42,897 bases of DNA from a virus, in the IMG/VR virus record IMGVR_UViG_3300043425_000403, positions 1 to 42,897 of that record; one strand, given 5' to 3'. The notes under the pieces are model-generated. The model did not search any database. It saw only the letters and a program-made list of their open reading frames with translations, and had not been told where the DNA came from. The position numbers and the translations under genes are program-made. Positions 1 through 42,897 of this stretch are shown here, one piece after another (positions within the stretch are counted from its first letter, which is position 1; each line of letters starts with the position of its first letter).

Positions 1-963
1 CGCGATCTCGACGTTGTATTGGTTGGCGCGGTTCAAATACTCGACTTGCACCTTGTTGTAAGCGTCCGAGTTTGCCGAGCGCGTGACCAACACGGGGTCG
101 TTGCTGCCGTCAAAAATAAAGTCTTCGTCGGTCAACTCATAGATCGGCGTGAGGTTCGGCGTGTACGTCACACCGTTGGCCGTTATCTCTTGGTCGCCGT
201 ACGGCGTGACTTTCAAGTAACCGTCCGACCAATAGAAGCCGCTGTTGGTGAGTTTCGCCATCAAGGTGACGAACTCGTGAGCGGCGGTTTGGCTAGAAAT
301 TGCGGGCGAGAACAACAAGCCGCTTGCCACGGTGTAGTCGTAATACGATTGCCAGTTGTAAAGGTACGAAGTCGAGAAGCCCGCGCCGTAACGTGGGTTC
401 GTGAGGTAGTCACGCAAGATTTCGGACGGCTTGGCGTCCGTGGCGTCGTCGTCACCAATCAGCAAGCCCGCCACTTCGAACGAGTGGTTCGGCGTGCTTG
501 AAGAATCGCCCAAGTCGTAGTTCGCGGCGGCAGCATAGGCGATGCCGCGATACGTCAGCGCTTGGGTGGGAAACTTGGTTGTCAGGTATGACCACGCAAC
601 TTGGTTGTCGGGGTCGCCATCCTTGATGGTGAACAGCGTGTTGCTCGCATAGCTGTCTTTGTCTTTCCACAGCTTGCGCACACCGACAATTTGGCCTTCG
701 GACAAGCCCAAAATCATGCTTGCGCTGTATGTGTACGTCGTGTTCGATGTGCTGCCACCGCCGCCGCCTTTGCCGCCGCTTGTGGTCGTCGTGTGCGGGT
801 GCGCCGTAAACGCGCCGTACCACATAAGGTTCGCGCTCACGCGGGTTGTGCCATAGACGATGGGCACAGCCATGCCATACGCCGACGTTTGGATGCGCAA
901 AGACGCCTCCATTGGGGCCGTCGTGCTTTGGGTTTTTGCGCCGCCGCCTAATAATCCGCTCAT
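1..963 (-). CDS. Tail-tip / host-specificity protein, N-terminal part (cut by window edge)
   Basis: This is the first 321 codons of a large tail-tip protein, open through the window edge. The ATG overlaps the stop of the NlpC gene (ATGA). The N-terminus (GLLGG...YGMAVPIVYGTTRV) is typical of siphovirus/GTA-like central tail hub proteins that carry a Phage-tail_3-type domain. The last readable residues (AYNKVQVEYLNRANQYNVEI) fit the part of that family which continues into the sequence at 42897-40992. The protein would close the distal tail and contact the host surface. Gene order (tape measure, DUF2460, DUF2163, NlpC, this gene) is the standard distal-tail order and supports the call. Family assignment is from remembered similarity. 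Confidence 0.85.
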   Translation of the reverse strand, partial: MSGLLGGGAKTQSTTAPMEASLRIQTSAYGMAVPIVYGTTRVSANLMWYGAFTAHPHTTTTSGGKGGGGGSTSNTTYTYSASMILGLSEGQIVGVRKLWKDKDSYASNTLFTIKDGDPDNQVAWSYLTTKFPTQALTYRGIAYAAAANYDLGDSSSTPNHSFEVAGLLIGDDDATDAKPSEILRDYLTNPRYGAGFSTSYLYNWQSYYDYTVASGLLFSPAISSQTAAHEFVTLMAKLTNSGFYWSDGYLKVTPYGDQEITANGVTYTPNLTPIYELTDEDFIFDGSNDPVLVTRSANSDAYNKVQVEYLNRANQYNVEIA

Positions 964-1400
964 TCTTTATTGCTCCAAAGCGACCAATATCCAAACAGCC
1001 GCCCCCGCAATTCTGCCCCATCGCGTTCGGACAAAATGACGCCGCCATTATGGAAGGCGTGCAACACGGTGTTGTCGTCGATCACGATTGCGCTATGCGA
1101 CACCGTGCGGCCAAAGCGATAAAGGGCAATGTCGCCCTTTTTGGGCGCATTTGTGGGCGTGGCAAGGTCGGCGATTCGCAACAAGTAACGCTCCTCGTCG
1201 CGGTGTAAGTGCCAATCCTTCGGGTAATCCCCAAGGTCGATGGGGGGCATCATGCCCGTGGCCCCGTAGACCTCCACCAAGATGCGAGCGCAGTCAACGC
1301 CCACGCCCTTGATTGCCGCGTTGTGGTGGTAGCCCGTGCCGAGCCACGAAAGCGCCTCGGCCACGACTGCATCACGTTGTTGGTTTTCGAGTTCGGTCAT
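960..1400 (-). CDS. NlpC/P60-family tail peptidase
   Basis: A 146-aa protein with the papain-like NlpC/P60 arrangement: Cys37 in GVDCARI, His102 in VSHSAIVID and His114 in VLHAF, matching the Cys-His-His catalytic set. Tail-associated members cut peptidoglycan peptides locally during DNA entry. It starts 3 bases after the upstream DUF2163 gene and its stop overlaps the start of the tail-tip gene, so it is translated as part of the distal-tail set. The length is normal for the family. The catalytic residues are seen; the role in entry is inferred from family and position. Confidence 0.9.
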   Translation of the reverse strand: MTELENQQRDAVVAEALSWLGTGYHHNAAIKGVGVDCARILVEVYGATGMMPPIDLGDYPKDWHLHRDEERYLLRIADLATPTNAPKKGDIALYRFGRTVSHSAIVIDDNTVLHAFHNGGVILSERDGAELRGRLFGYWSLWSNKE

Positions 1401-1403
1401 AGA

Positions 1404-2327
1404 TCAACGCATGGTTTCGGGTACTGGCACAAATGGGAAGCCGCGAAAGTTCACGACGTTGTTGAACTTGTTGGTGCAAGCGTCGGTCGTCTTGTTGCAT
1501 CCATACCACGCTTTGAACGTGTCGCCCGCTGCGGGGGCGAATGGCAACGGGTTAATCAGCGAAACGGTTGTGCCATCCCAACTCTTGATTGTGCAAACCA
1601 CGCCTTCAAGCCCGCCGCTCGTGAACAGCACGCCACCCAAATCGAGCGTGCCCGAAGCTGCCGAGGGCGACATGGTGGCCGTGAAGACGGTTGTCGTCGC
1701 GCCCGCGCCCACCGTTCCGTCGCGTGCAACGTCCACTTGCGAGACTTTGCAACCCGCGTCGTATAGCGTGTTTTGGCATCCCGCTTGGTAGAGGTTGCGC
1801 GGCATTTGGATGTTGAGCAATTCCAAGTCGGCGGCAATCTCAAATTCGGCAACCGATCGGCTGACTTTGGCGGGGGCCAAACGGCCCGCAAACATTTTCA
1901 ACACGCCTTTGATCTGCATCGACGAATCGAAAAATGCCCGCTCCAACTCCACGCGGCAACCGTCCAAGTCGCCACGCACAGCGGCTTGCATGAACGGACG
2001 ACCACGAATCACCATCGTGTCGTTGGCGTAGACCTTCATTTGCAATCGGTCAACCTCCACGCCGATCATGCTGCGCACGCGGTCACGCTCAATGATTGGC
2101 CCCGTTGCCAACCATGTGTCGATCGGGTTTCCCGCCTCGTCGTACAACGTCACGTCCTTGTCCCACGTCGTGTAACGGTAGGGGATGGAGTAGTTCGTTA
2201 GACCTTCTACGTCGTTCCACGCGGGGTTTGAAACGAACAGCGTCCACAAGTCGCAAACGATGAACTGTTGGGCGGTGTTCAAGAATTCCGCGAAGTCGGG
2301 GTAAAGCGTTTCGTTGTAGTTGCGCAT
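1404..2327 (-). CDS. Distal tail / baseplate hub protein, DUF2163-like
   Basis: A 307-aa protein. The C-terminal third has the cysteine-bearing pattern GCNKTTDAC followed by NVVNFRGFPFVPVPE, which is characteristic of the DUF2163 / BR0599-type phage tail proteins found in gene-transfer-agent-like tails. It lies between the DUF2460-like gene and the NlpC peptidase, as in related phages, with a gap of only 3 bases on each side. It is expected to be a hub component linking the distal tail to the tip. No catalytic function is implied. Confidence 0.85.
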   Translation of the reverse strand: MRNYNETLYPDFAEFLNTAQQFIVCDLWTLFVSNPAWNDVEGLTNYSIPYRYTTWDKDVTLYDEAGNPIDTWLATGPIIERDRVRSMIGVEVDRLQMKVYANDTMVIRGRPFMQAAVRGDLDGCRVELERAFFDSSMQIKGVLKMFAGRLAPAKVSRSVAEFEIAADLELLNIQMPRNLYQAGCQNTLYDAGCKVSQVDVARDGTVGAGATTTVFTATMSPSAASGTLDLGGVLFTSGGLEGVVCTIKSWDGTTVSLINPLPFAPAAGDTFKAWYGCNKTTDACTNKFNNVVNFRGFPFVPVPETMR

Positions 2328-2330
2328 CGC

Positions 2331-2936
2331 TCAAACCTTGTTGTAGAGCGAGCCGTACAACTCGCACTTCTTGAACTCAAACAAGTTGAGCATGAATTGG
2401 TTGAACTCTGCCGCGTCTTGGTTGAAGCGCACGCGATAGAAGAATTGCCCCGTCCAACTCAGCACGCCCGTTGGCGGGTCATCGAAAGTGACGACACCCG
2501 TGGGGCCGACAACGTAGTTGCTGACTTCGACGCCTTCAACGTAAATGGTCGGCGTGCCGTCGATGTTTTGAACTTCTTCGTAGAAGTTCGAACCCGCCAC
2601 TCCGTAGGGTCGGGCCAACTGGAATTCAGTTTGCACGCCAACGCCAACGCCAAACACGGCGTCGATCGCTTGGTAGTCGCTCGGGTCTTTGTAAAGGAAA
2701 GAATCGAAACTTCCCTTGCGGTTCAAGAAAAAGCCGCCAAGGGTTTTGAGTTCGTCGTGGAGCGCGTCTTGGCGCAGCACTTCGTAACTCATCTTGAACG
2801 TATACATCGGCGAAGACATGAACGCCAAGCGCAACTCGCGGCCCGAAACCGCCTTTTGCACCTTGGTGCGGAATTCAGGCACGCGGGCGACGTTCCACGA
2901 GATGCCCACGAGCGTTGGAAATACTGCGTTGCTCAT
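2331..2936 (-). CDS. Distal tail protein, DUF2460-like
   Basis: A 201-aa protein beginning MSNAVFPTLVGISWNVAR, with later motifs GFFLNRKGSFDSFLY and FYRVRF that I recognise from the DUF2460 tail family. Its ATG overlaps the tape-measure stop (ATGA), which gives translational coupling. The family forms the distal tail ring on which the hub assembles. The call rests on sequence pattern and conserved gene order. Confidence 0.85.
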   Translation of the reverse strand: MSNAVFPTLVGISWNVARVPEFRTKVQKAVSGRELRLAFMSSPMYTFKMSYEVLRQDALHDELKTLGGFFLNRKGSFDSFLYKDPSDYQAIDAVFGVGVGVQTEFQLARPYGVAGSNFYEEVQNIDGTPTIYVEGVEVSNYVVGPTGVVTFDDPPTGVLSWTGQFFYRVRFNQDAAEFNQFMLNLFEFKKCELYGSLYNKV

Positions 2937-5608
2937 CGAGCGCCCCCCTTGACTGTGCTGCCCGTCATCTTAAACGCCCGCGCTTGCTTTTGAATCGAAT
3001 CGGCCAAGGCCGCGCCTTCACGCATGAACAAATCGCGCACGCTCTTGGCGTCCACCGCTGAAATATTCACATGCACAGCGCCACCCCCGCCACCGCCACC
3101 GCCCGACATGCCACGAATCACGTCGGCTTGCTCTTTGGGCAAAACCATCTCGCTTTCGTGTAGCTGCGTCACGGGGTTGACCCCTGCGGGCACGTCAAAG
3201 CCCTTGGAGGCGCTGAATAACTTCTTTGCACCCATGACCAAGCCAATCGTCGCAGCGAAGGCGGCAGCGGCCATTGCGGGGCCGACGTAGGGGATAGACG
3301 CTTGGGACGCTGCCGCACCCGAACCCGCTTCGGCGGCGTTGGCCGCGACGACTGTGCCCGCCTCGGCGACTTTGGCTTGTGTGACCAAGGTGCTTGACAT
3401 GATTTGCTGCACAACGTACTTCGCCAACATATTCGTGAAGGCGTCGAGAATCGCGCCCGCCATGCCGCGAACCAAGTTGGTCAACGTCATCGTGCCTTTC
3501 ATAAACGATTGCAAGACGCCCGTCATGCCACTTTCCATGCCGTCGAAAAACTGTTTGGAGTATTTGCCTTGCTCCAACGTGCTTTTCGCCTTGATCTCGG
3601 TCATCTTGGCTTGGTGGTCTTGCTCCAATTGCTGAATGGCGCTGTTGATTTTCTCGATTTCGACAATGTTTTTGTCGGGGTCGAGTTGAGCCAATAGCAA
3701 ACGCTGACCGAGGGCTTCGCGCTTGATGGCAATGCGTTCTTCTTCAAACTTGCGTTCGTTCTCGATCGCTTGCGCGGCGGTCGTGATGCCTTGATCGACT
3801 TCGATTTGGGCCAAGCGTGCGCGTTGTTCGATGGCGAACAGTTGCGCCGATTCGGATTGCGTGCGCTCCTCCTCGGCGACTTGCTTCAATTGCTCGCGCT
3901 TTTGGCGTTCAAGCTGCACGATCTGCGCAGACGCCAACTTGAATTCCTTGGATTCTTCGCCGTACTTTTGCTTGATGACTTCCGACGCTTGCGTGGCAAT
4001 CGCAATCTTCGCGTCCATGTTGGAGCGGTACGCGTCCATTTGCACTTTGAAGTCTGCAAGGTTGGCTTCGAACTCGGCCTTGTTGATTTCGAGGCGCTTG
4101 GACAACGCCTTTTTCTCGACTTGCAAGCGCTGTTCTTCGGTGAGGCTTGCGCCCTTCAACTTACCTTCCCAAAACTCGGCTTCGCGCTGGCGACTGAATT
4201 CGTAGAACGTGCCGTTCTCTTTGTTCATTTTGTCGTGCGCCAACTTCATGCGCTCCAACTCGTTCTCGTATTTGGCGAGCGCGTTTTTGTCCTCGGGCGG
4301 CACGCTAGATTTGAGCGGCTTGTAAGTGGGCGAGGGTTTATCGCCCTCTGCGCCGTCGCCTTTCATGTCCTTTTTGGCTTGGTTGACGCTATCGCTCAAA
4401 CCAAGAACGCGCTTTTCGAAGGCATCCAACTCGGCGCGTGACTTCTTCGCCTCCTCTGCCGCCTCGTTGAAGATTTTTGGAATATCGGAGAACTTGCCCT
4501 TGGCAACCGCTTCAACGATCAAGCCAAACGCAATGAAGTCTTTGGCGATCGACACCACCATGAACTTCAAGTTGGCAAAAATGATGATGACGGTTTCGAT
4601 CACCGTGCCCAAGGCGCGACCGATCGCGCCCATGTAATCGAGTTTCCCCGATGTGCCATCGGCTTCGGCTGCGGTGTCTTTGAAAATGTCCGAGAGGGCG
4701 CGAATGTAGCCGCTCAAAATATCAATGAAGCGGGCCAACGTGCTTGTGCTTTTGTTGGCCGTGTCGTATGCGCCGACCAAGCCGTAAACGTCGTTCTTCA
4801 TGCGTGTGAACGCACCGCCCACGGTGTCGGGCAATCCTGCGGTTTCGTTGCGCAGTGCATCGACTTGTTTGATAAGGGCGTTGCCGATCACGTCCGAGGT
4901 CAACTTGCCCTCTGTGCCCATTTGCTTCAACTTCTCGATGGGCACGCCCATGCCGTCCGACAACGCTTGCAGCAAGCGCGGCGCGGCTTCGGTCATGGTG
5001 CGGAATTCGTCGCCTTGCAACTTACCCGAGCCGAGCGCTTGGCCGAACTGCAACGTCGCGGCGGCGGCTTCTTGTGCGCTTGCGCCCGAGATGCGCATGG
5101 ACATGGCAAACGCGTCGGTGATCGCGCCCGTTTCCTGCACGCCACCACCAAGACGGGTGACGGCGGGATGCAACTTCGTGTAAAGCGAAGTCGCTTCCAT
5201 GAGGCCAATGTTATTGGCTTGGGCAATGCGGTAAATCTCTGCCTGTGCGGTCTTGAAATCTTCGGACGACTTTACGGCCAGCTTCAAGCGAGCGTCGGCC
5301 AACGTCACGTTGTCGGCCATGTCCACGAAGGCTTTGCCAACGGCGATGATTGCGGCCACGGATGCAAAGCGACCGATCACGCCCGCCGTGCCTTCAACGG
5401 CTGTGGCGGTGCGGCCCGATTGCTCTTTGATTTCGTTGAGCGATTGGTTTACCGATTGGGTGCTTGTCTGCATCCCTTTCGCCATCGACGAAAAGGCTTT
5501 TTCCATGCGGCCCACGGCGGCTTCTAACGCGGCGGCGGCTTGCGCTGTGCCTTCTTTTAAGCCCGAGGTTTGCGCCCCAAACTTGACTTCAATGTTGTTG
5601 TCTGACAT
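2933..5608 (-). CDS. Tail tape measure protein
   Basis: At 891 aa this is the longest tail protein of known type. It has an N-terminal tape-measure domain (LADARLKLAVKSSEDFKTAQ and DEFRTMTEAAPRLLQAL regions, about residues 60-260), a hydrophobic stretch near 330-365, a long charged coiled coil at about 440-670, and a hydrophobic Ala-rich region near 740-800. A Gly-rich run precedes the C-terminal VHVNISAVDAKSV segment. It sets tail length and follows the chaperone pair as usual. It has a strong Shine-Dalgarno (AAAGGGG) and is separated from the chaperones by a terminator-like hairpin. Confidence 0.92.
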   Translation of the reverse strand: MSDNNIEVKFGAQTSGLKEGTAQAAAALEAAVGRMEKAFSSMAKGMQTSTQSVNQSLNEIKEQSGRTATAVEGTAGVIGRFASVAAIIAVGKAFVDMADNVTLADARLKLAVKSSEDFKTAQAEIYRIAQANNIGLMEATSLYTKLHPAVTRLGGGVQETGAITDAFAMSMRISGASAQEAAAATLQFGQALGSGKLQGDEFRTMTEAAPRLLQALSDGMGVPIEKLKQMGTEGKLTSDVIGNALIKQVDALRNETAGLPDTVGGAFTRMKNDVYGLVGAYDTANKSTSTLARFIDILSGYIRALSDIFKDTAAEADGTSGKLDYMGAIGRALGTVIETVIIIFANLKFMVVSIAKDFIAFGLIVEAVAKGKFSDIPKIFNEAAEEAKKSRAELDAFEKRVLGLSDSVNQAKKDMKGDGAEGDKPSPTYKPLKSSVPPEDKNALAKYENELERMKLAHDKMNKENGTFYEFSRQREAEFWEGKLKGASLTEEQRLQVEKKALSKRLEINKAEFEANLADFKVQMDAYRSNMDAKIAIATQASEVIKQKYGEESKEFKLASAQIVQLERQKREQLKQVAEEERTQSESAQLFAIEQRARLAQIEVDQGITTAAQAIENERKFEEERIAIKREALGQRLLLAQLDPDKNIVEIEKINSAIQQLEQDHQAKMTEIKAKSTLEQGKYSKQFFDGMESGMTGVLQSFMKGTMTLTNLVRGMAGAILDAFTNMLAKYVVQQIMSSTLVTQAKVAEAGTVVAANAAEAGSGAAASQASIPYVGPAMAAAAFAATIGLVMGAKKLFSASKGFDVPAGVNPVTQLHESEMVLPKEQADVIRGMSGGGGGGGGAVHVNISAVDAKSVRDLFMREGAALADSIQKQARAFKMTGSTVKGGAR

Positions 5609-5654
5609 GGAAACCCCTTTGCGCCGATTTTAGTTCACAACATGCCGCACGCGT

Positions 5655-5689
5655 AATAAAAAGCCCCTCGGCATTGCTGTCGCGGGGCT
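5655..5689 (-). terminator. Rho-independent terminator-like hairpin between tail chaperones and tape measure
   Basis: Read on the minus strand, AGCCCC pairs with GGGGCT across a loop of about 16 bases and is followed by TTTTTATT. It lies directly after the stop of the downstream chaperone frame (5692) and before the tape-measure gene. It could reduce expression of the tape measure relative to the major tail protein. Whether it fully terminates cannot be told from sequence. Confidence 0.6.
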
Positions 5690-5691
5690 GT

Positions 5692-5940
5692 TTATGTGCT
5701 GCGAGGCACTTGCGGGAAAGCTGCCATCAAATCGGAAAAACTCGATTCGTCAGCCTTTGGCTTCTCTTTCGGAAACCCGAAATACGCCGCAATCAAAACG
5801 TGTTGCGGCGGGAATTTCTCGGTGTACGAATTGAAGGCAGCGAGGCGGGGAATGTCGAACTGATTGCGAACGTCTTCGAAGGTCATGCCCGTGGTGATTG
5901 CCACATGCAAAACCAACTCGTCCCAATCTAGGTCGTCACC
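5692..5940 (-). CDS. Tail assembly chaperone, gpT-like extension read after a -1 frameshift
   Basis: An open frame of 82 codons in the -1 frame relative to the upstream chaperone. It begins GDDLDWDEL before the shared stop and runs through VAITTGMTFEDV, IPRLAAFNSY and PPQHVLIAAYFG, which resemble the T domain of G-T chaperones. The conserved DWDE part lies upstream of any usable start: the first candidate start is a TTG with no Shine-Dalgarno. The natural reading is a G-T fusion made by frameshifting. It would help the tape measure assemble into the tail. Confidence 0.75.
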   Translation of the reverse strand, partial: GDDLDWDELVLHVAITTGMTFEDVRNQFDIPRLAAFNSYTEKFPPQHVLIAAYFGFPKEKPKADESSFSDLMAAFPQVPRST

Positions 5941-6272
5941 CCCGCTTTCGCTTCCCCCAACGCTTTTTCCTGCTCTTTACGCTTCAACCCCGACACATCC
6001 ATGACCGCCGCCATCACTTCTTCCATGTTGCCCAAGTCGATCAAATCCGTAATCACGCGCTCGCGTGTGAGGTCGGGATAATTTCGTTGCAAGGCCATCA
6101 TGGTTGCATCGACCACCAAGTTGATGCTGTCAGCGTCCATGCCACCTTTGAAAGTGGCAAGACGATCTTGCAAGACTTGAATGGACGCCAAATTTAACGG
6201 CGGCACAATGAGTTTCGTGCCGTCGGCAAATTCAGTCTCGATGCCCTTGATTCGTGCGGTGATTGCGGTCAT
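5928..6272 (-). CDS. Tail assembly chaperone, gpG-like
   Basis: A 114-aa protein between the major tail protein and tape measure, the standard position for the G chaperone. Its middle (LNLASIQVLQDRL ... INLVVDATMMALQRNYPDLTRE) matches small Phage_TAC-type chaperones. It ends at a TAG at 5928-5930 after a run of five G on the minus strand, where ribosomes may slip into the gpT frame. It acts in the cytoplasm on the tape measure and is not expected in the virion. Confidence 0.8.
   Translation of the reverse strand: MTAITARIKGIETEFADGTKLIVPPLNLASIQVLQDRLATFKGGMDADSINLVVDATMMALQRNYPDLTRERVITDLIDLGNMEEVMAAVMDVSGLKRKEQEKALGEAKAGVTT
5939..5943 (-). other. Candidate -1 ribosomal slip site (G5 run)
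   Basis: On the minus strand the zero frame reads GCG GGG GTG ACG ACC TAG. Moving back one base at the G run gives GGG GGT GAC GAC CTA, which opens the gpT frame past the stop. The P-site Gly tRNA re-pairs perfectly. The A-site codon does not, so this is not the classic X XXY YYZ heptamer. The exact slip position is inference. Confidence 0.5.
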
Positions 6273-6299
6273 GTGGTGTGTCTCTTAGTGGTGGGTTGA

Positions 6300-7067
6300 T
6301 TAACGGTCGCTGACGCTGTACGTCAACACGTTGCCAGCGCCGTCGGCGAACGCTTCAAAATCCATTTCTGGCATGGTGAAGTCGTCCAACTTGGTCGCCA
6401 TCGACAATTTGGTGCTGATTGCGTTGGGCAATGTCCAAATCATCGACTTGCCTTGGAAGGGCGTATACAAGTCAACGCGGAATGAAGGCGCGTAACCCAT
6501 CAACACGTTTTGCACAGTGCCTTTGCGGGCTGTGGCGCTTGTGGCGCTGTATTGGTAGTTGATGAAGACGGTGTTGCCTTTGTCAGCGGAAGCGAACGTG
6601 TAAACGCCAGCGGCGACGCTGTATTGGCCCGCTGCGGGAGAAGACGCAACGCGGGTCATTGGCAAGCCGTTCGAATCACGCACGCCCAAGTCGGCTTCAA
6701 ATGTGCCGCTGTTTGGTGGGGTGACGGTGATGGTGTAAGGCGAAGTCTCGGGGATGAGTGCGCCCGAAGTGTCGTACACGTCGTTGATGATGCCAGCGGT
6801 CAAGGTTTGGCCGAAGAACAACGAATTGAACAACGAGCCGTTGATTTGACCGAACTTGGCCTTGCCTGTGATCTTGCCCTTGCCGCGACCAACCGCAACC
6901 GCGAATTGGTTTTGGCCGTGCAAGGTCTTGTTCTCAAAAGACACGTCAAGCGACACGTCTTGGAGCGTGCCGAATTGCACAGGGGTTGGGTTGGCGATGG
7001 CGTTGCCAGCGGCGTCAGTTGTAGGAGTACCCCACAAGACACCCGAGCCAAAAACGAATTGAGACAT
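6300..7067 (-). CDS. Major tail tube protein
   Basis: A 255-aa protein with a strong Shine-Dalgarno (GAAAGGAAA). It starts with SQFVFGSGVLWG and contains VSFENKTLHGQNQFAVAVGRGKGKITGKAKFG, a pattern common to siphovirus tail tube proteins. It sits directly before the chaperone pair and after the tail terminator. A beta-rich middle (about residues 100-180) may be an added surface domain. Identity is from motif memory and conserved order. Confidence 0.85.
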   Translation of the reverse strand: MSQFVFGSGVLWGTPTTDAAGNAIANPTPVQFGTLQDVSLDVSFENKTLHGQNQFAVAVGRGKGKITGKAKFGQINGSLFNSLFFGQTLTAGIINDVYDTSGALIPETSPYTITVTPPNSGTFEADLGVRDSNGLPMTRVASSPAAGQYSVAAGVYTFASADKGNTVFINYQYSATSATARKGTVQNVLMGYAPSFRVDLYTPFQGKSMIWTLPNAISTKLSMATKLDDFTMPEMDFEAFADGAGNVLTYSVSDR

Positions 7068-7122
7068 GACGATTTCCTTTCAAGAAAGTGATGGTGTGAT
7101 TTTAGCCAGCAATTGCGCGGAA

Positions 7123-7554
7123 TTACGCAACCACCAACATGCTGATTGGGACGATTGCGACAGACTGCACGCCCAAAGTGCCTTCGTCGGTTTCAATGTC
7201 TCCGCTAATCCAACAATGCTCGACCAAGCCGCCGAGGGTTTGCTTAAAGGACGGGCCAACAGGCGGCGCAATTGCGGCGTCTAACTCGTCCAAAATGTTG
7301 TTGATGGTGACCGATGGAATTTCGTTCGACGTGTCTCGGTGGGTGTAGAGCCACAACTTAGCGTTCAAGGTGTACTTGGTCGGCAAGCCCGTCGCCTGTG
7401 ATGCGGATTGCGTGCCCTGCGTCATAAAAAGCGCGGGTTGCATGGCGGGGCTCACGTCGTCCCAATGCGCCAACACGCGCTCAAACGTCGTTACGCTGTC
7501 GATCTTGTCTTGCAACAGCGAAAAGAGCGCCTTGTAAATTGCTTCGCGTTTCAT
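7123..7554 (-). CDS. Tail terminator / tail completion protein (gpU-like)
   Basis: A 143-aa protein (KREAIYKALFSLLQDK ... FMTQGTQ ... KLWLYTHRDTSNEIPSVTINNILDEL ... EHCWISGDIETDEGTLG). Size, fold pattern and place between the HK97-gp10-like gene and the tail tube match tail terminators that cap the tail and dock it to the head. It is coupled to the preceding gene by a TAATG overlap. Confidence 0.75.
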   Translation of the reverse strand: MKREAIYKALFSLLQDKIDSVTTFERVLAHWDDVSPAMQPALFMTQGTQSASQATGLPTKYTLNAKLWLYTHRDTSNEIPSVTINNILDELDAAIAPPVGPSFKQTLGGLVEHCWISGDIETDEGTLGVQSVAIVPISMLVVA

Positions 7555-8051
7555 TACTTCACGCCTTCCATGATGAGTTTGCGCATGTCGCCCGCTACCT
7601 CATCGGCAAGCGTGGCTTGAATCTCGGGGGCCATTTGGCGCAACGAGGCTTCCAAGAACGATCGCTTGGGCATCTTCACGGCGGGGATGGTCACGCGCTT
7701 GCGAAACATCACCTTGCCGCCCATCTGAAACTTCAAGGCCGCGCCACGACGCGCTTGCACGATGTGCGCGGGGATGGTCAACCCTAATTCGTGCGTCTTG
7801 GCGTACACGACGTTCGTGCCCACGGTGGCCGTCACGCTGTTGTCGCCCTTTTGGATTTCGTAGTGGATGGAGCCGCGCAAACGGTTAGTGCGCACGTTCA
7901 ACACCTCGCCCGACAACTTTTGCTTCACGAGCGCGGTCATCTTGATTGCCAGCTTCACCACAGCACGTTCCAACGCGCTGTCCACCACGGCCATTGCGTT
8001 GCGCATAGCGCGTGGCGCTTGTTTGCCGTTGATGATCTCGGCGGTAATCAC
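7554..8051 (-). CDS. Head-tail joining / tail completion protein, HK97 gp10-like
   Basis: I place the start at a GTG that overlaps the stop of the connector gene (GTGA), giving 165 aa beginning VITAEIINGKQAPRAM. The family pattern is visible: a helical N-terminus (SALERAVVKLAIKMTALVKQKL), then LRGSIHY, VVYAKTHELG and a C-terminal RSFLEASLRQMAPEI. It lies between the gp6-like connector and the tail terminator, as in HK97-like phages. It probably acts in joining head and tail. Confidence 0.82.
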   Translation of the reverse strand: MITAEIINGKQAPRAMRNAMAVVDSALERAVVKLAIKMTALVKQKLSGEVLNVRTNRLRGSIHYEIQKGDNSVTATVGTNVVYAKTHELGLTIPAHIVQARRGAALKFQMGGKVMFRKRVTIPAVKMPKRSFLEASLRQMAPEIQATLADEVAGDMRKLIMEGVK

Positions 8052-8605
8052 AGCGGGGCGACCTTCTTGTAATTCTGCAAGACGGTGCGAACGTCGTTCG
8101 GCATGTCTTTCATGGAAAACGTGATGGTTTCGCCCGCCAAACCCTTGCTCACCAAGCCGATGCGATCTTTCTCGCGGTAGCGGTTCGCCACGAGTTCGAT
8201 GCACGCTTGGGTAATCTCTGCGGGCACTTCGTCGTCGGGATAGCCCGCCGTGTAGGTGAGGGCCACATTCAAGCGACCACGGTCAAAGATGCTGTTGCGC
8301 AAATACAACGCATTGTCGTCGTTCACATAGCCGCGTTCGAAAGCGCTTGGGCTTGGCGGGATGGAAACGCCGTTGACGGTGACGGCTGAAACAGCGGTGA
8401 CGGGGTAATTGGCGAACAACATCGTGTCGCCGCCCGTGCCGTTGCGTGTTTCGGTGTAGGTGCTTTGGCCGAGGTCGCGGTTCAACCACGTTTGAATGAA
8501 CCCGCTCGCGGCTTTGGTGAGGCGCGTCAGTAATGCGTCATCACTCACGTTGGTGATGCCGAGGTAGTTCTTAACCTGTTCGACGTTTGCCAATTCGATG
8601 CGCAT
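8048..8605 (-). CDS. Head-tail connector, gp6-like
   Basis: A 185-aa protein with NVEQVKNYLGITNVSDDALLTRLTKAASGFIQTWLNRDL at the N-terminus, the helical pattern of HK97 gp6 / phage connector proteins. A beta-rich middle follows, then a helical C-terminus (PAEITQACIELVANRYREKDRIGL). It is expected to form the ring under the portal. It starts at ATG after GGGGTAGG. Confidence 0.82.
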   Translation of the reverse strand: MRIELANVEQVKNYLGITNVSDDALLTRLTKAASGFIQTWLNRDLGQSTYTETRNGTGGDTMLFANYPVTAVSAVTVNGVSIPPSPSAFERGYVNDDNALYLRNSIFDRGRLNVALTYTAGYPDDEVPAEITQACIELVANRYREKDRIGLVSKGLAGETITFSMKDMPNDVRTVLQNYKKVAPL

Positions 8606-8672
8606 TACCTACCCCTAAAAATTCAAATGCGCCACGCCGATCAATTCGGCGGGCGACTTCTCCCCGTGGGGA

Positions 8673-8960
8673 TTACTTCTTTGCGTCGGCCTGTGCTTTC
8701 GCTTCGGCTTCGGCGGCTGCGGCGGCTTCCGCTGCGGCAGCTTCTTCGGCTTCGGCTTGCGCCTTGGCTTCGGCTTCGGCTAACGCTGCGGCTTCCGCTG
8801 CGTCGTCTTTGCTGTCGTCCTTCGCTTTCGCGTCGGTGAAGCCGTGAAACATGGCAACCGCGATCGCGTCGCCTTCGACTTCAATCACGCCTTTTTTCAC
8901 TTCATAGAGTTCGCCGCCGTGTGAAAAGCTGCTTACGCCGTTTGGTGCTTTGAGTTTCAT
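8673..8960 (-). CDS. Small Ala/Glu-rich protein after the capsid gene
   Basis: A 95-aa protein starting MKLKAPNGVSSFSHGG. I chose this ATG because the upstream open frame runs through paired hairpins and lacks a binding site. Residues 1-42 are a compact domain (ELYEVKKGVIEVEGDAIAVAMFHGF). Residues about 45-95 are almost entirely Ala, Glu, Asp and Lys, a predicted charged helix. I do not recognise a function. Position between major capsid and connector suggests a head component. Confidence 0.7.
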   Translation of the reverse strand: MKLKAPNGVSSFSHGGELYEVKKGVIEVEGDAIAVAMFHGFTDAKAKDDSKDDAAEAAALAEAEAKAQAEAEEAAAAEAAAAAEAEAKAQADAKK

Positions 8961-8993
8961 GTGGTGCTTTCGTTGTGGTTCGATGACATGGCA

Positions 8994-9037
8994 GGGGGCG
9001 CAAACCCCCTTCCACGATACGACGGGGCCGAAGCCCC
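8994..9037 (-). other. Tandem GC hairpins in the 3' flank of the major capsid gene
   Basis: Two stem-loops follow the capsid stop on the minus strand: a GGGGC-TTCG-GCCCC stem with a stable TTCG tetraloop (9024-9037) and a GGGGG...CCCCC stem (8994-9009). Neither has a T tract, so they look more like mRNA 3'-end protection or partial attenuation than simple terminators. The function is inferred. Confidence 0.5.
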
Positions 9038-9056
9038 GCCGATACATTGCCGTCGC

Positions 9057-10568
9057 TTACGCGTTGGCGATGTTGGAGATCACGCCCATCGAGAATGGTG
9101 CGTAATGTTGCAGCACGCCGTCGGCATAAACACCGTACTCGTACTTGCGCGTTTTCAGCGGCCATTCGAGTTGGTAGTAGTCTTGGCGCAACAGCATTTG
9201 AGCCACGTTGCTGACGTTGCTCATTGGGTAAGGCAGGTTCTTCGTGTAGAAGAAGATCGTGCCCGCTGGCATGTTGGGGTGAACGATCAAATCGACCATC
9301 GTGCCCGTTACTTTGTTCAAGTATTGACCCACGCGCACGCCCGCTTGGATAGTGCCTTGGTTGTCAGCGGCCATCGTCAAACGCAACAGAGGAGCGCCGC
9401 CGTTGGCAACGATCTTCTTGGTGATGTTCACCAACTCTTGTGCGCTGATGTAGGCAACGGAAGGAGACAGGCGATATTTGTTGTAGAAACCAATAAAGGC
9501 TTCTTCAAATTCCACGATGCCGCCAGCGCCGTCGCTAGTCAAACCAGTGTTGCCAGTTGCCATCGCCTTGTAATAGGCGTTTGAGCCTGTCTTGATGGCT
9601 TGGTACAACAGACCGTCGAAATCCAAAGTGGAAGTCGAATTGTCACCGCTACCCATAGAGGCGGCAGTTTGTGCGCCCGAAGCGGCCACGGCGGTGATGC
9701 TCACGCTGTTAACGGAGGTCACAGCCACGAGTTTTTCGCTGCCAGAAGCACCGAAGAACCAACCGTAACCCACAGCACCGCGAACGGCTGCAACGGATGC
9801 GGTCACAGAGCCAGCGCCCGAACCACCAACCACCACAGAGGCAGCGGCAGAAACTTCGGCAGCGCCACCACCGAAGGTGCTTGTCGAACCGTCAGCGTTG
9901 GTGCGAGTGATCTCGGACGGGATGACGGCGGTCGCTGCGTTGAAGTATTGACCTGTCGAACCGTTGTTGACACCCACGGCGTCGAGGTAGGCTTGCAGAC
10001 CCAAGGCAACGCAAATCAGAGAGTACGTTGCAGCGGGCAAAGCGCCGCCAGTGTTTGCGCCTGTTGCGCTTGGAGTTGGGGTTGTGCCCAAGTTCACCGA
10101 AGTGTTGCCGCCCAAAATCAAGCGCTCCTCTTGCACCATTGTGGCTTCAAGAGTTTGTTGCACGGCCAAAGCCTTCACATCTTCGAAGTTCTTCGAAGCA
10201 TAGTTGGCTTCAAACGTCACGCTGTTTTCCAAGCCGAAGCCACGGAAAGCCGCGAAGTTTTCGGTCATCGAATAGTTGATGACGCCGCCGCGTTGACCTT
10301 CGCCCACACCCGCACGCACGTTGGCGACGTTGATGTTGTTAATCGCTTTCCAGTTTGCTTGGATAGCGAAACCACCGCTCACACGAGGAATTTCGTTGCG
10401 CAATGGGGTCAAGATGGGGTACATCTTCTTGGAAGGAGCTTCCAAGTTGTAGGCTTGCAAGCCTGTGGTTGCCGAATTCGGCTGCACGAACGACTTAATC
10501 ACGTCGTCGGATTTGGCTTGGGATGCTTTGAGCAATTCCAAGGTTTCTGCGGTAGTGTTTGCACCCAT
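9057..10568 (-). CDS. Major capsid protein with an Ig-like insertion
   Basis: A 503-aa protein with a strong Shine-Dalgarno (GAAAGGAAA). Capsid-type segments are LTPLRNEIPRVSGG, AFRGFGLENSVTFEA and EERLILGGN, and in the C-terminal half EFEEAFIGFYNKYRLSPSV and IVHPNMPAGTIFFYTK. Between about residues 170 and 320 there is a Ser/Gly/Thr-rich region with GALPAATYSLICVAL and GAVGYGWFFGASGSEKLV, which reads like an Ig/fibronectin-type domain inserted into the HK97-fold shell protein. It lies directly after the protease-scaffold gene. It forms the capsid; the insert probably decorates the surface. Confidence 0.9.
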   Translation of the reverse strand: MGANTTAETLELLKASQAKSDDVIKSFVQPNSATTGLQAYNLEAPSKKMYPILTPLRNEIPRVSGGFAIQANWKAINNINVANVRAGVGEGQRGGVINYSMTENFAAFRGFGLENSVTFEANYASKNFEDVKALAVQQTLEATMVQEERLILGGNTSVNLGTTPTPSATGANTGGALPAATYSLICVALGLQAYLDAVGVNNGSTGQYFNAATAVIPSEITRTNADGSTSTFGGGAAEVSAAASVVVGGSGAGSVTASVAAVRGAVGYGWFFGASGSEKLVAVTSVNSVSITAVAASGAQTAASMGSGDNSTSTLDFDGLLYQAIKTGSNAYYKAMATGNTGLTSDGAGGIVEFEEAFIGFYNKYRLSPSVAYISAQELVNITKKIVANGGAPLLRLTMAADNQGTIQAGVRVGQYLNKVTGTMVDLIVHPNMPAGTIFFYTKNLPYPMSNVSNVAQMLLRQDYYQLEWPLKTRKYEYGVYADGVLQHYAPFSMGVISNIANA

Positions 10569-10630
10569 GATCGTTTCCTTTCAGAGAAAGCGGAGTTGTT
10601 GAAAAAAAGTAGTTGATGAAATAGCGAAGA

Positions 10631-11953
10631 TCAAGCGATCACGCCGCCCTTGGAATGAATAGCTTTAATGAGTGATGCAACATCATTCACGTCGCCCTTG
10701 GCATCTGCCACGGGCACGATTTTGTTGGTGTCGTCGGCATCAATGCCGCCACCGTCTTGCGCCTTAGACACGGCAATTGCGTTCAACAATGCCTTGCCCG
10801 CTGCGGGTTGTTTCTTCAACGCGGCGATCTCGCCTTTGAGCGTTTCGTTCGCGTCGTTCAATTTCTGCAAGTCAGCACGGACGCTTGCGAGGTCGTCCAT
10901 GTGCGCCTTGTTCACGTCTTCGGTGTGGTCATGCTTGGCGGCTTCGTCAGCCTTGCAAGCTGCACCCATCGCGGCACAGTGGTCGTGCATGGCTTGCAGC
11001 TTTTCCATATTCTTCGCCGAGATTGACTTGCCAGCTTTTGCCACGTCCACGACGTGATCGGCTTTGGCTTCTTCGGTCAATTCTTTGGTTTCCTCGGCCA
11101 CCATGTCGGTCAAGATGCCAGCGAGCAATTCGACGGCATCTTTAAGCATGGCGGGCAAGGCGCTTCCGTCGGCTTCATATTCAGCTTCCCAAGTCACGTC
11201 TTGGCGCAAGTTGTTCAACGAGTTAAGCAACTCAGACAACCAAGCAACGGTATACATGCCCTTGGCAATACCGTTGCTCGTTGGGATTTCGTCAGCTTTG
11301 GCAGCGTCGTCGGCTGCGGGTGCTGCGGGTTCGGCCACGGGGTCGGCTGCGGGTACTTCGACGGCGGTTTCGACCGCTGGCGTTTCCACGGCGGGCACTT
11401 CAACAGGCGCGTCGGGCGTTTCTTTCGACTTAGCAAGTTCGGCTTGCGCCAACTCGACCAAGCGTTGTGGGGAAATATCGCCCTTGTCGAGCAACGCGGC
11501 CAACTCGGTCACGGCTTGTTCGGGAGAGGCGGCAACGCCGTCAGCTTTCCAAACTGTAATCAGCGCTTCGGGATTTGCGGGGCGATCGACCAAGCTGATT
11601 TCGGACAACTTCAACGAATTGATGATGCCCTCGGCTTTGGCGAGCGCCTTGCCACCGATGGAGAAGCCCTTGTAAACGCCCGCCTTGACCTTGGCCCAAG
11701 CGCTATCGTCAACAACGTGGGCGCTAATGAAGCAACCCTTGTCGTCCATCTCGGCAGACTTAGCCACACCCACGGCGCTTGGTTGGTGCATCTCACGAAT
11801 GTTGGCGAACTTCATGTAATCGTCGAGGGCTGCGGCCATCGCGTCTTTGGTCACGATCTCGCCTTGGCTGTCCAACGCCTCGGTGCTGGCGTAGCCATAG
11901 ACCATGCGTTTTTCGTCATCAACCTTGCAGATTTCCGCGAAGATGTTTTTCAT
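10631..11953 (-). CDS. Prohead protease fused to scaffold (XkdF-like protease domain)
   Basis: A 440-aa protein. Residues 1-150 resemble the XkdF-type phage serine protease: VYGYASTEALDSQGEIV, IREMHQPSAVG (candidate His) and VKAGVYKGFSIGG (candidate Ser), then LSEISLVDRPANPEA. Residues about 180-225 are a Pro/Ala/Val/Glu linker. The rest is helical and charged, with a coiled coil near 350-395, as in scaffolding proteins. The fusion would guide shell assembly and then digest itself. It precedes the major capsid gene. Catalytic residues are suggested by position only. Confidence 0.85.
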   Translation of the reverse strand: MKNIFAEICKVDDEKRMVYGYASTEALDSQGEIVTKDAMAAALDDYMKFANIREMHQPSAVGVAKSAEMDDKGCFISAHVVDDSAWAKVKAGVYKGFSIGGKALAKAEGIINSLKLSEISLVDRPANPEALITVWKADGVAASPEQAVTELAALLDKGDISPQRLVELAQAELAKSKETPDAPVEVPAVETPAVETAVEVPAADPVAEPAAPAADDAAKADEIPTSNGIAKGMYTVAWLSELLNSLNNLRQDVTWEAEYEADGSALPAMLKDAVELLAGILTDMVAEETKELTEEAKADHVVDVAKAGKSISAKNMEKLQAMHDHCAAMGAACKADEAAKHDHTEDVNKAHMDDLASVRADLQKLNDANETLKGEIAALKKQPAAGKALLNAIAVSKAQDGGGIDADDTNKIVPVADAKGDVNDVASLIKAIHSKGGVIA

Positions 11954-11967
11954 GCCGTTTTCCTTTC

Positions 11968-11990
11968 AGTGCGCCCATTAAGGTAGCAGT
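11968..11990. promoter_or_regulatory. Dyad operator upstream of the protease-capsid operon
   Basis: Half-sites AGTGCGCCC and GGTAGCAGT are separated by 5 bases, a match to the dyad AATGCTACC-N5-GGTAGCATT found at seven other places. It lies 14 bases before the protease start codon, just downstream of a good minus-strand promoter. A bound repressor would block initiation or early elongation. Confidence 0.65.
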
Positions 11991-12002
11991 TTATTTCGTG
12001 CA

Positions 12003-12030
12003 ATCATAGCCGAATCAATGGCTTTGTCTA
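12003..12030 (-). promoter_or_regulatory. Sigma70-like promoter for the protease-capsid operon
   Basis: On the minus strand TAGACA (5/6 to the -35 consensus) and TATGAT (5/6 to the -10 consensus) are spaced by 16 bases. Transcription would start a few bases before the dyad at 11968-11990 and read the protease, capsid and tail genes. It lies in the 110-base gap between two minus-strand genes. Confidence 0.6.
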
Positions 12031-12063
12031 TGCTCAGATTCTAGCCGCCAATTTGAGGTGCAT

Positions 12064-12381
12064 TTACACCCACGGCAACGCGGGCCGACCAAACGATGCC
12101 GAGGCAATCATGTAATCAAGCATTTGTTGCATAAACGGTTTGGACGCTTGCGCATCTATCACCGAATCCACCCATCCCAACACCTTCGCCTCGGTCAAGT
12201 CGTTGTAAGGCGTAAAGTCGTCCACGTCGGCGTCACCCAACGGCGCGGTGATGCTCATGGATGCCGTCGTTCCCGAATCGCTCGCGGTCAACGAGCAATC
12301 GACCTCTTTCACCACATTGACCAACGCCCCAACCGTTTCGGTTCGCATTGCCAAAATCAACACGCTGAAAATCGCCGCCAT
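12064..12381 (-). CDS. Small conserved phage protein of unknown function
   Basis: A 105-aa protein ending the fibre cassette. It has a beta-rich N-terminal half (VNVVKEVDCSLTASDSGTTAS) and a segment DFTPYNDLTEAKVLGWVDSVID, which I recognise from small proteins of many phage structural modules without an assigned role. It follows the S74-type fibre by 9 bases, so it is probably made with it and could be a structural or assembly accessory. Confidence 0.7.
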   Translation of the reverse strand: MAAIFSVLILAMRTETVGALVNVVKEVDCSLTASDSGTTASMSITAPLGDADVDDFTPYNDLTEAKVLGWVDSVIDAQASKPFMQQMLDYMIASASFGRPALPWV

Positions 12382-12390
12382 TCGAGCCTC

Positions 12391-13548
12391 TTAGTTTTCC
12401 AGTTTTGCCAATCGTTGTTCGAGTTGAACCACCCGCTCGGCCAGCGCAATTGCTGAAACCAATGCGGCGTTGCCATAGGCGACGGACAACTTGCCGTCGG
12501 CCCCCATCATCACGGCGTCTTCCAGTACCCAACGCAACGATTGAGCGGAAACACCCACTTGCGTCGCTTCAATGTCGAGGCGGTCATAAATGCCGTGCTT
12601 CACGTTGGCAAGCATCTCGACAAAGTTGCGTTGCAACGGACGCCAATTGGTTTTCAGCGTTTCGTCGGAGTTGCCAGTTACGTTGCCGACAACGGTCAAG
12701 TTTTGCGAGGTGTCGAGGGTCGCCGCCAACACGTTGTTCGTGTAGAACGCGATCGGCAAATATGTGCCCGTGCCGTTCTTGGACGAGCGCAATTGCATCT
12801 CACCCGCGCCGATGTAGATTTGCGCCGTTGATGCGTTTGCCACGTCGGGGCCGTTGGCTACTGTCCACGCCGCCGCGCCGCCTGTGCCGTTCGGGATGGC
12901 GATAATGCTTGTCACCCCGTTGACCGTGTTCGTTTGAAACATCAAGCGGCTTGCCAACGTCGCGTTGCTGAAATCGCCTGTGATGCGTGCGCTCGCGCTG
13001 GCGAAGTTGAAGCCCGTCGCGTTGATGGTGACGTTGGTCGTCGCCCCCGAAACCGCCGAACCGATGTTGACGTTGGTCGTCGAGCCACTTGCGCCCGCCG
13101 TGCCGACGTTGATCGTCTTGGTGTTGCCCGACAGCGTTGCGCCACCGCCAAGCGTGCTTGACGAGTTCGCGGTGGACATGCCGAAGAAGCCCGCCGCGTT
13201 GTTGAACGACACCGAACCCGCAAAACTTTGCGAGAAGTTGCCAACGTGCGCAAGGGTCGCGCTGACGTTGGGAAGTGTGAACGTCTGCGTCGTACCCGTG
13301 CCAATGGTCGCGGCATCAAACTTGGCGATCTTGGTGTTGTCTACGTTGTCGAAGATCGCAAACAAGCTGTCGTCGAATGTGCTGCCGCCACCCCCACCAC
13401 CGCCAATGGTGACAACCACCCCGCCCGCGTCTTTGGTATATAGCAGTTTGTCCGCTAAGTTGATGGCGATTTCGCCAATCTGCAAATCGGTGGAAAGCGG
13501 CACTTTGCCCGCTACCGACGAACGCTTGGGGATGATGATGTTGCTCAT
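12391..13548 (-). CDS. Fibre protein with C-terminal intramolecular chaperone (peptidase S74-like)
   Basis: A 385-aa protein. The N-terminus (MSNIIIPKRSSVAGKVP ... GEIAINLADKLLYTK) resembles the Mtd-type adapter also seen in the next upstream gene. The middle is low-complexity beta-helix-like sequence rich in Thr, Ser, Gly and Asn. From Ser294 (SDETLKTN) the sequence fits the self-cleaving S74 chaperone domain, with the Ser-Lys dyad at the start, GVSAQSLRWVL, and a final coiled coil (ALAERVVQLEQRLAKLEN). This domain trimerises fibres and then cuts itself off. It lies in the capsid module rather than with the tail genes. Confidence 0.85.
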   Translation of the reverse strand: MSNIIIPKRSSVAGKVPLSTDLQIGEIAINLADKLLYTKDAGGVVVTIGGGGGGGSTFDDSLFAIFDNVDNTKIAKFDAATIGTGTTQTFTLPNVSATLAHVGNFSQSFAGSVSFNNAAGFFGMSTANSSSTLGGGATLSGNTKTINVGTAGASGSTTNVNIGSAVSGATTNVTINATGFNFASASARITGDFSNATLASRLMFQTNTVNGVTSIIAIPNGTGGAAAWTVANGPDVANASTAQIYIGAGEMQLRSSKNGTGTYLPIAFYTNNVLAATLDTSQNLTVVGNVTGNSDETLKTNWRPLQRNFVEMLANVKHGIYDRLDIEATQVGVSAQSLRWVLEDAVMMGADGKLSVAYGNAALVSAIALAERVVQLEQRLAKLEN

Positions 13549-13560
13549 TGGTATCTACCT

Positions 13561-13586
13561 AAAAAAACGCCCCGTATGTACGGGGC
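13561..13586 (-). terminator. Rho-independent terminator between two fibre genes
   Basis: On the minus strand GCCCCGT pairs with ACGGGGC around a 4-base loop, followed by G and a run of seven T. It follows the 406-aa fibre gene stop by 12 bases and precedes the S74-type fibre gene, so it should separate or attenuate the two. Confidence 0.8.
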
Positions 13587-13597
13587 AAAGGCCCGAG

Positions 13598-14818
13598 TTA
13601 GAACGTGCCGCCGTCCACGGTGCTTGATGGGTCGAGGTAGTCAGTGCCCGCAACCGCTGCGCCGTATGCGCCCGCCGCGCCTTTGACCAAGCCGCTCACG
13701 AGCGTGGTGCGACCGAGGCCACCATAAGCCACGGCGATCGCGCTACCTTGCCAAGTACCTGTCCCGATCGTGCCCACGGTCACGATGCTTGTTTGGCCCG
13801 CATAGGTGTCGGCGATCTTGATGCCGCTACCCGAAACATCGATGGTCGAACCGTTGGCGACCACGGCGAAGGTGCTGCCGACCAACGAGAGGCCATTACC
13901 AGCCGCGTAAGAGCCCGCGCCCGAAAACTGTGTGAACGTCACGGCGGTTGTGCCGATCGTGCCGCCTTGGTTGACGGTACACGTCCAACCCGTGTCGGCC
14001 AACGTCGAACCTTCTTCGACGAACACGAACGCGCTCACCAATTCAGACCAAGCGTTTGCGTCGCTAGAACGTGCCCATGACGAACCGCTGACGATGTAAA
14101 TGCCGTTTTGCGACGCGGTGCTTTGATTCTTCACCAACACGCGATCGCCAGCGACAACACTGATGCCGTCAATGTTTTGTTCACCCGACAAGGTGATGTT
14201 GGCGGTCGTCGCGGCTTTGACTGAATCCTTGGGCTTCAAGCCCTGTGCGACGCTGTCCACATAACCTTTGGTCGCGCCATCGGTGTCAGCGGTAGGCGTG
14301 CCCACGTTGACGACTTTGTAGCCGCCCATCGACAAATCAGCGCTTGGGGCCGACAAATCGCTGAGTGATGCTTGGCCCGCTGCGGTCACAAGACCTTTGC
14401 CGTTGACCGTCACCTTGGTGAAGCCCGCGCCGACGTTGCTGTTGACCGTTGCCAGCGTGATCGCTTGGCTGTAATTGGCCGAGCCGTCGAACGAACCCGA
14501 GGCGGTGGCGTCACCCGTGAACGCAATGGTGCGTGCGGTGGCGAGTTTGGTGGCCGTGCCCGCGTTGCCGCTCACGTCGCCAACAATGACTTCGACGAAG
14601 GTCTTTTGGCCGTCAATTGTTTGATCGCTCACCAAGTCAACGGCGAAGCCCTCACCGCCAATTGCGATGACTTGCGTTGCGCTACCACCCGCGCCACCCG
14701 TGCCGAGGCCGTAGTAAAGCGTTTTCGTGATCTCGTTAAACGCCAATTCAGCGTTTGCGAGCGATGCGGGTGCGCTGCTACTGGATGCGCCGCGCTTGAT
14801 GCGAATGGTGTTTGACAT
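13598..14818 (-). CDS. Fibre protein with Mtd-like N-terminal adapter
   Basis: A 406-aa protein. Residues 1-42 (TIRIKRGASSSSAPASLANAELAFNEITKTLYYG) resemble the N-terminal domain of the Bordetella phage major tropism determinant, an adapter that attaches fibres to virions. The body is repetitive and beta-rich, with segments such as TDGATKGYVDSVAQGLKPKDSV and GLSLVGSTFAV that are common in phage fibres. It ends in VDGGTF, close to the DGGNF end of the 86-aa protein just upstream. It probably forms a trimeric head or neck fibre. Confidence 0.8.
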   Translation of the reverse strand: MSNTIRIKRGASSSSAPASLANAELAFNEITKTLYYGLGTGGAGGSATQVIAIGGEGFAVDLVSDQTIDGQKTFVEVIVGDVSGNAGTATKLATARTIAFTGDATASGSFDGSANYSQAITLATVNSNVGAGFTKVTVNGKGLVTAAGQASLSDLSAPSADLSMGGYKVVNVGTPTADTDGATKGYVDSVAQGLKPKDSVKAATTANITLSGEQNIDGISVVAGDRVLVKNQSTASQNGIYIVSGSSWARSSDANAWSELVSAFVFVEEGSTLADTGWTCTVNQGGTIGTTAVTFTQFSGAGSYAAGNGLSLVGSTFAVVANGSTIDVSGSGIKIADTYAGQTSIVTVGTIGTGTWQGSAIAVAYGGLGRTTLVSGLVKGAAGAYGAAVAGTDYLDPSSTVDGGTF

Positions 14819-14828
14819 GAATTACCCC

Positions 14829-15089
14829 TTAAAAATTGCCGCCGTCGGTCAAGTTGGCTTGTGGATTGTTCACCCACTCTTGCGATTGAAATTGCAGAAC
14901 GTCTAAATTCTGCGGATTGGTTAGGTTGACGACATAGCCGCCAAGTTTGCCGTTTGAATCGTCACCCTTTGGGCCTTGTGGCCCAACCGCTGTGACTGAA
15001 ACTTGTGGCTTTGTGGTGAGTACATCGACGGTCGTGCCTTGGTCTACGACCTGCACAACCTGTTTGATCGTTTTGACTTCGACGTTCAT
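14829..15089 (-). CDS. Small fibre-like protein with a collagen-like stub
   Basis: An 86-aa protein starting MNVEVKTIKQVVQVVDQG. It has one short collagen-like element (VGPQGPKGDDS, about residues 33-43) and a C-terminus (NLDVLQFQSQEWVNNPQANL...DGGNF) like the repeat units of phage head and tail fibres. Its ATG overlaps the stop of the gene before it (ATGA). It probably pairs with the neighbouring 116-aa protein as a base or adapter for the fibres. Confidence 0.7.
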   Translation of the reverse strand: MNVEVKTIKQVVQVVDQGTTVDVLTTKPQVSVTAVGPQGPKGDDSNGKLGGYVVNLTNPQNLDVLQFQSQEWVNNPQANLTDGGNF

Positions 15090-15436
15090 CGCGTCACCTC
15101 GGCGTCAATGGTAAATGCGCCCTCCAACAAGCGGGTCACTTGCCCGCCGCTGCTACGCATTTCGAGGTCGTACACATACACGCCCGCTGGCAACTGCGCA
15201 GTGGCTTCGGGGGCAACGTCAAACATGATCGTGCCCAAGTTGCCGCCCAACACAATCGTGTCGTCGTCGGTGCTGAATGTGGCGATCACGTCGGTCGAAC
15301 CTTTGGAGGGGCGCACTTGCATCTTTGCGGAGTACCCGAGCAAGTTGATTGGGGTTTGGTCGGGGTTGCGCCAAGTCACGACGAGATTAAACGTCGCGCC
15401 TTGCTCCAAGACCATTTTGTATAACCCTGCACTCAT
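15086..15436 (-). CDS. Beta-sandwich structural protein (BppU N-domain-like)
   Basis: A 116-aa protein. I use the ATG at 15436, which overlaps the stop of the nuclease gene (ATGA); the open frame extends further upstream without support. The pattern LEQGATFNLVVTWRNPDQTPINLLGYSAKMQVR and LPAGVYVYDLEM resembles the Ig-like N-terminal domain of upper baseplate proteins, and is common in small virion proteins next to fibres. It is probably an attachment module for the fibre cassette. Confidence 0.7.
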   Translation of the reverse strand: MSAGLYKMVLEQGATFNLVVTWRNPDQTPINLLGYSAKMQVRPSKGSTDVIATFSTDDDTIVLGGNLGTIMFDVAPEATAQLPAGVYVYDLEMRSSGGQVTRLLEGAFTIDAEVTR

Positions 15437-15771
15437 AAATTGCCCCCGATCGCGTGATTTGCTGCCCCGATGGTAGCATTTCCACCCCATCCAATCATCA
15501 TATTTGACCACTCCAACAACTCCAACTCGGAGCCGTGGTTGCGCTCGAAAGACTTTTTGCCAGCGTGGACGGCTTCACCGTTTGGCCCGTGTTGGTGGTG
15601 ATACGGGCAAAGGCCAATCGTTTGATCGTCGGTATTGCGGCGGTTTGGCACTCGTCCCGTGAGCAAATGGTGGATGGCGGGCGGCGTTGGGCCTAACCCC
15701 TCGCGCATACACACGCAGCACCCCAAATCGACGAGGCGCGAATAACGATCGTCGCGTTCGCTCTTGGTCAT
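15433..15771 (-). CDS. HNH nuclease, Ref-like (RecA-dependent nuclease family)
   Basis: A 112-aa protein with Cys18, Cys19 and Cys21, His34-His35 (AIHHLLTGR), then DDQTIGLCPYHHQHG (Cys55, His58, His59, His61), HAGKKSFERNHG and ELELLEW. This matches the P1 Ref / recombination-enhancement nuclease pattern. Known Ref cuts DNA where RecA forms displacement loops. Its start and stop both overlap neighbours by ATGA, so it is embedded in the head operon. A perfect half of the repeated dyad operator lies inside its 3' end. Confidence 0.8.
   Translation of the reverse strand: MTKSERDDRYSRLVDLGCCVCMREGLGPTPPAIHHLLTGRVPNRRNTDDQTIGLCPYHHQHGPNGEAVHAGKKSFERNHGSELELLEWSNMMIGWGGNATIGAANHAIGGNL
15458..15480. 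promoter_or_regulatory. Dyad operator inside the 3' end of the Ref-like gene
   Basis: TTTGCTGCC and GGTAGCATT are separated by 5 bases (CCGAT). The second half is a perfect half-site. Although in coding sequence, it lies 22 bases upstream of the start of the fibre-cassette gene at 15436, so it could act on an internal promoter or block read-through. Among the eight copies this one is the least certain because coding constraint could explain part of it. Confidence 0.45.
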
Positions 15772-15929
15772 GCGTTGTTGTGGTGTGGGCGTTGATCTTT
15801 AAGCACACCGACGGGGCCACCGTGGGGCGCTCGGTGTGGCACGGGCTTGCCCATCACCAACGACGGCTTCTTGTATGCGTCCATCGCGCCCGCACGGGCG
15901 GGGGTGGAAGGTTTCGGGGTGTAGGTCAT
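15768..15929 (-). CDS. Small 53-aa protein between portal and Ref-like nuclease
   Basis: An ORF beginning MTYTPKPSTPARAGAMDAYK and ending QRPHHNNA. Its ATG overlaps the portal stop and its TGA overlaps the nuclease start, both as ATGA, which is strong evidence of real coupled translation. It is Pro-, His- and Lys-rich with no recognisable domain. It is too small and disordered-looking to assign a role. Confidence 0.75.
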   Translation of the reverse strand: MTYTPKPSTPARAGAMDAYKKPSLVMGKPVPHRAPHGGPVGVLKDQRPHHNNA

Positions 15930-18163
15930 GCGGCCACCAAATCAGTAAAGAGAACGGGCGACACGTCGCAGCGGCAACGCGGGTGATCGGGTGGTTGCAT
16001 TACACCGCTCGGGAATTTCTCGCCCATCTTGCGCGGGTCGGCTTTGCCGTTCAACACGCAATCGGGGCTCACGCGGTCGTCGTTGGCGGTAATCCACTTC
16101 TTCCAAACCTCAATTCCCGCGTCGTTCGCCTCCTCATAGGCGGCGACGTTTCCAGCAATGTCGGCCATTTGGGTTTCGGTGCGTGCGATCAGCATGGCGC
16201 GGTCTTGACTAAACGCGTGGCTGTCTTCAATCGCGTTGGCGAGTTGATCGTTCGACCAACCTTGTTCAATCGCGTTGGTGACTTGCACGCGCAGCATGGT
16301 TCGGGTGGATTCGTCGATGCGCCACACGGCGTTCGGGTTGTCCACCAATTCACCCTCGACCCACTTCTTGCCAACCATCTCGGCGGCACGGTTGCGGGCG
16401 TAGTTCTCGGCACGGGTAAACGCTAGGTCGAGCGCGGTGGTATTCACCAAGTCGATTTGTGCCGCGCCCACGCTTACACCGTCGGCAGACAAGAGCGCCA
16501 ACAATTCGGCGGTCTTGTCCACCATGTCGGGCCAATCGAGTTGCAGCGAGGCCAACACCTCGTCGGGTGTCAACGCGGGTTTGTCGTCCTTGGTCAGCGC
16601 CGAGTAAGCGGCCACCAATTGCGCCGAAGCGGTCTTGGCGTAGCCCTTGAACTCGTCGTTAATATGGGTGGCTAGTCGCCCTGCCGTCAGAATGACGGTT
16701 GAGCGTTGGCGATTTAGCGGGGCCAACACCCGCATCGCTTTTTTTGAGCCAAGACCCTCGCCCTTTGCGGTGTCGTCCTTGGCCGCTTTGTCGTCTTTCT
16801 TGGGCGGCGGGTTGCCACCACCACCGTCGTTTGGTTGTGCAACGCCAGCCGCGCCCATTGCATCTTGCATGGCCTTGGCCTTCTTCGCGGCCATTTGTGC
16901 CTCTTGCTCGGGGGTGAGGGCATCCAAGCCAATCTCCTCGCGCACCTCGTTGGGCAGCTTCACGCCCGCATCGACGTAAATCTTGTTCACTTGGGCTTGT
17001 TCAAGCGGGTTGGGGGCTTTCTCATCGACCCAAACCATTTGGAGGTCTTGATAACCAAAATACTTCCACACGATGTAATCGACCAAGCCCTTGACCCATT
17101 GCATCACGGGGGCCAAGCCTTCTTCTTTTGCCGCCTCTTGTGCGCTTTCGGCTGTGGCGCGGTTCATCTCTTTAATGAGCGATTGCACGGGCAAGCTGAA
17201 CGCATAGCAAATGATTCGGGCCAACCACTCGTCGTAACCGTCTTTCAACAAGCCGTCTTTGGTGTTCACGGGATTGACGCCCGAGGGCACAAACATCGTT
17301 CCGCGACGTGCGCCCGTGTTGCCCGCCAACATGCTGTCCCACCACTCTTTAAATTGCTTCACTTGGTCGGGGTTCCACTCGGTCGGCACGGACATGATGA
17401 GGTCGGGGGTCGAGCCGTCGGTGTAATACTGCAATTGGCTGACTTGGCGACGCAACGCAATGTTGACCGTCATCAAGATTTGCTCAACAGGGCTAAAACC
17501 GTAAACGCGGTTCGTGCGCACGTTGCGCGGCTTGTAAATCAATTCGTCGCGGCTGTAATCGACAGCGGGCACGCCCTTGATGATTTGTTGGTAAGCCACT
17601 TCGGGCGGCTGTGGCGTGCGCCCCGTGCCGTCGATCTTGCGCGTGATGGTTGCACCGTCGATCGGCTCCAAGGCATACAAGCCGCCACCGAGGTTGGCGC
17701 GTGGGTAGATCGTGGGCGCGTCCAACACAAACAAGTCTTCCAAGATCATGCGCAACCACTCATCCCAAGTGTGTTCTTGGTCGGGGAAGCGGAAGAAGCG
17801 TTGCAACTCCTCACAACGATCGTCGCTTGGCTTCTTGTTGTCGATCGGCTTGAATTCGAACTTCAATTTGCACATCAAATCTTTGCGCGTTTCAATCACC
17901 AAGCGCAGCAAGTCGAGGTTGTCAGCAAGGCCACGCAATTGCGCGTAACCGACGGGCTCGGCATGGCGCGGTTGAATGTTGACGTTGTAACCCGCCTGAA
18001 AGTCGAATTGGCGACCCTTGGCTTGATCTTGGGCGAACGGTGCAAGCGGCTGTTGCGGGCCAAACCATGCGTCGGCATTGCCACCTTGCACAACGTATTT
18101 CACGCCGCGCACCACGCGGTCGATGATGCCTTGGTCGATTGGTGTTTTAGTTGGCTGTGCCAT
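15926..18163 (-). CDS. Portal protein fused to a MuF-like minor head protein
   Basis: A 745-aa protein. Residues about 1-400 are a portal: RLVIETRKDLMCKLKFEF, a proline-rich loop then EHTWDEWLRMILEDLFVLDAP, LIYKPRNVRTNRVYGFSPVEQIL and QSLIKEMNRATAES. A Gly/Pro/Lys linker follows near 440-475. The C-terminal part has the MuF signature: ARTETQMADIAG, WITANDDRVSPDC and HPRCRCDV (about 727-734). In many phages these are two genes. The portal forms the DNA entry vertex and MuF proteins act in head maturation. The Shine-Dalgarno (AAGGGAA) overlaps the end of the HNH gene. Confidence 0.92.
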   Translation of the reverse strand: MAQPTKTPIDQGIIDRVVRGVKYVVQGGNADAWFGPQQPLAPFAQDQAKGRQFDFQAGYNVNIQPRHAEPVGYAQLRGLADNLDLLRLVIETRKDLMCKLKFEFKPIDNKKPSDDRCEELQRFFRFPDQEHTWDEWLRMILEDLFVLDAPTIYPRANLGGGLYALEPIDGATITRKIDGTGRTPQPPEVAYQQIIKGVPAVDYSRDELIYKPRNVRTNRVYGFSPVEQILMTVNIALRRQVSQLQYYTDGSTPDLIMSVPTEWNPDQVKQFKEWWDSMLAGNTGARRGTMFVPSGVNPVNTKDGLLKDGYDEWLARIICYAFSLPVQSLIKEMNRATAESAQEAAKEEGLAPVMQWVKGLVDYIVWKYFGYQDLQMVWVDEKAPNPLEQAQVNKIYVDAGVKLPNEVREEIGLDALTPEQEAQMAAKKAKAMQDAMGAAGVAQPNDGGGGNPPPKKDDKAAKDDTAKGEGLGSKKAMRVLAPLNRQRSTVILTAGRLATHINDEFKGYAKTASAQLVAAYSALTKDDKPALTPDEVLASLQLDWPDMVDKTAELLALLSADGVSVGAAQIDLVNTTALDLAFTRAENYARNRAAEMVGKKWVEGELVDNPNAVWRIDESTRTMLRVQVTNAIEQGWSNDQLANAIEDSHAFSQDRAMLIARTETQMADIAGNVAAYEEANDAGIEVWKKWITANDDRVSPDCVLNGKADPRKMGEKFPSGVMQPPDHPRCRCDVSPVLFTDLVAA

Positions 18164-18174
18164 TCGTGATTCCC

Positions 18175-18678
18175 TTAAAGCGTGTTCCCCGCGTAGTTTG
18201 CGCGGACATAAGCGATTCTAGATGCGACGGCTTCTTGCTTGGTTGAATATTCACCAAGAATGATCTTCCGCCCTGTGTTTGGGCAAATTGCTGTTGCCCG
18301 CCACTTCGAGCTTTCGCGCAGATAAACCCCAAGCGTTCCAGATTCGTTATTGAGGTTAGGCCGCTTGCGGTTTTGGCAATTCAACTGTTTTGTCACCGCC
18401 CGAAGATTTGCAATTCGATTGTCGTCGCGTCGCCCGTTGATGTGGTCAATCTCCAAACCGTCTTCAATTGCTCCGTGGTGCAACTCATAGACTAATCGGT
18501 GTTCGGCGTACTTCTTGCCATTTATCTTAATTCGACGATACCCCTCGCGGTCAATCGTGCCAGCAACTTTACCAACGACAACGCCTTGTCTAGCCGAGCA
18601 CCAAACAAAACCGCTGCCCGTATACCGCAGCAACTTTAAGAAGTCGGGTTGGTCTGTAATAGAATTAGCTTGCTTCAT
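18175..18678 (-). CDS. HNH homing-type endonuclease with AP2 DNA-binding domain
   Basis: A 167-aa protein. It carries an HNH_3-type core: EHRLVYELHHG with His60, then IDHINGRRDDNRIANLR (Asp78-His79, Asn87, Asn91). The C-terminus (LGVYLRESSKWRATA ... ILGEYSTKQEAVASRIAYVRANY, about 116-161) is an AP2-type DNA-binding domain. This pairing is typical of free-standing phage homing nucleases. It sits between terminase and portal with its own Shine-Dalgarno (AAAGG) and a strong hairpin upstream, and probably entered as a mobile gene. Confidence 0.92.
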   Translation of the reverse strand: MKQANSITDQPDFLKLLRYTGSGFVWCSARQGVVVGKVAGTIDREGYRRIKINGKKYAEHRLVYELHHGAIEDGLEIDHINGRRDDNRIANLRAVTKQLNCQNRKRPNLNNESGTLGVYLRESSKWRATAICPNTGRKIILGEYSTKQEAVASRIAYVRANYAGNTL

Positions 18679-18698
18679 AAAACCTTTCGTGATGCGCT

Positions 18699-18736
18699 AA
18701 AAACCCCTAAGTCTGAACCACTTAGGGGTTTTATTT
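18699..18736 (-). terminator. Strong hairpin terminator just after the large terminase gene
   Basis: AAAACCCCTAAG pairs with CTTAGGGGTTTT across a 9-base loop. On the minus strand the stem is followed by TTTTTAG and overlaps the terminase stop codon. On the plus strand it is followed by ATTTT, so it could work in both directions. It should separate terminase transcription from the HNH and portal genes, which then need their own promoter or read-through. Confidence 0.8.
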
Positions 18737-20190
18737 TATCCGCCATTCGCTTCTCGCATCTTCCGCGCTTCTTCGGCGTAGTAATCCAACAGACCTGTTG
18801 AACCACCGCCTCGGGCAAAGTAGTTAAGCGCTTGCGTCGTGCTGTCCACGTCGTCGTCATGCGCTGCGTTTGGAAACGTGCCCAACTGCGCGATGTAATC
18901 AAGCAACCAAGGCGCTTCTTCGGGAAGGAAAACACGACCGCTTTCTATCAACGGCGTCGTCGCGTGCGCACGAGAAACTTTGTCGCTGTCAACCTGAATG
19001 GCAACGACGGGCAATTTAGTGTCGCGCCTTAGTTCTTGGATAAGGCTTTGGCCGCTGGCCTTGTCTTCAACCAAGATGGCGTTCGGCTTGTGCGTGTTGG
19101 CGAGATTGATGGCTGTGCGCTTCAACTCGGGGTATTCCATTTTGTCTTTGAAGCGGTCGATTAGGTAGTAACCCGCATCGCACTCAGCCCAAGTAGTACA
19201 AACGGAGTAGTCGTTTTGCTCTTTGACCTTAAACGAGGTGTCCCAAGACTGAATGATGCGCTTGACCTTCGGCAGTGCCGAGTAATAGCGCCACCATGCC
19301 TCTTTGAAGATGCCACCGCCCAACGGTGCGGGCCGTTGCATGTACTGCCCCGCGAACACATAAGGGTTGGTTCGCTCCATCGTGCGCAACTCGTCGATCG
19401 AGTGCTTCAACGGCCAAAGCGCCTCGCCCGCGTCGTTAATGGCGGGGATGTTGACGTGTTCCCACTTCTCGCCGTTGCCGCCCGCCAACAAGAAGCCCGA
19501 AAGGTCGTCTTCGTGCAAGCGTTGCATGATGAGAATGATTGGCGTGTTCTTTGGGTCGTTCTTACGGCTTTCGAGCGTGTTACCAAACCAAGTGATGACG
19601 TTTTTGCGCATGGTGTCGCTCGTCGCCTCGTCTGCCTTGTGCGGGTCGTCGATCACGATGGCCCCGCCAAAGCCCTCGCGCAGCTTGCCAGCGCCAAAGC
19701 CCGTGATCGAACCGCCCGAGCCTTGGGCATAGACCACGCCGCCCTCGGTGGTGCGCCAATCCGACTTGGCACTTGATGATTCGCTAATGTGGGTCTTTGG
19801 AAAGCAAAGGTTGAACAAAGGCGTGCGCACCAAGTCGCGCACCTGTGAGGCGTTGTTGCTGGCGAGCGTGCCCGAATAACTCGTGTGAATAAATTCGGCG
19901 TCGGGGTTCATGCCCATGCACCACGCAATGAAGTTCACCACCGCGATCTCGGTCTTGGAGTAGCGCGGGGGAATATTCAAGATCAACCGCTTGGTTTCGC
20001 CACGGTAGACCCGCATTAGGGCGGCAAAGATCAAGTCGTGGTGGTAGTTGTTGACCCACCGATAGCCCTTGCGCTCCAAGAAGGCCAAACGGGTAAACAG
20101 GGCCAACCCGTTGCGCGGGTCTACAACGTCGCGCACTTGGGCCATGAGCGCGATGCGCTCGGCCTTGGTTCGAATGGTCTTCGAAAACAT
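18736..20190 (-). CDS. terL: Terminase large subunit
   Basis: A 484-aa protein starting at the ATG that overlaps the small-subunit stop (ATGA). The ATPase domain has NIPPRYSKTE (Walker A-like, about 72-81) and GAIVIDDPHK (Walker B, Asp181-Asp182). The RuvC-like nuclease domain shows SWDTSFK, LVEDKASGQSL and HDDDVDST. These are the expected motor and nuclease motifs of TerL. It packages DNA into the prohead through the portal. The genome layout suggests headful packaging, but that is inference. Confidence 0.95.
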   Translation of the reverse strand: MFSKTIRTKAERIALMAQVRDVVDPRNGLALFTRLAFLERKGYRWVNNYHHDLIFAALMRVYRGETKRLILNIPPRYSKTEIAVVNFIAWCMGMNPDAEFIHTSYSGTLASNNASQVRDLVRTPLFNLCFPKTHISESSSAKSDWRTTEGGVVYAQGSGGSITGFGAGKLREGFGGAIVIDDPHKADEATSDTMRKNVITWFGNTLESRKNDPKNTPIILIMQRLHEDDLSGFLLAGGNGEKWEHVNIPAINDAGEALWPLKHSIDELRTMERTNPYVFAGQYMQRPAPLGGGIFKEAWWRYYSALPKVKRIIQSWDTSFKVKEQNDYSVCTTWAECDAGYYLIDRFKDKMEYPELKRTAINLANTHKPNAILVEDKASGQSLIQELRRDTKLPVVAIQVDSDKVSRAHATTPLIESGRVFLPEEAPWLLDYIAQLGTFPNAAHDDDVDSTTQALNYFARGGGSTGLLDYYAEEARKMREANGG

Positions 20191-20753
20191 CAACCATTCG
20201 CGGTTTGATGGATGCGGCGCATCGCGGCTTCAACGTCGCCCATGTCCACCACACCCATTGGGTCGTCTTCCAACTCCAAGTTGGCGTTCTTGACGATCTC
20301 CTTGTTGGCCGACAAGAGGTTGAGCCCGATCGTGCTGGCGTCGTTTGCCATCTTGGTGAGTACCGCCACGTCGCGCAACATGTCCATGCTCTTGCTCGGG
20401 TCGGCGTCATCGACCTTGGCGACTTGGCTGTTGGCGATCGCTGAAAGCCTGTGCGCGGTGGCCGCTCCCATTTGAGCCGCACCAGCCAAGCTGTCGCTGA
20501 TTGACCGTAACCTCGCTGCGAGGGTATGCGCGGAAATTTGCGCGGAAATAGGCAACGAGGCAATCGTTCGTTCGGCTGCAACCAGCGCCGTTGCTGCGTT
20601 TCGGATTTCCGCGACGGGCGTGGTTTTGCGTTGGCGAATGGAAGATTCAGCCACCCCGTATTCGCGGGCAAGTGCCCGAATTGATTCGCCTTCGACCATT
20701 CGCCGTTCGACGATTAGCCATTGCTCTGCGGTGAGTTTTGATTTGCGACCCAT
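20190..20753 (-). CDS. terS: Terminase small subunit-like DNA-binding protein
   Basis: A 187-aa protein beginning MGRKSKLTAEQW. This ATG is preferred over an upstream TTG because it starts the helix-turn-helix domain: IVERRMVEGESIRALAREYGVAESSIRQRK, about residues 14-43. A long helical region follows (about 50-150), probably the oligomerisation core, then an acidic tail (LELEDDPMGVVDMGDVE). It lies directly upstream of terL with overlapping stop and start, and should select the packaging site. Confidence 0.85.
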   Translation of the reverse strand: MGRKSKLTAEQWLIVERRMVEGESIRALAREYGVAESSIRQRKTTPVAEIRNAATALVAAERTIASLPISAQISAHTLAARLRSISDSLAGAAQMGAATAHRLSAIANSQVAKVDDADPSKSMDMLRDVAVLTKMANDASTIGLNLLSANKEIVKNANLELEDDPMGVVDMGDVEAAMRRIHQTANG

Positions 20754-20946
20754 AAGTGCGCGGATATTAACAGAGGCCAACAAAGGCCCGACGCATAGGT
20801 GCGCAGAAAAAAAGCCTTTTCATTCGTTGTTTTGAAGCAACGCTTCGCAAATATATTTACAAGATTTAGGGTCTTCACTAACGAAACGCTACCTTTTTGG
20901 AATTATGATTGCGTCATAGCAACCAAACACCACGAAGGAAAACCAA
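20754..20946. promoter_or_regulatory. Divergent control region between late (minus) and first early (plus) operons
   Basis: A 193-base region without genes, AT-rich around 20850-20880. It holds a plus-strand candidate promoter (TTGAAG at 20832, TATTTA at 20854, spacer 16), a small GAAGC/GCTTC hairpin near 20834, a copy of the dyad operator at 20885-20907, and a TATGAT box at 20904-20909. The leader CACCACGAAGGAAAA before the first plus gene is shared with other early genes. Promoter calls are tentative. Confidence 0.5.
20885..20907. promoter_or_regulatory. Dyad operator before the first early operon
   Basis: AACGCTACC, spacer TTTTT, then GGAATTATG. The first half matches 8 of 9 and the second half is weak. 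The second half overlaps a TATGAT box, so bound repressor could cover a -10 element. It lies 39 bases upstream of the first plus-strand gene. Confidence 0.6.
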
Positions 20947-21132
20947 ATGACACAAACAACGATCAACGGCAAGAAATACACGGTCGCCAACATTGAAGCG
21001 ATCGACGGCGCACTTGGCGCAGACATGCAAAAGCGTGGATTCGAAGCGGCGTTCTATACGCTGACAGGCCCACGCGGGGGCGCAATCGTTTGTTGGAAGT
21101 CTGCGAAGACGGGCGAATTTAGCAAGCTGTAA
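20947..21132 (+). CDS. Small hypothetical protein, first gene of early operon 1
   Basis: A 61-aa protein (MTQTTINGKKYTVANIEAI...) with a clear Shine-Dalgarno (AAGGAAA). The middle has YTLTGPRGGAIVCWKSAKTG, suggesting a small compact alpha/beta domain. I do not recognise it. As the first gene after the divergent control region it is likely expressed early. Small proteins in this position often alter host functions, but nothing in the sequence shows that here. Confidence 0.75.
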   Translation: MTQTTINGKKYTVANIEAIDGALGADMQKRGFEAAFYTLTGPRGGAIVCWKSAKTGEFSKL

Positions 21133-21174
21133 GAAATCGGGGCCACGGCCCTATCACCACGAAAGGAAATCAAA

Positions 21175-21321
21175 ATGAACCAATTCACTCAACACACCGA
21201 CGTTCGGGCAATCAATCGCCTGTTGTTCACCCGCAAGCATGGCAAGACGCTCGACGTTGTTGCCGCCTTGGTGATCGGTGCGGGCTTGGCCTTGGCCCTT
21301 GTCCAATGGTGGTCGGCATGA
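21175..21321 (+). CDS. Small single-pass membrane protein (48 aa)
   Basis: An ORF starting MNQFTQHTDVRAINRLL after a strong Shine-Dalgarno (AAAGGAAA) and ending WWSA. Residues about 27-47 (LDVVAALVIGAGLALALVQW) form one likely transmembrane helix. Its stop overlaps the next start (ATGA). The role is unknown. It is one of two tiny membrane proteins in this operon. Confidence 0.7.
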   Translation: MNQFTQHTDVRAINRLLFTRKHGKTLDVVAALVIGAGLALALVQWWSA

Positions 21322-21518
21322 GCGCCCGCGAGTACGACAACGCCTTGCACATGATGGAGGTCATCGGCGGCAGCTTCGTCAAAGCGTTGGCAAATCTCTA
21401 CTACTGCGCCGACAGCAACAACAAACGACGCCTCCTTGCCGCCTTCCCCGAGTATTTCGAGAAGTACGAAGCGCAATACAAGGCCCACGTCGCCCAATCG
21501 AAAGGCGATGCGGCATGA
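21318..21518 (+). CDS. Small hypothetical helical protein (66 aa)
   Basis: It starts at the ATG overlapping the previous stop: MSAREYDNALHMMEVIGG. It looks all-helical (SFVKALANLYYCADSNNKRRLLAAFPEYFEKYEAQY). It is coupled by ATGA overlaps on both sides, which supports it as a gene. No family recognised. Confidence 0.72.
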   Translation: MSAREYDNALHMMEVIGGSFVKALANLYYCADSNNKRRLLAAFPEYFEKYEAQYKAHVAQSKGDAA

Positions 21519-21784
21519 GCGAGATGGCCGAAATTTGGGGCGACATGCGGGCGCACAGCCAGCAAAAAAAGCGCTCCAACATGGCGTCGTCAACCGCGAT
21601 GCTTGAACACAACGCAATCCCGTTCGTGGTTCACAACGGCGGCGTCCACTTGGTACTCACCAAGGGCAACCAAACGATCGACTATTGGCCGAGTACGGGC
21701 CTTTGGTGGATTCGTGGCACATCCAACAAACGCCGAGGCGTCAAGCGCCTGTTGGCCTACATGAAAGCGAAGGCAAACCAATGA
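21515..21784 (+). CDS. Conserved small phage protein (89 aa)
   Basis: It starts at the ATG overlapping the previous stop: MSEMAEIWGDMRAHSQQKKR. The C-terminal half (HLVLTKGNQTIDYWPSTGLWWIRGTSNKRRGVKRLL) resembles a short domain I have seen in many phage early regions without known function. The basic C-terminus may bind nucleic acid; that is inference. It is coupled to the next gene by ATGA. Confidence 0.75.
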   Translation: MSEMAEIWGDMRAHSQQKKRSNMASSTAMLEHNAIPFVVHNGGVHLVLTKGNQTIDYWPSTGLWWIRGTSNKRRGVKRLLAYMKAKANQ

Positions 21785-21897
21785 CCATCATCAAAACCAT
21801 TGCGATCACCTTGGCCGTGGTCTTTGCCGTCGAAGTGGCGATTGTCGGCGCGTACCTTTCCCAAGCCCCCCGCACCTACAAGTGCGAAAAACTCTAA
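21781..21897 (+). CDS. Very small membrane protein (38 aa)
   Basis: MTIIKTIAITLAVVFAVEVA begins the protein, which is mostly one hydrophobic helix (about residues 4-27) followed by a short basic tail with one Cys. It starts at an ATG overlapping the previous stop. The tight coupling supports it; the role is unknown. Confidence 0.65.
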   Translation: MTIIKTIAITLAVVFAVEVAIVGAYLSQAPRTYKCEKL

Positions 21898-21917
21898 AAC
21901 TCACCCGAAAGCATCAA

Positions 21918-22250
21918 ATGAACACCAAACACGCTTCCACCTTCGTGCGGTTTCTTTCCGCGACCAATGCAACGACACTGCCGTGCGATCTCGTGGCCCG
22001 CGCCCTGTTGCACGTCATAGCCGCACGCGGCGACGACCACATGACCGTCACCGAGGTGATGGCCCAAAGCGCGATCGCATCCCCTGCCAGCTTGCACCGC
22101 AAACTCGACGACCTGATTGCCTTTGGCTTGGTGACGCTCACCCACCGAGGCGCGAACCGTCGCACCAAGTACGTTGTGCCGACCAAAGTGGCCGAGGCGT
22201 ACTTTCACACGATGGGCAAGGCGATGATCGAAGCGGGGGCGGCAGCGTGA
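21918..22250 (+). CDS. Winged-helix DNA-binding protein (MarR-like)
   Basis: A 110-aa protein starting MNTKHASTFVRFLS; I prefer this ATG over one 36 bases upstream, which overlaps the previous gene. Residues about 40-95 (DHMTVTEVMAQSAIASPASLHRKLDDLIAFGLVTLTHRGANRRTKYVVPT) have the helix-turn-helix and beta-wing pattern of MarR-type regulators. It may regulate early transcription, or act as a replication or partition factor. The fold is well supported; the target is unknown. Confidence 0.78.
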   Translation: MNTKHASTFVRFLSATNATTLPCDLVARALLHVIAARGDDHMTVTEVMAQSAIASPASLHRKLDDLIAFGLVTLTHRGANRRTKYVVPTKVAEAYFHTMGKAMIEAGAAA

Positions 22251-22438
22251 CCGACAAGACGCCACCCCGCAAGGGCTACACATGCCCCGATTGCAAGACG
22301 CATCACGATTTCAGCGCTTGGGTTTATGCCCATTGGTCGATTGAACTTACCCACCGCTGCGACTGCGGCGTGAAAAACACGATTCTCAAAGGCGAAGTGA
22401 TCGACACCGCCAAACAACACGAAAGCCAATCAAAATGA
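22247..22438 (+). CDS. Small zinc-ribbon protein (63 aa)
   Basis: It starts at a GTG overlapping the previous stop (GTGA). Cys13, Cys16, Cys38 and Cys40 (CPDC ... CDC) form a likely zinc site. The sequence between them (HDFSAWVYAHWSIELTHR) is strand-like. It is coupled to the clamp-like gene downstream by ATGA. It could be a small DNA-binding or adaptor protein. Confidence 0.72.
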   Translation: MTDKTPPRKGYTCPDCKTHHDFSAWVYAHWSIELTHRCDCGVKNTILKGEVIDTAKQHESQSK

Positions 22439-23091
22439 AACTCAACATTAACTCCCGCCTCTTTGCCGCCGTTGGCAAGTTCAAGGCGTCTTCGGATATT
22501 CGTTACTACCTGAACGGCGTGTACGTCGAGCCGATCGCCTCTGGCGGCGTGCTGATTGCCGCCACCAACGGCCACGCGCTAGGGTTGTGGAAAGACGCCG
22601 ACGGGCTCGTTGAGCGTCCCGCAATCTTGCGCACAAGTCCAAAGCTGTTGGCGGCTTGCGTAGCCAAAAACGCCGCGTTTCTGCAATTGATCGAAGACCG
22701 CTTAACCGTGACCGAGAAACTTGGTTTCGAGGTGTACGTTCAACCGCGACGTGAAGGTTGGGAGATTCAAGGCACCTTTCCCAACGTAATGCGGGTTATC
22801 CCCAAGACGGAAGCAACGCCAACGCTGTTCGACGGGTTGAATCCGACTTACGTCAGCCGCGTGACGGACGCGTTGAAGGTCGGCACAAACAACTCGAAGT
22901 ATGGTTGCAGCGTGTCATTCAACCAGCCCGAGAAGAACAGCGGCATCGTGGTGACGAGCAACAGCGCCGAGGCGCACAACTTCTTGGCCGTAATCATGCC
23001 GTTGCGTGATGCCGTGTCACACCAACCGACGTGGTTGCAAGCAATGAAGGCAGACGCAGAGGCCGAAGCCAAGAAAGGGGCCGAAGCATGA
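22435..23091 (+). CDS. Sliding-clamp-like protein (DnaN-like domain)
   Basis: A 218-aa protein. The segment GVYVEPIASGGVLIAATNGHALGLWKD (about 29-54) matches the strand-turn-strand pattern (ATDGhrL-type) of bacterial beta clamps. Further strands at 93-115 and 160-185 (YGCSVSFNQPEKNSGIVVTSNSAEAHNFLAVIMPLR) fit the second half of a clamp domain. At 218 aa it covers fewer domains than a host DnaN of about 370 aa, so it may form a higher-order ring or bind the host clamp loader. The window encodes no DNA polymerase. Confidence 0.75.
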   Translation: MKLNINSRLFAAVGKFKASSDIRYYLNGVYVEPIASGGVLIAATNGHALGLWKDADGLVERPAILRTSPKLLAACVAKNAAFLQLIEDRLTVTEKLGFEVYVQPRREGWEIQGTFPNVMRVIPKTEATPTLFDGLNPTYVSRVTDALKVGTNNSKYGCSVSFNQPEKNSGIVVTSNSAEAHNFLAVIMPLRDAVSHQPTWLQAMKADAEAEAKKGAEA

Positions 23092-23375
23092 CCAAGGTTT
23101 TGACGCCCGAAGCGCAAGCCGACCGCGACGAGTTCGACGCGACGTTTGCGAACAGCGGTTGCGCTTGCCACATATCGCCGCCGTGCAACTTTTGTGTCCA
23201 CGCTGGCAACCCTGACAACCAAGCGGAAGACGAAGACGCTTGGATGGAAGACGACGAAGACGAGATTTGCTCGGGTTGCAGCGGTTCGGGCGAGGGGATG
23301 CACGACGGTTCGAATTGCTACAAATGCCACGGCAGCGGCGTCGAGCCGCGTGAAAGGCAAGACGATGATTGTTGA
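23088..23375 (+). CDS. Acidic zinc protein with DnaJ-like CxxCxGxG motifs
   Basis: A 95-aa protein starting at the ATG overlapping the clamp-like gene stop. Cys61-x2-Cys64-SGSG and Cys77-x2-Cys80-HGSG reproduce the DnaJ-type cysteine repeats. Cys25, Cys27, Cys33 and Cys36 may form a second site. A very acidic stretch (AEDEDAWMEDDEDE, about 46-59) lies between. It probably binds zinc and a partner protein. No specific role recognised. Confidence 0.72.
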   Translation: MTKVLTPEAQADRDEFDATFANSGCACHISPPCNFCVHAGNPDNQAEDEDAWMEDDEDEICSGCSGSGEGMHDGSNCYKCHGSGVEPRERQDDDC

Positions 23376-23478
23376 GCCACCCAAGAACGCGACGTGGCCG
23401 TTTCCGTCGCACCCAATCCCAACAGGCGGCAAGCCGCCGCGATTCAACCCCAACAACTTTGAAGATGCACCACTATGA
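23365..23478 (+). CDS. Very small Pro/Asn-rich protein (37 aa)
   Basis: MIVEPPKNATWPFPSHPIPT begins a 37-aa protein ending NFEDAPL. It overlaps the previous gene by 11 bases and its stop overlaps the next start by ATGA. The translational coupling supports it as a real gene despite its size. It is likely unstructured. Confidence 0.55.
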   Translation: MIVEPPKNATWPFPSHPIPTGGKPPRFNPNNFEDAPL

Positions 23479-23993
23479 CCCGAACCAATACTTTTCACAC
23501 CGTCGAAAGCCTGAAAGCCAAAACGATCGAGGTCGGCGACTGTTGGGAGTGGCAAGGCTACCTCGCAAGCAAGCGCGTTCCGCAAGTCTGCCACGGTGGA
23601 AACATGCACTCGGTGCGCCGCCTGTTTTCCGATTTGATGGGCTTGGGCTATCCCGAGGGCGGTTACATCGTGCCCAAGTGCGAAAACAAGGCGTGCGTCT
23701 ATTTCGCCCACTTCAAGCACTACACCAAAGAAAAGTTCGCGGTCTTTCGCTCCAAGCGTGCGGCCAAGAGCGTGTCGGGCAATCGGATGCGGTCAATCAA
23801 GATTTCAGCGATCAAGCGGGCGACCACGGCCAAGCTGACACAAGAGCAAGCCGACGCCATCCGACTATCGACGCGACCAAGCCGCGAGGAGGGCGCAATT
23901 TATGGGGTGGACAAAACCGTGATTTGCCGCATCCGTGCGGGCAAATCGTGGGTGAACCATGCGGGCAACCCGTTTGCGGGGTTGATGCGATGA
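23475..23993 (+). CDS. Degenerate HNH-like protein with C-terminal NUMOD-type helix-turn-helix
   Basis: A 172-aa protein. Residues 1-90 follow the layout of phage HNH nucleases (GDCWEWQGYL ... IVPKCENKACVYFAHFKHYTKEK), but the usual V-x-H-x-CDN-x-x-CVNPxHL segment reads VPKCENKACVYFAHF. The first His is replaced by Pro and the Asn-Pro by Tyr-Phe. The C-terminus (LTQEQADAIRLSTRPSREEGAIYGVDKTVICRIRAGKSW) is an intact NUMOD-type DNA-binding module. It may be a nuclease relative now used as a DNA-binding regulator. The loss of residues is seen; the new role is inference. Confidence 0.75.
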   Translation: MTRTNTFHTVESLKAKTIEVGDCWEWQGYLASKRVPQVCHGGNMHSVRRLFSDLMGLGYPEGGYIVPKCENKACVYFAHFKHYTKEKFAVFRSKRAAKSVSGNRMRSIKISAIKRATTAKLTQEQADAIRLSTRPSREEGAIYGVDKTVICRIRAGKSWVNHAGNPFAGLMR

Positions 23994-24247
23994 CCAAACA
24001 CAAATCCACCTCATCGGGTTTGGTGTGCCCAACGTGCGGCGTGTGGACGGTCGTAAATTCAACGCGCATGTCGCCGACGTTTGGCCTTATGCGACGCCGC
24101 GAGTGTGCGAACGGTCACAAGTTCACGACCACCGAAACGGTGATTCCTGACGAGACTATGAAAGCGGCCATGACAGCCCAACGATTGCAAGCGCTGGCAG
24201 CGGCGCGAACCAAGACAGCTTCGCGCACACGGAGGTCGGCGCAATGA
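23990..24247 (+). CDS. NrdR-like zinc-ribbon protein
   Basis: An 85-aa protein coupled by ATGA to the gene before it. Cys13-x2-Cys16, then MRRRECANGHKFTTTETVI with Cys39 and His43, closely follows the N-terminal zinc ribbon of NrdR (CPxC ... RRRxCxxCxxRFTTxE) with His in place of one Cys. The ATP-cone domain of NrdR is absent. It probably binds DNA and may act as a small transcription regulator. Confidence 0.78.
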   Translation: MTKHKSTSSGLVCPTCGVWTVVNSTRMSPTFGLMRRRECANGHKFTTTETVIPDETMKAAMTAQRLQALAAARTKTASRTRRSAQ

Positions 24248-24354
24248 CACGAGAGCAAGCACGCCGAATTCTGTCGCTGTGGAAAAGCGGCGAAGTCGCC
24301 TTTTCGTTGGGGGTCATCAACGCCGCGTTGCGTGCAACGGGTGATCTCCAATGA
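24244..24354 (+). CDS. Very small helical protein, last gene of early operon 1
   Basis: MTREQARRILSLWKSGEVAF begins a 36-aa protein ending ATGDLQ. Its ATG overlaps the previous stop (ATGA) and a terminator follows within 10 bases, so it marks the operon end. No function is recognisable. Confidence 0.55.
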   Translation: MTREQARRILSLWKSGEVAFSLGVINAALRATGDLQ

Positions 24355-24361
24355 CAGGCGC

Positions 24362-24397
24362 AAAAAATCCCCAAGAGCCGAAGCCCTTGGGGGTTTT
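24362..24397. terminator. Bidirectional terminator between early operon 1 and the repressor
   Basis: CCCCAAG pairs with CTTGGGG around a 10-base GC-rich loop. The plus strand continues GTTTTCT and the minus strand continues ATTTTTTG. It lies exactly between the end of the rightward operon and the leftward repressor unit, so it can stop both. Confidence 0.82.
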
Positions 24398-24459
24398 CTA
24401 CCCGCTTGCGCGGGGTTCTCACCACAAAGAGAAGCCAACGGGAGACACGCTGGCGATGC

Positions 24460-24482
24460 AATGCTACCTCGTGGGAAGCACA
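24460..24482. promoter_or_regulatory. Dyad operator downstream of the repressor gene
   Basis: AATGCTACC, spacer TCGTG, GGAAGCACA. The first half is perfect. It overlaps the stop codon of the small leftward ORF and lies between that ORF and the bidirectional terminator. There is no obvious promoter here, so it may act as a transcription block or looping site. Confidence 0.55.
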
Positions 24483-24598
24483 ACGTCAACAAAAGGTGTG
24501 AATTCCGTTACCACTTGCAACAGTTCGCGCAAGACGGCGGGGTACTCATCGGGCGAGATCATGGAAAGCAACAACAAAAACTCCGCTTCGGATTGCAT
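24464..24598 (-). CDS. Small ORF after the repressor (44 aa)
   Basis: A leftward ORF starting MQSEAEFLLLLSMISPDEYP, 9 bases after the repressor stop and preceded by AGAAAGAAAAC. It is acidic and Leu-rich, with one or two helices. It would be co-transcribed with the repressor and could modulate it. Support is only spacing and frame, so it may be untranslated 3' sequence. Confidence 0.4.
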   Translation of the reverse strand: MQSEAEFLLLLSMISPDEYPAVLRELLQVVTEFTPFVDVVLPTR

Positions 24599-24607
24599 GT
24601 TTTCTTT

Positions 24608-24979
24608 CTACTTGCCCAAGCCTGTTAATCGCCTCCTCAGTATGTCGATCATCGCGGCTTGTGCATCCTGTGGCGCTGTCCTGAATAGGGCCAACGCTGT
24701 TTCTAGAAACTCGCGTTCTTGCTCGTTGGACGCGTCGATTTTGTCGTGTGGGTTATCCATCCAACCGTGCGGGAGTTTCAAGCGCTTTTCGATCTGTCGG
24801 GCTATTGCTGCCCCTATGTTTTTTCGCTTGTGTTTGACGTGCGACAAATACCGATCGGATAACTCGACGCGCTCCGCAAATAGTTTGAGCATCCCCCTGT
24901 TGGGTAAATGCGAGTTCTCCTCCCGAAACTGCCGAAACAGTGTCGAGAAGTTCTTAAACCTGATCTCTGTGGCGTCCAT
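24608..24979 (-). CDS. Phage repressor-like helix-turn-helix protein
   Basis: A 123-aa protein starting at the ATG at 24979; an upstream in-frame GTG is possible. Residues about 27-75 (RGMLKLFAERVELSDRYLSHVKHKRKNIGAAIARQIEKRLKLPHGWMD) form a Cro/CI-type DNA-binding domain. The C-terminal helical part (EREFLETALALFRTAPQDAQAAMIDILRRRL) is likely for dimerisation. There is no S24 self-cleavage domain, so a lambda-type SOS cleavage is not expected. It is divergent from the Cro-like gene across two operator copies and is the best candidate for the lysogenic repressor. Confidence 0.8.
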   Translation of the reverse strand: MDATEIRFKNFSTLFRQFREENSHLPNRGMLKLFAERVELSDRYLSHVKHKRKNIGAAIARQIEKRLKLPHGWMDNPHDKIDASNEQEREFLETALALFRTAPQDAQAAMIDILRRRLTGLGK

Positions 24980-25055
24980 GCGTATCACTCAAATGCGTTG
25001 GGCAGCGGCAGGGCCAACGAATAAAAATCAACCTCCGTGGAGTTAACAAACCCGC

Positions 25056-25078
25056 AATGCTACCTTTTTGGGGGCATA
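25056..25078. promoter_or_regulatory. Dyad operator 1 in the repressor/Cro control region
   Basis: AATGCTACC, spacer TTTTT, GGGGGCATA. It lies in the 151-base gap between repressor and Cro-like genes. A CATAAT box for rightward transcription overlaps its right edge. Its centre is 24 bp from that of the second copy, so two dimers could bind side by side. Confidence 0.75.
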
Positions 25079-25079
25079 A

Positions 25080-25102
25080 TGTGCGACCTTGTAGGTAGCA
25101 AT
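25080..25102. promoter_or_regulatory. Dyad operator 2 in the repressor/Cro control region
   Basis: TGTGCGACC, spacer TTGTA, GGTAGCAAT. Its right half matches the consensus in 8 of 9 positions. It lies directly after operator 1 and 28 bases before the Cro-like start. A weak leftward promoter (TTGCTA with TATGCC 17 bases on) overlaps it and could drive the repressor gene. Confidence 0.7.
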
Positions 25103-25130
25103 TCACACAACCATCACTTAGGAAACACAA

Positions 25131-25355
25131 ATGAACGCACAAGAATTTTGGAAAAAAGAGGGGCGCGAGCGCGTGAAAGCCGTTTGCGACAAGGCGGGCA
25201 CGAAGTATTCGTACTTCGAACACATCAAGAACGGGTTCAAGCGCCCGAGCGTGGATTTGGCCTTGGCGCTCGTTAAGGCGTCCAACGGGGCCATGACGTT
25301 CGAGGAGTTGTTGGTTCCGAAGTCGAAGATGCGCGGCCATAAGGCAAAGCAGTAA
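25131..25355 (+). CDS. Cro-like helix-turn-helix protein
   Basis: A 74-aa protein with Shine-Dalgarno TAGGAAA. Residues about 11-60 (GRERVKAVCDKAGTKYSYFEHIKNGFKRPSVDLALALVKASNGAMTFEELL) have the Cro/CI fold pattern with the recognition helix around SYFEHIKNG. It is the first gene of the rightward operon and divergent from the repressor, the usual place of Cro. It probably competes for the same dyads to favour lytic growth. Confidence 0.8.
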   Translation: MNAQEFWKKEGRERVKAVCDKAGTKYSYFEHIKNGFKRPSVDLALALVKASNGAMTFEELLVPKSKMRGHKAKQ

Positions 25356-25378
25356 GCCCACCACAAAGGGAAGCCGCG

Positions 25379-26161
25379 ATGCACTCCTACCACTTCCACA
25401 TCGGCGACTATGCCAGCCACACGGCGCACCTCAGTGACGCCGAAGATTTGGCATATCGGCGGTTGCTCGATTGCTATTACCTCCGCGAAGGTCTGTTGCC
25501 CAACGACCCCTCGGAGTGCGCCCGCCTCGTTCGGATGAGAAACGAGGTCGAGGCCGTCACCTCGGTGTTGGCCGAGTTCTTCGAAGCCACCCCCGACGGA
25601 TGGCGAAGCGCCCGTTGCGACGCGGAGATTGCGGCCATGCAATCCCGCCAAAAATCTGCACGCGAGAGCGCCGAAAAGCGTTGGCATAACGCCAAGTCAT
25701 CCGTTGGCAATGCGTCTGCTATGCCATCGCATACCGAACCCAATGCTACCAATACCAATACCAATACCAATACCAATACCAATACAACAACCCCCAAAGC
25801 CCCCAAGGGGGCCGATGACCCGTTGTTTGCGGAGTTTTGGGCAGCGTACCCACGCAAAGAGGCCAAGCCCAAGGCGCGGCAAGCCTTTGCCAAGCACAAG
25901 CCCACGCCTGAATTGCTGGCAACCATGCTGACAGCGTTGGCCGCGCAAAAGCAATCCGACCAATGGAGCCGTGACGGTGGGCAGTACATCCCGCACGCGA
26001 CAACGTGGTTGAACCAAGAACGATGGAGTGACGAGATCGCGCCGCCGCGCACGATCGCCATGCCTGTCAGCAAGTCGGGTGAGAACAACCGCAACGTGTT
26101 GTCGGGGTTAACCCGTGGATTCATTGGAGGGCGACCCGATGCCAAATTACTTGGAAAGTGA
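25379..26161 (+). CDS. DUF1376-type replication protein
   Basis: A 260-aa protein. Residues 1-100 (YHFHIGDYASHTAHLSDAEDLAYRRLLDCYYLREGLLP ... RQKSARESAEKRW) match the DUF1376 domain found in phage replication-initiation proteins. A (Asn-Thr)n linker at about 123-137 is encoded by a hexanucleotide repeat. The C-terminal part (FAEFWAAYPRKEAKPKARQAFAK ... YIPHATTWLNQERW) is a winged-helix-like module typical of helicase-loading primosome proteins. It likely recruits host replication proteins to the phage origin. Confidence 0.85.
   Translation: MHSYHFHIGDYASHTAHLSDAEDLAYRRLLDCYYLREGLLPNDPSECARLVRMRNEVEAVTSVLAEFFEATPDGWRSARCDAEIAAMQSRQKSARESAEKRWHNAKSSVGNASAMPSHTEPNATNTNTNTNTNTNTTTPKAPKGADDPLFAEFWAAYPRKEAKPKARQAFAKHKPTPELLATMLTALAAQKQSDQWSRDGGQYIPHATTWLNQERWSDEIAPPRTIAMPVSKSGENNRNVLSGLTRGFIGGRPDAKLLGK
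25751..25786 (+). repeat. Hexanucleotide tandem repeat (AATACC)6 inside the replication gene
   Basis: Five exact AATACC units and one AATACA unit, directly after the AATGCTACC string. Each unit adds Asn-Thr, so changes in copy number keep the frame and only alter linker length between the two domains of the protein. Confidence 0.85.
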
Positions 26162-26558
26162 TTTTTGCAGCCCCGACGAAGGCTTGGACTTCCTGTTTTC
26201 GTACATGGCGGCGGTCTATGGTGCTTCGTTCGTGCGTCATTGGGATGGCGTCGAAAGCGGCGTGATTCGCCAAGTGTGGCGCGAACAGCTTGGCCGCTTC
26301 GTCACCTACCGCCCGAGCATGGAATACGCGTTGGCGCACTTGCCCGCCAACTTCCCACCGTCTGCGATCGCGTTTCGCAACCTGTGCAACGGTGGGCCGC
26401 GCATCCCCGACAAGCCCAACACGTTGTTGGCGAACCAATCGCTATCCACGAAGACCACGCCCGAAGTGCGCGAAAGGGAATTGGCCGCAATCCGCGCCTT
26501 TCTCAAACGCCACAAGTGCCATGCACCCCAATTTGAACCACCACCAAAAGGAGAATGA
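26139..26558 (+). CDS. Replication-associated protein of unknown type
   Basis: A 139-aa protein starting MPNYLESDFCSPDE after a strong GGAGGG site inside the end of the DUF1376 gene, which it overlaps by 23 bases. The segment VIRQVWREQLGRFVTYRPSMEYALAHLPANFPPSAIAFRNLC resembles small proteins paired with phage initiators, possibly a helicase-loader accessory in the position of lambda P. There is no Walker motif. The role is inferred from context. Confidence 0.7.
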   Translation: MPNYLESDFCSPDEGLDFLFSYMAAVYGASFVRHWDGVESGVIRQVWREQLGRFVTYRPSMEYALAHLPANFPPSAIAFRNLCNGGPRIPDKPNTLLANQSLSTKTTPEVRERELAAIRAFLKRHKCHAPQFEPPPKGE

Positions 26559-26561
26559 ACC

Positions 26562-26888
26562 ATGCCATCACAAGCACAAGTTGAACGCGACAGCGGAATT
26601 GCCCGCGCCGCCGACCACGCCGACCGCGTAATGCCGTCTTGGACTGAGAAAGCCGCCGCGCTTCTCGTGCAATACACGCTCACGCGCTCCGTGGGTGAGT
26701 GCATCACAAGCGAGGGCGTGCGCGAGTACGCCGAATTGCAAGGACTGCCACCGCCACCCGACCTTCGCACTTGGGGCGCGGTCATGGTTCGTGCGGCCAA
26801 GGCGGGGCACATCAAGCGGGTTGGCTACGTCAACGCCAAAAACCCAAAGGTGCATTGCACGGTCGTCAGTCTGTGGGAGATCGTGTAA
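26562..26888 (+). CDS. Conserved phage protein with helical/winged DNA-binding look
   Basis: A 108-aa protein with GIARAADHADRVMPSWTEKAAALL at the start and ITSEGVREYAELQGLPPPPDLRTWGAVMVRAAKAGHIKRVGYV in the middle. I recognise this combination from many temperate phage replication regions without known function. The pattern helix, PPPPD, helix, basic strand suggests a winged helix. It has a good Shine-Dalgarno (AAAAGGAG) with a shared leader motif. Confidence 0.72.
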   Translation: MPSQAQVERDSGIARAADHADRVMPSWTEKAAALLVQYTLTRSVGECITSEGVREYAELQGLPPPPDLRTWGAVMVRAAKAGHIKRVGYVNAKNPKVHCTVVSLWEIV

Positions 26889-27166
26889 TGGCAAACGAAG
26901 ATTTGATGCGCATAGCGCGAGAAGCTGGATTTCAAGTTGCTCGAATTGAGCCAAGCGGCTTGGTGCTAATCATTCCACTCGGTCACGGTTGCGCCGTCGA
27001 GCTTAAACGCTTTGCGGAATTGGTCGCCCTTCATGTGCGCGAGCAATTGATTTACGGAAGCCGCGACGAGTGGGTATTGGTCGAGCGCGAAGCGTGCGCA
27101 AAAGAAGCCGAAGCGCAAGGCTGTCACATGGTGGCCGCATCCATCCGAGCAAGGGGCCAAGGGTGA
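26888..27166 (+). CDS. Hypothetical protein (92 aa)
   Basis: It starts at the ATG overlapping the previous stop (TAATG): MANEDLMRIAREAGFQVARI. The N-terminal half is alpha/beta (SGLVLIIPLGHGCAVELKRFAELV). The C-terminal half (LVEREACAKEAEAQGCHMVAASIRARG) is the common phage segment REACA...AxxIRARG that follows many small early proteins. Function unknown. Confidence 0.7.
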   Translation: MANEDLMRIAREAGFQVARIEPSGLVLIIPLGHGCAVELKRFAELVALHVREQLIYGSRDEWVLVEREACAKEAEAQGCHMVAASIRARGQG

Positions 27167-27375
27167 AGTCGATTTGCGCCCTCTGCGGGCGTCCCACGAA
27201 ACCCGCCGTACTGATCGGCAACGAAGCGATCGGGCCAAAGTGCGCACGAAACGCGGGCTTGCTGTCCATGAAAACGCCCAAGGGCAGTCGCGTCAAATTC
27301 TTGACGCATCACCTCAAAAGCGCCAAGGGGCCGCGCACCCTCGACTTATTCCCCGAACTTGAAAGCCACACATGA
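27163..27375 (+). CDS. Small zinc-binding protein (70 aa)
   Basis: It starts at a GTG overlapping the previous stop (GTGA). Cys5-x2-Cys8 and Cys27 (VKSICALCGRPTKPA ... IGPKCARNAG) suggest a zinc ribbon. The C-terminus is basic, then ends TLDLFPELESHT. It is coupled to the nuclease gene by ATGA and may be its partner. No firm function. Confidence 0.7.
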   Translation: MKSICALCGRPTKPAVLIGNEAIGPKCARNAGLLSMKTPKGSRVKFLTHHLKSAKGPRTLDLFPELESHT

Positions 27376-27719
27376 TGCACCGAAGTTTGCAAGCCCTTGG
27401 ACGCCTGAAAACGGGCGACATGAACAAGACCGAAGAAGCCTATTCGCGCACGCTCACCTACCGCATGTTTGGCGGGGATGTGGCGTGGTGGAAGTTCGAA
27501 GCGGTCAAATTGCGGCTTGCCGATAACACGTTTTACACCCCCGACTTTGCCGTGATGCTCACCGACGGGTTGATGGAGATGCACGAAGTCAAAGGCTTTT
27601 GGCAAGACGACGCCCGCGTGAAGATCAAGGTCGCGGCAAGCCTGTACCCGTTCAAGTTCGTTGCGGTAAAGCCCAAAGCGAAGAAGCACGGCGGCGGGTG
27701 GGAAATTGAAAACTTTTAA
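27372..27719 (+). CDS. DUF1064-type PD-(D/E)XK nuclease
   Basis: A 115-aa protein with NKTEEAYS near the N-terminus and FYTPDFAVM, then MEMHEVKGFWQDDARVKIKVAA. Asp58, Glu72 and Lys74 form the PD-(D/E)XK core. DUF1064 proteins are small phage endonucleases thought to resolve or trim recombination or replication intermediates. It closes the first half of operon 2, followed by a 117-base gap with a new operator. The motif is clear; the substrate is not. Confidence 0.82.
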   Translation: MMHRSLQALGRLKTGDMNKTEEAYSRTLTYRMFGGDVAWWKFEAVKLRLADNTFYTPDFAVMLTDGLMEMHEVKGFWQDDARVKIKVAASLYPFKFVAVKPKAKKHGGGWEIENF

Positions 27720-27778
27720 GCATGACATTCGCCTAAAAACAACGAAACAACTCAAAACGACGCAAAAATTGCTTGTGC

Positions 27779-27801
27779 AATGCTCCCAATGAGGTAGCAT
27801 T
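27779..27801. promoter_or_regulatory. Dyad operator before the recombination gene set (best match)
   Basis: AATGCTCCC, spacer AATGA, GGTAGCATT. The two halves mirror each other at 8 of 9 positions, the most symmetric of the eight copies. It lies 35 bases before the Bet-like gene in a 117-base intergenic gap (27720-27836), so an internal repressible promoter is likely. Confidence 0.75.
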
Positions 27802-27836
27802 ACGGTTGCTTCATTACCACCACAAAGGAAAATTCA

Positions 27837-28724
27837 ATGAACGATCTCACCACAACGGAGAAACCGCAAATGCTCCCCGCATTGCAAATGAGCGAGGCCG
27901 AGTTGGTCGAAGTGCTGGCGACGAGCCTGTACCCGAACGCCTCGGTCAACAGCATCAAGATGGTGTTGGGCTATTGCCGCGCCGCTGGCCTTGACCCGAT
28001 GCAAAAGCCCGTCCACATCGTCCCCATGTGGGATTCCAAACAAAAGGTCATGCGCGATGTGGTCATGGCGGGCATTGGCTTGTATCGCGTGCAAGCGGCA
28101 CGCTCCAACTCTTACGGCGGCATCACCGAACCCGAGTTTGGCCCCGATATGACCGAGAAGGTCGGCGGCGTCGAAATCACTTACCCGCAATGGTGCAAGG
28201 TGACGGTCAAGCGCCGTTTGCCCGACGGCTCGACCGCTGACTTTTCAGCCGTGGAGCGTTGGAAAGAAAACTATGCCACAGCGGGCAAAGACAGCGCCGC
28301 GCCAAACGCGATGTGGAAGAAACGCCCTTACGGTCAACTCGCCAAGTGCGCACAAGCCCAAGCGCTTCGAATGGCTTTCCCCGAAATCGGCTCGGCCCCA
28401 ACCGCTGACGAGATGGAAGGCAAATCGCTCGATGACGGCATGACGATCGAGGCCGAACCAACCAAGCCCGCCGTCGCGTTGCCCAAATCGCGCACAGAGG
28501 GCGCAAAAGACGCCGAGACACCCAAAGCCACACACCAACAAGAAAAGCCCGCCAGCGACGCCGCAAAACCTGTCAGCGCGGGCCAATTGAAGTGGATAGA
28601 AAACAAGGTGAAGTCGCTCGGCTTGGATTTGGACGAAGTGTTGCGCGAAAACAACGTGGAGAGTTTCGACACGCTGACGCCCGACCAATTCGACATGACC
28701 AAAGCGTATTTGATGGCGATGTAA
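27837..28724 (+). CDS. bet: Single-strand annealing protein, Bet/Red-beta-like
   Basis: A 295-aa protein. Residues about 20-190 follow the phage recombination protein Bet pattern: ATSLYPNASVNSIKMVLGYCRAAGLDPMQKPVHIVPMW, VVMAGIGLYRVQAARS, YGGITEPEFG and WKKRPYGQLAKCAQAQALRMAFP. A Lys/Ala/Pro-rich linker and a C-terminal helical domain follow. It anneals complementary single strands in phage recombination, working with the exonuclease just downstream. Good Shine-Dalgarno (AAAGGAAAA). Confidence 0.92.
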   Translation: MNDLTTTEKPQMLPALQMSEAELVEVLATSLYPNASVNSIKMVLGYCRAAGLDPMQKPVHIVPMWDSKQKVMRDVVMAGIGLYRVQAARSNSYGGITEPEFGPDMTEKVGGVEITYPQWCKVTVKRRLPDGSTADFSAVERWKENYATAGKDSAAPNAMWKKRPYGQLAKCAQAQALRMAFPEIGSAPTADEMEGKSLDDGMTIEAEPTKPAVALPKSRTEGAKDAETPKATHQQEKPASDAAKPVSAGQLKWIENKVKSLGLDLDEVLRENNVESFDTLTPDQFDMTKAYLMAM

Positions 28725-28733
28725 GGCGGCAAC

Positions 28734-29309
28734 ATGGTTGAACTTCTAGAATTCGACGAGCCGACGCACACCTACACGTTCAAGGGCAAGCGCGTGCCGA
28801 GCGTGACGCAAATTCTCGGCACGTTGCACAACTTCGACGGCGTGCCTGAAAGCATCTTGCTCGCTGCGCAAGAGCGCGGCACAGCGGTTCACTTGGCTTG
28901 CGAGTTCGACGACCACGGCGACCTCGACGAATCAAGCGTTGACGACAAGATTGTTGGCTACCTCGACGCATGGCGAAAATTTCGCACAGAAATGCGCCCT
29001 TCGTGGTTGCAGATTGAAGCGCGATGCTTTCACCCCGCGTTGCATTACGCGGGCACGGTCGATCGGGTTTGCTTGATCGACGGCGTGGAATGGGTCATTG
29101 ACATTAAAACGTCGATCGCTTCACACGCCATTTGGGGTTTGCAGACTGCCGCCTACGCGCAAGCGTTGAACTTGGCGAACGCCAAGCGCGGCACGGTGCA
29201 ACTTCGCAACGACGGCACTTATCGCCTGATCGAGTGGGCCAAGAAATCCGATTGGGCCACCTTCGTTTCCCTTCTCACCATCACAAACTTTTTGGAGAAC
29301 AACAAATGA
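28734..29309 (+). CDS. RecB-type PD-(D/E)XK exonuclease
   Basis: A 191-aa protein with AVHLACEF (His53), IEARC (Glu95), AGTVDRV (Asp110), VIDIKTS (Asp123, Lys125) and LQTAAYAQAL (Gln137, Tyr141), the ordered motif set of RecB/Cas4-like nucleases. It begins 9 bases after the Bet-like gene. The pair should act as exonuclease plus annealase, making and annealing single-stranded ends. Confidence 0.9.
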   Translation: MVELLEFDEPTHTYTFKGKRVPSVTQILGTLHNFDGVPESILLAAQERGTAVHLACEFDDHGDLDESSVDDKIVGYLDAWRKFRTEMRPSWLQIEARCFHPALHYAGTVDRVCLIDGVEWVIDIKTSIASHAIWGLQTAAYAQALNLANAKRGTVQLRNDGTYRLIEWAKKSDWATFVSLLTITNFLENNK

Positions 29310-30082
29310 CCACAGAAAACATTTTTGCGCCGCTCGCGCAGATTGCAGCACCCGACGCCGCCGCGATCAACACACGCGCCCAATCAGCGCTCGCAATGGT
29401 CGAATCAATGGTGATTGATTCCCCCGACACCTACGAATTGGCCGCTGACGAGTTGAAGGCGATCAAGACCAAGGCCAAGGCGATCGAAGACCAACGAACC
29501 TCGATCACGGGGCCGATCAACAAAGCGTTGAAGGCGGTCAACGACTTGTTCCGCGCTCCGACGCAATACCTAGAGCAAGCCGAGAAGATCATCAAAGGCA
29601 AGATGATCTCGTACACCACCGAGCAAGAGCGCATCGCCGCCGAAGCACGCCGCAAAGCCGAAGCCGCCTTGCGTGCCGAGCAAGATCGCATTGCCCGCGA
29701 AGCTGCCGCCGCTGCCGCCGCTGCCCAAGCCGAGGCCGACAAGCTGTTGGCCGCTGGCGATGTGGAGCAAGCCGCCGAAGTGCAAGCCAACGCCGCGATC
29801 GAAGCCGCGAGCGCTGCAACGCTCGCCGAGGTGATGACCGCCCCCGTGGTCGAAGCGCCCGTTGCCAAAGTGTCGGGCGTGTCCATGCGTGGCGTGTGGA
29901 AAGCCGAAGTCACCGACAAAGCTGCCTTGGTTGCCTACGTTGCAGCCAACCCCGCTTTCTTGAATTTGCTCGACGTGAACACAAGCGCGTTGAACCAAAT
30001 GGCGAAGGCGCTCAAAGACCAAATGCAAATCGCTGGCGTGCGTGCGTTCGAAGAAAAGTCGATTGCCGCGAGCCGTTCTTAA
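29306..30082 (+). CDS. Coiled-coil phage protein of unknown function
   Basis: A 258-aa protein, ATG overlapping the exonuclease stop. Residues about 45-140 form a long helix with LKAIKTKAKAIEDQRTSITGPINKALKAVNDLF, followed by an Ala/Glu/Arg-rich coiled coil (about 110-170). The C-terminal 60 residues are a small domain (VSMRGVWKAEVTDKAALVAYVAANPAFL ... QIAGVRAFEE). This architecture is common beside phage annealases and exonucleases. An accessory role in recombination or host nuclease inhibition is possible but not shown. Confidence 0.75.
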   Translation: MTTENIFAPLAQIAAPDAAAINTRAQSALAMVESMVIDSPDTYELAADELKAIKTKAKAIEDQRTSITGPINKALKAVNDLFRAPTQYLEQAEKIIKGKMISYTTEQERIAAEARRKAEAALRAEQDRIAREAAAAAAAAQAEADKLLAAGDVEQAAEVQANAAIEAASAATLAEVMTAPVVEAPVAKVSGVSMRGVWKAEVTDKAALVAYVAANPAFLNLLDVNTSALNQMAKALKDQMQIAGVRAFEEKSIAASRS

Positions 30083-30105
30083 TCCCAACCACCAAGAAAG
30101 AAACC

Positions 30106-30456
30106 ATGACACAAGAAGCACAACAACAACCCGTTGAACCAACCATTCAACTTTCACTTTCCGCGACCTCTGTCGCCAAAGTCATTGCGGGTTTGCGCAA
30201 CGTCGAGAACTCCAAAGAATTGATGGCAGCGATCGACGTGCTGCAAATCTACGAACTGCCATTGAGCGCGGTAAATAGCATCCTTGCGGGCCTTGGGTTC
30301 TTGATGTTCCGCGATGCCGCCGACGTGATCGCCTCCATCAAAAAGCAAGGCGACGAACAAATGATTGCCTACATCGCCGAGCAATCGAAAGCGGCAAACG
30401 ACAAGCAAGCCGCGCAAGACGGCAACGGCGACGACGAGAAGAAAGGCGGCGAGTAA
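30106..30456 (+). CDS. Hypothetical protein (116 aa)
   Basis: MTQEAQQQPVEPTIQLSLSA starts the protein. A predominantly helical core follows (VAKVIAGLRNVENSKELMAAIDVLQIYELPLSAVNSILAGLGF) with a charged Lys/Asp/Glu tail. I do not recognise the family. It lies between the coiled-coil protein and a tiny membrane protein to which it is coupled by TAATG. Confidence 0.7.
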   Translation: MTQEAQQQPVEPTIQLSLSATSVAKVIAGLRNVENSKELMAAIDVLQIYELPLSAVNSILAGLGFLMFRDAADVIASIKKQGDEQMIAYIAEQSKAANDKQAAQDGNGDDEKKGGE

Positions 30457-30584
30457 TGGGTTCGATCATCCAACTTTTTGCGGGTGCGCTTGGCATCCTC
30501 GCGGTGTTTTGGCTTATGGCCGCGTCGATCGGCGCTTTCGCGGGCGTCATCATCAAAACCGCCTTGTGGGTGATCGCACCCTAA
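30456..30584 (+). CDS. Tiny membrane protein (42 aa)
   Basis: MGSIIQLFAGALGILAVFWL begins a 42-aa, almost wholly hydrophobic protein ending LWVIAP, with one or two membrane helices. Its ATG overlaps the previous stop (TAATG). Function unknown. Confidence 0.6.
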   Translation: MGSIIQLFAGALGILAVFWLMAASIGAFAGVIIKTALWVIAP

Positions 30585-30680
30585 GTTTTTGGGGAAAGCG
30601 CGTTGGTTCAATCAACGAAAAGACGAACGAGCAACAGTTACAGCGCCGCGAGTACCCACCACCACAACGAAAGAGAAAAA

Positions 30681-31595
30681 ATGAAACTCATTAAAGCCGC
30701 CATCACATACAAGGCGACCATTCCCACAAACACCGAGGCGTTGGCCGACCACCTCGAAAAACACCAATTCACCGAGTGCATGGAAACGCAAGTGCGTTCG
30801 GTCGGCTTCGTGCCCGTGACCGACGGCGAATTGGTCGAACGCTTCGCGGGTGGGTTTGCCTTCCGCGTGCGCGTGGACGACAAGATTATTCCGAGCGCCG
30901 CCATCAAGGTCGCCGTCGATAAAGCGGTGCATGTGGTCGAGTACGCAACGGGCCGCAAGGTTGGCAAGAAAGAACGCGCCGAGATCAAAGACGGCGTGAT
31001 GATCGACCTCGCACGCCGCGCCTTGGTGAAAACCACCGCGTCGGTCATTTGTTACTACGTTGTCGAACGCGGCCACCTCATCGTCGCCACGGGCAGCAAA
31101 GCGATTGCCGACGTGTGCGTGACGTTGCTCATTCAAGCGGTCGGCAGTGTGAAGACTGAAACGCTCCACGTTTCGGACGCCAAACACGGTTTGACAACCC
31201 GAATGAAATCTTGGGTTGAAGACGACGAGGGCTTTGGCAATTTCGAGCCATGCGACGAAGTGGCCTTGGTGAGTGAGGGCCGCACGGTGTCAATCAAAAT
31301 GTCGTCTTTGCAGCAAGCGCGATCGGCCATTACCGAAGCGCTCGCGTTTGGCTTCCGCGTCAAGTCGATTGGCTTTCATTTGCCCGAAGTCAATTTTCGA
31401 TTGACGAGCGAATTTCGCTTGAACCGCATCGCGTTCACCGTCAATGATTTGGAGAACAACGAAGACAACTATTGGGCAGCGGAGGCGGCGATTCAAGTCA
31501 AAGCCGTGTCGGACATTATCAACACCTTAGTCGAGATGCTTTCGTATGAAGACGAGCAACAAGACGAACAAACAGAAACGAAAGAGAGCAATTAA
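30681..31595 (+). CDS. rdgC: RdgC-like recombination-associated protein
   Basis: A 304-aa protein starting at the ATG after AAAGAGAAAAA; the upstream open frame has no start signal. The sequence reads as RdgC throughout: HLEKHQFTECMETQVRSVGFVPV, GFAFRVRVDDKIIPSAAIK, EIKDGVMIDLARRALVKT and, later, SWVEDDEGFGNFEPCDEVAL. Known RdgC forms a ring on duplex DNA and restrains RecA. A phage copy next to bet, exonuclease and ssb may shield phage DNA or tune RecA during recombination. Confidence 0.9.
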   Translation: MKLIKAAITYKATIPTNTEALADHLEKHQFTECMETQVRSVGFVPVTDGELVERFAGGFAFRVRVDDKIIPSAAIKVAVDKAVHVVEYATGRKVGKKERAEIKDGVMIDLARRALVKTTASVICYYVVERGHLIVATGSKAIADVCVTLLIQAVGSVKTETLHVSDAKHGLTTRMKSWVEDDEGFGNFEPCDEVALVSEGRTVSIKMSSLQQARSAITEALAFGFRVKSIGFHLPEVNFRLTSEFRLNRIAFTVNDLENNEDNYWAAEAAIQVKAVSDIINTLVEMLSYEDEQQDEQTETKESN

Positions 31596-32057
31596 ATGGC
31601 GTCAGTAAACAAAGTGATTTTGGTCGGCAACGCGGGTCGTGATGCCGAGGTTCGCTACATGGCAAGCGGCTCGGCTGTGGCGAACGTCAGCATCGCAACC
31701 ACAAGCCGACGCAAAGACAAGAACACGGGCGAAACCATCGAGAACACCGAATGGCATCGACTGACGTTTTACGAACGCCTCGCTGAGATCGCGGGCGAGT
31801 ACATCAAGAAGGGCAAACCGATCTATGTCGAAGGGCGCTTGAAGTATGGCGTTTACACCGACAAGACGACAGGCGTCGAAAAGAACACCGTCGAGATCGT
31901 TGTGACCGAGTTGCAATTGTTGGGTGGCCGTGACGATGGCGCAGCACCGCGCCAAGAGCGACCCGCGCAGCAAGAGCGACCCGCACAACGTCAAGCGCCA
32001 GCACGCCAACAGAGCGGCGGAAACTTCGACGACATGGACGATGACATTCCATTTTGA
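31596..32057 (+). CDS. ssb: Single-stranded DNA-binding protein
   Basis: A 153-aa protein with the bacterial SSB OB-fold signature: ASVNKVILVGNAGRDAEVRYMASGSAVANVSIAT, TEWHRLTFYERLAEIAGEYIKKG and IYVEGRLKYGVYTDK. A Gln/Pro/Arg linker follows, and the acidic tip DDDIPF that recruits partner proteins. The full length and intact tip imply a working SSB for phage replication and recombination. It starts one base after the rdgC-like stop. Confidence 0.95.
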   Translation: MASVNKVILVGNAGRDAEVRYMASGSAVANVSIATTSRRKDKNTGETIENTEWHRLTFYERLAEIAGEYIKKGKPIYVEGRLKYGVYTDKTTGVEKNTVEIVVTELQLLGGRDDGAAPRQERPAQQERPAQRQAPARQQSGGNFDDMDDDIPF

Positions 32058-32067
32058 TCGGTAGCAA

Positions 32068-32448
32068 ATGATTTATTACCCCGACGAAGCATCGAAGATG
32101 GCTTACCACGAGTGGCTTGACAATCTGAAAGTTGGCGACAAGGTTGCCTTGGCGTGCGATAGCGGTTGGTCGCGTCGCACATACAAGGTTTTGGAAATCA
32201 GCCGCATGACACCAACGCAAGCCGTGTGCTTCAACGATGGCCGCTTTCGATTGAAAGATGGCTTCGTGATCGGTGGCGGGTACTCGCAAGTCGAGCCCGT
32301 CACCGAGCGCGTGTTGCAAGCGATGGAAGCCGATTCGCTGCGTGCGTGGTTCTCATCAACAAGTCGCAAGTCGCTTGAAATTGACGTTCTCCGCGCAATG
32401 CGCAAAGCCTACGACAGCGCAACCCGTGCGCTCAAATCAAAAAACTAA
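32068..32448 (+). CDS. Hypothetical protein (126 aa)
   Basis: Starts MIYYPDEASKMAYHEWLDN, 10 bases after ssb. The middle is beta-rich (VGDKVALACDSGWSRRTYKVLEISRMTPTQAVCFNDGRFRLKDG), possibly a small barrel. The C-terminus is a basic helix. A GGTAGC string precedes its start but without a second half-site. Function unknown. Confidence 0.72.
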   Translation: MIYYPDEASKMAYHEWLDNLKVGDKVALACDSGWSRRTYKVLEISRMTPTQAVCFNDGRFRLKDGFVIGGGYSQVEPVTERVLQAMEADSLRAWFSSTSRKSLEIDVLRAMRKAYDSATRALKSKN

Positions 32449-32467
32449 CTCCTCACAGAAAGACACT

Positions 32468-32938
32468 ATGAAATCAAATTTCCAACGCACCGCCGATTGG
32501 CTTGCCGCATGTGGCAAGCAACCAAGCGTCGAAAACCTGTCGCTTCAAATCGGTTGCCACATCGAAGAACAAGTGGAGTTTTTGGCGACGCTTGCAATCA
32601 TCGGCCCCGAAGATAACCAAGACGCATGGCACTCACGCCGCGCAATAGCAACGGCGATCGCAACGCTCATCGCTCTGTCTGATTCGTTGAAAAAAGGCAC
32701 GATGATCGCGGGCATCCCAACCCCCATGCGCGAAGCCGCGTTGGATGCTCTGTGCGACTGCGATGTGACGGGCAACGGCGTCGCATACTTTGCGGGCTTC
32801 GACAAAGTGACCGCCGACGAATTGGTGTTGCTGTCCAACGAGCGCAAATTGGTGGACGGCAAGCCCGTCATTAAAGAGGGCGGCAAGATCGGAAAACCCG
32901 AGGGTTGGGTTCCACCTGATTTGTCCGACTGCATTTAA
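32468..32938 (+). CDS. MazG-like nucleotide pyrophosphohydrolase-type protein
   Basis: A 156-aa protein starting at the ATG before KSNFQRTADWLAACGKQP. The helical core with HIEEQVEFLATL and DALCDCDVTGNGVAYFAGFD, followed by SNERKLVDGKPVIKEGGKIGKPEGWVPPDL, matches phage MazG-like/PRA-PH proteins. The family hydrolyses (d)NTPs or alarmones using clustered acidic residues (here EE at about 37-38 and DCD). The substrate cannot be told from sequence. Confidence 0.82.
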   Translation: MKSNFQRTADWLAACGKQPSVENLSLQIGCHIEEQVEFLATLAIIGPEDNQDAWHSRRAIATAIATLIALSDSLKKGTMIAGIPTPMREAALDALCDCDVTGNGVAYFAGFDKVTADELVLLSNERKLVDGKPVIKEGGKIGKPEGWVPPDLSDCI

Positions 32939-32941
32939 GCC

Positions 32942-33334
32942 ATGTTTCGCGTCTTCATCTTACGAAGTGACACGCAAGCGCAATCGCTTTGGTCGTTCTT
33001 GCGTGCTAATTGGCGCTCGATGGCCGAAGCCGACAAGCCCTTGTCGGTCACGATTGCCGAGTACGAAACCAAGCGCAGCGTCGAACAAAACGCGAGGTAT
33101 TGGGGCCACGTTCTCAAACAAATTGAGGCGAAGGCGTGGGTCGATGGCAAGCAATACAGCGCGGAGATTTGGCACGAACACATGAAACGAAAAATCCTCG
33201 GTTGTGTGGAGTTGCCAAACGGCGAAACTATGGGCCAATCAACGGCGGGTCTTGGGGTTGGCAAATTCGCTGACTTTATGACCAAGGTGGAAGCCTACGC
33301 CGCGACCGAATTGGGCGTGGAGTTCACCGCGTGA
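32942..33334 (+). CDS. NinB-like recombination protein
   Basis: A 130-aa protein with KRSVEQNARYWGHVLKQI, YSAEIWHEHMKRKILGCVELPNGE and STAGLGVGKFADFMTKVEAYAATELGVEF, the NinB family pattern. NinB (lambda Orf) binds single-stranded DNA and SSB and helps RecA or annealase loading. It starts 3 bases after the MazG-like stop and is coupled to the next gene by GTGA. Confidence 0.9.
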   Translation: MFRVFILRSDTQAQSLWSFLRANWRSMAEADKPLSVTIAEYETKRSVEQNARYWGHVLKQIEAKAWVDGKQYSAEIWHEHMKRKILGCVELPNGETMGQSTAGLGVGKFADFMTKVEAYAATELGVEFTA

Positions 33335-33573
33335 CGATCAACACGTACTCACCCGAATGGCGGCGCATTTGCGAAGCCCGTTGGGTGCTGTACGACTGCA
33401 AAGATTCGGTGAGGTACATGGAAGGCGTGTTGGCAAAGCGAGGCGCGAAAGCGCACGCCGAGTTGCAAGCCGACGTTTGGTTGGTGCGGCAACACGCGCA
33501 CAACTTCACCAAGCGGGTTGCCAAACAACTCATCGAACAAATGGAGGCCGAGAAAAATGGGACAACAGCGTGA
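33331..33573 (+). CDS. Hypothetical protein (80 aa)
   Basis: It starts at a GTG overlapping the NinB-like stop. The N-terminus (YSPEWRRICEARWVLY) and the helical body (VRYMEGVLAKRGAKAHAELQADVWLVRQ) are common in small phage proteins that follow NinB, without known function. Confidence 0.7.
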   Translation: MTINTYSPEWRRICEARWVLYDCKDSVRYMEGVLAKRGAKAHAELQADVWLVRQHAHNFTKRVAKQLIEQMEAEKNGTTA

Positions 33574-33805
33574 CGGTTCGCCACTTCACACCACGAAGAC
33601 GGGAGTGCAAATTGGAAGCAAGTTTGATCGGGAAAAAATGCCGACGTTGGACGCGGGCGACAGGTGGGTGCAATCCGCTTTGCTGTCTCCACCGCTGGCA
33701 ACGATTCGATCGAAAAAACGATTCTCACCATCCAAGAGATTGCGGTGGAGCCTCTACATCATCGCCGCGTGCGCCATCTTGTTTGGCGTGTTGCTGGCGA
33801 ACTAA
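33557..33805 (+). CDS. Small C-terminally anchored membrane protein (82 aa)
   Basis: MGQQRDGSPLHTTKTGVQIG begins an 82-aa protein that overlaps the previous gene by 17 bases. A basic stretch (RSKKRFSPSKRLRW) is followed by a single hydrophobic segment (SLYIIAACAILFGVLLAN) at the C-terminus, so it should be a tail-anchored inner-membrane protein. Function unknown. Confidence 0.65.
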   Translation: MGQQRDGSPLHTTKTGVQIGSKFDREKMPTLDAGDRWVQSALLSPPLATIRSKKRFSPSKRLRWSLYIIAACAILFGVLLAN

Positions 33806-33820
33806 ACCAAGGAATGACAA

Positions 33821-34039
33821 ATGGGACATGAACAAGTCTTTACGGGATGGGTGAAGCTGCGCAAGTATTGCGAGATCAGCGGCGAGACACCAAGCGGCGT
33901 TCACGCCAAGCGGCGTGCGGGCCATTTTGTTGACGGCGTACACACGAAGGTCGCTGGCGACGGGAATTTGTACGTTCACATCGGGGCGGTGCAAAAGTGG
34001 GTATCGGACGGAGCGAAAGGGGTTTGCCAACAGGCGTGA
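33821..34039 (+). CDS. xis: Excisionase-like protein
   Basis: A 72-aa protein: FTGWVKLRKYCEISGETPSGVHAKRRAGHFVDGVHTKVAGDGNLYVHIGAVQKWV. This matches the small Xis/excisionase-like winged-helix family found upstream of phage integrases. It would bend attachment-site DNA and favour excision. It overlaps the 5' end of the integrase gene, so the two are made together. Confidence 0.85.
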   Translation: MGHEQVFTGWVKLRKYCEISGETPSGVHAKRRAGHFVDGVHTKVAGDGNLYVHIGAVQKWVSDGAKGVCQQA

Positions 34040-35175
34040 CGGTGCGCAAGCACAAGCAAGCGCAAACCATCCAAATCACGTTTCAAATGGGGGCAATTCG
34101 GTGTCGTGAATCGCTGCCGCTGCCCCCAACCCCCGCCAACATCAAGTTCGCCAAGGCATTGCGCGACGAGATCATGGCAAAGATTGTTCGGGGCGTTTTC
34201 AATTACGGCGAATATTTCCCCAAGTCGCCGCGTGCCAAGAAGACCGCCAAGCCCGCCGACACGCTCACCGTCGGCGCAATGTTGGACGCCTTCATTACCG
34301 ATTCCCAAGCCGCTGTCGATCGCGGCAACATGGCCCCGTCCACGTTGGACGGCTACCGCAAGGCCGTGCGTCACCACTTGAAACCCTATTTCGGCGCAAT
34401 GCTGGCTTCGGAGGTGACAGGCGCGACGATTCGGGCTTGGGCCAAGTCGGTGACGCTCACGGCCAAGACGGTGCGAAATACGCTCATCCCCTTGCGGGCG
34501 GTGTTCTCCGATGCCATCAACGACGATGTGGTGAAGGCCAACCCGTTTGACCGCGTTGCCCTCGATCGCATCTTGGCGAAGTCGGCCACGCCCTCGACCT
34601 ACGTTGTAGACCCGTTCACGCCAACCGAGGTGGCCGCAATCTGCAACGCCGCCAAAGGCCAAGCCCGCAACTTCATCAAGTTTGCCTTTGCCACGGGGTT
34701 GCGCACCTCCGAGTTGATCGCGCTGCGTTGGTCGGACGTTGACATGAAAGCCCGAACCGTGCGCGTGCATCGCGCCTTCGTGCTGCAATTGGAGAAAGGC
34801 CCAAAGACCGTGGCGGGCAATCGGGTCGTCGAACTCGACGATCAAGCAATGGCCGCACTTGAAGCCCAACGCGAGTGGACGCTATTGCAAGGCAAACTTG
34901 TCTTTCACAACCCGCGCACGGGAAAACCGTTACTCGACGACCAAGCCGTGCGAAAGTGCATTTGGAAGCCCGCGATCGAGGCCACCGACGTGCGTTATCG
35001 CAACCCCTATCAAACGCGCCACACCTACGCGAGCACGCGCCTGTCGCAAGGCGCAAACCTGTGGTGGATGGCTGCGCAAATGGGCCACGAAGACGTTCAA
35101 ACGATCTCGCGGGTTTACGGCAAGTGGATTCCCGAAGCGGGCCAAGTTCAACAAACCAAAAAGGGCGGGGCATGA
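33997..35175 (+). CDS. int: Tyrosine integrase
   Basis: A 392-aa protein from a GTG at 33997. A second GTG at 34036 overlaps the xis stop (GTGA) and would give 379 aa. An N-terminal arm-binding domain (IRCRESLPLPPTPANIKFAK) is followed by a core-binding helical domain and the catalytic domain. In 392-aa numbering: Arg236 in TGLRTSELIALRW, a likely Lys270, Arg341 in YQTRHTYAS (Tyr replaces the usual first His of HxxR), His364 in QMGHED and Tyr374 in SRVYGKW as nucleophile. It recombines attP, just downstream, with the host tRNA gene. Confidence 0.95.
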   Translation: MGIGRSERGLPTGVTVRKHKQAQTIQITFQMGAIRCRESLPLPPTPANIKFAKALRDEIMAKIVRGVFNYGEYFPKSPRAKKTAKPADTLTVGAMLDAFITDSQAAVDRGNMAPSTLDGYRKAVRHHLKPYFGAMLASEVTGATIRAWAKSVTLTAKTVRNTLIPLRAVFSDAINDDVVKANPFDRVALDRILAKSATPSTYVVDPFTPTEVAAICNAAKGQARNFIKFAFATGLRTSELIALRWSDVDMKARTVRVHRAFVLQLEKGPKTVAGNRVVELDDQAMAALEAQREWTLLQGKLVFHNPRTGKPLLDDQAVRKCIWKPAIEATDVRYRNPYQTRHTYASTRLSQGANLWWMAAQMGHEDVQTISRVYGKWIPEAGQVQQTKKGGA

Positions 35176-35486
35176 ACAAGCAACGAAGAAAGCAACTCGG
35201 CGACGCGATCGACGCGCTCACCGCCATTGAAGGCGAGGTGGAAGCGCTGCGGGTCAAATTTGAAGCGCTGCAAGCGCAAATCAGCGCCGTGCGCGACGAG
35301 GAGCAAGACGCTTACGACAACCTACCCGATGCGCTCAAAGAGGCCGAGCGCGGCGTGGAGATGGAGGAGGGGTTGACCCAAATCGACGAGGCGCTTGGGG
35401 CCGTCGAAAGCGTGGTGGAAGTGCTGCAAGAATTCAGCGTGGGCGAGACAAGTCGCACGCTTGATGAGGCACGCGGCGGCGAGTAA
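35172..35486 (+). CDS. Small coiled-coil protein after integrase (104 aa)
   Basis: It starts at an ATG overlapping the integrase stop: MNKQRRKQLGDAIDALTAIE. It is entirely helical with heptad-like spacing (EGEVEALRVKFEALQAQISAVRDEEQD) and a C-terminal acidic helix. It is the last gene of the rightward operon. Its 3' end carries one copy of the GGCACGCGGC motif repeated in the att region. Role unknown, but it is co-expressed with integrase. Confidence 0.75.
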   Translation: MNKQRRKQLGDAIDALTAIEGEVEALRVKFEALQAQISAVRDEEQDAYDNLPDALKEAERGVEMEEGLTQIDEALGAVESVVEVLQEFSVGETSRTLDEARGGE

Positions 35487-35489
35487 TTG

Positions 35490-35510
35490 GGCACGCTCAC
35501 GGCACGCGGC
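35490..35510 (+). repeat. 21-bp repeat, left copy (candidate integrase arm-type site)
   Basis: Two GGCACGC units start 11 bases apart and the element ends in GCGGC. It matches the copy at 35686-35706 at 19 of 21 positions, differing only in the two bases after the first unit. It lies 57 bases left of the tRNA-like core. Confidence 0.7.
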
Positions 35511-35567
35511 AAAACTCGGCGTGGTAAAAAAACAACAGCGTTAAGGGGTTGGGCCAAACCGCAACGC

Positions 35568-35592
35568 GGGTTCGAATCCCACCCTCTCCGCC
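35568..35592 (+). other. attP: attP core: 3' end of a tRNA-Ser-like gene
   Basis: The 25 bases begin GGGTTCGAATCCCA (T arm) and continue into CCCTCTCCGCC (acceptor 3' strand, discriminator G, CC). The T loop TTCGAAT is intact and the acceptor sequence resembles tRNA-Ser. No 5' half or anticodon arm is present, so this is not a complete tRNA gene. Integration here would restore the 3' end of the host tRNA. It lies 393 bases after the integrase stop. Confidence 0.85.
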
Positions 35593-35685
35593 CCCGCACA
35601 CAATCAAACAACGCCGAAAACGTCGCCAATCAACCGCTTAGATTTGAGCGCGTGTTGGTTGATGTTGTGAAGTGTCCGTTCGGAT

Positions 35686-35706
35686 GGCACGCATACGGCA
35701 CGCGGC
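35686..35706 (+). repeat. 21-bp repeat, right copy (candidate integrase arm-type site)
   Basis: Same orientation and same 11-base internal spacing of GGCACGC as the left copy, 93 bases to the right of the tRNA-like core. A third, inverted copy of the heptamer follows at 35723. The arrangement around a core is what heterobivalent tyrosine integrases use. Confidence 0.7.
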
Positions 35707-35764
35707 GGGCGGGCACGAAGGCGCGTGCCGCGATTGGCACACGCCCAAGCGATCGCAAGCGCCG

Positions 35765-35914
35765 TCAACGAACCTGTCGGCGTCGCTCGCGTCTAGCCTT
35801 TTCCCGCTCGGCACGCTTTCGCATGTCGTAGTCTTCCGTCGGCTCGCGCTTGCTAGGTTGTCGCTCTCGTTTGAGCGGCGAACCGTCTTCGTCATGGCGT
35901 TTTTTGCTGCCCAT
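35765..35914 (-). CDS. Small highly basic protein after Rz (49 aa)
   Basis: MGSKKRHDEDGSPLKRERQP starts a 49-aa protein rich in Lys, Arg and Glu (RKRAEREKARRERRRQVR at the end). It overlaps the 3' end of the Rz gene by 23 bases in another frame. I prefer it to a longer, Cys-rich frame starting at 35895, which has less protein-like composition. The Shine-Dalgarno is weak. It could bind nucleic acid. Uncertain. Confidence 0.45.
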   Translation of the reverse strand: MGSKKRHDEDGSPLKRERQPSKREPTEDYDMRKRAEREKARRERRRQVR

Positions 35915-36383
35915 GCGTTTCTTGCACCCACTCTTGGAGGGCTTTTAGTTGCTCCGAGTTTTGGCGACAGATTCCGTAGTTGTCGGCGACGGTGCTGGCG
36001 ACGGCAGAGAGTTCAACGCCCGAGGGGGCCGCATTAGAATCTCGGGCGCTTGGGGCGTCACCGTTTGCAGCCGCGTCGTGGATGCGCACGAAGCCAACAG
36101 GCACGACGCAACGAGAATCATCATCTTTGGTGACATATACGGGGATTTCCTTAACGATCGTTCGTGCTTGCGCTTCGACTTCTTGCACGCGGTCAACGTA
36201 CTTTGTGACCACGCGCACGCTCTTGCGCTCGTTCTCCGTTTGCAACTCCGCGACTTGGCGGTTTTGCTCGGCAATTTGGGCTTCGTATTGAAGCGCAGTG
36301 AAGGAGCGCCCGAACCACGCCGCAAACATGATGGCGGCGGCAATGGCGCTCCACTTGATGTAAGTCAAATACCCAAACATCAC
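35892..36383 (-). CDS. Rz: i-spanin (Rz-like)
   Basis: A 163-aa protein with an N-terminal membrane anchor (YIKWSAIAAAIMFAAWFG, about 8-25) and a periplasmic coiled coil (ALQYEAQIAEQNRQVAELQTENERK). It ends in the conserved spanin-like tail VASTVADNYGICRQNSEQLKALQEWV. It lies directly after the endolysin gene with an ATGA overlap. Together with the nested Rz1 it would fuse inner and outer membranes at the end of lysis. Confidence 0.9.
   Translation of the reverse strand: MMFGYLTYIKWSAIAAAIMFAAWFGRSFTALQYEAQIAEQNRQVAELQTENERKSVRVVTKYVDRVQEVEAQARTIVKEIPVYVTKDDDSRCVVPVGFVRIHDAAANGDAPSARDSNAAPSGVELSAVASTVADNYGICRQNSEQLKALQEWVQETHGQQKTP
35945..36136 (-). CDS. Rz1: o-spanin (Rz1-like lipoprotein) nested inside Rz
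   Basis: A 63-aa protein in a different frame wholly within the Rz gene. It starts MSPKMMILVASCLLASC, with a short hydrophobic signal and a lipobox ending at Cys17 (LLASC). The mature part is Pro-rich (PQAPEILMRPPRALNSLPSPAPSP), as in Rz1. AAGGA lies 11 bases before the ATG. A nested, Pro-rich small lipoprotein inside Rz is the classic spanin arrangement. Confidence 0.82.
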   Translation of the reverse strand: MSPKMMILVASCLLASCASTTRLQTVTPQAPEILMRPPRALNSLPSPAPSPTTTESVAKTRSN

Positions 36384-36859
36384 GCGAATGGGCGACCGTT
36401 GGGGGTCGCGCTGTCAATGATTAGTTTGGATTTGCGGCCAACCTCACCTTCGTGCGTCGGGATGGCAATATGCGTCCAACGATCGAACTCACGAATCACC
36501 TGTTCGAAGTCAAAGCCCGACGCGATGATGGCGCGGGTCACTTCGTCGGGCGTCATGCCGTCCACCTTAATGTCGGCAGCGCAACCGCGACGGTGGTCGC
36601 TCGTGTCCTTGCTTTTCACGGCTGTGTTCACATCATGCGAACGGAAGCCGCTACTCACAAAAACGGCACGGCCACCAAATACTTCGTGCTTCAACTTGCC
36701 CAAAAACTGAGACAAGCGCGGCAGATTGGCGACGGCGTTTACCAACACCTCTTTGCCACCAATAATGCACTTCTCATTCTCGGTGGGCGTGTTGTCAAAC
36801 TCGCGGTGGTCGGTGTGGATGAGTTCGGAGTAAGGGAAGTTCTTGTGAAATTCGGTCAT
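36380..36859 (-). CDS. Endolysin, peptidase M15A-like
   Basis: A 159-aa protein with VSSGFRS, SDHRRGCAADI (His89, Asp96) and DRWTHIAI (His130), the three zinc ligands of the M15 family, plus Glu124 as candidate catalytic base. Members cut peptide cross-links in peptidoglycan. No signal peptide is seen, so it needs the holin for release. It precedes Rz and overlaps its neighbours on both sides by ATGA. Confidence 0.92.
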   Translation of the reverse strand: MTEFHKNFPYSELIHTDHREFDNTPTENEKCIIGGKEVLVNAVANLPRLSQFLGKLKHEVFGGRAVFVSSGFRSHDVNTAVKSKDTSDHRRGCAADIKVDGMTPDEVTRAIIASGFDFEQVIREFDRWTHIAIPTHEGEVGRKSKLIIDSATPNGRPFA

Positions 36860-37269
36860 GGTGTGGAGCCTTTCGTTTGTTCTTCATCGGTTGTGGTTGC
36901 CTCTGTGGTGGGTGGTGTAGTCGCTTCGGATTGCAGCTTGTTGTAAACGTAGTTCACGCCCGCGTTGACGAAGGTCATGCCAGCAACGCCGCCAAGCACG
37001 CCGCCAGACAACAACATGGCGTCGTTGACTTGCTTCGCAAACACAATGTCGATCGGGGCCATGCGGAGCATGGGTTGGATGGTGAACACCAACGACAGAA
37101 TTGCGATCAATACGGTCGAGGCGAACACGAACGAGATCGTGAGAATAACCACCGCCCAAACGCGAACTTGAATTTGTTCGACGGTCATGCGCTCTTGTGG
37201 GATAAACGGTTGGCCGTCAAGTCCGAGCAAGATGCAAACGATCTTTTTGATTTTTTCGAGGGTGGTCAT
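36856..37269 (-). CDS. Membrane protein in lysis cassette (137 aa), possible second holin
   Basis: MTTLEKIKKIVCILLGLDGQ starts the protein. Two hydrophobic helices are visible (VWAVVILTISFVFASTVLIAILSLVF, about 37-62, and LLSGGVLGGVAGMTFVNAGVNYVY, about 86-109), then a Thr/Glu-rich polar tail. I have seen this sequence type in other phage lysis regions without a firm role. Position directly before the endolysin fits a holin or antiholin. Confidence 0.7.
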   Translation of the reverse strand: MTTLEKIKKIVCILLGLDGQPFIPQERMTVEQIQVRVWAVVILTISFVFASTVLIAILSLVFTIQPMLRMAPIDIVFAKQVNDAMLLSGGVLGGVAGMTFVNAGVNYVYNKLQSEATTPPTTEATTTDEEQTKGSTP

Positions 37270-37463
37270 TTTTCGGTTTCCTTTATCAACATCTCAGGGG
37301 GCAACAGCTTGTCGGGGCATGTGCCTTCAACCGAACAAATCGGCGGCTTGCACTCCTTCAAATCCCAATTGCGCGGGTTTTGGCAGGGGTAGCGGTAACG
37401 GTCTTCGCACTTGGTCAATCCGAACACCGTTGCGGCCACCACCACAACGAACAACAACTTCAT
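37266..37463 (-). CDS. Small Cys-rich exported protein (65 aa)
   Basis: The N-terminus MKLLFVVVVAATVFGLTKC is a signal peptide, perhaps a lipoprotein signal, although LTKC is a poor lipobox. The mature part has spaced cysteines: YRYPCQNPRNW, LKECKPPIC and GTCPDKLL. This pattern recurs in phage lysis regions. It overlaps both neighbours by ATGA. It could be a periplasmic accessory, but no function is established from sequence. Confidence 0.7.
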   Translation of the reverse strand: MKLLFVVVVAATVFGLTKCEDRYRYPCQNPRNWDLKECKPPICSVEGTCPDKLLPPEMLIKETEK

Positions 37464-37684
37464 TCTTCGCCTTTCTCGGTGATTTTCACCGTCCTTAGTA
37501 ATCGCTCCATCTTCTCGCGCTCATCACGAAGCGCAAGCGTTGCCTTTTGGTTCTCGCGTCGGTCGCGGGTGCGCTCACCGTCTTGCACCGCAAACTTCAA
37601 CATCCCCCAAAAGATGACCGTGCAAAGGCACATCACCAACGTGCCCAAAAAAATAATCAACCAAAGGTTCTCGGGCTTACGCAT
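37460..37684 (-). CDS. Small membrane-anchored coiled-coil protein (74 aa)
   Basis: It starts at the ATG at 37684 (MRKPENLWLIIFLGTLVMCL). One N-terminal transmembrane segment (about 7-27) is followed by a charged coiled coil (RTRDRRENQKATLALRDEREKMERLLRTV). It resembles an i-spanin in layout, though a full Rz/Rz1 pair exists downstream. It may partner with the Cys-rich exported protein coupled to it. Confidence 0.68.
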   Translation of the reverse strand: MRKPENLWLIIFLGTLVMCLCTVIFWGMLKFAVQDGERTRDRRENQKATLALRDEREKMERLLRTVKITEKGEE

Positions 37685-38417
37685 TTGCAACCAATCCCAT
37701 CAAAAACCAAAACCAAGCAATCAACAGCGCGGTGAAGAACACCACCACGTTGCGGTCGATGCGCTCATCACGCGCCACAAACGCCTCGGCATCACGCTTG
37801 GCTTTCTCGCGTCGCGCCTTCATTTGCCGCGCCGCTTGCCCCGCCTTCACCTTGTCTTGCATCTCCCTAAACTGCGTCCAAATCGGGCCAAGTTGCCAAG
37901 GCGCACCGCTCATCAATGTCGAGAGCGTTGGATAAGCCGCATCGAGTTCGGCTTGCAATTGCGTTAGTTCTAGTACGTCTTTTTGATTGATCTCATCCTT
38001 TCCGAAAATCTCGGTGTATCGCTGTTCGGCATACGCCTTCAAGACCCCGTAATTGTCGAACCACTCGCCGAGGTGTCCGATAAACTGTTGCACGACTTCA
38101 TCTTGGGTTGGGATGTGTTCAACGTACTCGTCGCGCTTTTTCTTTTTCGACTTGGGTTGTTCGCTTGTCGCTGCAACCGTTGGTGCTTGCGTAGGTGTTG
38201 ACGCAATTGGTCGTGCGCCTCCGAGAAGGTTCTTAATCCATCCCCAAAGGCCCGACACTTCTCTATAAAGTGCCTTGGCATCTGCAACACCGCCTTCGAC
38301 AGTTTTCTTAACGCGTTGAACTTCAACCGTGCCTTCGCGCAGAGATTCGCAACAATATTGAATCCCCGCCCACGCACCACGGAGGGCTTGCAGCGCAAGA
38401 AGGTATTCGGGCCCCAC
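37677..38417 (-). CDS. Phage protein with C-terminal membrane anchor (246 aa)
   Basis: It starts at a GTG (MGPEYLLALQALRGAWAGIQ) 1 base after the holin stop. An N-terminal helical region (REGTVEVQRVKKTVEGGVADAKALYREVSGLWGWIKNLLGG) is followed by a Thr/Pro/Ala then Lys-rich linker (about 68-95). A large helical domain and a final hydrophobic helix (VVVFFTALLIAWFWFLMGLVA) complete it. Similar long tail-anchored proteins occur in the structural or lysis regions of other phages. Role unknown. Confidence 0.7.
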   Translation of the reverse strand: MGPEYLLALQALRGAWAGIQYCCESLREGTVEVQRVKKTVEGGVADAKALYREVSGLWGWIKNLLGGARPIASTPTQAPTVAATSEQPKSKKKKRDEYVEHIPTQDEVVQQFIGHLGEWFDNYGVLKAYAEQRYTEIFGKDEINQKDVLELTQLQAELDAAYPTLSTLMSGAPWQLGPIWTQFREMQDKVKAGQAARQMKARREKAKRDAEAFVARDERIDRNVVVFFTALLIAWFWFLMGLVANA

Positions 38418-38418
38418 A

Positions 38419-38733
38419 TCACTTGATCGGTGGAAATTGGCGGGTTAGCCAGCTTTCGAACAACATCAACGCACGGCTTCCCATGTGGCCGCTGATACCG
38501 ACGGCGGCGGCGGTCATTAAGGGGTCAACATTGGCGTTGGTGAACAGGTAGAACGTAATCACGCCCGTGAACCCTGCGGTCACGATCTCGCCAATGAATT
38601 CAAGCAAGTTGAAAACACGAGCGTGGCCCGTTTGAAGTTTGCGTATGAAGTTCACAACACCCCCCATGATTGAAAGTCCAATGACCCACGCATAGGTTAT
38701 GAGCGGGATGTTTGACGGGTCTTTCTCGTGCAT
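38419..38733 (-). CDS. Holin, LydA-like (holin superfamily III type)
   Basis: A 104-aa protein with hydrophobic segments ITYAWVIGLSIMGGVVNFIRK (about 12-32) and EIVTAGFTGVITFYLF (about 49-64), plus a third, less hydrophobic segment containing AAAVGISGHMGSRAL. The FNLLEFIGEIVTAGFTGVITFY pattern matches the P1 LydA-type holin family. It is the first gene of the lysis cassette and has a dyad operator right before its start. Confidence 0.82.
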   Translation of the reverse strand: MHEKDPSNIPLITYAWVIGLSIMGGVVNFIRKLQTGHARVFNLLEFIGEIVTAGFTGVITFYLFTNANVDPLMTAAAVGISGHMGSRALMLFESWLTRQFPPIK

Positions 38734-38742
38734 CGAGCTAAT

Positions 38743-38765
38743 CTTTCTACCTTTTTGGGCGCATT
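38743..38765. promoter_or_regulatory. Dyad operator upstream of the lysis cassette
   Basis: CTTTCTACC, spacer TTTTT, GGGCGCATT. It ends 10 bases before the holin start codon and covers the likely ribosome-binding and early-transcript region. A weak minus-strand promoter (TTGGGC with TAATGC 17 bases on) overlaps its far edge. Repressor binding would keep lysis genes silent in the prophage. Confidence 0.65.
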
Positions 38766-38776
38766 ACAGAGCAAAA

Positions 38777-39238
38777 TTAGGACGCCCAAATTGCTTTTGG
38801 GCAATCGGGGAAAACTGGGCTTTCGACTGGAGTGATAACGTAACTCCGCACTGTTTCTCGGTAGGCATCAAACTCATTCTTGTTCAATAGGCTTTCTTGA
38901 ACATCGGGCAATTGCGACCAATCAGTGTCCTTTAAAAGCATTTTCGCGCGAGCAACGCACGCGATTAAAAGATGCTTGGGAGAAGGTGCGGGAGGGTGAT
39001 TCGTTGCGTAATCTTTGGCATCCCACTCATCAATCACGGCTTGGAATTCGTCAATCGAGGTGATTGGCTTGTTCACAGGTTTAATGCCGTCAGAGCCAAC
39101 AACAAACTCAATTTGGCCCGAAGCGTCATCCCATTGGACAGCATGAATTGACGGGTCGATGGAGGACATATCAAGGTCGCCATAAGCCTTGCCATTCTTG
39201 ATTACTAGGCCATCGCTTCGCACGATCGTAAGTTTCAT
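38777..39238 (-). CDS. Tail fibre assembly chaperone-like protein
   Basis: A 153-aa protein. The N-terminal half (VKNGKAYGDLDMSSIDPSIHAVQWDDASGQIEFV pattern) and the C-terminal half (RAKMLLKDTDWSQLPDV ... EFDAYRETVRSYV ... VFPDCPKAIW) fit the DUF4376/XkdW-like fibre-assembly type, where a TDW...LP segment precedes the terminal W. It follows the tail-fibre genes and should help their trimerisation. Confidence 0.8.
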   Translation of the reverse strand: MKLTIVRSDGLVIKNGKAYGDLDMSSIDPSIHAVQWDDASGQIEFVVGSDGIKPVNKPITSIDEFQAVIDEWDAKDYATNHPPAPSPKHLLIACVARAKMLLKDTDWSQLPDVQESLLNKNEFDAYRETVRSYVITPVESPVFPDCPKAIWAS

Positions 39239-39537
39239 TTGTTCACCTCAATTACCTGTTGGGGGTTGGTATTCATAGCCGCAAGCAACACTTTATTGCT
39301 TGCCTCATTTGCTTTGGTCATTTCGTTGCGAAATGATTCAACAGCCGCGCCCGTTTGTCGCTGCATCAAGCTGTTCTCGATAAGCAATATCGGCGTCCAA
39401 GCAATTGCGCACGCCCATTCGTCAATCTCTTTGCCTGTGTTGGGGTTTGTCCCACGCACTTGCGTGAACCACGAGCATTTCAATCCGACGCAATCCTTTT
39501 TTATGAGTGGGCAAAAATTCCCGTTCTTTAGTTCCAT
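39235..39537 (-). CDS. Conserved small Cys-containing phage protein (100 aa)
   Basis: A protein starting MELKNGNFCPLIKKDC. Cys9, Cys16, Cys21 and Cys43 (C-x6-C-x4-C-x21-C) with DEWACAIAWTPILLIENS suggest a metal-binding site. The C-terminal half is a helix (RQTGAAVESFRNEMTKANE). I recognise it as widespread next to phage tail-fibre genes, function unknown. An iron-sulphur or zinc site is possible. Stop overlaps the chaperone start by ATGA. Confidence 0.75.
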   Translation of the reverse strand: MELKNGNFCPLIKKDCVGLKCSWFTQVRGTNPNTGKEIDEWACAIAWTPILLIENSLMQRQTGAAVESFRNEMTKANEASNKVLLAAMNTNPQQVIEVNK

Positions 39538-39554
39538 GCAATCCCCTGTGGTGG

Positions 39555-40136
39555 TTAGTTTTTAGTGGCAATGATAACGTCAACGTATTTAACGTCAAAC
39601 GCCATCGCTGTTCCTGTAAATGTGTGACTGTGTGCGTCTTGCGTGTGGTTGTGCGAATTCATAGATAAACCATGACTGTGAGAGCCACCGCCGCCTTGGT
39701 AGTCGGTATAAAGAGCGCTGTAATAGTTGTCACCGTCCTGAACGCCCAAATACCCGTTGTTGCCGTTGAAGTCGTCCATATAGTAAGCGCCTGTCCAATG
39801 GCGGTGACTTGGCATTTCGCCTGTTCCCAAAGTTGTTCCGTTAACTGAGCCGCTTTGCGTGGTGGCTTGGTTCGTTGCGGCTGTGCTACTTAATGAACCT
39901 GTGGGTGTGCGACTTGTAAATGCGGCTGTAAAGTTAGTCGCGCCTCCGCTACCCGCCGAGCCCGTTACAACACGAAGTGCGGAATCGTTGTTGTTGGTGG
40001 TGTCTTTCGTCCATCCCGTCGGCGCGGCTGTTTGCTTGAACAGCATTGCCGTGCCAGCGGGAAAACCCGACGCGGAGCCTTGCAACGAGCCGTCGGGGAA
40101 GGTGACACCGTTTGGGCCAATGGTTGTTCCTTCCAT
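39555..40136 (-). CDS. Tail fibre protein with collar domain, second copy
   Basis: A 193-aa protein: after a short head (GPNGVTFPDGSLQGSASG) comes FPAGTAMLFKQTAAPTGWTKDTTNNNDSALRV, a tail-collar/fibre motif. MPSHRHWTGAYY and a His-rich C-terminus (GGGGSHSHGLSMNSHNHTQDAHSH) follow, suggesting metal-centred trimer packing. It is a shorter paralogue of the gene just upstream. It probably contributes to receptor binding. Confidence 0.8.
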   Translation of the reverse strand: MEGTTIGPNGVTFPDGSLQGSASGFPAGTAMLFKQTAAPTGWTKDTTNNNDSALRVVTGSAGSGGATNFTAAFTSRTPTGSLSSTAATNQATTQSGSVNGTTLGTGEMPSHRHWTGAYYMDDFNGNNGYLGVQDGDNYYSALYTDYQGGGGSHSHGLSMNSHNHTQDAHSHTFTGTAMAFDVKYVDVIIATKN

Positions 40137-40139
40137 GTC

Positions 40140-40982
40140 TTAGTCCTTTGAGGCCATAATCACATCAACGTAAGCAACCGCAAGGTTGATCGCGTTGGCC
40201 GAAACGGAAAGACTGTGTGAGTGAGATTGCCCACCACCCTCGTAATCGGTCGAATCGGCGTTTTTCTGCTGCCCTCCCGAATAGTTTCCGCTCTGTCCGT
40301 ACCAAGTCGGATTTTCCGTACCCGCGTAAACGCGGTGGCGGTGACTTGGAATTTGGTTCGTGGATAGTGTTGTTGACCCAACGCTTCCGCTGACGCTTAC
40401 GCTCTGACTTGTAAACGCGGTTGTGAAGTCAACAGAGCCACCCGAGCCAGCCGTGCCACTCACCACTCGCAACGCTTTGTTGTTGTGCGTAGTCAGCTTG
40501 GTAAAGCCTGTCGGCGCTGCGGTTTGACCGAATAGCATCACCGTGCCCGATGGAATCAAGGTTGGGTGAACGTGGTCTTCGCGTGCGTATTTCTTAGACG
40601 TTCCAACAACAGGAGAGGCCCCAAGCGGCTGCGGCGCACTTGCTGCGGCTTGACCAAGCACAAACGCGGTCGATGCCAGTTTTGTCGATGAATCATCGGC
40701 GGCTTGCGTGACGGTTTGCGCGGTCAATGTCACCGTGCTGCCGCTGATCGTTGCCAACTCAGCCCAACCGTTGTTCGCAGCGTTGCGCATCCGAAGCGCG
40801 TTTGGCGTCACCGAGGTGTCAAGCCAAAAGCTGAAAGGCTGCACGCCGCCCGATAGCGTTGCGGGGTCGGTTGCGCCACTTGCAAGGCTTGCAAGATTCG
40901 CAAGCGCAGCGTTTACAAGCTGCACCAAGGTTAGGCCCGAGAGCGTGCCCGACGTTGGAAGTATTAGTGAACCCTGAGACAT
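40140..40982 (-). CDS. Tail fibre protein with collar domain, first copy
   Basis: A 280-aa protein. The N-terminal 120 residues (SGGVQPFSFWLDTSVTPNALRMRNAANNGWAELATI ... DDSSTKLASTAFVLGQ) are an adapter typical of phage fibres. KYAREDHVHPT leads to the collar module SGTVMLFGQTAAPTGFTKLTTHNNKALRVVSGTAGSGG, then NQIPSHRHRVYAG and GGGQSHSHSLSV. It follows the tail-tip gene and likely attaches to it. Confidence 0.82.
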   Translation of the reverse strand: MSQGSLILPTSGTLSGLTLVQLVNAALANLASLASGATDPATLSGGVQPFSFWLDTSVTPNALRMRNAANNGWAELATISGSTVTLTAQTVTQAADDSSTKLASTAFVLGQAAASAPQPLGASPVVGTSKKYAREDHVHPTLIPSGTVMLFGQTAAPTGFTKLTTHNNKALRVVSGTAGSGGSVDFTTAFTSQSVSVSGSVGSTTLSTNQIPSHRHRVYAGTENPTWYGQSGNYSGGQQKNADSTDYEGGGQSHSHSLSVSANAINLAVAYVDVIMASKD

Positions 40983-40991
40983 TCTTTCCCC

Positions 40992-42897
40992 TTAGTACCC
41001 TTGGGCAATCCAATTGACTGTGCGGGCCACGCCCACGCCGCCGTTGATAACCTTGACCGTGAAGCCATTCAGCGTTTGCGCTGTAAGCTGCACGTCATCG
41101 CCTTGTTGCGCTCCGACGATTGTCGCTTGCACAGCGGGCACGGCCAAACCATTTGCGCCACCGTTGAACGGCGCGGAGTAGGTCACGGTCGAACCGCCTG
41201 TTGCGGTCGTCAAAGATGATGTGTCGATTCTATCGGGCACATCTACGGAAAAGACAAAGTTCGCCAAAATCGGCGAGATCGTTACGCTGTCCGAGTGAAG
41301 CAACACGCGGGCTTTGAAGAATTTTGCGTTGTAGTAGCCCGAAACGAAGTTTTGCCAATCCCCAAACACGCCGTCGGCCCCTGCAATTGCAATTTGCGGT
41401 TGAATAAAAATATTTGGGCCAAGGGTGGTTTCTAAGAAATCATCAACGGCGAACACGTCCACCATTGCTAACACGTTGCCCGTGATAGCCGTTGCGCCCG
41501 CTGTGTAGTTGATGAGCACGTTGCAAGGCGTAACGCGCCCCGCATTGATGGTGTGGGCACTTGGTAGGGTGTAAATGCCGTCCGTGACGGTGTATTGGCC
41601 GCCCGACGAGCTAAACACAAGGTCGCCACCTGTAACAACGAGCCCCGCGCTTTTTGTGCCGCTCCAACCCGTGCTTTCCTCGTCCCACGTTGCCAGCACG
41701 TTCGACACAAGCGCAGATTGCGCGATTTCAATGCCCTTTGGCGTGGTCGAATAGACGGTTCCCGCTTCCGAAACCACACGCGCCGCCACCCAATACATAC
41801 CCGAGGTTGGGACGACATATTGCGTGATCGGGGTTCGGGTCATCACTTGGCCCGTTTCCCATGACGTACCTAATCGCACCTCGTAAGTAATGTCGGTGCG
41901 GAAGTCGTTTACCCTGTCCCAATAGAGTGTCGTCAAGCCGCCAACGAAGTTGTTGTAATTCGACAACAGGTTGGTCACATCGGCGGGCGTAGACAACAAC
42001 GCCGAACCTGTGATGGTGTAGGTAAACGGGTTCACGTCTGCAAGCGTTTGCAGCGCGGCCCCGTACACGTTGAACGCGGGCAGCTTGATAAAAATTTGCT
42101 GACCGATCTTGTCGGAGGTGAAAGACAACTTCGCCACCGCCGTGTCAACGCGTAGAAATTGGCTGTTGATGGCGTGCGCTTCGATTGCTGTGCCGTAAGC
42201 GCCGCGACGCAAATATGTGAGGTTGTATGCGTTCGCGCCCGTCAAGGTGGCGTTGGCGTAACTTACCAACTCGCCGCCCACATAGCAGAGGGTCGCATAC
42301 AAATCCGCGTCGGTCTGCGAGGCGTTCAACAACTCGCCGTTGCTCATCGACAGGTTGACGCTTAACGTGTTCGCCGTGTCGGGGTCGCTGTGCGCTGGCA
42401 ACGCTGCGGTCAGAACGCCTTGGCGTGCGGGTTGCCCAATGTCGGCGACTTGCAAGTATGTCTCGCCGTCGTAAGAAACCCACACTTGGCAACCGCCCCA
42501 ATCCGAACCACCGCTTGCGCCAATCCAAACTTCAAGACCGTTGGCGGTCGTCGCCAATGCTGCGGGCGCTTCGAAGATGACGGGGCCGCTTGTGTTGCCC
42601 GCTGGCACGTTGAAGTCGTTTTGGTGGCCGCTGCCTTCGGGTGAATCGTAGGTGGCCGAACTAAACACGCCCGCTGGCGCGTCTTCGGCGGTGATGTTAA
42701 ACGTGTAGTCGTCGCGCTCCTCGATCGACAGAATACGCACGGGCTTTTGGTCAAGGCCAAGCGTCGTGTCGGTGATCGTGATGTAGTCGGTCGGCTCCAA
42801 CAGAGCGAAGCGCACGCCCACGCTGAATTCGTAGGTGTTGCGAACGTATAGGGCACGCTGCAAGATCATTTGCGCGGCAGCGCGTGCAACGGCGGGG
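40992..42897 (-). CDS. Tail-tip / host-specificity protein, C-terminal part (cut by window edge)
   Basis: Open to the window end. The first readable residues are PAVARAAAQMILQRALYVRN, in frame with LLEPTDYITITDTTLGLDQKPVRILSIEERDD, a well-known segment of siphovirus tail-tip proteins. Later regions include LTYLRRGAYGTAIEAH and fibronectin-like beta-rich domains (about 300-420 of this part). It is the continuation of 963-1. If the ends were joined directly the frame would be off, so a short stretch is missing. Confidence 0.85.
   Translation of the reverse strand, partial: PAVARAAAQMILQRALYVRNTYEFSVGVRFALLEPTDYITITDTTLGLDQKPVRILSIEERDDYTFNITAEDAPAGVFSSATYDSPEGSGHQNDFNVPAGNTSGPVIFEAPAALATTANGLEVWIGASGGSDWGGCQVWVSYDGETYLQVADIGQPARQGVLTAALPAHSDPDTANTLSVNLSMSNGELLNASQTDADLYATLCYVGGELVSYANATLTGANAYNLTYLRRGAYGTAIEAHAINSQFLRVDTAVAKLSFTSDKIGQQIFIKLPAFNVYGAALQTLADVNPFTYTITGSALLSTPADVTNLLSNYNNFVGGLTTLYWDRVNDFRTDITYEVRLGTSWETGQVMTRTPITQYVVPTSGMYWVAARVVSEAGTVYSTTPKGIEIAQSALVSNVLATWDEESTGWSGTKSAGLVVTGGDLVFSSSGGQYTVTDGIYTLPSAHTINAGRVTPCNVLINYTAGATAITGNVLAMVDVFAVDDFLETTLGPNIFIQPQIAIAGADGVFGDWQNFVSGYYNAKFFKARVLLHSDSVTISPILANFVFSVDVPDRIDTSSLTTATGGSTVTYSAPFNGGANGLAVPAVQATIVGAQQGDDVQLTAQTLNGFTVKVINGGVGVARTVNWIAQGY

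Follow-up and report, generated by a model that had tools for sequence, protein, structure and literature searches.

The window, the whole 42,897 nt of the viral record IMGVR_UViG_3300043425_000403, encodes on the minus strand a 123-aa repressor, Rep (24,608–24,979), with an XRE-type helix-turn-helix (HTH) and the recognition helix DRYLSHVK. The gene is followed on the same strand by a 44-aa ORF without Pfam match (24,464–24,598), and it diverges from the gene of a 74-aa Cro-like protein (25,131–25,355, plus strand; phrog_35). Elsewhere, the minus strand carries genes for an S78-type head maturation protease (10,631–11,953), a phrog_1084 protein (15,086–15,436; its start, MSAG, is backed by the orthologue in the related locus L105), a Ref-like RecA-dependent nuclease (15,433–15,771; PF16786) and a holin (38,419–38,733; PF16083, phrog_785), and the plus strand those for a RecT-family annealing protein (27,837–28,724) and a tyrosine integrase (34,036–35,175), the latter suggesting that the phage is temperate.

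A preliminary description of this DNA had listed eight dispersed copies of a 23-bp dyad, and all eight are present where it placed them. Each consists of two inverted half-sites around a 5-bp centre, and one half is usually weaker. Two putative operator dyads (25,056–25,078 and 25,080–25,102, plus strand), 24 bp apart, occupy the interval between rep and the divergent cro-like gene, as in a lambda-like immunity region. The best one (27,779–27,801, plus strand; 26.8 bits) ends 36 nt upstream of the start of the recT-like gene. Two minus-strand putative operators lie within a co-oriented run of late genes: the first base of one (11,968–11,990), whose better half ACTGCTACC is on the upstream side, precedes the start of the protease gene by 37 nt, and the other (15,458–15,480) lies 22 nt before the start of the phrog_1084 gene and overlaps the 3′ end of the Ref-like gene. 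A further putative operator (24,460–24,482, minus strand) closes the repressor operon, with one arm containing the stop codon of the 44-aa ORF. The preliminary description had set these last two apart as lying elsewhere than before transcription units; the overlap with the Ref-like gene holds, but both sites have a place in the gene order. The remaining two dyads are degenerate. One (20,885–20,907, plus strand; 14.2 bits with both matrices used here) is in the gap between an HTH gene (20,190–20,783), probably the small terminase gene, and a divergent plus-strand gene run from 20,947, and the other (38,743–38,765, minus strand; 17.8 and 14.2 bits with the two matrices) is in the 43-bp gap that precedes the holin gene.

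The existence of all eight dyads is confirmed, and they are not a product of chance. With up to three mismatches, the proposed consensus gave 11 strand-wise matches in the window against 0.23 expected and a maximum of three in 100 shuffles; it accommodates the dyads at 11,968, 15,458, 24,460, 25,056, 25,080 and 27,779, but not the degenerate ones at 20,885 and 38,743. A symmetric matrix built from the eight dyads gave the 26.8 bits of the best site, as well as 17.8 bits for 38,743 and 14.2 for 20,885. We also scanned the window with a matrix from 35 sites in 12 loci of relatives, window excluded, a scan that is not fully independent because those sites were chosen via the window matrix. Its top nine matches were the eight dyads plus a candidate that the original list had overlooked (28,991–29,013, plus strand; 15.6 bits), within a PD-(D/E)XK nuclease-like gene (Pfam) after recT, and the score then dropped from 14.2 to 10.8 bits. 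At a threshold of at least 12 bits the window held nine matches, compared to a mean of 0.8 and a maximum of three for 60 column-shuffled matrices. Seven of the eight dyads were non-coding in a rough gene call, which left 15.5% of the window non-coding but missed rep and the Ref-like gene overlapped by the 15,458 dyad; counted as six of eight, the placement has p ~0.0003. By sequence, the nine sites lie at separate places, some of them conserved in relatives. Two lower matches, at 1,129 and 42,232 (11.5 and 11.3 bits with the window matrix), were dropped after ranking 14 and 15 under the relatives' matrix. A more permissive pattern, with 12 bases specified and as many as two mismatches allowed, was found seven times in the window versus 12 for the reversed control; it separates most relatives weakly and its whole-record counts are uninformative, which counts against reading the dyads as Rep operators.

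Several dyads stand 10–45 nt upstream of a start codon and the one at 27,779 could fold into a 9-bp stem containing a single mismatch, as would suit RNA hairpins acting as translational or termination signals. However, three to five of the nine arm positions are non-complementary in eight of the nine sites, whereas seven of the nine have one arm or both within one mismatch of the consensus half-site AATGCTACC (the other half being weaker in six of these); one pair of dyads lies in the divergent switch region. On arm non-complementarity and half-site matches we rejected the hairpin explanation, which we regard as very improbable. Sigma-70-like matches between 20,700 and 28,000 were at chance level (three versus 2.8 expected). 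We make no claim for a TAGACA-16-TATGAT match (10/12) upstream of the 11,968 dyad, or for TATGAT hexamers near those at 15,458 and 20,885, as promoters; by eye, none has a clear equivalent in L105.

The AF2 model of Rep (mean pLDDT 87.8), with residues 42–49 in the second HTH helix, is predicted to have the XRE/Cro-CI HTH fold of the lambda, 434 and P22 repressors. With VIA-align, the best structural match to its DNA-binding domain was the Rep protein of SPC32H (5d50; Z 11.4, 1.4 Å over 71 residues, 30% identity), followed at Z 8.3 and below by SinR, LexA-like, P22 c2 and 434 domains; in sequence-profile searches the order was PaaR2 (E 0.0011) and SPC32H Rep (E 0.0036). Foldseek returned no match for Rep at E 0.001 (best E 0.021), and Pfam none for Rep (P0001) and only a sub-cutoff HTH_3 for the repressor of the related locus L104. 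Unlike lambda-like CI with its RecA-stimulated self-cleavage, the 123-aa Rep lacks a detectable C-terminal peptidase domain, as its model comprises the HTH plus two C-terminal helices and Pfam gave no match. Three family repressors were compared at E 0.001 with 50,697 phage records, a collection that may omit records closely resembling the window; for none of the three did a match reach 80% coverage of the query. Searching the literature by titles and the starts of abstracts, we found no paper on this repressor family, which is not to claim its absence from print.

In a comparison of loci, 26 encoded a repressor of the same family, ~35–62% identical to that of the window where measured; at least one dyad of at least 12 bits was found in 24 of these and at least two in 16. 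At the same threshold, with the mean and maximum for column-shuffled matrices in brackets, six phage loci with a DRYLSH or PRYLSH helix contained 23 dyads in 108 kb (2.1, 9), 14 further family loci 38 in 236 kb (4.5, 28) and six family loci on genome contigs 12 in 93 kb (1.6, 7). These groups omit L148, L154, L214, L216 and the second loci of the L104, L105 and L011 records, and the nearly identical repressors of L150, L151, L155 and L157 are not independent. In contrast, there was one dyad (5.9, 17), and never two in a locus, among 22 of the 37 loci with weak repressor homologues. The full set of 80 RecT loci, of which L037, L072, L095 and L100 encode a weak repressor homologue, held 20 (19.9, 76), with one locus having two. 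Three dyads (3.1, 14), again with two in one locus, were counted in 14 of the 17 protease loci, a group that omits L192 and L193, which hold the dyad and match the proteases of the window and L105, and L198, a duplicate of L197. Nine of 12 loci with a more distant repressor (33% identity, different helix) gave nine matches (1.8, 9), with two in three loci; this count, equal to the shuffled maximum, weighs against Rep as the ligand, but it comes from three sequences repeated in near-identical loci, and we did not accept these loci (L106–L117) as family members. Overall, the comparisons tie the dyads to the repressor family rather than to the RecT or protease genes.

Some loci depart from this pattern and speak against Rep as the ligand. 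Among family members, L146 and L150 had no match to the window matrix, and L133, L135, L138, L139, L149, L151, L153 and L213 had one each. A blind DNA scan retrieved 19 records, including L011, in which dyads lie between homologues of Rep and Cro, but the repressor is encoded in one of the 19, and L195, with two dyads, comes from a record that encodes no family repressor. Dispersed palindromes can act as packaging, partition or uptake signals, and the dyads could in principle be a DNA-handling signal of that kind or sites for a host regulator. We consider this highly improbable, because the dyads follow the phage repressor family rather than the RecT or protease neighbourhood; they are also present between rep and cro.

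The Cro-like protein, rather than Rep, might be the chief reader of the dispersed copies and would then dampen early and late expression in the lytic cycle: homologues of Cro, some of them weak (E up to 0.005), adjoin rep in the examined phage loci with at least two dyads, and both lambda proteins are described as reading the same operators (PMC4488713). Against this, rep and dyads are kept in the six genome-contig loci, where no Cro homologue was detected at E 0.01 (in L133, one of the six, the sequence ahead of rep is limited to 281 bp), and the half-site covaries with the recognition helix of Rep, the protein for which covariation was computed. A chief role for the Cro-like protein is quite unlikely, and Rep and the Cro-like protein may both bind the dyads.

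In L105 both late-gene dyads are retained at corresponding distances within flanking sequence that has diverged: the protease dyad, nearly identical in sequence, lies at −33 nt versus −37 in the window, and the phrog_1084 dyad (12.4 bits) has the same 22-nt spacing to the orthologous start. The switch position is also conserved in L105, as a weaker pair 23 bp apart whose low scores (6.8 and 11.8 bits) weigh against Rep binding, and the rep/cro gap of L104 contains matches of 17.7 and 7.0 bits, 53 bp apart. In L104 and L105 as well, rep is followed by a small ORF, of 42 and 56 aa, respectively; at the end of the rep operon, L104 has a weak match (8.3 bits) in the same place and with the same stop-codon overlap as the 24,460 dyad, and L105 one (11.3 bits) at +482, inside the small ORF. 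The low scores of these two matches likewise weigh against Rep binding.

Support for the recT, lysis, 20,885 and 28,991 sites comes from the window only. In the 24 RecT loci checked of the 80 fetched, no dyad above 8 bits was found within 200 bp of recT; no RecT match was obtained in L104 or L105, and no holin match in these two or in L024, where an empty result is uninformative. The lack of a conserved counterpart for the recT and holin sites in the loci compared is a point against their being Rep operators and, like the degenerate sequences at 20,885 and 38,743, would be expected if only the switch-region dyads, perhaps with that at the rep-operon end, were functional and the distal ones decoys or remnants without regulatory effect. 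We judge this unlikely in view of the two late-gene dyads conserved in L105, and of the presence in both L147 and L152 of a dyad upstream of a ParB-like/methyltransferase gene.

Within the family, the helices DRYLSH versus AYMSH parallel the half-sites TGCTACC versus TACTACC. At half-site position 4, which was left out of the search matrix and where C and T were not counted, the G:A ratio was 47:9 in phages with R43 (29:8 without the window), whereas it was 11:56 in those with [EQ]AY[MI]SH; L139 and L149 yielded no sites. Kept apart from this computation were L140, L217 and L219, with mixed helices (14:10), and the genome-contig loci (17:10). This covariation may reflect few evolutionary events.

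The preliminary description had proposed the repressor as the likely ligand, and the association of the dyads with the repressor family, the positions kept in L105 and the helix/half-site covariation all favour this proposal. As far as sequence comparison allows, we thus assign a probability of roughly 0.86 to the dyads being operators for Rep, the XRE repressor of 123 aa that the phage itself encodes, and serving to block early and late genes in the lysogen. Rep would bind as a symmetric dimer, placing one recognition helix on each TGCTACC-like half-site across the 5-bp centre. The pair at 25,056 and 25,080 would form the switch, shutting off cro and tuning rep, and the Cro-like protein may compete for the dyads; another dyad ends the rep operon. 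From the remaining dyads, just upstream of early (recT and the run at 20,947), late (phrog_1084 and protease) and holin genes, Rep would prevent initiation, or act as a roadblock to elongation, at early and late genes simultaneously.

Dispersed repressor sites are known from L5, phiC31 and SPbeta, so the window system is a variant and not wholly new; a dispersed set had been called less usual, which is right, although these precedents exist. The repressor sites of phiC31 are inverted repeats. L5 and phiC31 together are described as having 18–30 dispersed repressor sites (PMC4557955). The window resembles L5 and other Cluster A phages in having many dispersed immunity-repressor sites (putative in the window), some near the repressor gene (PMC4557955, PMC6550527), and in that related phages with different repressors also differ in the motif (PMC4557955, PMC6550527, PMC9283540). 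It differs in that the L5 sites are asymmetric and monomer-bound, an asymmetry not seen in the approximately nine symmetric sites of the window, and in that rep is divergent from a cro-like gene. As in the window, phiC31 has multiple dispersed sites, but its repressor is encoded downstream of the structural genes and occurs as three isoforms (PMC4557955), unlike the small XRE repressor in a lambda-like divergent pair. SPbeta resembles the arrangement proposed here in that one master repressor, MrpR, acts on about ten scattered promoters; its SPBRE element, also first found in silico, is a 15-bp motif, and MrpR has a tyrosine-recombinase-like fold (PMC10516654). Rep, on the other hand, models as an XRE HTH protein and not with that fold.

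Operators in lambda are spaced ~24 bp apart and cluster at OR and OL. The window shares with lambda and N15 the divergent rep and cro genes with operators between them, but the N15 operators are clustered (PMC4488713), and the window has further sites at late and lysis genes. It also differs from SPC32H, where repression is said to need one tetramer (PMC9638917). What is new here is the combination of a lambda-like divergent rep/cro switch with dispersed symmetric sites. It is possible, though doubtful, that this is an immunity type of phages of presumably Gram-negative hosts, in which a lambda-like switch is joined to a genome-wide set of symmetric sites that serve as roadblocks in the late operon, a recognition-helix residue and one half-site base coevolve, and bacterial chromosomes have acquired copies of this repressor with its dyads.

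Late-gene silencing in many proteobacterial model phages is indirect: an activator or antiterminator is withheld. A repressor acting directly on capsid and lysis genes, if true, would add a second layer to silencing in the lysogen. The dispersed-site systems compared here, L5, phiC31 and SPbeta, are those of phages that infect mycobacteria, Streptomyces and Bacillus, P1 being an exception to this host range. Variation within the family (DRYLSH/AYMSH; TGCTACC/TACTACC) lets the joint change of a repressor and its many putative operators be examined, which bears on the origin of new immunity groups.

The virus record (42,897 bases) looks like that of a temperate phage; it encodes a tyrosine integrase (34036–35175) and an immunity pair formed by a 123-aa XRE-type repressor (Rep; 24608–24979, minus strand) and a divergent 74-aa Cro-like protein (25131–25355, plus strand), along with a portal protein with a Mu-F-like domain, an S78-type protease, RecT, a LydA-type holin and a Ref-like nuclease. 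Megablast of positions 18000–42000 against phage records returned no match, and in INPHARED none of three repressors of the Rep family found a match reaching 80% coverage. Gene rep is followed by a 44-aa ORF (24464–24598) with no Pfam match; in L104 and L105, two phages with a family repressor, rep is likewise followed by a short ORF, of 42 and 56 aa respectively.

The eight copies of a 23-bp dyad reported in the preliminary description, at 11968 (protease), 15458 (phrog_1084), 20885, 24460 (end of the rep operon), 25056 and 25080 (rep-cro gap), 27779 (recT) and 38743 (holin), are all present. The consensus proposed for them fits six with up to three mismatches, but not 20885, with one good and one poor arm, or 38743, with two middling arms. 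Counted per strand, there were 11 consensus matches versus 0.23 for shuffled sequence; a looser dyad pattern gave no separation (7 in the window, 12 in a reversed control). A symmetric matrix of the eight sites revealed a ninth, at 28991, scoring higher than 20885, and the matrix scan suggested earlier as a check yielded nine window hits versus a mean of 0.8 (maximum 3) for column-shuffled matrices. Exactly these nine sites, with a score gap below them, were again the top window matches when the matrix was built on 35 sites found in relatives, the window left out; this test is only partly independent because those sites were picked with the window matrix. By a rough, codon-based gene call, which missed rep and the Ref-like gene, seven of the eight dyads are non-coding, as is 15.5% of the window; six remain so once 15458 is taken as coding (p about 0.0003). 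Site 15458, described previously as inside the Ref-like gene, does overlap that gene, but at its end, 22 nt before the phrog_1084 start.

To relate the dyads to a protein, we counted them with the window matrix (cut-off 12 bits, column-shuffled controls) across loci that included those collected by repressor searches (14, 13 and 47 loci) and a Cro-family search (13 loci). There were 23 dyads in 108 kb from six phage loci whose repressor has a DRYLSH or PRYLSH helix (shuffled mean 2.1, maximum 9), 38 in 236 kb from 14 further family loci (4.5, 28) and 12 in 93 kb from six genome-contig loci (1.6, 7). Overall, 24 of the 26 family loci contained at least one dyad and 16 at least two, with a single one in eight members and none in two. 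The comparison loci gave one dyad for 22 weak-repressor loci (shuffled mean 5.9, maximum 17; no locus with two), 20 for 80 RecT loci (19.9, 76; one locus) and three for 14 protease loci (3.1, 14; one locus). Nine distant-repressor loci held nine dyads (1.8, 9; three loci with two), which are three sequences recurring in near-identical loci. The enrichment in family-repressor loci, and not in the comparison loci, indicates that the dyad tracks the repressor and not other genes, with L195 as a counter-example, containing two dyads while the family repressor is absent from its record. A scan of IMG/VR for the strict dyad, blind to the repressor, retrieved 19 records, one of which (L011) encodes divergent homologs of Rep (36%) and Cro (37%), with dyads between them and elsewhere; the family profile found no repressor in the other 18, which is consistent with chance dyad matches.

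Certain dyad positions are kept in relatives. In L105, whose repressor is 62% identical to Rep, a dyad lies 33 nt upstream of the orthologous protease gene (GCTACCTTAACGGGCGCA versus GCTACCTTAATGGGCGCA in the window), with otherwise diverged flanks. Among 17 protease loci checked, a dyad at 19–20 bits occurs only in the L105 record and in L192, a 6.8-kb IMG/VR record with both protease and dyad identical to those of the window; in L194, a dyad scoring 12.7 bits precedes the protease gene by 108 nt. Another L105 dyad (12.4 bits) precedes the phrog_1084 gene by 22 nt, as in the window. The rep-cro gap contains two weak dyads 23 bp apart in L105 (24 bp in the window) and one good and one weak dyad 53 bp apart in L104. 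A weak counterpart of the dyad that closes the rep operon is present in L104 (8.3 bits), where the short ORF after rep again has its stop codon within the same arm; a weak match in L105 (11.3 bits) lies about as far from rep. No counterpart of the recT dyad appeared in 24 RecT loci checked; for the holin dyad, no holin match was found in L104, L105 or L024, an empty answer that says little. L024 (IMGVR_UViG_3300023700_000002) has a RecT 77% identical to that of the window, yet neither a family repressor nor any dyad scoring more than 13.2 bits was seen in the part of the contig covered, which may point to an exchange of immunity modules.

Close homologs of the repressor (55–59%) also occur in six genome contigs (L133–L138) titled Herminiimonas, Noviherbaspirillum, Keguizhuia, Burkholderiales or Proteobacteria, all with at least one dyad within about 1.1 kb of rep and none with a Cro homolog at E 0.01. 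These loci look chromosomal and possibly contain a domesticated repressor. A GH1 gene (Pfam) lies nearby in L134 and a RecQ-like ORF, judged by eye, in L138; in five of the six, an unannotated gene of 214–266 aa, alike by eye, is divergent upstream of rep. Elsewhere, two different phages have dyads next to a gene like that of phosphoadenosine phosphosulfate reductase (L104:6784–7105, gene 7092–7835; L158:15878–16116, gene 16311–17054). In two others, a dyad (L147:11431 and L152:12711) lies about 100–330 bp before the start called for a ParB-like/DNA methyltransferase gene.

Half-site position 4, omitted from the search matrix for this count, varied with the repressor helix: G 47 and A 9 in phages with R43 (DRYLSH or PRYLSH; 29 and 8 without the window) versus G 11 and A 56 in those with [EQ]AY[MI]SH (Fisher p about 2e-14, an overstatement, since neither the sites of one phage nor the phages of one clade are independent of each other). 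The position was mixed in R43 loci from genome contigs (G 17, A 10) and in members with EAFLSH, KAFLSH or DKFVSH (G 14, A 10). An AF2 model of Rep (mean pLDDT 87.8) places residues 42–49 in the second HTH helix; the top structural match for its DNA-binding domain is SPC32H Rep (5d50; Z 11.4, 1.4 Å over 71 residues; next entry, 8.3), also the best Foldseek hit (E-value 0.021). We infer that the arginine in this recognition helix reads the G of TGCTACC.

Seven of the nine sites have one half with at most one mismatch from AATGCTACC, in six of them with a weaker partner half; given this pairing, we read the sites, from their sequence, as a graded set of operators for a dimeric repressor. Most likely, Rep would occlude promoters at the switch and the early genes, while at the two conserved late sites (protease and phrog_1084), within a co-oriented gene run, it may either block an internal promoter or act as a roadblock. 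Sigma-70-like matches near the switch were no more frequent than by chance.

Published work describes 18–30 dispersed repressor sites in L5 and phiC31 (PMC4557955), L5-clade stoperators that differ along with the repressor and mostly share one orientation (PMC6550527), and SPBRE bound by SPbeta MrpR at about ten promoters (PMC10516654). The better half lies on the upstream side of the adjacent gene at 11968, 15458, 20885, 25056 and 25080, resembling the one-way orientation of L5 stoperators, although five sites are too few for a test. Compared with L5, phiC31 and SPbeta, the predicted system is distinctive in that a divergent lambda-like rep/cro switch is joined to dispersed, symmetric putative operators at late genes.

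Follow-up and report, generated by a model that had tools for sequence, protein, structure and literature searches.

The lambda Int protein is heterobivalent, with its N-terminal domain placed on arm sites, its C-terminal domains on the core and IHF bending the DNA between them; lambda possesses five arm-type sites (PMC4880445). Among the mycobacteriophages, the attP sites of CrimD, Giles and L5 (PMC3203893) as well as of Omega and BAKA (PMC3706429) have been predicted to carry pairs of arm-type repeats around a common core. A separate subgroup of arm-binding tyrosine recombinases, IntBPP-1, is defined by an arm domain, PF12167 (DUF3596), together with a tyrosine recombinase catalytic domain; it includes the integrases of BPP-1, Gifsy-2 and Stx2a phages and is known from gamma- and betaproteobacteria and phages (PMC8138268). 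No account of the arm sites of this subgroup was found in a limited search of the open-access literature.

The stretch of DNA analyzed here (the window, 42,897 bases) is an IMG/VR virus record representing a temperate-phage contig, with genes for terminase, portal, tape-measure and tail proteins. It is highly probable that the region downstream of its integrase gene (int) is the attP of this phage, where four Int protomers would occupy two plus two GGCACGC arm units around a tRNA-Ser core; the binding, the stoichiometry, the role of IHF and the crossover position are inferred. The features of the region are listed in the table below. A recombination block (RecT, an exonuclease-like protein, RdgC, SSB, and NinB) precedes an excisionase-like gene, which is followed by int, a small ORF and attP. 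The overlap of the excisionase-like gene with int was also seen in the phages phiNP, LLS, and phiES15. The gap between int and the core is 392 bp and contains this single small ORF, and phage genes flank the attP region on both sides. The 25-mer core was present as a single copy in the whole window; no complete tRNA gene (ARAGORN) and no RNA genes of any kind (Rfam, ARAGORN) were detected in it.

Table. Features of the predicted attP and the genes preceding it (positions in the window).
Feature	Coordinates	Strand	Remarks
Excisionase-like protein	33821..34039	+	phrog_2917 excisionase, E 1.1e-4; overlaps int start
Tyrosine integrase, IntBPP-1-type	33997..35175	+	PF12167 arm domain and PF00589 catalytic domain
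Small coiled-coil-like ORF	35172..35486	+	phrog_4068 (PHROG family without assigned function); between int and attP
Extra GGCACGC	35468..35474	+	Inside 3' end of the small ORF; 22 bp (two turns) outside P-arm dyad
P-arm dyad	35490..35510	+	GGCACGC at 35490 and 35501; outer edge ~86 bp from T-loop center
Predicted attP common core, tRNA-Ser 3' end	35568..35592	+	GGGTTCGAATCCCACCCTCTCCGCC; half T arm, acceptor stem, GCC of 3' terminus; exact 24-mer match to tRNA-Ser ends
Predicted 7-bp strand-exchange overlap, TTCGAAT (T loop)	35571..35577	+	GGG/CCC flanks; from sequence symmetry and tRNA identity starting there
Putative IHF site, AATCAACCGCTTA	35628..35640	+	Perfect match to consensus WATCAANNNNTTR; between core and P' dyad, 60 bp from T-loop center
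P'-arm dyad	35686..35706	+	GGCACGC at 35686 and 35697; outer edge ~130 bp from T-loop center
Inverted GGCACGC	35723..35729	-	Outside P' dyad; from heptamer search
Single GGCACGC	35810..35816	+	104 bp outside P' dyad

A genome-wide search with the exact 24-mer of the core returned at least 119 matching stretches in many phyla, and of the 31 genome loci tested, 30 had a tRNA-Ser that ARAGORN placed across the match (anticodon CGA in 28, GGA in one, and TGA in one), the single locus devoid of such a call having its match at the cut edge. The core had originally been predicted to be a tRNA-Ser-like 3' end, with a proposal to search genomes for a tRNA-Ser gene ending in the same letters, and the 24-mer search bears the prediction out. 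The accompanying claim that the site directly predicts the host target holds for the target class, tRNA-Ser, but not for the host, since a 25-mer spread across many phyla names the former and not the latter. With a cutoff of E <= 1e-50, relatives of the integrase with PF12167 were detected in 25 of 399 Burkholderiales genomes, as against none of 385 genomes of the Sphingomonas class (Alphaproteobacteria); the presence of the family in Burkholderiales and its absence from the sampled Alphaproteobacteria only hint at a betaproteobacterial host. In the window, the 5' strand of the T stem reads GCGGG and pairs incompletely with CCCAC, and identity with a working tRNA thus seems to begin at about the T loop. 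TTCGAAT is a natural candidate for the 7-bp overlap on these sequence features.

The two 21-bp repeats share the same orientation, are identical at 19 of 21 positions and lie 196 bp apart, each made of two GGCACGC units 11 bp apart, and their coordinates, orientation, and identity were all reproduced as originally described. The heptamer had been counted as five direct copies and one inverted copy within about 260 bases, which is correct for 35468–35729, while the whole of 35468–35816 holds six direct copies and one inverted. It had also been judged far above chance. Within 35487–35831, six copies are present, counting both strands, against a maximum of three in 2000 dinucleotide shuffles, which agrees with that judgment; however, some heptamer of any sequence reached six or more copies in ~3% of the 2000 shuffles, so that the copy number alone is less striking and the geometry is the exceptional part. 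A four-site scan, searching for two units 9–13 bp apart repeated 90–330 bp away, gave the attP a score of 14.0, the best in the 42.9-kb window (runner-up, 11.0), and the maximum over 600 shuffles of the region was 12.5. Hence, the repeated sites on both arms exceed chance by the shuffles as well as by the scan. With regard to the copies outside the dyads, the one at 35468 is a possible third P-arm site, and that at 35810 may be due to chance; a counterpart of the extra copies at 35468, 35723, and 35810 was established in none of the relatives.

The integrase, whose reading frame is open and encodes the expected domains, lies directly upstream of the site; its PF12167 domain spans residues 11–78 (E 3.6e-22) and is followed by the catalytic domain PF00589 (E 3.7e-19). 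Its start codon is GTG, and the alignments of relatives begin from the upstream start. This domain composition is shared with the IntBPP-1 integrases, and the assignment to the subgroup is by these domains, a further criterion of the subgroup being a beta-stranded insertion in the catalytic domain; the best named-phage match of the window integrase is only ~42% identical. A single-sequence search with it across viral contigs gave no matches, and relatives among these contigs were retrieved with an alignment query instead.

Relatives with integrases 35–43% identical to that of the window were found to possess attP sites with the same layout, in which either side of the core holds two units spaced by 11 bp; in almost every case, this core is the 3' end of a tRNA or tmRNA. 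The distance between the pairs was 194–196 bp in six other phages, two of them with an author-annotated attP, and 162 or ~184 bp in others, and the arm motif differed wholly between clades while the layout was kept. In LMessi, LLS (Escherichia), and phiES15 (Cronobacter), the attP resembles that of the window in its 11-bp dyads, in a pair distance of 195–196 bp and in a T loop offset by 20–24 bp from the four-site midpoint; LLS and phiES15 also share the xis-int-attP order. They differ from the window in their tmRNA-type core and in arm motifs that are unrelated or only partly similar: ATGCAC units in LMessi (196 bp), an ATGCAC-like motif around the annotated attP of phiES15 (196 bp), and AAAGGATAC-like units around that of LLS (195 bp). 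The relatives whose attP was examined mostly use a tmRNA-type end, whereas the window and L193, a viral contig with the same 24-mer, use tRNA-Ser. The L193 integrase is ~36% identical to that of the window and as a query matched only L193 itself; its TTTGGGGC units, unlike GGCACGC, stand at 5196, 5207, 5392, and 5403, i.e., 11 bp apart in pairs separated by 196 bp. At L193:5195–5412, the orientation of the tRNA-Ser core with respect to int and the arm repeats is opposite to that in the window, the arm spacing still being 196 bp, and a third unit follows 9 bp after the second.

Another relative (L321) carries TTTCGCCC units with a pair distance of 194 bp, and a recognized tRNA or tmRNA end was absent between its arms. 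For phiNP, the scan gave a distance of 220 bp, which becomes 195 bp, as read by hand, without one duplicated 25-bp core. In the phiNP record OR565852.1 (L416/L417 junction), the 25-bp tmRNA core GGTTCAACTCCCGCCAGCTCCACCA occurs twice in tandem at the ends of the circular record; probably, both prophage att copies were retained when the record was cut. The Pseudomonas phages CF60a, 5400, JBD68, and Hali have ATGACAGC units with a pair distance of 162 bp, MR13 and many viral contigs (the TTTCAGCA clade) have distances of 182–185 or 162 bp, and Halomonas phage H4907 was read by hand as bearing AGTCA-type dyads (11 and 12 bp) ~160 bp apart. The four-site scores of LLS, phiNP, and phiES15 were low (10.5–11, with nulls reaching ~10), and their layouts rest partly on their flanking an annotated or obvious core. 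No layout was returned by the scan for Kp4866-6 (L242), which nonetheless has a P dyad at -86, or for PhiR12_2, which seems to have been cut at prophage-type ends. Prophage relatives showed, as expected, a single arm near int and no four-site pattern, and served as an internal negative set. A score of 12.5 in L372 was discarded, its units (CCGAAGAAA and others) being of low complexity. The original prediction that the geometry is that of an attP for a heterobivalent tyrosine integrase is supported by the PF12167 arm domain and by the same layout in relatives with unrelated motifs.

The motif followed the integrase as the layout did not. In L249, whose integrase is ~50% identical to that of the window, GGCACGC-CGAC-GGCACGC is present at the 3' end of int in the P-arm position, the dyad GGCACGC-N4-GGCACGC being exact; L248 (51% identical) has GACACGCAAACGACACG, and L444, from a Burkholderiales genome (46–48% identical), carries a pair of TTGGGCACA units that precede the T loop by 64 bp. 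In the integrase tree, the nearest rows to the window by path were L248 and L249. By comparison and tree together, the layout is conserved in relatives while the motif tracks integrase kinship, which is what recognition by an arm domain predicts, and the N-terminal domain of the integrase is the likely binder of the 21-bp repeats. An attempt to reconstruct an attP for L248 and L249 from their IMG/VR prophage ends failed; the L248 record has no sequence beyond the int stop codon, and the remaining prophage ends held no matching dyad or core. The lambda arm motif is different, and the lambda core is not a tRNA.

As compared with the five arm-type sites of lambda (PMC4880445), the window has a balanced set of two plus two. 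The mycobacteriophage attP sites are similar to it in attP layout, which is the extent of this comparison, as opposed to integrase kinship: two pairs of ~10–11-bp predicted arm-type repeats flank the core, but the motifs differ, the CrimD pairs are mutually inverted, and L5 has extra sites. Such pairs of arm sites flanking a core are already known, and the site in the window is a well-formed example of modest novelty.

The distances to the core were found to fall into a few classes. The T loop lies 20–24 bp from the four-site midpoint in the window, LMessi, LLS, and phiES15, ~26 bp in the 162-bp phages and ~37 bp in the 184-bp phages. Measured from the T-loop center, the outer edge of the P arm lies at about 64 or 86 bp (96 bp in one case), the former two differing by two helical turns, and that of the P' arm is near 117, 130–132, or 139 bp; members of the TTTCAGCA clade keep the P arm at 64–65 bp while P' shifts by 22 bp. 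When integrases were clustered at 85% identity, the 12 clusters having a strong P dyad showed distances grouped modulo 10.75–11 bp (R 0.90), with a nominal p of 6e-5 that ignores ancestry and the choice of period; as the 12 clusters fall in few clades, the independent evidence amounts to a handful of changes. L193, with its core facing the other way, is off these distances, and in L367 the P-dyad call at -87 is tied with a TTCAGCAAC/TTCAACAAC dyad whose distance to the T loop is ~64 bp. There is about an even chance that the attP arms of PF12167 (IntBPP-1) integrases follow a fixed plan independent of sequence, with 11-bp dyads on each side and distances changing by whole turns (P at ~64, 86, and perhaps 96 bp; P' at ~117, 130, and 139 bp), such that attP sites and arm motifs would be predictable from geometry alone. 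If the rule were true, attP and arm motifs could be located in phages and prophages without experiments, and a route would be available to study how arm-domain specificity changes under a kept intasome shape. Among the results, this geometry shared across families most merits further work and is possibly a new regularity.

In the proposed mechanism, the phage DNA would circularize upon infection and four integrase protomers would assemble on attP, each N-terminal domain gripping one arm unit (two in P, two in P') with the C-terminal domains on the core. The DNA between core and arm would be bent, probably by IHF at the P'-side site, allowing a protomer to bridge an arm unit and the core. The window contains three exact matches to the IHF consensus against 0.89 expected by chance; in the relatives, the match was not kept at the same place and scattered one-mismatch sites only were observed. 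The strands would be exchanged with a host tRNA-Ser gene within its T loop or close to it, and the 3' end of this gene would be restored by the phage-borne 25-mer after integration.

Direct repeats one helical turn apart are also typical of excisionase (RDF) operators, as in the five Apl sites with 10–11-bp spacing in the 186 attP (PMC7498355) and the tripartite site of imperfect direct repeats bound by Gifsy-1 Xis in attP (PMC2603039), and an excisionase-like gene adjoins int in the window. The repeats could accordingly be taken as excisionase sites rather than sites of the integrase arm domain, a reading we regard as improbable. The sites of the RDF systems compared (Apl, Gifsy-1 Xis) occur in runs of three or five, and efficient Apl binding needed three adjacent operators (PMC7498355), whereas many relatives have the core flanked on both sides by a single repeat pair, with the distances matching. 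It is the balance of two plus two around the core that makes excisionase binding the poorer fit; four units equal four integrase protomers, and Xis could still bind elsewhere in attP.

It is less probable still that the region is decayed or the remnant of a prophage end (attL/attR) and has lost the ability to recombine: the phage is known from the contig only, the analysis found no lysogen of it, and prophage ends bearing one arm make up many of the relatives, but the window has both arm dyads around one core present in a single copy, phage genes on both sides and an intact int frame with its domains. Least probable of all, and very unlikely indeed, is a role of the repeats as operators for a transcription regulator or their chance occurrence in GC-rich DNA beside a tRNA-like fragment. 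The shuffles in which some heptamer reached six copies and the single GGCACGC copies outside the dyads would fit such an origin; against it, the layout was unequalled elsewhere in the 42.9 kb or in the 600 shuffles, relatives whose sequences are unrelated show the same spacing and distances, and L249 keeps the exact dyad. The preferred reading as an integrase attP provides candidate arm sites and a target class for the integrase of an uncultivated phage, along with a comparative set of unrelated arm motifs within one geometric frame.

Joining the window ends extended the right-end tail gene by only ~11 codons, and the tail-family match of this gene begins at profile position 117; the window hence looks like a linear contig that is probably incomplete. 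The last minus-strand gene (40992–42897; tail protein, Rcc01698_C) seemingly lacks its N-terminal part at the window end. Two further repeats were observed away from attP. An (ACCAAT)n hexanucleotide repeat at 25747–25792 encodes an Asn-Thr run and falls in the linker of a replication-initiation/primosomal protein gene (25379–26161). Degenerate GCTTCGGC-type repeats in a GC-rich stretch at 8683–8809 overlap a small minus-strand ORF (8673–9047) without a PHROG match and look like an Ala-rich coding repeat.
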